Below are positions 1 through 40,193 of a DNA stretch of 40,193 nt, one piece after another (position 1 is the stretch's first letter; every line of letters starts with the position of its first letter). Source of the DNA: Physcia stellaris (lineage: Eukaryota; Ascomycota; Lecanoromycetes; Caliciales; Physciaceae); contig JABSSW010000092.1 of assembly GCA_018902385.1 (NCBI GenBank), positions 1 to 40,193 of the forward strand, written 5' to 3'. The notes beneath the pieces were generated by a model, which searched no databases, had not been told where the DNA came from, and saw nothing but the letters and a program-made list of their open reading frames with translations. The position numbers were made by a program, and so were the translations under genes.

Positions 1-1060
1 TTTTGTCGCTCGAAATTGTTTTACGATTGCTCGCTGGAACGCGACGTCTATAATCAACAAATTGATTTTTACGATTTACCGCGTATTTTTTGAAATGAAA
101 TTTTGACGTCGATGAAAAAAAAATGTCGAAAATCAAAATTACGACAAAATCAAAACGATTGAATGATCATCATTTGACGACGAACATTTATCAGAAAATA
201 TCGATAAATTCCTAATTTTACACGCCAAAAAATTTGTCGTCATCTGCAAAAATGTTTCGAAGGATTTCGAAACGACGAATCGCGTGTTGTTTTTATTTTC
301 GTTTTTTTGTTTTTTCGTCAACGTTCGTCTCGATCATTGCAAAACGCGATTGACGAAATTTTGCGCATCGATCATGACATTTTTCATGCAAATTGAATGC
401 ATTGCGAAATCGAAATGAACAACAATCAATTGAAACAATACGCAATCATATACGATCGAACGATTTCAAAGTTAAACAGAAAATTGATAAAAAGTCGAAA
501 ATCGAATTCGAAATTTTTGAATGACGCATAAACGTTTTTGTCACGCGACGATCGCGTCGAATTTCGATCAATTTTATCAAAAAAATCGTCTCGACGAGAA
601 AAAAAGTCTCGAAAACTGATTGAAAAATATAAATTGACAATGAAACATTCATGTATTGAACGTGAATCAAATTTTCAAATCTGATTTTTTTTGACATTTC
701 GAAACATTTACGTATACGACATTTTGACAAACGTCGCGAAATTCTGTTTCACGAATTCATTTGTGTCATCACATTTGTCGCAAACAAAATCGAAAAATCA
801 TTTTTTGCGAATGATCGTACATTCAATGATTGACGAAAATTTCTTTACAAAACACGAATTTCGAAACGATTGTGATTCGAACAAAACACAAGTTTGCAAA
901 AAAACGATAATCATGAACGAGTTTAATCGCAAAACAACGACGTTGATGTTTTGATCACGAACGTCAAATTCGACAATTTTAGTCAAAATATGCAAAACGA
1001 TTGTTGCGATTGCATTTTCGTCGATTTTTGATTTTCAATTTTCAACGTTTCGCAATGCTT
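1..1060. other. AT-rich mutated DNA, no recognisable gene
   Basis: Several open frames of 60-95 codons lie on both strands here, but they overlap one another and have the low-complexity Asn/Lys/Ile/Phe/Ser composition that this mutated DNA gives in any frame. C is followed almost only by A or G, as in most of the window. I see no repeat, promoter or RNA gene. Confidence 0.5.
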
Positions 1061-1076
1061 TGAACGCATTCATCGC

Positions 1077-1525
1077 ATGAATCAAATTTCGATTTGTCAT
1101 TTTTATATTTTAAATTTCGATCATTTTTATGATCAAATTGTTCAAACGAACGTCGCAAATAAAATGTTGATTATTTTCGAATCAATGAAAACAATCGAAA
1201 TCATCACGAATAAAATTGACGCATTCAAAATCTTGATTGAAAACGAAATTTCGAATTTCATTGACGATATGATCAAAACTCGACTCGTGCAAAAAAAAGC
1301 AAATTTTCTATATCAAAAACAATATAACATTCGAAATTTTCGCACGAAATGAAACAACGTTCGAAATTTGACGCAAAAAAATGAATACTTCGTCGAAATC
1401 GAATTTCGTCAATGTTTGAATTTGAAACAACTCTCAGTCGATCATCGCTTAAAACAATCGAAAAATGATTTCGTTGATGAAATTTTAAAAATCGATTTCG
1501 TTACGATGCAAATATGTTGTTTATA
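1077..1525 (+). pseudogene. Degenerate hypothetical protein with one internal TGA
   Basis: An ATG frame runs to a TGA at 1350-1352 and continues in the same frame, with no further stop, to a TAA at 1523-1525, about 149 codons in all. The product is charged, without Pro or Trp. A lone in-frame TGA is what CpY-directed mutation predicts from a former TGG (Trp) codon. The final TAA lies inside a palindrome (1515-1532). The region around residues 75-110 has a weak flavour of a retrotransposon Gag, but I do not recognise the family. The upstream boundary is uncertain, since the frame is open for some codons before the ATG. Confidence 0.35.
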
Positions 1526-1532
1526 AACAACA
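1515..1532. repeat. Perfect 18-bp palindrome
   Basis: TGTTGTTTATAAACAACA equals its own reverse complement. It is the fully mutated form of TGTTGTCTATAGACAACA at 11144 (CT to TT and AG to AA). It overlaps the stop codon of the upstream frame. Its role is unknown; a terminator hairpin, protein binding site or element end are possible. Confidence 0.75.
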
Positions 1533-1613
1533 TTTTTTCGTTTTTTTGTTGACGTTTTTATAAACAAACGTCAAAACGACATCGTTCAAAAGTTCAAAAT
1601 CGATGCGAAAATT

Positions 1614-2120
1614 TTGAAAAAAATGATCAAAATCGCGAAACGAACGCAACAAATCGAAAAGAATAAAAGCAATCGACGTTCGAAACGATTACAACAAATT
1701 CAATTTGTTTTTTTGATCGCGCGCTCGAATAACGACTTTGAAGTTTTTATTGACGAATTCTCATTCGCAATTTCATTTTTCGACAAGCACTCGAATGATT
1801 CAAATGACAATCTTTTTTCCGATGAAGTACAGTCGAAGCGACAAAAATCAAAGAAGTTTTTCTCTATAGTGCTCAATCTGAGAAAAAAGAGCAATCACTT
1901 CAGCAACGAACATCAAAAATCGTCGTCATTTTTTCAAGTCGCGTTTTCGTCGATCATCGCGTCACGTTCGTCGTTTTTTGTCGATCGTTTTCGACAACAC
2001 GATTTCAATTTCGAAGTTTCGAATATTTTGTTTTTGATCAGAAATCGACTTTTCAAGCAAATCAAAAAATTCATTTATTCAATTCGCAGCTCGACTCGAC
2101 TCGTTTCGAGCAAAAATTGA
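1614..2120 (+). CDS. Hypothetical basic, Ser/Phe/Lys-rich protein (168 aa)
   Basis: This is the longest ATG-free-of-stops frame in the first 6 kb. Residues 1-30 are strongly basic (Lys/Arg/Gln), the middle has a short acidic Asp/Asn/Ser stretch, and the rest is rich in Ser, Phe and Arg. I do not recognise a domain. Bases 1800-1910 keep more CT and AG than their surroundings, so part of it is less mutated. Palindromes sit 80 bp before it (1515) and directly after its TGA (2121), so the ORF may be the cargo of a small repeat-bounded element. It could equally be a remnant of a larger gene or a chance frame, because CpY mutation rarely makes stops. Confidence 0.3.
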   Translation: MKKMIKIAKRTQQIEKNKSNRRSKRLQQIQFVFLIARSNNDFEVFIDEFSFAISFFDKHSNDSNDNLFSDEVQSKRQKSKKFFSIVLNLRKKSNHFSNEHQKSSSFFQVAFSSIIASRSSFFVDRFRQHDFNFEVSNILFLIRNRLFKQIKKFIYSIRSSTRLVSSKN

Positions 2121-2160
2121 TGTTGTTTATAAACAACATCGATGTTGTTTATAGACAGCA
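2121..2160. repeat. Two adjacent TGTTGT-TTATA-ACAACA palindromes
   Basis: A perfect palindrome at 2121-2138 (TGTTGTTTATAAACAACA) is followed four bases later by an imperfect copy at 2143-2160, where one half still reads ATAGACAGCA. They begin at the base after the stop codon of the 1614-2120 frame. Confidence 0.75.
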
Positions 2161-3000
2161 TCGCATGATTTTCATCGTCGTGAACGTTGTTTCATCATTT
2201 CATTTAGTCGAAATTTTGATTTCTGTTTCGTTTTCGAAATTTTTTATTTTTTCTATTTTTAGCGCGAACTTCGAATCAATTTTTGTTGAGAACGATTCAA
2301 TGATGAATATCGAAAGTTGTTTTAATTTGAGATATTCACATCGCGTTAACGCACGAAATCGTGTATTTTTTTCATTTCGCGAATGAATAACGATCGACGA
2401 ATTTGATTTGTAAATAATCGAAAAACGTTTGTGAACGTTCATCAACTTTAAATCAAATTGATAAAATCGTTCAAATTCAAACAATTTTTCAATAGTTAAT
2501 ATTTTGAATTTGAATGCAACAAAATTCGAATTTTTTTTTAACATCGTATTCAGATCGCATATAAATAATATGTATATTTATATATATATTTGTTTTCGCG
2601 TCATCATTTACGTATTTTTAAATTTTCGTATAATTATCAGTCGACGTTAGTCGACTGACTCATTGACATTTTATGATCATCTCAGTCGAAAACGATATCA
2701 TTTTTGTGAACGAGTCATCGCAATTTTCACAAATCAATTATTCGTTCGAAAAATTTCGAATCATCTCGAACATTTCTGTAAAAAACACAGAAAAAAAAAC
2801 ATATTTTCAAGCAAACAATGACAATGAATTCATTTTCACATCAAACATTTATGCAAAAAATTTCGCTCAAATTCAAATTCTAAATGCGTTCGAAATTCAA
2901 TCATCGTACATGTTAACAAAGTTCAATACATTTGATTTCACGAATAATTTTTTATTTTTTCAATCTGTTTGAACAAATTTTCGAACATCGCGAATTCGAA
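2161..3000. other. Mutated DNA with short open frames only
   Basis: A 99-codon plus frame at 2673-2972 and a 114-codon minus frame at 2200-2544 exist, but neither shows a recognisable motif and both have the composition forced by the mutation bias. A short TA-rich stretch lies at 2560-2600. Nothing else is seen. Confidence 0.4.
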
Positions 3001-3302
3001 TGAAAAATTTAATCGATGTATTTGCGTTCGAATCATCGAAAACAAAACGAAACAAACGCGACAAAAATGTTCAAAATTTAAAACGTATCATGAATCAACG
3101 AAAAATTTCAATTTCGAATGAATCAACACAGAATGAAAACAACACATTCAAACAATATGATGTCGCGACAATTGAATTGTTGACAATGATTCGTATCACG
3201 CAAAAACACGTCAAAATCGAATTAAGCATTGATCGTTTTTTGATAAATTATCAATTCGATTTTTTTGAATTCAAAAAAAAATTTTTCAATGTTAAAAAAT
3301 GA
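3001..3302 (+). pseudogene. Degenerate repeated ORF, copy 1 (100 aa)
   Basis: The ATG frame encodes a basic product containing a SSKTKRNKRDKNVQNLK block. The same block recurs as SSQTKRDKRDRNVRKLK in the frame at 4209-4529, and the DNA at about 3027-3167 and 4303-4440 can be aligned base for base. Differences between the copies are mainly A/G after A and T/C before T, so the shared segment is a mutated dispersed repeat rather than an independent gene. The family is not recognised. Confidence 0.4.
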
Positions 3303-3362
3303 TTTAAAATCTTTTCAAATTCATTCACATTTGTTACGTTACTCATTCTCATCATCGAGAGA

Positions 3363-3821
3363 TTGATTTTATGTTTTTTTGATTCGAACGCAAATTTCAT
3401 CGTTCAATTAAAATTTTCAAGCGAACGAAGCGTTTTCACATTCGAATTTTACGAACAAATCATTTTTTATCGTTTCAAAAACTTCGAGACGACGAAAACA
3501 CAAAACAGCGTTGTCATTGACATTTATGAAAACAAGAATTTTCAATTTCGAATCAAAAAAACTCTGATTGACGCATTCGATTTTCATTTCGTTAAACGTT
3601 ATTGAAATGCGCGCATTTCAATCATTATCGTCGATTCGATGAACAAGAAATATCAAAAATTGTCGCAACATATTGTTGCAAATCTTTGCGTAATTTTTGT
3701 TGCAAATCAGAATTTTGTCGACATTTTCACAAAAATCAATATTAAAATTTTCATTTTTTTTTCGAAAAAATTTCATCGAGAAACTCGTCATCGTTCAACA
3801 AATTATTCGAATTTTTTTTGA
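3363..3821 (+). pseudogene. Possible tail of a Copia-type polyprotein (weak)
   Basis: Two open pieces (3363-3605 and 3639-3821) lie in line. The second contains the string NFVDIFTKI followed some residues later by a basic stretch. This resembles the end of the Copia RNase H region, where an (A/T)DIFTK(P/A)L motif is typical. No other Copia landmark (YVDD reverse transcriptase box, DE(D) integrase) is visible in the preceding 3 kb, so this is a suggestion only. Chance similarity in a low-complexity translation is quite possible. Confidence 0.2.
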
Positions 3822-3824
3822 AAT

Positions 3825-4850
3825 TGACTGAAATACAAAACATGAATTTTGAATTTTCGTCGATCAAACACGATCATGATTGTCGCGTCTGAACGAAATC
3901 AAAAAAAAAATTGATCAACGAAAAAATTCTGATGAAAAATATCAGTAACATTTGTTGTCGTCGAACGAATTTTTGAAAAAAATAAAACGCTCGAATTAAA
4001 CAAAATTTGTAAATGACAATTCGAAAATATCGTCGAAATTTTCATTGTACGTCAAATGCATTATTTAGTTCGAAACATTGTCATTCGAATCGACAACGTT
4101 GATTATCATAACTCGAATTCGAATGAAAAATGTTGTAAAATCGACAAATGCAATGATCATCAATTAGTCAACACATAACATATTTGATTTTCGATCGTAA
4201 TTAGCAATTTGATCACTTTTTTCATTCAATTCGTTTTTATCATAATATTCATTTTCGTTGTTGTTGCATTCATCAGAATTCGTCAATGTATAAATATAAA
4301 TTTCGAATCATCACAGACGAAACGAGACAAACGCGACAGAAATGTTCGAAAATTAAAATGTATCATGAATCAACGCAAAGTTTCAATTTCGATTGAATTA
4401 ACACAGAAAAAAACAGCACATTCAAATAATATAATGATTGTATGTCAATTAACGAAATTTTCAATTGCTCGTTCAAGAAACGACTTGATCGACAAAATTG
4501 CACTAAACAGATGTTTTTCACGACAGTAATTTTCTGATGCGTTTGAATCGAGCGTTGTGATCATTTTACGAATGTTTTTGAAATACGAAATCAATTGTTT
4601 CAATGTCATTCGTTGATTGTCTTTCAGTTTCTGAGCAATGAAGTGAGTTTCAATTTCTATCGTTCAGAACACATTAGTTTGAACGAATTCTGACTGCACA
4701 TTATTGATTTGCAATGATTAACATTTTGATGACATTTTTTTTTTCAAATCATTTCGCAATCTTATTTCACTTGCGATCGAAATGATAATCTGTTTTGTAA
4801 CTGTTGATTTTGACAATTTCACAAATCTGATGACGAGATATCAATGAGCC
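3825..4850. other. Degenerate DNA carrying repeat copy 2
   Basis: The only supported element is the second copy of the 3027-3167 repeat at about 4303-4440. It lies in a 106-codon frame (4209-4529) whose first 25 residues are hydrophobic (Phe/Ile/Val). From about 4530 the sequence regains some CT and AG, so it is less mutated just before the 23-bp array. Confidence 0.4.
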
Positions 4851-4854
4851 AGAA

Positions 4855-5150
4855 AGTGAATGCAGCTTTGATCAGAAAATGAATGCAGCTTTGATCAGAG
4901 AGTGAATGCAATTTTGATCAAAAAGTGAATGCAACTTTGATCAAAAAATGAATGCAATTTTGATCAGAGAATGAATGCAATTTTGATCAAAAATGAATGC
5001 AATTTTGATCAAAAAGTGAATGCAATTTGATTGAAAAAATGAATGCAATTTTGATCAGAAAGTGAATGCAACTTTGATCAAAAAATGAATGCAACTTTGA
5101 TCAGAAAATGAATGCAACTTTGATCATAAAATGAATGCAATTTGAATGAT
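4855..5150 (+). repeat. 23-bp tandem array, 13 copies
   Basis: The core GAATGCAACTTTGATCA recurs at 4858, 4881, 4904, 4926, 4950, 4973, 4995, 5018, 5041, 5064, 5087, 5110 and 5133, a period of 22-24 bp. Each unit carries the palindrome TGATCA. The array ends about 20 bases before a TATA box and 95 bases before an ATG. One or two copies of the same unit stand before or near the related ORF at 8700, which suggests the unit belongs to the promoter of this small gene family. Confidence 0.9.
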
Positions 5151-5167
5151 TCAACGTCATGCATCTC

Positions 5168-5175
5168 TATATAAA
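5168..5175 (+). promoter_or_regulatory. TATA box, copy 1
   Basis: TATATAAA lies 67 bases before the ATG at 5242, followed by a T-rich, formerly CT-rich, tract. The same arrangement stands before the copy at 8700, where the tract is still CT-rich. A TATA box plus pyrimidine tract is a common fungal core promoter layout. Confidence 0.55.
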
Positions 5176-5241
5176 TTTTCTTTTTTCGATTTGTTTCTGC
5201 TTTTTTTATTTACATATTCGTATTTCAAGAATGTTCGCAAA

Positions 5242-5568
5242 ATGATCACAACGCTCGATTTTAACGCATTAGAAAATTACTGTCGTGAAAAACATCTTTT
5301 CAAAGAGAAAATTATCGTACACAAAACATCATCAACATCAGTTAATACATCGTATAGCAATTACATCAATCGCATTACACAGAACATCATCAACATCAAT
5401 CGATACATCGTATATCAACATCAATCGCATTACACAAAACATCATCAACATCAATCAATACATCGTATAGCAACATCAATCGCATTACACAGAACATCAT
5501 CAGCATCAATTAATACATCGTATAGCAACATCAATCGCATTACACAAAACATCATCAACATTCGTTAA
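5242..5568 (+). CDS. MITTLDFNALENYC family ORF, copy 1 (109 aa)
   Basis: The frame from ATG 5242 encodes MITTLDFNALENYCR and then a charged stretch before entering a tandem repeat. The open frame extends upstream to 5146, but this ATG is preferred because it, its TATA box and the intervening leader are conserved in the copies at 8700 and 9217. From about residue 28 the protein is translated from a 55-bp tandem repeat. As 55 is not a multiple of three, successive units are read in different frames, giving His/Gln, Thr/Ser and Asn/Ile-rich segments in turn. No known domain is recognised. Expression is plausible from the promoter; function is unknown. Confidence 0.45.
   Translation: MITTLDFNALENYCREKHLFKEKIIVHKTSSTSVNTSYSNYINRITQNIININRYIVYQHQSHYTKHHQHQSIHRIATSIALHRTSSASINTSYSNINRITQNIINIR
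5326..5567 (+). repeat. 55-bp tandem repeat, about 4.4 copies
   Basis: Units begin with ACATCATCAACATCA at 5326, 5384, 5439, 5494 and 5549 (spacings 58, 55, 55, 55). Each contains TACATCGTATA and CAATCGCATTACACA. One diverged copy stands at about 9299-9355. C occurs only before A, G or in a few spared places, so the array resists the mutation process seen around it. Confidence 0.9.
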
Positions 5569-6005
5569 TTCATTGAATTTGTTATCGATTTTGTTTGCAA
5601 TTCATTCAAAGTTTGTGCACACGATTTTTCGATGATTTGAATATCGTTCGATTTTTGTTGTTTTCGCATGAAAAACGAATCAATACGCAATGACTCAACA
5701 AAATCAACTGTAAACGAAAAAAATCTTGACAAAATTTAAAAAAAACATGTATGCGAACGAAAATGCACTCATGAAAATTTTTGAAAATGAAAAAATGTGT
5801 TCAAATGACATGTCAATTCGAAATTTTTTGAAAATCACGAATAATGTAAAATTCGACATTCGTTTATGATTTTGTTTCGACATATTGATTTATTTTAATC
5901 AATGAATTTGTCAAATCAATCAAGAATTCATTCGAGTTTTCGAACGTGACAATGACACAACGAACACAATAATGAACGAGATTTCGTCAATTTCGATAAT
6001 CATAA
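5569..6005. other. No supported gene
   Basis: Mutated AT-rich sequence between the repeat ORF and the BTB relic. It may hold the degenerate 5' part of the BTB gene, since the BTB frame appears to start upstream of 6006, but I cannot follow the frame securely. Confidence 0.4.
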
Positions 6006-6338
6006 ATTACGAAATACAACATAAAGTTTCACGAAAAACATGAAAAATTTGTACAAATCATGATCGAATATTTTTATACGATTAAATATCTCAATTCAGA
6101 TTTGAACAACAACATCATGATAAAACAAAGAAATCGTCGTGATCACACAAATGATTTTAAATGCTCATTTAATTTCAACGATTGTTGTTTGAAACTTTTC
6201 GATATTGCAATTGCTATGCATGTTTTGAATGACAAATATGATATTTCGAATCTGAAAAAGCATTTTTGCAATTGAATTTTTGAATTTCGAAAAAAACTCA
6301 ATGTGCAAAAAACAATGTTCAATCGAGAAATTTTTTAA
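6006..6338 (+). pseudogene. BTB/POZ domain protein relic
   Basis: The frame reads EKFVQIMIEYFYTIKY, then, after about 40 residues, LFDIAIAMHVLNDKYDISNL and KKH. This matches the second half of a fungal BTB/POZ domain: the 'F..MIEYFYTGDY' strand and helix, then the 'HV.V..LADKYDIPSLK' helix that precedes the domain end. BTB domains mediate dimerisation and often link substrates to Cullin-3 ligases. The Gly-Asp of the usual YTGDY is lost and Pro of DIP is Ser, as the mutation bias predicts. A single TGA at 6273-6275 interrupts the frame, which then stays open to a TAA at 6336. The N-terminal half of the domain upstream is not readable. Family assignment is fairly good; the gene is not functional as written. 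Confidence 0.6.
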
Positions 6339-6537
6339 ATTTTTGTGTGAAAAAATTATTCAATTTTTTATCGTTAAAATCGCTGTTCGTGAATGACAAT
6401 CGTTGTCGATTCAATCGAATGAACTTTGATCGTTGTTGCGACGACGACTCGACAACGATCATGACATTAATTTCGAATTGCAACATGATGTCGTCGAAAA
6501 TATTGTTCATAAAATCGTCGTCATTTCGTTTTCATTT
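6339..6537. other. Short gap with opposing shadow frames
   Basis: Frames on both strands overlap completely and none has a recognisable motif. The sequence is rich in TCG and CGA. Nothing is supported. Confidence 0.4.
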
Positions 6538-7008
6538 TCAATTCTCGCTTGTCGTCTTCGAGAAATTCGAATCAATAACGACGACTTTTCGATGTTTCGA
6601 TAAAAATTTGATATTGTTCATTGTGTCGATGATAAATTTCATCACGAAAACGTTTAATCGAGTTTGATCAACGACAATGTTATCAATTTTGATTTTTTCG
6701 TTTTTTGTCGTTCGTTTTTTTTTCAAATTACGTTTTTGTCGAATTTTTTTGTTTTTGATTCGATTCGTTCGATTTTGAAATTCAACGTTGCGATTCAATT
6801 GTCGCAATTGTCGTTCGATCAAACGTGAAATTTCATCGATTTTTTGATACGCGCGACGAGCTTGACGCAAAATTTGAAAACGAACGTTTAATGTGAACAT
6901 TATGATGTTTTTATAATCAACACAAATCAATATGATTTGATAAATAATTGAAACGAAAAATTTACAAATAAATTGAAATGAATAAAAAGAAAATTCAAAA
7001 TCAAACAT
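6538..7008 (-). pseudogene. Coiled-coil, basic hypothetical protein (156 aa)
   Basis: The minus frame has a hydrophobic N-terminus (residues 1-40). Next comes a helical, charged stretch with RQARRAYQKIDEISRLIERQ, followed by a strongly basic Asn/Arg/Lys run (KKIRQKRNLKKKRTTKN). An amphipathic helix followed by a KQKRKR-type basic tract is seen near the C-terminus of fungal pogo/Fot1 transposases, and that is one possible origin. No DDE residues can be placed. It contains no Trp, Pro or Gly, consistent with mutation, and I treat the family suggestion as weak. Confidence 0.3.
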
Positions 7009-7340
7009 GCATGATAAAAAAATGATTGAAATTCGTGTTTAAATTAATTATTTTTGATATCACTATTGCAACAATTGCATATTTCATTCTATGTTTTAAA
7101 CGCGCAAAAATCAAAAAAATATTTGAACTTGACGTTCGACGATTGTGTGTCTCGAATAAATCATTTTTGTATTATAATTTACAAGCATATTCAGAAACAA
7201 ATCTCGATTGAAATCTCTCTTTATCAGCAAAAGTTCATATGATAATTATCGCGAATTCAAAATTTCACGTTGACATTTGACATTTGAATTTTGACACGAT
7301 TCTAAACAATGAAAAGCACAAATCGATGTATAATCATTGA
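7009..7340. other. Mutated DNA, no supported gene
   Basis: Two overlapping plus frames of about 60 codons (7026-7211 and 7054-7242) share the same bases and show no motif. Confidence 0.4.
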
Positions 7341-7536
7341 TGTTGTCTACAAACAACATGATATTTCAGTGTATATTGAAAAACATAAATTGCAAACAAA
7401 ATCGCATTTCGTTATATAGTTATCGATGTTGACTATAGACAACATGAAATTTCAAAATATAACAAAAAATCATAATTTGCAAATAAAATCACATTTCATT
7501 TTATAGTCATTTCATCGATGTTGTTTATAGACAACA
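7341..7536. repeat. Three palindromes in about 90-bp tandem units
   Basis: Palindromes at 7341-7358 (TGTTGTCTACAAACAACA), 7427-7444 (TGTTGACTATAGACAACA) and 7519-7536 (TGTTGTTTATAGACAACA) are spaced 86 and 92 bp apart. The spacers resemble each other (AAATTTCA, then CATAATTTGCAAATAAAATC, then TTTATAGTCAT) and the same palindrome-spacer-palindrome unit recurs at 11058-11161. The copies differ from the perfect form mostly by C-to-T before T and G-to-A after A. Confidence 0.85.
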
Positions 7537-7614
7537 TCGATTGTCAACATACAACAATGATTGAATTCTGATTTTGATTCAATTAAACAATAATGTCGCG
7601 AAAATCAGCTCGAC

Positions 7615-7902
7615 ATGAAAAAAAATTTCTTTGCGAAAATGACAAAGTTTCAAACAGATTCGATTTTATCGACAGTGACGACAATCATCACACGTCAATT
7701 ACAAATTATTTATGACATGTCGAAACTAACGATCATATACATGTATTTTTCATATGAAAGAATAACTCACTCAACAACATTTGAATCAAATAATCGAATT
7801 TTCGCAATTTCGCAGCAACATCAGATTGTCTCGTCGCTTTTCAATCATTTTCAATATTTATTTTCTGATTTTGATTGCGCAAATCTCGTATATTTGATCT
7901 GA
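7615..7902 (+). pseudogene. Hypothetical ORF (95 aa), mutated arm of an inverted repeat
   Basis: The ATG frame has no known domain. Its last third contains QHQIVSSLFNHFQYLFS. The opposite strand at 8186-8614 encodes QHLQIVSSLFHRFQCLLFSS in the equivalent position, so the two segments are inverted copies. The plus copy has T where the minus copy has C before T, so it is the mutated arm. Whether either codes for protein is unclear. The palindrome cluster lies 80-270 bases upstream. Confidence 0.3.
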
Positions 7903-8564
7903 TTAAACGTATTACGTTCAAAGATTATAATAATTTCGTAACATTGATTTTTGAACATAAGTTTCGTATTCGTGAAAATCACTCGTCAGATTGATAAAAT
8001 GTTGCAAATCATTGAAATCGTTTCAATTCAAATATTACATCAACGAACATGATCAAATTCGCTCGATAGCTCGTTCTGATCAAGAATTCAACTATGAATG
8101 TAGTTCTGAATGATTAGAGAACTGAAACTCATGTGAGCGTTCGATGAAAAACGAAACTTGTCAAAATGAAAAATTTTGAATTTTGCTATAGAGATTCGAC
8201 GAAACAATTCAAGAAAATTTCAAACGAACTAGATTCGTATTCAGTTCGTATCGTAAAATTGACTAGTTGATACGAATTTTCGCGAGATGAACTGAAGAGC
8301 AGACATTGAAAGCGATGAAACAACGACGAGACAATCTGAAGATGTTGCGAGAAATCTGAAGAATGCGAAAAATCGATTGAATGAGAAAGATGAGTGCAAA
8401 AAAAACAGAATGCGAAATAAAAACGATAAAGAGACGAGAAGTTGAATGAGTGAAATGTTGCAAGATAAATAAATGAATGATCACGCGAATTTCGAATGTG
8501 CATTTGAGTTTCTTTCTTGATGATGCAATCAATGAACAATAATGAAAAAATCGAAAAATCGATT

Positions 8565-8606
8565 TTAGTGAATGCAGCTTTGACCAGAGAGTGAATGCAA
8601 CTTGAA
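8565..8606 (+). repeat. Two copies of the 23-bp promoter unit
   Basis: GTGAATGCAGCTTTGACCAGA and GTGAATGCAACTTGAATGATT match the units of the 4855-5150 array and end just before the TATA box of the second gene copy. Two further copies stand at about 8846-8898, after the ORF. Confidence 0.8.
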
Positions 8607-8631
8607 TGATTCACTCATCGTCATGCATCTC

Positions 8632-8639
8632 TATATAAA
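8632..8639 (+). promoter_or_regulatory. TATA box, copy 2, with CT-rich leader
   Basis: TATATAAA is followed by an intact pyrimidine tract (TCTTCTTCTCTCGATCTGCT) up to the ATG at 8700. The spacing and sequence match the copy at 5168, whose tract has become T-rich. This copy is the least mutated of the three. Confidence 0.6.
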
Positions 8640-8699
8640 TCTTCTTCTCTCGATCTGCTTCTTTTATCTACATATTCGTATCTCAAGAGTATTCGCAAA

Positions 8700-8888
8700 A
8701 TGATCACAACGCTCGATTTTAACGCATTAGAAAATTACTGTCGTGCAGAACATTTTTCAAAAGAAAATTATCGACTCGATTTTAACGCATTAAAAATTTC
8801 TGTCGTGAAGAACATCTCTTCAAAAAAAAGATTATCGTACACAGAACACTTTGATCAGAAAGTGAATGCAACTTTGATCAAAGAGTGA
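8700..8888 (+). CDS. MITTLDFNALENYC family ORF, copy 2 (62 aa)
   Basis: The frame starts MITTLDFNALENYCRAEHFS. Bases 8712-8772 and 8775-8835 are a diverged internal tandem duplication (CTCGATTTTAACGCATTA stands at the start of each), so LDFNAL appears twice. The second half is read in a shifted frame. The frame ends within a copy of the 23-bp unit. The promoter is well preserved, so this is the copy most likely to be transcribed. No domain is recognised. Confidence 0.45.
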   Translation: MITTLDFNALENYCRAEHFSKENYRLDFNALKISVVKNISSKKRLSYTEHFDQKVNATLIKE

Positions 8889-9109
8889 ATGCAATTTGAA
8901 TGATTCACTATTTCATCGAAACAAAATTCTATTTCAACGAATTAATCAATTCAATCAAATTTCGTCTTTGCGACGAAATAGTCACTGTTTTATTCAAATA
9001 CGATTTTGACGTTTTATCACGCTTTTTCGATTTCAGCATTTCAGAAATGTTCATTTTACGCGAAAAGCACAAATTCGTTTTAGAAAATTTTGTGATATGA
9101 AAACACGAT

Positions 9110-9378
9110 CGCATTGTGATCGTGAATTTCAATCATTCATCGTCATGCATTTTTTGATAAAATTTTTTTCTCGATTTGTTTTTTTTATTTATTCGTATTT
9201 CAAAAGTATTCGCAAAATGATCATCACGCTCGATTCTAACGCATTAGAAAATTACTGTCGAGAAAAACATTTTTCAAAAAGAAAATTATCGTACACAGAA
9301 CATCATCAACATGAATTAATACATCGTATAACAATTACATCAATCGCATTACACGAAAAAATCAAATGTCGTGTTTGA
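9110..9378 (+). pseudogene. MITTLDFNALENYC family ORF, copy 3 (ATG at 9217)
   Basis: From ATG 9217 the frame reads MIITLDSNALENYCREKHFS and ends after one unit of the 55-bp repeat (about 9299-9355), giving 53 codons. The upstream TATA box is destroyed (TTGATAAAA at the equivalent place) and the pyrimidine tract is T-rich, so the copy is probably silent. The frame is open upstream to 9097, but the conserved ATG is preferred. Confidence 0.4.
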
Positions 9379-10150
9379 AGCTTTTGAAATATTCAACATG
9401 ACGCAGAAACAAACGCATGAAAATTTTTTCAATCATTTTGAAAAAAAAGACAGCGATCACAATGCTGAAAATAATTCATTATGTGTTAATTTCATTGTCG
9501 ATTTGAGTTAATCTACATGATAATTGCGTGTTACGAAAAAATTAACAACGATTTTAAGAAAAAGACAAATGCATTAAAACGTCATGAACTCAAGATTGTC
9601 ATTGTCGAATTCGAAAAAATCAAATCGAATCAATTCAAATTTCAACAATCTGCGCGTTTTGCAAACTTTGATAAAATCTTCGAAGAAAATCTCAAAAATG
9701 CGTTCTGATAGAAATATATTTGTGAATTTATTAATTTTAACAAATCAAAATATTGATGTTTTGCAAATTTTACATAGATTTTGATTTTCGTCCGAAATGC
9801 AAATTTCATTTTCAAAATTATGAAGTCAGTTCATGTTGATGCAATTTCGTTAACTTGAATTTTAATCGAATTCAATTTTCTTTAATAGAATTTCTTTCAT
9901 TGATGACTACTAATTTCTCGCGAGAAATCGTTTGACAACACATTCAATTCAGATATAACGATGTGAAAATTGTGCTTATTCGTGACTTTAAACACGATCA
10001 CGTAGAACTGATCATGAAAAAAACAATCTCGCATCTTGATATCGATGCTCACATATCGCAGCGATTTCAATGTTTTTGATCAGTTTGTAAATGTTTTTCG
10101 CTCGTATGTATTGTATCGTCATACGATATCGCGCTTAATCAAACAAATCA
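9379..10150. other. No secure gene; one charged 63-codon frame
   Basis: A plus frame at 9517-9708 encodes a Lys/Asn/Glu-rich helical-looking peptide with no known motif. The rest shows no feature. From about 9900 the base context becomes less biased, leading into the lightly mutated gene on the minus strand. Confidence 0.3.
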
Positions 10151-10156
10151 TTTTGA

Positions 10157-10910
10157 CTAGTATTGATACTCGTTGTTTCTTGTGCTGTTTCTTTGTGTTG
10201 TTTGAAATAATGTCGTGTGTAGAATTTTTGACTCTGTGAGTTCATCGATTATCTTCTTTAGATTCTTCAATCGACTTTGAAGATTGTGATTCATTATTTC
10301 AATATTAGCAGCGCTGCTCGTAAAGAACGATGTTTCTTTATACATTGATTCTATTTTTTGTAGAAGCGCAACTAGATCTTGTTTCATGTTGATTTTGATA
10401 TTGAGTCTTTTTGATATTATTTTGTTCTTTCGCCTTGAGACATCAACTGTTCTAGTTTCTTCGATAACTTCATTTCAATACTCGATCTCTTCGAAAAGCT
10501 CAAATGTGAATTCATTTTTTTTTTCACTGTCATTAGTTATATTTTCATCTTCAGAAAACTGATGTGTCTCGTTTGAGTAATTGATTTTTCGAGCTGTGTT
10601 TTGATCGATTGTTTGTTTCTCATCGTCAAAATCGAACAACGTTTCGAAAGTTTTCAAATGATTGTTTTCATAGTCAGATACTTTCATAGTCAAATACTTC
10701 GCTGTCTTTGTTCTCGTGAATTACATTATCATTCTCGTCTTTTTGACTTTTCGCTACATTATTCGACACATTGATAGACGCAGACATTGATTTGTCCGAT
10801 ATATTGTTCTGTCTTTGAATCTTGTTGCGTCGTTCGAATATCTTTGATTTCTCATCTGATACGATTAAATCATCGAAATCACTAAAGTCATTCTTTGTTG
10901 AGCGAGTCAT
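10157..10910 (-). pseudogene. Lightly mutated acidic/coiled-coil protein gene, broken twice
   Basis: On the minus strand an ATG at 10910 opens a frame (MTRSTKNDFSDFDDLIVSDE...) that ends at 10674. The reading continues in another frame from there to a TGA at 10475-10477 and beyond it, with no stop, to a TAG at 10157. The frame change is caused by a 16-bp tandem duplication (10667-10698); counting one copy, the frame would be continuous. The TGA fits a mutated TGG. The product would be about 245 residues: acidic Asp/Ser/Asn-rich first half, then a predicted coiled coil (SAANIEIMNHNLQSRLKNLK). This could be the N-terminal part of a retroelement Gag or an unrelated host protein; I recognise no family. 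CT and AG are near normal here, so the gene was damaged recently. A TATA box stands about 125 bp upstream. Confidence 0.5.
10667..10698. repeat. 16-bp tandem duplication within a coding frame
   Basis: TTCATAGTCAGATACT (10667-10682) and TTCATAGTCAAATACT (10683-10698) are adjacent and differ at one base, G against A after A, the substitution type seen throughout the window. The insertion shifts the minus-strand frame by one base. Confidence 0.9.
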
Positions 10911-11033
10911 TCGAAATTCTGTACGACGTTCGTGCTTTTGTGCGTTAACTTTAAGCGAAATTCGAATTCATAATTGTAAAACTGTATCATTGCATCAAAA
11001 GTGAAATTTCACAGTAGTGAGTAGCGTATGATG

Positions 11034-11046
11034 ATATATATATAAA
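11034..11046 (-). promoter_or_regulatory. TATA box of the 10.9-kb gene
   Basis: ATATATATATAAA on the plus strand reads TTTATATATATAT on the minus strand, 125-135 bases before the ATG at 10910. Palindromes follow further upstream at 11058 and 11144. Confidence 0.45.
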
Positions 11047-11057
11047 TCATTTTGTTT

Positions 11058-11161
11058 TGACATTTATAAACAACATCGAATTTCAAGATATAATAAAAAT
11101 CATAACTTGCAAGTAAAATCACATTTTATTTTATAGTCATCGATGTTGTCTATAGACAACA
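11058..11161. repeat. Palindrome-spacer-palindrome unit
   Basis: A partial palindrome (TGACATTTATAAACAACA, ending 11075) and the perfect TGTTGTCTATAGACAACA at 11144-11161 are separated by the same spacer type as at 7341-7536, with CATAACTTGCAAGTAAAATC here against CATAATTTGCAAATAAAATC there. The differences are C to T before T and G to A after A. This is the least mutated copy in the window. Confidence 0.85.
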
Positions 11162-11199
11162 ACGATTGTTCACATACAATGATAAATATGACTTGCATA

Positions 11200-12880
11200 C
11201 AATGTTATAAATTATGTAATTTAACAATTTATCTGCAATTAATAAAGTAATAAAAGCTAAAAATATAAAATTTCTCATTATGATAAATGAATTTTCTATT
11301 CGAAAATCTTTCTCGAAATCGCTCTCGAAATAAAAAGATAAAAAAGTAAAAAATAAAAAAGATAAGAAGTTAAAAAGTTAAAAAAATAGAAGAGTATATA
11401 AATAAACAAATAAACAAATAAAGTGAAAAATAAATCAGATAGAATATCAAAAAGAAAAATAAACAGTTAGAAAGATGACGATATAAAAAAATAAAAAAAA
11501 AACACGTTCGAGAAATAAAAATATAAAAAAAATATAGATAAATGAATAAACAATAAATAAATTATTATAAGATTTTTTCAACACAAAAATCAATTTTGTA
11601 TGACAAACAAAATCGAACTTTGACGAAAAATGTCGATCGAAAAATCGTCGAGATCGATTTCTTTCGAATGAAAACATTCGTTTATCAAAATGAAAATTTT
11701 TTATAATGACAATCTTAATAAACAACAATTGAACAATCATTATTAAAATAAAATCTCGACTTTTTTAGATTTTGTTTTCAATTCTAACTCTTAATTTCGA
11801 ATTAATCACGTTTAAAATAACAAAAATTGACGAGTTTAATACAACGTTTTCGATTTTTTTTTATTTTTACTATTTTAACAATTAATATTATTGAATTTCA
11901 ATAACGACGAAAAAAAAAAACAATTATAATTTTTGTTTTAAACGATTTATTTCGATAAATAACGAAAAAAATATAATACAAATTAATATTGTTAAATCGA
12001 AAAAATTGATTTTTGATCAAAATATTATCGTAAATAATGTTTTTTATTTTTATAAAATATATATAAATAATTTTATATATTAAATTGAATTAAAAATAAA
12101 TAAATATTAAAAATAAAAATATTTCGATTATATAATGATTTTTTTTTTTCGATTATCAATTAATTTTTACAATTTTATATTATTACGTTATAATTATTAC
12201 GTTGTAATTATTAAATTTTTATTTTTATTTTAATAATCAAAAAATAAATTTTAAAATCAATTAATATTTAAAATACAAAACGATTATACGAATTCAAAAC
12301 AATACAATATATATTATTGATTTGACAAATATATTATTTTATTATAAAACAAATAAATTCGAAAGTTTTTTTAAAAAAAACTTTGTCGAGAAATCTCAAA
12401 ATTAAAATCAAATTTGATAAAATTGCAAAATTCGAAACGAACACAAAATTGACAACGACGTAATTTTCGAAATTTCAAAACTATTGCGATAATGAATCGA
12501 TTTTTGTTATTTTTACGACGTTGAAATGCGTTCATTTCGTTTTACAATTTTGATTAAATAAATGAAAATTATAAATGATTGTTGATTGAAATGCAACAAC
12601 TGTATGACGCAATAAATTCGATGATGAAACGTCAAACAAACTTTAAATTAATCAAATCAGAAAAAAGTGTCGCAAATCAATTTGAAAATTTGAATGAAAA
12701 TTTCAATGTCAAACATGAAATTTGAATTGCAAAAATTGCAATCATTTGATCACATTTTCGAAACATATCATGATTTTCGATTGAATATAACGCAATAAAA
12801 TATCAAAATGTATTTGTTTTGATATTGATCATTCTGAATATTATGTACATATGTTGATTTCAAAATTTTGATTGATTTGA
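11200..12880. other. AT-rich, A-rich low-complexity DNA
   Basis: Runs such as AAATAAACAAATAAACAAAT, AGTTAAAAAGTTAAAA and long A or T tracts dominate. A 97-codon minus frame at 11447-11740 is hydrophobic because it reads these tracts and is not credible as a gene. No repeat unit beyond simple tracts is seen. Confidence 0.5.
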
Positions 12881-13021
12881 TCATTTGCGACGAAAATATC
12901 GAAAATATGTTATACAAATTCGATTTATTTTTTCATTGAGATTTTTTGATTTATTAAAATTTCAAAAATTCGAATTTGCAATTTTTGCATCGATGTATGT
13001 TTGCGAAAATGATTCGCGCAT

Positions 13022-13124
13022 GAAAACATTCGATAAAACATTCGATAAAACATTCGATAAAACATTTGTTGAAACATTTGATGAAACATTTGATAAAACA
13101 TTTGATAAAACATTTGATGAAAAT
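13022..13124 (+). repeat. 12-bp minisatellite encoding (K/E)TFD repeats
   Basis: AAAACATTCGAT and its variants (AAAACATTTGAT, GAAACATTTGAT) repeat about eight times without a break. Read in the plus frame 12885-13184 they give TFDKTFDKTFDKTFVETFDE and so on. The host frame shows no other recognisable feature, so coding is uncertain. Confidence 0.8.
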
Positions 13125-13184
13125 CGATTCGATTTGAAAAAAACAATTCGTGAAAATTATATCGATCATGACATATTCGAATAA

Positions 13185-13816
13185 AATTTTCTTTTTGTTT
13201 TCATTTATGTTCGTTTGTTTCGATTTTCAATTCAATTAATTCGTTTCATTGCATTTTTTCGTCGTCGTCAAAACGATTGTCAAAATCGATCGATTCGTCG
13301 ATTATATATGTATCGTTCGATTCATCAAAATCATTCGATTCGTTTGATCAAATTGAATGTTTTTTTTTTTTTTTGTTGTTTTCGCATTTACTTTTTCGTT
13401 CGTTTTTTCGTTCGTTTGATATTTTTTGCAAATTGAACTTTTTCGCGAATTGAAATATTGTGTGAAAAATCAAATTTTTATTTTTTTCGTTGCATTGCAT
13501 TGCAAACGTATTTCGTCAACGATTTAAAAAAAAAACGATTGTTATGTTTGATTATTTTTTTTTCATATGCAAACGAATTTCGTTTTCATCGTTGATTCGA
13601 ACAACGAAAAAAAAAAAAATAATATTTTTTGAATTTGCAATGAACATAATCATTTCATACAAAACGTTTCGTTCAAAATTGAAAACGAAAATGTTTTTGA
13701 AACAAAGTTTTTTCAAACAGTTTTAATCGATATTCGAAATTCGAAAAAAGTTTTTCATTGATTCGTATGATTTCAAATCGTTTCAATCGTCAAAAATATT
13801 GAAAAATTTGATTTTT
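13185..13816. other. T-rich mutated DNA, no gene
   Basis: The plus strand is T-rich with repeated TTTTTCGTTCG-type strings. Short frames at 13215-13436 and 13490-13726 encode Phe/Arg-rich peptides and are taken as composition artefacts. Confidence 0.4.
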
Positions 13817-14248
13817 TCAAACTTTTTGATTTTTTTGCAACAGTTTTTGTTGTGATTTCACTTGAAAACGCGTATGTGTTTTAATTTTTGAAATATCGAA
13901 TGCAACGTCAAACATAAAACGTGTTTTAACTATTGAATTTTGAATAATAACTGATTGTGAAATCGAATAAATTTCAAATTTTTGTTTATTCAACATCATT
14001 TCATTTCGATCATTGATTGTGTAATGAAATTTTCGAAACTCGACAAATGTTTGAAATGTAACAATCATTGAATGACATTCGTAAAAAACGTTGATTTCGA
14101 TCGATGCAACAACAAAAATAAAAATAAAAATAAAAATAGAAATAAATTTTTGAAAAACATTTCGTTTTTTTCGTTTTTTGACATGACGATTTGTTGCATC
14201 ACGCGAACGCGTCGTAATAAAAAAATTTAAATTCAACGTCAATTGCAT
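13817..14248 (-). pseudogene. Hypothetical single-span membrane-type ORF (143 aa)
   Basis: The minus frame has a basic segment (HVKKRKKRNVFQKF, residues 23-36). A hydrophobic run of about 15 residues (ISIFIFIFIFVVASI) follows, then about 90 polar residues. The hydrophobic run is encoded by an (AAAAAT)n tract at 14115-14145, so the membrane segment may be an accident of a simple repeat. No homologue is recognised. It is listed because it is the longest frame in 5 kb of extremely AT-rich DNA. Confidence 0.25.
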
Positions 14249-14259
14249 GATTTGTTGAA

Positions 14260-16200
14260 ATTCGTTGAAATTCTCGTGATTGAATTGATATGAAATTGAA
14301 ATTGATGTTGTTGTTGATGTTTAAATCATCAATTTCGAATTTATCGATTTGTATACAATCAAAATTTCGCAATTGATAACTCGATGCGTTACGTCAAAAT
14401 TTAACAAACGTTACAATATTGAATTTTTTTCATTAAATTTTACAATTTTGATTACATAAACAAAAATCATATCAAATTTTTGATTGATGTGCAAAATGCG
14501 AAAAAGTTGCATCAAAATTTTGATGTTTTTCGTCAAAATTGATTTAATTCAATAAAAAAATAAACTTTTTGTAAAGAAAACGATAAATATTTTTTTATAA
14601 ATTGTGTTTTATTAAATATTTTACAATTCAAAACGAAAATAATAAATAATTTTAATTTTAAATTTAAATTTTCAATAAAAATATATATATTTAAATTATT
14701 GCATTTAAACATGCGTTTTACAATATTTAAAATTAATTTGTTTTTAAAAAAATTGAATTTTGTTTGTAATAAACACAAAAATATTTAATTTATCGATATT
14801 ATTATTTTAATAATTCAAATATTTAAACAACAAATATTTGTGAAAAATTTTAAAATTATTAAACATAAAATACATTTATAAAAAAATGTTAAATTAAAAT
14901 AATTTAACGTCGCATTTGTGTGTATATTTCGATTAAAAATTGAAATTTTTAATTAATAAAAATTATCGAATTTAACAAAATTTTTGATAATTCGAACATT
15001 TTGATATTTTCAAAACATATATTATCGTTAATATAATTTTTATTATTATTACAACACAAACTTGTTCGTAAATTTTTCAAAAAAATTTAACGCAAAATTT
15101 CAATATTATTTTTAATTTATTTATTTAAAATTGTAAAACAAAATTAACGTATTTTAACGTTGTAACAACAACGAAAATCGAATTATTATAACAATAATTA
15201 TGTAATTTGAAAAAATATAATGTTGTCGATTTTCGCGAATTTTTTTTTTTAAAAAAATTTCGAATTTGTTGATCGTAATATAAATAATTAATACGTTTAA
15301 TTGTTATTATTTAAAACAACAAAAAACAATATATAAATTCGTGTAAAATTTTTAATTTGACGTTAATGTTTTTTAATCAAAATATTTTAATTTTAATTTT
15401 ATGTAAAAATTTATTTCAATTTACGTTTTATATTTCAAAAAAATACGAAAAATATTTATTATACGTATATTAAAATCAATAATAATAATTGCAAATTATT
15501 AAATATAAATAAAATAATATAAATTCGTGATTTTAATTATTGTATTAACGTATAATTTCAATATTAAAATAAAAATAACATAAAATAAATATTACGTAAA
15601 AACATAAAATCGAAAAAAATCAAATTATATTAATCGTAAAACATAATTATTATCAATTTACGTATATATAATGTATATATAATTATATAAAACACGTTAA
15701 ACGATAAAATAAATAAATTAAATAATATATTTACAAAAATAAAAAATTAAATAAATTCGATTTTACATTTGACGTTAATCGTTAATTTAAATCGAAATAT
15801 TAATTTAATTCGATTATTTTCAAATTTAAATTCATTTTAATTTTAATTTTAATTTTATTTTTATTCGAATATAAACGTATATTTAATCGAAATAATTTTG
15901 AATCGATTATTTACGTTAATACGATTTCAAAAATTTCATTTTATAAACATGTTATATTTTAACAAAATCAAAAAACAACATGAAAAATAATAAAATTGTA
16001 AAATTTTAAATTATGTAATTGATTATATAATATACAACATGAAATATAAAATAAAATTATAAAATAATATAACATTTATCAAATATAACGTTTTTAATAA
16101 ATCAATTTATACAATTTATTAATAATTGTACGATAATTTTGTAATTTTTTTTATAACACGTTAAAGCATTTATATTATAACATGTTAATCGACAATTGAC
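14260..16200. other. Extremely AT-rich DNA
   Basis: Almost only A and T, with G and C mainly as isolated CG or CA/TG. No frame of note. The stretch 15100-15260 can be aligned with 20560-20730 (AACAACAACG with its neighbours, then TTATTAT.ACAATAA, then TTGTCGATTTTCG), making it a third diverged copy of the repeat described at 20030. Confidence 0.5.
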
Positions 16201-16242
16201 GATATTTCACAATCAACGCAACGTATTGCTATCTCCTATGCG

Positions 16243-16345
16243 CTCGTTTATGAGGACTCATAAACGAGATTTTGTATGTAGAGGCTAGAGTCTTGGCTTC
16301 CGAGCAGGGCTCATAAACGAGATTTGGAAAAAACTCATAAACGAG
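16243..16345. repeat. CTCATAAACGAG motifs, one inverted pair
   Basis: CTCGTTTATGAG (16243-16254) and its exact reverse complement CTCATAAACGAG (16257-16268) form a perfect hairpin with a two-base loop. Further copies of CTCATAAACGAG stand at 16310-16321 and 16334-16345. Degenerate versions of the pair recur in every unit of the satellite that follows. Confidence 0.9.
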
Positions 16346-16616
16346 ACAACTAAAACGAATTTGAAAATTCTGAAAAGTGCGTTTTGTAGAGCGAATCTTG
16401 TTTTCTTGAATAGAAAAAGAAGTTTGTAAAAATAAAAACATTTGAGATAGTTATCATTTTTTAAAAAGTTCGAAAAGTTTTGAAGTTCGCGACGATCTAT
16501 CTCGCCAAATCTTAATTTTCAAAGTTGCACCGTTGTGTGAGTTTTTGACATGATAAAGTTTTTTTTGCAAATTTGAAAAATTTAACATTGAAAATGTATA
16601 AAAATGTTTTTAAAGC

Positions 16617-16628
16617 TTAGGGTTAGGG
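16617..16628 (+). repeat. Interstitial TTAGGGTTAGGG
   Basis: Two exact units of the common fungal telomere repeat lie inside the unmutated island, followed by GCTAAT. Two units could occur by chance, but GGG is otherwise nearly absent from this part of the window. Confidence 0.6.
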
Positions 16629-16779
16629 CTAATATTGATCGAGTAATAATTTTTTCAAAAATTTCAATTGAAAAAAATGAAAGAACGTTTCATACTAAAA
16701 ATATGAGATTTTTTTTTGATGATATAAAAAAAACATAATTTTTTGAATAATTTAGAATAAAAAAAGAAAAAATATTATT

Positions 16780-19700
16780 GAAAATCGATGAAAATATCGA
16801 TTGTTTTCAAAAATTATATTTAAAAATTGTTATATGTTCATTTACGAAAAAGATGTTTCGTTTATGAGCATACACAAAAAAACTGTAAGTTGGTATCGAA
16901 AAATGCAAGATTTTTCATATATAACATTACGTCATAAGTTGAAAATTCATAAAGATATCAAATATTTCATTTTTTCAATATTAAAAATTGTATCGTGCTT
17001 TAATACGAAAAATACGTTTCGTTTATGAACATACACGAAAAAAAGTTACATTTGTATCAAAAAAATGAAGATTTTTCATATATAACATTACGTCATATGT
17101 TGAAAATTCATAAAGATATCGAATATTTCAATTTTTCGAAATTGAAAATTGTATCGTGCTCATAAACGAGAAATATGTTTCGTTTATGAACATATACAAA
17201 GAAATCATAAATCTGTATCAGAAAATAGAAAATTTTTCATATATAACATTACGTCATATGTTGAAAATTTATAAAGATATTGAACATTTCAGTTTTTTAA
17301 TATTGAAAATTGTATCGTGTTTCAATACGAAAAATACGTTTCGTTCATAAATATACTCGAAACAAAAATATATTCGTATCAAAAAATCGAAGATTTTTCA
17401 TATATAACATTACGTCATATGTTGAAAATTCATAAAGATATCGAATATTTCAATTTTTCGAAATTGAAAATTGTATCGTATTCATAAACGAAAAAAATGT
17501 TTCGTTTATGAATATACACAAAAACATTGTAAATTAACATCAAAAAATCGAATGTTTCACATTACGTTATATGTTAAAAGTTCATAAAAATATCGAATGT
17601 TTTGAATTTTTAAAATTAAAAATTGTATCGTGTTTGTGAACGAGAAATATGTTTCGTTTATAAACATACACAAAAAAACTATGAATTTGTATCAAAAAAT
17701 CGAAACTTTTTCATACATAACATTTCGTCATAAATTGAAAATTTACAAAAAATATTAAATTTTTCAATTTTCGATATCGAAAATTGTATCATGTTCATAA
17801 ATAAAAAAAACATTTCGTTTATAAATATACACAAAATTTTTAAAAATTTTGTAATTCGATTGTACATTTTTCATATATAACATTACGTCATAAATTGAAA
17901 ATCGACAAAAATATTAAATTTTTCAATTTTCAAAATTGACAATTGTAACATGTTTATAAATGAAAAAAATATCTCGTTTATGAACATACACAAAACAATC
18001 AAAAATTTTTTCAATAAAATCGCAAATTTTTCATGTATAACGTTACGTCATAAGTTGAAAATCGACAAAAATATTCAATTTTCAATTTTGAATCGAAAAT
18101 TCTAACATGCTCATAAATGAGAAAAATATCTCGTTTATGAACATACACAAAAATGTTATAAATTTTTACATTAAAATCGCATATTTTTCATGTATAACAT
18201 TACGTCATAAATGAAAAATCGATAAAGATATTAAATTTTTCATTTTTCGAAATCGAAAACTGTATCATGTTCATAAATGAGAAAAATATCTCGTTTATGA
18301 GCATACACAAAAATTTATAAATTTTTATGATAAAATTGCATATTTTTATGTATAACATTACGTCATAAATGAAAAATCGATAAAGATATTAAATTTTTCA
18401 ATTTTCGAAATCGAAAATTGTAACATGTTCATAAATAAAAAAAATATCTCGTTTATGAGCATACACAAAATATTTATAAATTTTATGATAAAATTGCATA
18501 TTTTCATGTATAACATTACGTCATAAATGAAGATTCGACAAAGATATCAAATTTTTCAATTTTTCAAATAAAAAATTCTAACATGTTCATAAATGAGAAA
18601 AATATCTCGTTTATGAGCATACACAAAAGATTTATAAATTTTTATGATAAAATTGCATATTTTTCATGTATAACATTACGTCATAAATGAAAAATCGATA
18701 AAAATATTAAATTTTTCAATTTTCGAAATCGAAAATTTTAACATGCTCATAAATGAAAAAAATATTTCGTTTATGAACATAAACAAAAATGTTATAAATT
18801 TTTACATTAAAATCGTATATTTTTCATGTATAACATTACGTCATAAATGAACAATCGACAAAGATATTAAATTTTTCAATTTTCGAAATCGAGAAAATTT
18901 TAACATCTTCATAAATGAGAAAAATATCTCGTTTATGAGCATAAAAAAAAATGTTATAAAATTTTATATTAAAATTGCATATTTTTCATGTATTACATTA
19001 CGTCATAAATGAAGAATCGACAAAGATATTAAAATTTTCAATTTTCAAAATCGAGAAAATTCTAACATCTTCATAAATGAGAAAAATATCTCGTTTATGA
19101 GCATAAACAAAAATGTTATAAATTTTATATTAAAATCGCATATTTTTCATGTATAACATTACGTCATAAATGAAAAAACGATGAAAATGTTAAATTTTTC
19201 AATTTTCAAAATCGAGAAAATTCTAACATCTTCATAAATGAGAAAAATATTTCGTTTATGAGCATAAACAAAAAACATATAAATATTTATATTAAAATCG
19301 CATATTTTTCATGTATTACATTACGTCATAAATGAAGAATCGAGAAAAATATTATTTTTTTCAATTTTCGAAATCGAAAATTGTAACATGTTCATAAATG
19401 AAAAAAAATATGTCGTTTATGAACATGCACAAAGATATTATATAATTTTATTATAAAATTGCATTTTTTTATGTATAACATTACGTTATAAATGAAAAAT
19501 CGATAAAAATATTAAATTTTTCAATTTTCGAAATCGAAAATTGTTTCATGTTCATAAATGAAAAAAATATTTCGTTTATGAGCATAAACATAAATGTTAT
19601 AAATTTTTATATTAAAATCGTATATTTTTCATGTATTACATTACGTCATAAATGAACAATCGACAAAGATATTAAATTTTTCATTTTTCGAAATCGAGAA

Positions 19701-20030
19701 AATTTTAACATCTTTTCATAAATGAGAAAAATATCTCGTTTATGAGCATACACAAAATATTTATAAATTTTTATGATAAAATTGCATATTTTTCATGTAT
19801 AACATTATTTCATAAAAGAAAATTCGACAAAGATATCAAATTTTTCAATTTTTCAAATAGAAAATTCTAACATGTTCATAAATGAGAAAAATATCTCGTT
19901 TATGAGCATACACAAAATATTTATAAATTTTTATGATAAAATTGCATATTTTTCATGTATAACATTACGTCATAAATGAAAAATCGACAAAAATATTAAA
20001 TTTTTCAATTTTCGAAATATAAATTTTCGA
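16780..20030 (+). repeat. About 160-bp satellite, about 20 units
   Basis: The landmark ACATTACGTCAT or a close variant recurs at 16924, 17085, 17246, 17407, 17559, 17720, 17880, 18040, 18197, 18355, 18513, 18673, 18833, 18995, 19156, 19318, 19478, 19638, 19802 and 19962. Spacing is 157-164 bp except one of 152. Each unit also has TCATAAATGAGAAAAATAT followed by CTCGTTTATGAGCAT, an inverted pair of about 12-base arms. Short frames inside the array are artefacts. Units from 18.1 kb on are the more alike, suggesting more recent spread or exchange on that side. Confidence 0.95.
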
Positions 20031-21520
20031 CAATTTATTTGAAAACACAACAATGACAAATCAATTTCAAACATGTTGATATTACGAATTTGATCATTTC
20101 AAATTTTAATAATATTCGAAATCGTGTGTTCGTATAAAACAACAATTTGAATAAACGTTTAATTCATTCAATCGATGTATTTTTTTTCAAAATTTTATCG
20201 AACAAAATGTCGATTATCAAAAAATTAACACGTATTTATCAATATTCGATTATATATCGTCATTGATGTTTTTTCTTTTGAAATTATCATTATTACAATG
20301 TCAATTATAAATAAAAATCGAAAAATATAATATCAAAAATGTATAAAACACAATTTAGAATTAAATATTCAATATATTCGCTTAATGACAAATGATCGAT
20401 CGAAAAACATTTTGATCAATTTTGCATTCGAATTTTTTAAAATCGATAATTTTTATTAATTGAAAATTCAAATTTTCAATACGATCAATTATCAATTTTT
20501 TTTTTATTCAATCATTAAAGTTTTTGCGTTCGTGCAATTGTTGCATATTTTGCATCGCAATTAACAACAACATATTATTTCAAATTATTTACTCGAAATT
20601 GTAAAGTAAAATTAACGTCATTCAACGTTGCAACAACAACGCAAATCGATTTATTATCGCAAAAACTATTTGATTTGAAAAATTATGTTGTTGTCAAATT
20701 TCGAACGATTTTTTTTAAAAACATTTTGAATTTGTTTGTAATAAAAATAATGTTAAATCAACAAATACAAAATCAATTATTTTACAAATTGACGTTTATA
20801 TAATCAATTGATTTGTTTAATCGTATACGTATTTGATGATTTATTCGAAAATACGAATATGTTGAATTCAATCGAATATTTGACGTTGACGTGATTAAAT
20901 CAATCGTTTTCGTAATTTATCGAATTTTGTTGATCGAATTGTTTATTATAATTTTAAAAAATTCGATTCGCAATATTTTGTTCATTTGAATTTTAAATAT
21001 TTTACGTTAATATTGTAAAATGTATGAAATTTCAAAAAAATAAATGTTAAAATTACAACATAACATAAATTTATCGAAAAAAAATAAAATTTAAATACAT
21101 TATACATTTTTCAAATTGTTTTTTTAAAATTAAATACGTTTAACGATTCATAAAATATAAAATAAATTATTGTCAATTACACGTACAATAATTATGTGAA
21201 CGACATTATTAATCAAAACAATAATTTTCACAAAATTAAACATCATGTAATATATTAAGATTCGTGAATTAAATTCAATCATCAATTAATTAAACGTAAA
21301 AAAATTACAAATAAATAATCGACAATTAAAATATTATATTCAACGAATAATTTATAATATCAAGAAAAAATCAATATTACGAAATGTAAAGTTTTATTGT
21401 TGACGTCAACGTTTAATTATTGCGAAATTTGTAATTCAATAATCGTAAATGCGACATTTACACAAACGATACGATATAAAAACGAATGAAAAACAACAAA
21501 CGCAATTGATAACATTCGTA
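20030..21520 (+). repeat. Diverged direct repeat, copy A
   Basis: From TTTTCGACAATTTATTTGAA at 20030 to the ACGATACGATAT block near 21475 this segment parallels 24850-25920. Shared landmarks include AACACAACAATGACAAATCA, TCGAACAAAATGTCGATTAT and GTCAATTACACGTACAATAA. Copy A contains about 400 extra bases around 20340-20750. No coding frame survives. Confidence 0.85.
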
Positions 21521-21534
21521 CAATTGAAACATTA

Positions 21535-21720
21535 ATTTTCGCGATCACGAAAAATTTTTCGCAAATCACGAAAAATTTTTGCAAAAAATTTTTGCAATGT
21601 CGAAAATTTTCGCAATTTTTTTCGGAAATTTTCGAAAATTTTCGAAAATTTTCGATGTCAAAAATTTTTTCGCGATCACGAGAAAAAATTTTTCGCAAAT
21701 CATGAAAATTTTTTGTTATT
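21535..21720. repeat. AAATTTTCG-rich palindromic cluster
   Basis: TTTCGCGATCACGA stands at 21537 and again at 21670, each followed by a TTTTTCGCAAATCA string, so a direct repeat of about 130 bp encloses several AAATTTTCGAAAATTTTCGA palindromes. These sequences can fold back on themselves. No gene is seen. Confidence 0.7.
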
Positions 21721-21739
21721 CAATTTGTTTAAATTTTTC

Positions 21740-23785
21740 GAATTATTTCGTTCATGTATTCGATCGTTAATGCAACATTGTCGATCGTGTTTTCGAAACG
21801 AAATTTCATTGATCGATTTTTTTGACGAATGAATTCTAAAAGCAATTGACATTGTTTTGAACAAAACGTGTAATGATTGCGAAAATTCGAATCGTGATGT
21901 GAAATCAACTTTTCTGACGAATGAATTTTAAAATCAATTGACATTGTTTTGAATTGAACATGTAATGTCTGCGAAAATTCGAATCGTAATGTGAAATCAA
22001 TTTTCTTGACGAATGAATTCTAAAAGCAATTGACATTGTTTTGAGTTGAACATGTAATGATTGCGAAAGTTCGAATCGTAATGTAAAACAAACAATAAAT
22101 AAAAAGAAAAAAAACATTAAAATTATAAGAATTATTGAGTCGTATATTTCAATTTTCGATTGAAACACGAAAAATCTTTGCAGACACGAAATTTTTCGCT
22201 ATTCAATTTGCTTAGATTTTTCGAATTATTTCGTTCATATATTCGATCGTTAATGCAACATTGTCGATCGTGTTTTCGAAACGAAATTTCATTGATCAAT
22301 TTTTCTGACGAATGAATTTTACGATCAGTTGACATTGTCTTGAACAAAACGTGTAATGATTGCGAAAACTCGAATCGTGATGTGAAATCAATTTTTTGAC
22401 GAATGAAGTTTAAAATCAATTTAAAATCAATTGACACTGTTTTGAGTTGAACGTGTAATGATTGCGAAAGTTCGAAAATTGTGAAATCAGTTTTCTGACG
22501 AATGAAATTTTAAAATCAATTGACATTGTTTTGAACTGAACGTGTAATGATTGCGAAATTTTTCTGAAACGTGATGAGTTTTTTCAATCAATTTTCTTGA
22601 CGAATGAACTTTAAAGTCAATTGACATTGCATTGAACTGAACGTGTAATGATTGCGAAAATTCGAAACGTGATGTGAAATCAATTTTTTGACGAATGAAT
22701 TTCAAAATCGATTGACATTTTTGAACTGAACATGTAAACGAAAAGTTTTTCATGAATTTCAAAATCGTGATTGAAATGATTCAATTTTTTGACGAATGAA
22801 CTTTAAAATCAGTTGACACTGTTTTGAACTGAACGTGTAATGATTGCGAAAGCTCGAATCGTGATGTGAAGTCAATTTTTCTGACGAATGAGTTCTAAAA
22901 TCAATTGACATTGCTTTGAGCTGAACATGTAATGATTGCGAAAACTCGAATCGTGATGTGAAATCAACTTTCTTGACGAATGAATTTCAAGTCAGTTTTT
23001 CTGACGAATGAATTCTAAAATCAGTTGACATTGTCTTGAACTGAAACGTGAAAATTTGAAATGATTTCGTTTCGAAATCAAATGACTTTTCTGACGCAAA
23101 ATCAATTTTTTGACGAATGAATTTAAAAAATTGAATTGTTTTGAGCTGAACGTGTAATGATTGCGTTCGTTTTTTTTGACGAATGAATTTCAAAATCAAT
23201 TGAATTGTTTTGAACTGAAATGTATGACTCGAAAACTCGAATCGTGATGTGAAATCAATTTTTTGACGAATGAATTTTAAAATCAATTGACATTGTTTTG
23301 AGTTGAACGTGTAATGATTGCAAATCAACTTTTCTGACGAATGAATTCTAAAATCAGTTGACACTGTTTTGAACTGAACATGTAATGATTGCGAAAGTTC
23401 GAATCGTGATGTGAAATCAATTTTCTTGACGAATGAATTTCAAATCAAGTTTTTTTGACGAATGAATTTTAAAATCAATTGACATTGTTTTGAATTGAAC
23501 GTGTAATGATTGCAAGTCAATTTTTCTGACGAATGAGTTCTAAAATCAATTGACATTGTTTTGAATCGAAGATGTAATGATTGCAAGTCAATTTCTTTGA
23601 CGAATGAATTCTAAAATCAATTGACATTGTTTTGAACTGAACGTGTAATAATTGCGAAAGCTCGAATCGTGATGTGAAATCATTTGTTTTGTCGAATGAA
23701 TTTCACGATCAATTGACATTGTTTTGAATTGAACGTGCAATGATTGCGAAAGTTCAAATCGTAATGTGAAACAAACAATAAATGA
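21740..23785 (+). repeat. About 92-bp satellite, roughly 20 units, some truncated
   Basis: TTGACGAATGAATT or a variant recurs at 21823, 21915, 22007, 22306, 22397, 22496, 22598, 22689, 22790, 22882, 22974 and onward to about 23690, commonly 91-102 bp apart, with several shortened units. Each full unit carries CAATTGACATTGTTTTGAA and GTGTAATGATTGCGAAA. The block before the first unit (GTATTCGATCGTTAATGCAA at 21757) is repeated at about 22238, so a higher-order unit of roughly 480 bp exists on the left. Open minus frames in it only reflect the repeat. Confidence 0.9.
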
Positions 23786-24306
23786 ATGAAAAAATTCTGT
23801 TTTATAAAAATTTTTGAGTCGTTTTTCGAATTCGAATTGCGATTCGATTGTTTCGAAGCGATATCTGTTCATTCGCGCATTTGTCGAAAATTTGAAAAAC
23901 GATTTCGTTTCGAAATCAAGAATGTTGTAAGAAATTTCATGCAAACAACAAAGACAAATTCAAAAAACGAAACTCGATTGCACGATTGATTGCGTTCGTT
24001 TTTGTTTTTTCATTTTTGAAACAAAAATATGAAATTACTATTCAAAAATACTTTTTCGATTAATTGTTTATCAAACATTGTCATTCATCATTGAATTTGA
24101 AACGTATATTGAAAACAATGTTTGTCGCGACAATAATTGTGTGAATGTTCGAAAAACAACACGAAAAAAATTTTTCAAATTTTTTTGAAAGAAAAATAAT
24201 ATCGAACGAATTCGATTTGACAATCAAAAAAACATTCGTTTCGATCGATTTCGAAGTTCGAAAATCTGACACAAAATCTTTTTTTCAAATTTTTGTTTTC
24301 GAAATC

Positions 24307-24625
24307 TTTTTGAAACAAAATCTATTGAGTTTTCACGATGACGCAAACGAGTGAAAAAAGTTCATTCGTGCGATTTGATCACAGCAATTGAACTAAAAAG
24401 ACAAATCACGATTTGAAATGAAAATGTCGATTCGAATGATGAAAACGAAATTCGATTGAAAAAGATTTCGCGAATCGTTTCACAGAACATCTTTTTCATG
24501 AAACGAAATTTTTTGAAACAAAATCTATTGAATTTTCACGATGACGCAAACGAATGAAAAAATTAATTCGTGCGATTTTGATCACAACGATTGAATTAAA
24601 AAAACAAATTATTATTTGAAACAAA
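24307..24625 (+). repeat. Direct repeat of about 115 bp, offset 203 bp
   Basis: TGAAACAAAATCTATTGA begins at 24311 and again at 24514, and both continue with TTTTCACGATGACGCAAACG. The first copy has GAGTT, GAGTG and GAACTAAAAAG where the second has GAATT, GAATG and GAATTAAAAAA: G to A after A and C to T before T. A 69-codon plus frame (24145-24354) overlaps the first copy without a known motif. Confidence 0.85.
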
Positions 24626-24844
24626 TCTGTCGATATTATATAATTCGAATTCGACAATGTCATAAATTTGACGATGATGACGATCGAAACGAAATTCGAA
24701 AATCATGAAATTCAAAAAATTCGCGCAACGTTTTGTTTTGAAACATATTCGACAAAATAATTGAAAAAACGAACACATCAAAATTTTTAAATTAAAAATT
24801 TTGATTTTTCGTTTTTTGATGATAAAAATTCACTTTTTGAAAAT

Positions 24845-25960
24845 ATCAATTTTCGACAATTTATTTGAAAACACAACAATGACAAATCAATTTCAAACAT
24901 GTTGATTTTACGAATTTGATTATTTCAAATTTGAATGATATTCGAAATCATGTGTTCGTGTAAAATAACATTTTGATTAAATGTTTAATTTATTCAATCG
25001 ATGTATTTATTTAAATTTTATCGAACAAAATGTCGATTATCAAAAAATTAAAACGTATTTATCAATATTCGATTATATCGTTATGATATTTATCGTTTTG
25101 AAATTATTATTATCATAATGTCAATTATAAATAAAATTCGAAAAATATAACATCAAAAATGTATAATAAAAATAATGTTAAATCAACAAATACAAAATTG
25201 ATTATTTTACAAATTTTTGTTCATATAATCAATCAATTTGTTTAATCGTACACGTATTTGATGATTTATTCGAAAATACGAATATGATAAATTCAATTGA
25301 ATATTTGACGTTGACGTGATCAAATTAATCGTTTTCGTAATTTATCGAATTTCGATGATCGAATTGTTTATTATAATTTTACAAAAATTCGATTCGCAAT
25401 ATTTTGTTGATTTGAATTTTGAATATTTTATATTATTATCGTAAAATGTATTGCATTTCAAAAAAAATCAATATTAAAATACAAAATCACATACATTTAT
25501 CGAAAAAAAAAATATACAATTCAAATACATTATACGTTTTACAAATTTTTTTTTTTAAATTAAATACGTTTAACGATCAATAAATTATAAAATAAATCAT
25601 TGTCAATTACACGTACAATAATTATGTTGACGACATAATTAATCAAAACAATAATTTTTACAAAATTAAAAATCGTGTAATATATTAACGTTTGTGATTT
25701 AAATTCAATAATCAATTAATTAAACGTGAAAAATTCACAAATAAATAATCGACGATTAAAATATTATACTCAACGAATAATTTATAACATTCAAGAAAAA
25801 TCAATATTACGAAATGTAAAATTTTATTATCGACGTCAACGTTTAATTGTTGCGAAATTTGCAATTCAATAATCGTGAATGCGACATTTATACAAACGAT
25901 ACGATATGCAAACACAAAAAACAATAACAAAAACAATCGATAACAATCGTAAAATTTAAA
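24845..25960 (+). repeat. Diverged direct repeat, copy B
   Basis: This parallels copy A at 20030-21520, starting with TCAATTTTCGACAATTTATT and ending near the ACGATACGATAT block at 25905. It lacks the internal 400 bases of copy A. The two copies bracket the 92-bp satellite. Confidence 0.85.
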
Positions 25961-28900
25961 CACAAAAACGTTTAATATATTTAAAAAAACATGTATAAAA
26001 ATAAATAAATTAAATCACGATCGAAATTAAATTATATAATATTCAACATTGATAAATTATATGTAATTCGATATTAAATACAACAAAATTATAAATACAT
26101 CACGATATCAATAAATTATTGTATACAAAAAACATATTCAATGATATATCGTTTAACGTAATTGATCGATCGAAAAAAATGATAATTAACAATATGTTTG
26201 TGTTGATTTTAATCGATTATTTTAAATTAATTAACAATAAAAGAAATGATTAATTCGAAAAAAAATATTTGAATTAAAATATAACATTCGAACAACGTTT
26301 GATTATTTTTAATTTGTTGTATCGATTTCAAATTGTGTATTAATATAATAAAACAAATTAAAATTATTATATTCAACAAACGTGATTTAACATTGTTAAA
26401 AAAAAAACGATTTATTTTTACGATAATTGAAAAATATCAAAAATTACAATATTCATTGCAATTACGTTTGATGATCGAATAATATTGATTTAATAATAAT
26501 TACGAAACGATAATACAATTTTTATTGTAATAATTTGTTGATAACGTTTAAAATCATTCAAATCAATTTTGTTTCGCGATTTAATCAATGAAATAAATAA
26601 ATTGAATAAAAAAGTGCATTATATTACAATACGATTATTCAAACAATCGTAAAACAACAATCGTAAATCGTGATATTGAATTTTGCATTTTTATTCGTGA
26701 TAATTTGACAATTTGAAAACGATTTTTTAAAAAAAAAAAAATTTCAATTTGTATATGTGTATCACGATTAATTGAATTGAAAAATAAAATCAATATAAAT
26801 TGCAATCAATGAAAAAAATTAAATTATACGATTTGATAAACATAAACGAACATTATTTAAATTTTTTAAAAAAAAATAACAACGAAACAATAAAATCGAT
26901 TGTCAACAACAACAAATATAAAAAATAAAATAATATGCAAAATTTTTTTTAAAAAAAATTCAAATTTGCAAATCAAATATTTTTGATAATTTTATTCATT
27001 ATATTGACAAACAACGAAAATTCGATTCAATATAACGAACAAAAAAATTGATATTTGAAAACAAACACACAAATTTTAAAATATAATTATATAAATTTTA
27101 ATTTTTCATATTAAAATTTTATTTTATTGTCATTTGAATTAAACACGAATACAAATTTCGAACAATAAAAAAAAACGTTTCAAAAAAACATATATTATTC
27201 GAATGTAATAAAAATAACAATATGCATTAAATAACACATGTTTAAAATCAAAATCGAACAACAATAACAAACGATTCAATAAAAACAAATTTATATAAAA
27301 AAAATATCAAATTGATTCAAAACACAACGTGATAAAAATTAACAATATTATCGATTAAAATTAATTTTAAATTAAAAAAAAAATTGATATTATTTCATAC
27401 AAAATTCGTTAAACGCGTTTAAAAAACGAACAATAAAAATAAAATAAAAACAAATTATGAACGATAACAAATAAAAATAATTTTACACGTCAAAAAATAA
27501 ATTAAAACACAAATATAAAAACAATCAAAATCGATATATCATTCAAACATGATGTAATTTCGTTGATTTCAAAATTAAATTTAACATAATTCAAAATCAA
27601 AATCAACATAAAACGAATCGAAAAAAATAAAAATAATACAAAAATTGAAATAAATTTGTTAAATCAAATTATATCGTAAACATTTAAATATTTATTAAAT
27701 TGATAAAAAATCAATTGTGAAATAAATTGTATTCAATCAATTTTATAAATTTCAAAATTTGACAAATTCAACACGTTTCGTATTGATTGATTACGAATGT
27801 TTGATTTTACAACGAAATATTTCACGATTTATTATAATCAATTTGAAATAAAATTCATCGTTTAATTTTAAAAATCAATTAAATTAACAAAAATTGATTA
27901 AAAATGAAAACAATCGATTGAATTTGTAAAAACAAAAAAAAAAAAAAAATATTGATCGTATTATTATAAAAAAAAAATAACATCAAATAAATCAAAAATG
28001 TCACAACATGTGATTTTTTGATATATATAAAAAAAATTATGTCGTTATATGTGTCAAAAATCAAAATGTTACATGTACATTATTAATATACGATGTTAAT
28101 ACGACAAAATCAAAAACATTCACAAAAAATAAAAAAAAAATAAAAATTATATATGTATATATAATCGAAAACGTTTCAAAAAAAACAAAACGAAAACAAA
28201 AATTAAAAATTTTCAAAATCGAAGAAAACGACAATAAAAATTCAAAACAATATATATAATATTACACGACGAAATTTGAATCAAATATAACAATATTTAG
28301 AAAAAAACAATTCAATCGACATTATCGTTAAAAAATCGTGAAAATAATTAACAATTAAACAATAATAATACATTCAAAAATATTGTATCGAATAAAACAA
28401 TAAAAAATCAATCATTTTCGAAATAAAAAACGTTATTATTATTATCAAAAAACAATATTAACAAAAAACAAAATTCAATATTGAATGACACGATGAAATA
28501 TTAAAATACAAACAATTTGAACACGAAATAATTCATACATATATTAGAAAAAAAAATCGAATTAAAATATGATATAAAAAATGTCACAATCAATTAAATA
28601 ACATTCAATCGTACATGTACAAAACAAATTATTTGAAATATCATACGAATTATATAGCATTTAAATCAAAAACGTATTATTATTGAAAAAAAAAATATCA
28701 CATAATAACGATAAATCGATTAACAATATTGTAACGCGACACAATGAACACAAAAATATATTTCAATTTACGACGAACGAAAAATTTGTATTTATATTTA
28801 ACAATGCAAAAACACAAATAAAACGATTGTTAATTGTTATTAAAAAACAACAACATATTGATAAAAATATAAAATAATTATTTAATCATCGCATACAATA

Positions 28901-30240
28901 ATCAATAATAAAATTTTTATTTATGAACGACACGAAAAAAAAAAAAAAATCATCAAAAATCGTTACGAAAATTATCAAAACACAACATCAAAATTGTACG
29001 ATTACGAAATCACAACATATCATTAATTACAAAAATAAAAAATTCACGACACAAAAAAAAAATTATTTAATTCGAATTGATATTAACAATTGATTTTTTA
29101 TTCATGTTTAATTGATAACAATCAAAATTATTATCGAATACGATCGAATTTACAAACAAAAAAATTTTTAAAACGAAAAATGATTTAAATAAACAAATAT
29201 TCGTTCGACAACAAGAACGATCAAATAAAATAATAAAAAATATAAATAATCAAAACGAAATGTCGTTGTGATTAACGCAAATGAATAAAAATATACAAAA
29301 AAAAAAAAAAAAAAATCGACAAACGTTAATCGCGTATTCAAATTATAAAATAAAAATTTGACGATTAACAAAATCAACGTTTATCACATGTACGCGATGA
29401 ATTTTCGCACATATGATTGATATTTAATTAAGAAAATAAAACAAAAATTCAACACAACAAATATCGTACGTGAAATAAAAACAAAATCAAATCAACAAAA
29501 TTATGAATCAAAAACAAACGCAAAATATAACGTTTTAACAATTATCAATCATAAATCAAATCAATATGATGATCACGATTGAACAAACATATCGTATTAC
29601 ACGACGAAATTTATATCGAAAATAAAATAAAATATAATACAAACGATTCGCGATAAATAATGACAAGTTTTGTTATTATCGTTAAACGATAACGACGACG
29701 AAAACAATTTTTAAATATAACAATGATTAACAATTCACAAAATCAAAAAAAAAAAAAAAATATCAAAATTTGACGTTGAACAAATATGATGAAAAAAACG
29801 ATTTATTTTGTTTTTTTAAAAATATTGTTTCAATAAATCAACGAATCGACATGTGATGTAAAAAAAATCGATAAAAATATCAAAAAAATTTAATATTCAT
29901 GTATCAATGACACGAAACGAATTAATAATACAAACATTACAATTGCAACGACAACGATAATTAAAAATCGAACGTAATAAAATTTCATCAATCGAAATTT
30001 TGTTTGACGAACAAAAAACAACAACGAGAATTGAAATAAAACAATCAACAAACAAATAATACATTTACGAAAATCAAAAACGCATAATTACATGAAAAAA
30101 ACATAAACACGAAAAACGTAAACGACACAACAAAAAACAAATACAAATACAAATTTATCACGTACAATTGATCGCGTTGCGATAAATAAAAACAAATTTC
30201 AATTTTGTTTGCAAACAAAACACAAACAATTCGAAAATCG
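25961..30240. other. Gene-free, strand-skewed A-rich DNA
   Basis: On the plus strand A greatly exceeds T and C exceeds G; in 29461-29520, for example, I count 35 A, 11 T, 9 C and 5 G. Poly-A runs are frequent. Only composition-driven short frames occur (28683-28877, and 29168-29377 on the minus strand). No repeat longer than simple tracts was found by eye. Confidence 0.5.
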
Positions 30241-30249
30241 ATACGTATC

Positions 30250-30595
30250 GAAAAATCTGAAACCAGATTGAAATTTACGTTAAAAACAAAATTAAAACAA
30301 GATAATGTTTATGAATCGAAGGTTAGTGTTTAATTTTTAAAATTTTTCGAATTTTTTATTTCGAAAATTTAAAAAGTTTCGAAATTTTGCGATAGTGCAA
30401 TCGTTTCTAAATTTGTACATGAACGTTAATTGAATTGAAATTAATAAAAAACAAAAATATTAATATCAACTCGAAGCGCCTGATTTTTTAAAAATTTTCG
30501 AAACTTTTTGAAACGAAAATTTTAATTCCCGAATTTTGTTGGTAGTGGATAAATACGTCAATATTACATGTATGAAAAATCTGAAACCAGAATAA
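30250..30595 (+). repeat. Less mutated patch with a 324-bp-spaced repeat
   Basis: GAAAAATCTGAAACCAGA occurs at 30250 and 30574. The DNA between them contains CC, GG and CT (AATTCCCGAATTTTGTTGGT, GCGCCTGA), rare elsewhere, and several AAATTTTCGAAA palindromes. The two copies could mark the ends of a small inserted element, but no gene or clear terminal structure is visible. Confidence 0.4.
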
Positions 30596-30599
30596 ATAA

Positions 30600-31800
30600 A
30601 TATTTCACGAATAAATAAATATTCATGACGAATAAATGATTTTTAGAAATATTTTTTCGAAACGAAAATATAATTTAATTTCGTTGATAGTGAATATAAT
30701 TTACGTCAACTTTAACGAATAAATTTATAATTTAATTCACAAACAAATTTATTGATGCACGATTAAATTTAATATTGATGCACGACTAAATTTAATAATG
30801 TTAAAAATAAAAATTAATGATACACGAATAAAAAAATTCATGCACGAATAAATTTAATTAATAACAATAAATTGAATTATGCACAATAAACAAATATTCA
30901 TGCACGAATAAATAAATATTTATGCACGAATATAATTTAATTGATGCACGAATAAAATTTAATTGATGCACGAATAAAATTAAATTGATGCACAAATAAA
31001 ATTTAAATATTCATGCACGAATAAATTTAATTCATGCACGAATAAATTTACTATTTTTAACAATACAAATTTATTTTTACACGAATTAATTTAATTCATG
31101 CACAAATATAATTAAATATTCATGCACGAATAAAAAATTTAATAATAAAAATACATATTAATATTTATATTTACACGAATCAATTTAATTCATGCACGAA
31201 TAAATAAATATTCGTGCATGAATAAATAAATATTCGTGCATGAATAAATAAATATTCGTGCATGAATAAATAAATATTCGTGCATGAATAAATAAATATT
31301 CGTGCATGAATAAATAAATATTCGTGCATAAATAAATAAATATTCATGCACGAATAAACAAATATTCGTTAATAATACAAATTAATTTTTGCACGAATAA
31401 ATAAATATTCATGCACGAATAAATTAAATATTTTTATGAATAAATAAAATTAATTTTTAACAAATAAATAATTCATGCACGAATAAATTTAAAAATTTAA
31501 CAATAAATTAAATATTCGTGCGAATCAAATATTCGTGCATGAATAAATAAATATTCGTGCATGAATAAATAAATATTCGTGCATGAATAAATAAATATTT
31601 ATAACAATACAAATTAATTTTTACACGAATAAATTTAATAATTTTAACAATACAAATTAACTTTTAATAAATAAATATTCATGCACGAATAAATAAATAT
31701 TCGTGCATGAATAAATAAATATTCGTGCATGAATAAATAAATATTCGTGCATGAATAAATAAATATTCATGCACGAATAAATTTAATAAATTTAATAATA
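30600..31800. repeat. Array of ATTCATGCACGAAT motifs in 20-30 bp steps
   Basis: ATTCATGCACGAAT and its reverse complement ATTCGTGCATGAAT recur dozens of times, joined by AAATAAAT or AAATTTAAT spacers. Regular 22-bp runs lie at about 31196-31340, 31520-31590 and 31680-31770. The motif occurs in both orientations, mixed. Confidence 0.9.
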
Positions 31801-31859
31801 CAAATTAATATTTTTTGCAATATATAAACAACGAAATTTTCTTTGTAATTTTTTTTCAA

Positions 31860-32080
31860 TCATTCACATTTTTCACATTTTCACACATTTACACACGAAA
31901 CAAACACACAATACACATATTCAACAAATATACAAAATATACACACGAAACACATATACGACATACATATTAAACGATATACACAAAACACAAACACGAA
32001 ACACACGCACGAAATATACACAAACAATATACACACAACACATATACACGTACAACATTTACACGTATTACATTCGCGAA
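31860..32080 (+). repeat. CA-rich simple sequence
   Basis: ACACACGAAACACA, ATACACACGAAACACATATA and similar strings dominate, with very little G outside CG. CA dinucleotides are the context spared by the mutation bias in this window. Confidence 0.6.
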
Positions 32081-32149
32081 ATACAATATAAAAAAAAATC
32101 TTTCAACGTTAAGTTTATTTCAATTTGTTAATTTTTTTTTTTGTTTGTT

Positions 32150-32282
32150 TTTTTCAATTGTTTTTATTTTGCTTTATTGTTTTATTGTTTATTGTTTTAT
32201 TGTTTTATTGTTTATTGTTTATTGTTTTATTGTTTTATTGTTTTATTGTTTTTTTGTTTTTTGCTTTATTGTTTACGTTGTT
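32150..32282 (+). repeat. (TTTATTG)n-type T-rich microsatellite
   Basis: TTTATTGTTTTATTG and variants repeat about 15 times without A-rich interruption, ending 40 bases before the first ATG of the helicase relic. Confidence 0.8.
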
Positions 32283-32636
32283 TATTTTTGATTTTTTCAT
32301 CAAAAAAAAACAATTTTGAAAATGTCTTTTTACGATATTAACAATTCTAACGTTATTGACAACGTTGAACAAATTAACGATTTTCTTTATTACAATAAAG
32401 AATTCAAAATCGTTATTTGTTACAAAATGTCGCGTTGTTATAAACAACGAAAAAACGACAAATTCGATTACTCATTTCAATTTTAACGTTCAACATATAA
32501 ATTTAACTTTCAACGAAAAAAAACAGATTTTCGAAACTTTAAAAATTACGCGACTTGTTTCAACGAAAGATATTCAAATTCCGACGAATTTTCAACATTT
32601 TTTTCCGTTTTATACACATATAACGACGCTTTTTCT

Positions 32637-32702
32637 TGTTTACATTGTTCGTATGTTGTACGAGACAGCAAAACAATGCGTATGCATTGTAACAAAGAAC
32701 AT
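32637..32702 (+). other. C2H2 zinc finger of the TLH-like relic
   Basis: The frame reads CLHCSYVVRDSKTMRMHC and continues NKEH, a complete C-x2-C-x12-H-x4-H pattern with all four ligands present (Cys codons 32637 and 32646, His codons 32685 and 32700). The preceding segment (YTHITTLF) is in a different frame. The change falls at a run of five T (32630-32634), and one extra T would join them. DUF3505 proteins carry this finger in the same place. Confidence 0.75.
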
Positions 32703-34195
32703 AAACTTAAAAATACGACAAAAACAGAATCGTTTTACGATTCGAATATTTACGCACAAATTTTTACAACAAATCGATATCGAAAATATTTTGCTGTTAA
32801 TTACAAAAACAATTTAACAACAACGAACAACAATCAAACAATCATTGATAACAATTTCACAAACGACGAAACAAATCAAATCAACGAATACAATCAACAA
32901 TTGAATGATATCAAAATGCAATCAATTCAACAAAACGAAACGACACAATTCAAAGAATACAATTTGTTTTTACAACAGTCGTATTTTCACGAATATCTTG
33001 AAAACAAAAATATCGACGATTTGATACAATCTGTCAATACAAAATTCTTGAAACAACATCGAACAATTACGTTATTTACACGAATTAACGCTTGAACTTG
33101 CAATTGAATCGAACGAATTGATTCAAAAATTCGATGTCAAATTAAAACAATTGTTACATACAGATAAAGCAATCGATATTGCTTTACATAACAAAAAAAT
33201 GAATTCGTTTCAAGAATTGCAAAATACGTCGTCAATTCAAGATTATTATTCGACGTTTGCAGATTTAATTTGTTATATTTATTATTCAATCGAAATCGAA
33301 AAATCAAATTATTCGCAACTCGTTATTACAACGACAATTTCGAAAATTATTCGATTAATTACTCAACTTTTGTCTCGAATCAAGAAATTAACGACGAAAA
33401 ACAACAAACGGAATTTAAACAAACGATTAAAACGTGTATAATTCGATTAACATTCGAATTGTTACGTCAAAAAACAGAACAAAAACGTCTCGACAAACAC
33501 GCAACGTTTGACAGTATTGTTGTCACGTTTTGTGTTTGCAAATCAATAAGTTCTGTTGATAAAACATTTATCAAAACGTCAATGATCGAAAAATTATGCA
33601 GCAAACTTCTTTACATGTTTCGATATTTTTTTATGTTGTACGTCAATTATCGAAACAACAAAGCAAACGATAACGACGAAACGATTTCAATTTGTCAACG
33701 TTTTTCACGAAAATTTACTCGAACACGTATCAAACGATTCACGAAATTGTTTCGAAACAATACAAAATTATCGAGCTTTAACGCGAAAAATCTCGATGAA
33801 CGAAACGGGAAATTCTAAAATTACAGACGTTTCTAACGATATTCTTCGATACGATAACGTTGAAATTTCAATCAATAAATTACGAATTATTTTTCAATCA
33901 ATTAATTGACGATCTTGAACGACAATTATTCGAAAATTTGTTACAAATCGACAAAAACGAACTCGAAACGTCAATTAATCTTAACGAAATTTATGACGAT
34001 TTACACGAACAAAAAGATCAATTTTATTTCGTTGAACACGTCACGAAAAATCAAGATTTTTCGCATTTGAAACAATTTCTTATTCGACGTTTTCAAAACA
34101 GACGACTGAATTTCATCGTTTTTTCACGGCAAAAATACAACAATTAATAACAATCAAATTTCGATATATTTACAACATCGAAAAGACTTTTAAAG

Positions 34196-34840
34196 TTGTT
34201 ATTAATTGTTATTTATTTAACAACAGGAGCGTTTGCTCGTGACGAAGAAATTATCAAAACAAAATTCAAAAATTCGTTACATACGGGATTACGCGAAGTT
34301 TTTTACGACGAAACATCGAAATTAATCATGTTTAATTTACGATATCACAAAAATCAATCGAAACAACGAAAAAACAGCAAAAATATTCGATTTTGTAACG
34401 AACGCGTTTCAAAAATTATCGTTTATTATTTATTGTTCGTGCAATCTTTTTACGAATTTTTACAAATTCGTTATTTAGATTCGAAAACGTTGTCGTCGAT
34501 TCATTTATTCGAAAATAACGACAAAACATTCACATCTGAATCAATGTCTGATTTTATTAAATTAAAATCGTTACATTATATTCAAACGCCGTTACGAATC
34601 GCGATGTTACGTCAAGTTATGACGTATATTATTCGTGAACGAATTTTGATTTCAAATTACAATGACAACGATTCGTCGAATTCTGACAACGACGAATCAA
34701 TACAATTTATACAAGCGAATCATTCTCGTAAAACGAATCAATTTCATTACGGACGCGATCAACATACGTTGATAAATACATCGAAAAATGCACAACTCGA
34801 AGCGTTGAAATTTTGCAAAAATATCAAGAATTTTTCAATT
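34196..34840 (+). other. Tyrosine-recombinase-like segment of the relic
   Basis: The open frame has three blocks arranged like the catalytic boxes of tyrosine recombinases. They are LTTGAFARDEEIIKTKFKNS (34217 on; box-I-like 'TG.R..E...L', Arg codon 34238), TPLRIAMLRQVM (Arg codon 34610), and ANHSRKTNQFHYGR (His codon 34721, Tyr codon 34748), comparable to the LGHSS..TT..Y.R box. The Gly normally before His is Asn here, as GGT to AAT mutation would give. The segment joins directly to the helicase. Fold assignment is my inference from motif order; family members elsewhere read GHSS.T....Y.R at this point. Confidence 0.5.
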
Positions 34841-36005
34841 TAAACGGAAATTCGATTACGAAACGTATTCGTTCGAATTCAAACGACGACGACGACAACG
34901 TTACAACAACAAACAAAAAATTAAAAACGTCAAATGAAATATCTTTCAATACGTCGTTATTAACACGAGATGTTAACGAAAACGTTCTTGATTTAAATTT
35001 ATCGTTACAACGATTTTTCAAAAATTCAAAAGCAACGTTTAAATCAAACGCACAATTCGAATCAATAAAAGCAATCGAAAATAACGTTTCGAATGTGTTT
35101 TTTCGAGCAGGAATCGAAACAGGAAAAAGTTTGTTATTTATGTTGTCGTCATTTATTTCGAAAGAAACAATTAACTTTGTAACGTTGTCACTTGTATCGT
35201 TAAAATTCGACATGAATCAACGATTGAAAACGCTCAATATTCACGCAGAATTATTCGAAAACAACGCACAACATTCGTCAAATTTGCAATTAATATTTTA
35301 CGAAAGTTTACTCGAAAATTCAACGTTTTACGATTATTTATCGTTACAAATTCGACAAAATAAACATATTCGACTTTTTTTCGACGAAGCACATTTGATT
35401 GTTTTGCATAAACAATTTCGATATATCATGAAACATCTGTCACAAATCAATTTGTATAAAATTCAATTGATATTTTTGTCAGCAAGTTTTACAACAGAAA
35501 TTTTACAAGAAATAATGACGCAATTTTCGATTCAAAAATATGAAATATTTCACACAACAACGACACGAAATAACATCAAATATATCGTTCGAGAACACAA
35601 ACAAAATATCGATATATTTGAAGATTTGAAAAATTGTATTGACAAGAACTTTATCATACGTTAAAAAACGACGAAAAATATTGATTTATACAAAAAAAAC
35701 AACAATGTGAAGATTTCGCACGTAAATACAAAACATTGTATTATCACGCGAAAATGACACAAGACGACAAAGAATCGACGCAAAAATCGTTTTTTCAAGA
35801 CAATAATCAACGTATTTTAATTGCTACTTCAGCATTTAACGAAGGAATCGATAATTCGTCAATAAAATACGTTTTACACGTTTCAAAACACGAATCAATG
35901 ATTACTGTCGATCAACAAATCGGACGAGCCGGTCGTAATAACGAGAATCTGCAACATCGATTTTTTCGTTTCTTACAATTTTCTATCACGAAAAATAGAA
36001 AATAA
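34813..36005 (+). other. RecQ-type SF2 helicase core of the relic
   Basis: Motif I reads AGIETGKSLLFML (35107-35145; GxGTGKS expected, with Thr to Ile and Gly to Glu changes of the CpY type). Motif II is DEAH (35383-35394) and motif III is LSASFTTEI, where LTAT.PPE is expected. After a frame change at a run of eight A (35692-35699) come ILIATSAFNEGID and motif VI QQIGRAGR (35913-35936), which is fully preserved, including a CC dinucleotide. RecQ helicases unwind DNA 3' to 5' using ATP. The C-terminal RecQ-like piece with Cys (TEECSHNQNLCYLCETRY) is readable near 36130-36190 in another frame. Confidence 0.85.
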
Positions 36006-36437
36006 AATCGATCGAAAAATAACGAAAGAAAACGACGTTTTTCGAATCGATCAAAATATGTTACATGCATATTTATTAGAAAAAAATGTTTACGACGTGT
36101 TCTCGACAATTATTTCGACAATAAAAAAACTGAAGAGTGTTCACACAATCAAAATCTATGTTATTTATGTGAAACACGATACAACGAATTACAACAACAA
36201 AAAACAAACGAAATTTCGAAAATTTCGTCGAATTTTCACGAAGAATCGAATTTTTTACGATATTACGAAAAATTTTCGAATTTTTGTTTCAATTGTTTTC
36301 GACATCAAAAATTCGACGATATGCATTTACACGAAACGTCATATTGTAAACATGAAAAACTTCACGATTTTCAAGTTTTAGCAAAGAATATCAAAGACGA
36401 TATAAAAAAAAACAAATTAATAGCTGAAGAATTTTCT

Positions 36438-36497
36438 TGTTATTACTGTTTATTGTCGCAAAAATTGTGTAACAATACACGAAAAAATAACAAATGT
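36438..36497 (+). other. Cys-rich module (C-x2-C-x6-C-x8-C)
   Basis: The frame 36321-36914 contains CYYCLLSQKLC and then KCQYL, with Cys codons at 36438, 36447, 36468 and 36495. The pattern matches the 'CYYC.LPQ..C...CQY' module found downstream of the helicase in fungal TLH-like proteins and probably binds zinc. The Pro is Ser here. Confidence 0.6.
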
Positions 36498-36829
36498 CAA
36501 TATTTAACGACGTCTTTGTACGTTTTGTTAACTATTGCGTTTTGTCATAACGAAAAATTCTTGATGAATTCGCATTTAACGAATTTTTCGAAATCGAATT
36601 CGAATTCGACTTCTTTAACGTTTTCGAAATTTCTTTGTCAAAAATCTTCAATATTCGATACAGATTGCATACACGCTATGCATATTATTTACGAACTTAT
36701 TCAAAACTTCGACAGATTGATTTCAGAATTAATGAAAATTCACAATTCTTACAAAGAACGACGAAAACAATTGAAAAATTCAAACAACGAATCAAAACAA
36801 CAATCGAACGTTCAATTGACGATAATTCA

Positions 36830-36975
36830 AATAACAAATCGATTAACGATTCAAACGACGAATCAAATGACGATTCAAACGACGAATCAAATAACGATTC
36901 AAACGACGAATTAAATAACGATTCAAACGACGAATCAAACGACGAATCAAACAACGAATTAATCGACGAATCGAA
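36830..36975 (+). repeat. 24-bp repeat encoding NDESNDDS
   Basis: AACGATTCAAACGACGAATC recurs about six times. In the plus frame 36635-37363 it encodes an Asn/Asp/Ser/Glu-rich acidic tract (SNDESNDDSNDESN). A related acidic tract (ENSNDDENSNDDEISNDE) lies at 37800-37910. Confidence 0.85.
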
Positions 36976-37968
36976 CGATTTATCGCGTCAAAAATCAAAC
37001 GATTCTTTGCATTTACAATTCGAATCAACGTTAAATATAAGTCAACGTGACAATAATCAAATTTCGTCGAATATTATACAGAAATCGAGTCACGATTCGA
37101 TTTCGAATTCAAGTATCGATTCAAAATTTGAAACAACATCTTTTCACAAACAAGACAAAATTGTGAAAGAAAAATACAAAGAATATGTCAAACAAGCACG
37201 CAAAAACGTCAAAAACAAAACAATGATTCAAAACATGATAATGTCAATTGAAAATTTCGTAAACAGTTCAGAATTTTACGATTTAATCGACGAAAAACGT
37301 ACGATTATTATCACGATAAAAAATCGACTCAAAACGTTACGAAAAAACAATCGAAATTTATAATCGATGACAACAATTTATACGATATATCATCGTCTTC
37401 AGACGACGAAATTGTCGACGAAATTGTTCGAAAAAAAAACATTGAACATGTACGATTCGTTTGTTCAAAACGAATACAACAAATATGTTCGAAAATGTCG
37501 AAAACAAAAACAGCAACAATGAATTTCATTTTATCAATTGACGATTTCGTTCAAAACGACGAATTTCATAACAATATTAACGACGAAAAATCGAAACGTT
37601 GTCGCGAAATATATTCAACACAAAATATTCGACAACAAAAACGTAATTTACGAAATCAACAACAAACGAAAAAATATTTCAAGAACATCAAAACAAAAAT
37701 ACACGCGAAATTGATATGACAAACGTTGAAAAAAATGAAATATTCAACAACGAATTTATACAATTGTCAAACAGTGCGAATTCAATTGACAAATCAAACG
37801 AAAATTCAAAACGAAAATTCAAACGACGACGAAAATTCAAACGACGACGAAATTTCGAACGACGAAAATTCTGACGACGACGAAAATTCTGAAAATGAAA
37901 TTAAATAACGTCGAAAAATCGATTGTTAAAATCAAACGATATCGATGTTGAATTTTCTGATAATTTGA

Positions 37969-38634
37969 CGACGAACGAAAATTGATAAATTTCAACAATT
38001 ATATCAATCTCGAAATCGTTTCGAACTTCTTGAAAACAACGATACAAACGACGACGAATTCGATATAGACGACGATTTATTACAACACATGAAAAATCAA
38101 ATCGAAAACGAAATAATCAACGAACAATTTTCGAAAATTATCAAAAAAATTCAACGATTGATCACACGTTGTATATTTTGTAAAATATACAAATCGTCAA
38201 ATTATTTTCACATTCGTCGTCAAAATGCAAGAAATTTAAAAAATTAGAATTTCAAATTGCGTACGGATTGTTAAAACAATCAGTCGACTTTTAACGATTC
38301 AAAATATTCGAATCGAAAATTCGAAACGATTTGTTCTGAATGTCTTATGCCGTTCAAAATTTGTTCTATTTTTCGTCGAAAATCGAAATATTCAAAAATG
38401 AAACGTTGTGTTTTATGTCACATATTTGCATATTTACACGTTATTCACGCGTACAAAAACGATTTTGAAAGAAGAAAACGTTAAAAATTTGACGTTGACA
38501 ATAACGAATCAACGTGTTTTGCAAATCATTTATCAGACAAAATTTTATTTCGAAAATTAGAAGCGGAAGTCAAGCGTTTAAATACATTGTCAATTTTTAA
38601 TTTTTTGTATTTACAATTTATATCAACGAAATAG
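37969..38634 (+). other. C-terminal Cys-rich region of the relic
   Basis: A frame without early ATG (37969-38247) encodes an acidic helical stretch and CIFCKIYKSSNYFHIRR (Cys codons 38170 and 38179). A one-base frame change continues it as SKCKKFKKLEFQIAYGLLKQ. Next come ICSECLMPFKIC (Cys at 38332, 38341, 38362) and RCVLCH (Cys at 38407, 38416) followed by His-rich HVIHAY, then a last open stretch to TAG 38632. The Cys/His spacing suggests two zinc-binding modules like those at the end of TLH-type proteins. Confidence 0.55.
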
Positions 38635-39042
38635 CTTTACGAATAAATTTTTAAAAGTATCAGTTTTCAAGCTAAAATTCTGCAAAAAATACATGACAAT
38701 CACAAATCAATGAAGAATTTTTAAAAAGAAACAAAAATTAATTGTGTCAAGAATTGACGAAATATGTTGAATATTTCGCGTAAACTATTTACGAGGAGAC
38801 TATCTAGTAATTACGTTAAGAACTTGCAATTTCTCACGACATTTCTATAGAAATTAGTCCAAAATCACGCCGAAATGACACATTGATTTATTTCTGAATT
38901 GCTCGAGACAATGTTGCATTTTAGTGAAGATTTTCTAATAACGTTAATAATAAAATAAAGATTAATACAAGAATCCAATTTACTTCTGTCTTCACTGCTT
39001 GACTCTTGACTATTCTAGCCGACAGTCTAGTCCCAGAATGAC
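38635..39042. other. Transition to normal-composition DNA, no gene
   Basis: CT, CC and AG become common from about 38.65 kb; in 39001-39060 I count 14 C, of which 9 are followed by T or C. The stretch is downstream of both the helicase relic and the minus-strand gene, so it is the shared 3' side of two convergent genes. No terminator or RNA gene is recognised. Confidence 0.45.
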
Positions 39043-39527
39043 TCAGTAAGAGTCGATTTTGAGCGATTTTTTTGAGCCTTTAGATCGCTAAACAAAATTA
39101 GTAAATAATACTAACAAAAAATTACAAAAAACAAAAAGAATTACTTACGTTCCGAGAACGACGTTCGTTCGACTCGTAATTTTCAGCATTTGTAGCTGTA
39201 TTACTGTCAATATTGACAGAATTTTGACCGAACTATAGCAATTATTTAATGATTTATTATTGAAAAAAAACAAAAAAAGTACTTACAGTTGTATTGGCGT
39301 GAATGACTTGTCGATTGTCGTTCTGAGTTGACGTGATACGTCAAATTGTTGTCAAATGACGTGTTGTTATACAACATTGCGTCATCGACGTAATTGACAG
39401 ATCATGATATATTAATCAATAATTAACAAATTAGAAATAAGAAAAACTTACTGTCGGCATCACTTCTCAACGCGTTTTCCAATTTATTTGCACTCGTTTC
39501 TGACAAAAACGAACTTCTCTCCGGCAT
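39043..39527 (-). CDS. Small four-exon gene, 74 aa predicted protein
   Basis: Minus strand, exons 39527-39452, 39306-39287, 39232-39149 and 39087-39043; coding length 225 bases ending in TGA. All three introns start GTAAGT. Intron 2 (54 bases) ends CTATAG; intron 3 (61 bases) has the branch-site string ACTAAT and ends TTTAG. Both are typical fungal introns. Intron 1 is less certain: the better-looking CAG acceptor at 39324-39323 breaks the frame, whereas AAG at 39308-39307 keeps it open. The protein starts MPERSSFLSETSANKLENAL and is polar and Asn/Ser-rich, with a basic end (SKGSKKSLK). No signal peptide, membrane segment or known domain is seen. Base context is normal, so the gene escaped the mutation process. 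It could also be a spliced non-coding transcript. Confidence 0.5.
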
Positions 39528-39553
39528 TTATCGGCAAAATATTGAGCATTTTC

Positions 39554-39628
39554 TCAGAAATTTTGAGAAGTAATTTCGGAATCTGCAGACGCATGAAATC
39601 GAAAATAGTTTTCGAACGCAGATAGCAT
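39554..39628 (-). promoter_or_regulatory. Possible upstream ORF (24 aa)
   Basis: An ATG at 39628 opens MLSAFENYFRFHASADSEIT and four more codons to a TGA at 39554, 27 bases before the predicted start of the small spliced gene. If the transcript begins upstream it could act as a uORF. No evidence for translation is visible. Confidence 0.25.
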
Positions 39629-39629
39629 T

Positions 39630-39985
39630 TTCTGTATGTGTATGTGTGTTTTATTGATTATCTAGCTAGCTAACAGAAGAGTTTTGTCATGAATAAAGAC
39701 GAAAAGAACGAGAAATTTCATGAATTATATAAACAAACTGCTCGGAAATAATTGAAAGTTTATTTGAATATTTTCAATATAATTCGTATTAATTTATTGA
39801 TATTCTAGTAAAATTGCGTTAGTTTATTGATTTTCAATGAATATTGCATTAGGATTATTGATTATGCATGCACGTATATGTACATATATATTGATTGATT
39901 ATGTGCAATTAACAAAAACTCAAAATCGAGTCATTCGAAGACGAAAACTCTGACAATCGAGCGTGAAAAATTTCCTAAAATGATT
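39630..39985. other. Upstream region of the small gene
   Basis: Normal-context AT-rich DNA with GCATGCACG and TATATGTACATATATATTGA near 39870-39890. These could be part of a promoter for the minus-strand gene. Nothing else is recognised. Confidence 0.3.
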
Positions 39986-39988
39986 TCA

Positions 39989-40193
39989 TGAAATGAATGC
40001 AAAATATCTGAGATAGTGATTGAATAGGAAACAGATTGCAATGTTCTCGAACGAGATCTCGAACGATATCAACAAGCCCAGAATCGAGATTATTTCGAGA
40101 ATGACCTGCAATCACGAACGTGAAGATCAAGAATGATCTCAGAAATGAATGCAGGATATCTGAGATAGTGACTGAATAGAAAGCAGATTGCAA
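39989..40193 (+). repeat. 151-bp direct repeat running off the window
   Basis: GAATGCAAAATATCTGAGAT at about 39995 recurs as GAATGCAGGATATCTGAGAT at about 40146, each followed by AGTGA(T/C)TGAATAG and ACAGATTGCAA or GCAGATTGCAA. The window ends inside the second copy, so more units may follow. AA against GG and ATT against ACT are the CpY-type differences. A 72-codon minus frame across it is probably only a reflection of the repeat. Confidence 0.8.

Follow-up and report, generated by a model that had tools for sequence, protein, structure and literature searches.

Why does this stretch of DNA contain so few cytosines followed by a second pyrimidine (CpY), and which process removed them? The window analysed (40,193 nucleotides, GC content 25%) makes up an entire contig of about 40 kb in a eukaryotic assembly of 44 Mb. 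When its dinucleotides were counted against 300 base shuffles, CC was found 38 times (shuffle mean 700, range 641-771), GG 43 times (mean 574), CT 582 times (mean 1819, range 1731-1904) and AG 650 times (mean 1954), while CA and CG were in excess (2683 and 2010, means 2159 and 635). The loss of CpY was strand-symmetric and affected tandem arrays and coding relics alike. Codon bias was rejected as its cause, because the effect is present in tandem arrays and on both strands. Counts per kb and the shuffles delimited a repeat-rich, CpY-depleted block with C>T and G>A mutations at 1..38640. An array of about 20 tandem units of 160-161 bp (16823..20018; Tandem Repeats Finder and counts per kb) was depleted too. 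In steps of 400 bp the CpY share was 0.04-0.21 over 36001-38800 and then 0.28-0.44; the depletion fades toward the right end. A recount of 36781-36840 reproduced exactly the 13 C given by an earlier note on this DNA, namely 8 CA and 5 CG with no CT or CC. Its count for 39001-39060 (14 C, with 6 CT and 3 CC) was also exact, but its description of that piece as unmutated was wrong; 39001-40193 is mutated in part, as judged by the CpY share near 0.5 that gene loci and random stretches show. The partly mutated stretch (38640..40193), which lies downstream of the helicase gene described below, was found to be shared with seven other places by own-genome DNA search (87-92% identity), and satellite DNA follows it at six of the seven.

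The context of the changes was determined in a polarised comparison of the unmutated retroelement L038 with five mutated copies (L044-L048), in which C>T was scored on both strands. C>T and G>A made up 91-96% of the differences between L038 and each copy, i.e. the C:G to T:A change on both strands of repeats that characterises repeat-induced point mutation (RIP) is present here. CpC was mutated in 1969 of 2020 cases (97.5%) and CpT in 1810 of 2111 (85.7%), whereas CpA was mutated in 177 of 2021 (8.8%) and CpG in 91 of 1876 (4.9%); classical CpA-type RIP and CpG-type mutation were rejected on the last two rates. The 5′ neighbour had only a small effect, with rates of 47-58% by 5′ base. A DNA cytosine deaminase editing repeats, APOBEC/AID-like or other, would in principle fit a both-strand C>T change with a neighbour rule, but APOBEC enzymes read the 5′ neighbour with a strong preference, which rates of 0.47-0.58 do not reflect. 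A search of the genome with APOBEC_N (PF08210), run without a positive control, also gave no match, and such an enzyme is a very unlikely cause. UV-type dipyrimidine damage, or a replication bias in late-replicating heterochromatin, would be consistent with CpC and CpT being dipyrimidines. TpC is a dipyrimidine as well, yet in the same comparison TCA (47/533) and TCG (23/532) were spared while TCC (606/619) and TCT (396/444) were mutated. Unmutated retroelements were moreover embedded in mutated DNA with sharp borders, which argues against a purely regional cause, and we consider this explanation extremely improbable.

Further repeats showed the same tendency. Eight of 12 fetched RVT loci were mutated, all eight with CC and GG under expectation, and the pair L043/L049 (66% identical, both mutated), although it cannot be polarised, had more change at CC and CT. 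Stops in RVT_1 matches, tallied by hand for 149 of 150 matches, were TGA in 249 cases, TAA in 33 and TAG in 3, with 10 matches free of any stop; TGA stops alone are also compatible with CpG mutation of CGA, as argued for Rhizoctonia (PMC4014442). In a relic of rDNA, scored in five chosen blocks at conserved (upper-case) Rfam positions, CC was mutated in 17/18, CT in 10/22, CA in 0/18 and CG in 0/17 cases; with lower-case positions added, the figures were 27/36, 33/50, 4/45 and 6/50. An Rfam SSU search gave no useful result. Counting against RIP, CpT in the rDNA relic was mutated only about half the time (10/22), and two unmutated retroelement copies, L039 and L040, coexist at 95% identity with no context bias.

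Genes did not share the pattern. The CpY bias was absent from 24 gene loci (chaperonin and methyltransferase genes, some overlapping; GC about 49%), and 19 of 20 random stretches agreed, with a CpY share of 0.41-0.55. The mutated share of the genome is likely understated by this sample, because sampling covered 18 of the 147 contigs, most of them large, and the stretches came to lie on 10. An equal CpY depletion in conserved genes, which the earlier note had named as speaking against such mutation, was thus not seen, and single-copy genes are spared, as in RIP. The RIP-like pattern that it had described, with a CpT/CpC target and with CpA and CpG spared, proved real in the shuffles and repeat comparisons and extends past the window. 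The C>T enrichment at CpC and CpT that it expected in repeat alignments was found in the retroelements, the rDNA relic and the helicase copies described below, which equally support its view that the specificity differs from classical CpA-type RIP. The type of mutation, its 3′ context rule and its concentration in repeats are direct observations. They are likely to reflect a RIP-type genome defence that hypermutates the repeats of this ascomycete-like fungus at CpY, CpC being at least as good a target as CpT, with most CpA and CpG sites escaping.

RIP most often strikes CpA, and its sparing here is a further point against a RIP reading. The preference for CpA and the raised TpA/ApT of classical RIP were not found in the mutated repeats, where CpA was little changed and TpA/ApT was lower than in genes: 0.55 in the window and 0.38-0.44 in the eight mutated RVT loci against 0.62-0.76 in the 24 gene loci. 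The composite RIP index was below 0 in every mutated copy tested, at -1.17 to -0.84 in the eight RVT loci, compared with -0.72 to -0.44 in the gene loci; in 12 helicase copies it was -0.36 to -0.28, slightly above genes yet still negative. Since CpY is targeted and CpA and CpG are largely spared, the usual detection formula misses the mutation, and surveys built on TpA/ApT and CpA indices would overlook such a genome. A CpY index, (CC+GG+CT+AG)/(TC+GA+TT+AA), was 0.02-0.26 in the mutated RVT loci, 0.07-0.08 in the helicase copies and 0.79-0.98 in the gene loci.

Comparison with known systems indicated both likeness and difference. Repeats of Neurospora crassa share C>T and G>A changes on both strands, spared single-copy genes and the presence of RID-like and DIM-2-like genes; however, the part of PMC5496416 available ranks its RIP preference CpA>CpT>CpG>CpC, while here CpC and CpT lie far above CpA and CpG. 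CpT changes are also reported as frequent in N. crassa Tad1 and rDNA copies, in the excerpts available. RIP in the ascomycete Trichoderma reesei also departs from the Neurospora context rule, but there CpA and CpG are preferred and CpC comes last (same part of PMC5496416). Both rankings, as given there, thus put CpC last, whereas here it is mutated at least as often as CpT. In Magnaporthe, Botrytis and Sclerotinia, which have RID/Masc1-type genes, CpT is a main C>T signature of repeats (PMC4352252, PMC6709928, in part), but according to the portion of PMC4352252 at hand it is accompanied by CpA, and CpC is no signature. Microbotryum (CpG/TpCpG) and Rhizoctonia show RIP-like fungal C>T changes in an unusual context. 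In the Rhizoctonia table, SNPs at CpC have the tightest raw spacing of any single class (214 bp; CpG, 370 bp; PMC4014442), although the authors read both systems as CpG-biased, and CpG is the best-spared context here. Repeats of Stagonospora nodorum have CpC and GpG among their depleted dinucleotides (PMC2621366, available section), but CpA is depleted too, TpA is raised and CpA>TpA dominates by alignment.

In the right part of the window lies a RecQ-like helicase gene in a broken state (32904..37396, plus strand), identified by PDB matches and own-genome copies and, by position, of putative telomere-linked type. The relic matched BLM and RecQ1 in PDB over residues 120-304 (phmmer, E about 1e-4); Pfam searches of nine ORF pieces of the window gave nothing over the cut-off and no helicase match. 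A 24/12-bp tandem repeat lies within it at 36825..36978 (plus strand, Tandem Repeats Finder), overlapping the end of 36781-36840. Fourteen copies were found in the assembly by own-genome search, 12 of which were aligned (C57 and C62 were left out); the comparison of 11 sister copies gave 93.5-96.9% DNA identity. Minority C>T among the aligned copies occurred at CC in 12/18, CT in 67/131, CA in 47/408 and CG in 52/566 cases. In the alignment, the region at 35107..35130 (plus strand), which we take to be motif I (Walker A), kept CC at 35114 in nine of 12 copies and GG at 35116 in six of 12, the window copy reading TC and GA at these sites. Within 35913..35936 (plus strand), presumably the codons of motif VI (QxxGRxGR), GG at 35922 was kept in all 12.

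Three sister copies had open frames of 1170-1284 codons with no Trp and with Gly and Pro each below 1%. Amino-acid changes in them were fewer than in all 500 context-matched reshuffles, and stops were avoided as well; this test leans toward selection, because the three copies were picked for their open frames and the count was restricted to well-aligned windows. Given these frames and the reshuffles, the idea that every helicase copy is a dead relic was not borne out. Values of dN/dS were 0.17-1.09 (15 pairs, L003/L002 being misaligned) and mix in mutation bias. These copies also bear on a sequencing or base-calling artefact, in which methylated CpY is read as T. On some sequencing platforms methylated motifs are known to be miscalled systematically from C to T, and frameshifts in many helicase copies may be homopolymer errors. 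However, three copies are stop-free over their long frames, some copies retain GG or CC at motif codons, and the differences cause fewer amino-acid changes and stops than the reshuffles do; since they respect codons, which a base-caller cannot know, an artefact was rejected as barely conceivable.

Many of the 14 helicase copies sat on small contigs or close to a contig end (C53, C67, C10, C4, C142, C144, C91 and C92), but one in C41 (118 kb) and two in C12 lay 70-118 kb inside. Like fungal telomere-linked RecQ helicase (TLH) genes, they form a multicopy RecQ-like family, many members of which are near contig ends and beside satellite DNA; unlike those genes, they lie in CpY-depleted DNA, and the three long frames are Trp-free and poor in Gly and Pro. 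The window is probably a subtelomere with a broken helicase gene that passed through RIP-type mutation.

Among the methyltransferases encoded by the genome, one is DIM-2-like and two are RID-like, so both methyltransferase types for which the earlier note had suggested a search are present, as indicated by profile matches, motif VI and a structural-database match. The DIM-2-like protein matched 9bap (E 2e-181), which we take to be Neurospora DIM-2. The other two proteins (PF00145) are 40% identical over 174 aa and carry EET and EQT in motif VI. These are the motif VI triads of Masc1/RID (PMC6709928, in the part available), and with the mutual resemblance they point to RID-like proteins. In the favoured reading, duplicated stretches take C:G to T:A changes on either strand. 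RIP takes place before meiosis, in crosses, on duplications longer than a threshold. Here CpY may be converted before meiosis by a RID-like enzyme whose target-recognition region has changed, which is likelier than an action of DIM-2; fresh insertions with no sexual cycle behind them would remain unmutated. Alternatively, DIM-2 rather than RID might be the driver, with heterochromatic non-CG 5-methylcytosine at CpY deaminating over time. A DIM-2-like gene is present, and the accessible part of a review (PMC13297926) describes methylation by Neurospora DIM-2 as mostly outside CG, with a preference for CpT. The same part, however, lists all CpN contexts for DIM-2, and near-total loss of CpC with CpA barely touched is sharper than that; two RID-like genes are present as well. 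These arguments are not decisive. We regard a DIM-2 driver as rather unlikely. That review, as far as available, also states that purified RID is inactive in vitro, a point against the RIP reading.

On balance we favour, with some reserve, the view that a genome-defence mutator switched from CpA to CpY, with CpC best, probably via a diverged RID-like methyltransferase. Repeats would then be hit almost to completion, with nonsense mutations mainly TGG>TGA, and the process would go unseen by the TpA-based composite index, while subtelomeric helicases persist Trp-free and poor in Gly and Pro. Genes without Trp codons are accordingly predicted to survive under CpY mutation. For the question of how RIP selects its cytosine, a naturally occurring variant whose 3′ preference is almost inverted offers a direct route. 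The RID-like protein with EET (L009) shares this triad with B. cinerea RID (PMC6709928, in part); its gene has two in-frame TGA, both in stretches resembling short introns. A MAT alpha-box gene is also present in the genome.

The dinucleotide counts given in the earlier note were exact on recount. Judged by the means of 300 base shuffles, the window is strongly depleted of CC, GG, CT and AG and enriched in CA and CG. Its GC content was 25%. A set of 24 gene loci, some of which overlap, had 47-52% GC and CC at 0.78-1.02 of expectation, so that conserved genes were free of the depletion of CpY (C before C or T). Twenty random 1.2 kb stretches were also sampled from 18 contigs (14.97 Mb; the whole assembly has 147 contigs and 43.97 Mb); 19 showed a CpY share of 0.41-0.55 and the remaining one was mutated (0.18). 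Classical RIP indices do not flag mutation of this kind: the window gave a TpA/ApT of 0.55 and a substrate index of 1.29, and only 3 of 159 scanning windows along the contig passed the RIPCAL default.

A reverse-transcriptase search of the assembly scored 150 of 527 candidates, and 12 loci were fetched, four unmutated (GC 0.49-0.53) and eight mutated to varying degree (GC 0.24-0.37). The unmutated retroelement copy L038 was aligned over 2.1-3.5 kb to five mutated relatives, which were 92-95% alike among themselves, and each C on both strands was tallied by its 3' neighbour. C>T and G>A made up 91-96% of the differences across the five pairs, and L038 is therefore near the unmutated state. C-to-T change affected CC at 1969/2020 and CT at 1810/2111 sites, but CA at only 177/2021 and CG at 91/1876, while rates by 5' neighbour ranged from 0.47 to 0.58. 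A C preceding C was changed at 0.97-0.98 whatever its 5' base, and the second C of CCA was spared (48/596 changed). The proposed targeting of CpT and CpC with sparing of CpA and CpG was thus borne out, and the original observation is right and stronger than could be seen from the window alone: this is a RIP-like process with its 3' preference nearly inverted.

In Neurospora crassa the reported ranking is CpA>CpT>CpG>CpC, and in Trichoderma reesei CpA and CpG lead and CpC is last (PMC5496416); in the present fungus, by contrast, CpC and CpT are hit and CpA is largely spared. Signatures described across ten genomes involve CpA, CpT and CpG (PMC4352252). CpT changes are reported as common in other fungi also (PMC2621366; PMC7882544), including N. 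crassa rDNA (PMC5555474). CpC is already known elsewhere as a minor or raw class: it is depleted with GpG and CpA in S. nodorum repeats (PMC2621366), undergoes CpC>TpT double changes alongside CpA in Monilinia (PMC8959702), and is the densest SNP class in a Rhizoctonia table whose authors infer a CpG bias (PMC4014442). A literature search, with most subscription journals outside its reach, returned no report of CpC and CpT being hit with CpA spared.

A second, independent reference was a mutated rDNA relic with LSU, 5.8S and SSU matches (L037; C41:45899-46052 and flanks), the sole 5.8S match among 39 of 2644 candidates scored. None of these 39 belonged to an intact rDNA unit, which may therefore be missing from the assembly. 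In five alignment blocks picked by us, changes at positions where both consensus letters were upper case numbered 17/18 for CC, 10/22 for CT, 0/18 for CA and 0/17 for CG; at all positions of the blocks they were 27/36, 33/50, 4/45 and 6/50, respectively.

A strict CpY rule would allow TGG to become TGA, and CAA, CAG and CGA could not become stops. Within 149 RVT_1 matches, transcribed by hand, 249 TGA, 33 TAA and 3 TAG stops were found, an excess of TGA that rules out a CpA rule as the main cause. CpG mutation of CGA would fit these stops, but is ruled out by the context counts. For the helicase copies the majority base was treated as ancestral; on that basis minority C>T changes affected 79/149 CpY sites and 99/974 CpR sites (C before A or G), a roughly fivefold difference in rate per site. 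Three helicase copies (L004, L005 and L007) showed open frames of 1170-1284 codons. Trp is absent from these frames, which begin at the edge of the locus, and Pro (0.2-0.3%) and Gly (0.5-0.9%) are rare. Amino-acid changes between these copies were fewer, for each of the six directed pairs, than in any of 500 reshuffles keeping trinucleotide context. The open copies reside in CpY-depleted DNA. Helicase motifs I and VI contain some of the GG/CC sites retained by several copies; the window copy, with its frame broken, has TC and GA in motif I where other copies retain CC and GG.

Two PF00145 genes, L009 (C6:791557) and L011 (C5:499307), were 40% identical over 174 aa and carried the motif VI triads EET and EQT, respectively. 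Such triads mark the Masc1/RID group, EET being reported in B. cinerea and P. destructans (PMC6709928), and both products appear RID-like. The L009 match contained two in-frame TGA, each in a stretch with GT...AG borders that looks like a short intron. CpA and CpT signatures have been linked to RID-type genes, and the CpT signature of Botrytis, Sclerotinia and Magnaporthe was tentatively tied to a RID motif (PMC4352252). Because of this link and the triads, a RID-like enzyme with altered specificity would be the likeliest agent of the CpY mutation. The main rival is DIM-2, for which a CpT preference has been reported (PMC13297926); a DIM-2-like protein is encoded here (match to 9bap, E 2e-181). 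A MAT alpha-box gene is also present in the genome; taken with the three methyltransferase genes, it suggests that the source is a filamentous ascomycete.

Unmutated retroelements were embedded in DNA that is itself strongly mutated, and the transition is abrupt, near 1955 in L076, at 3397 in L074 and near 3594 in L075. Their end repeats, which we infer to be LTRs, were cut off by the fetched edges, so that identity covers the visible part only (98.9% over 88 bp in L076; 116/116 in L074). These elements look like young insertions. Mutation may wait for an event such as the sexual cycle, and fresh insertions would be expected to stay unmutated until then. Two such elements inserted in mutated DNA, L039 (C5:1166521) and L040 (C12:60312), were both unmutated and 95% identical without context bias; the end repeat of the latter was identical across the 116 bp visible. 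Their 5% divergence without mutation fits this timing only in part.

The window, which is contig C92 in its entirety (40,193 bp), carries a broken RecQ-like helicase gene (32904-37396), one of 14 copies in the assembly, many of them close to contig ends or on small contigs. The stretch downstream of this relic (38640-40193) recurred at seven other places, followed at six by satellite. On these grounds the window looks like a putative subtelomere carrying a relic of a telomere-linked-type helicase. At 16823-20018 a unit of 160-161 bp is repeated in tandem about 20 times; the satellite beyond helicase copies (C12:64.3-65.7 kb) also had a step of about 161 bp. Two shorter arrays, of 23 bp x 13 (4850-5145) and 55 bp x 4.4 (5318-5561), had partial copies near 8550-8900 and 9270.
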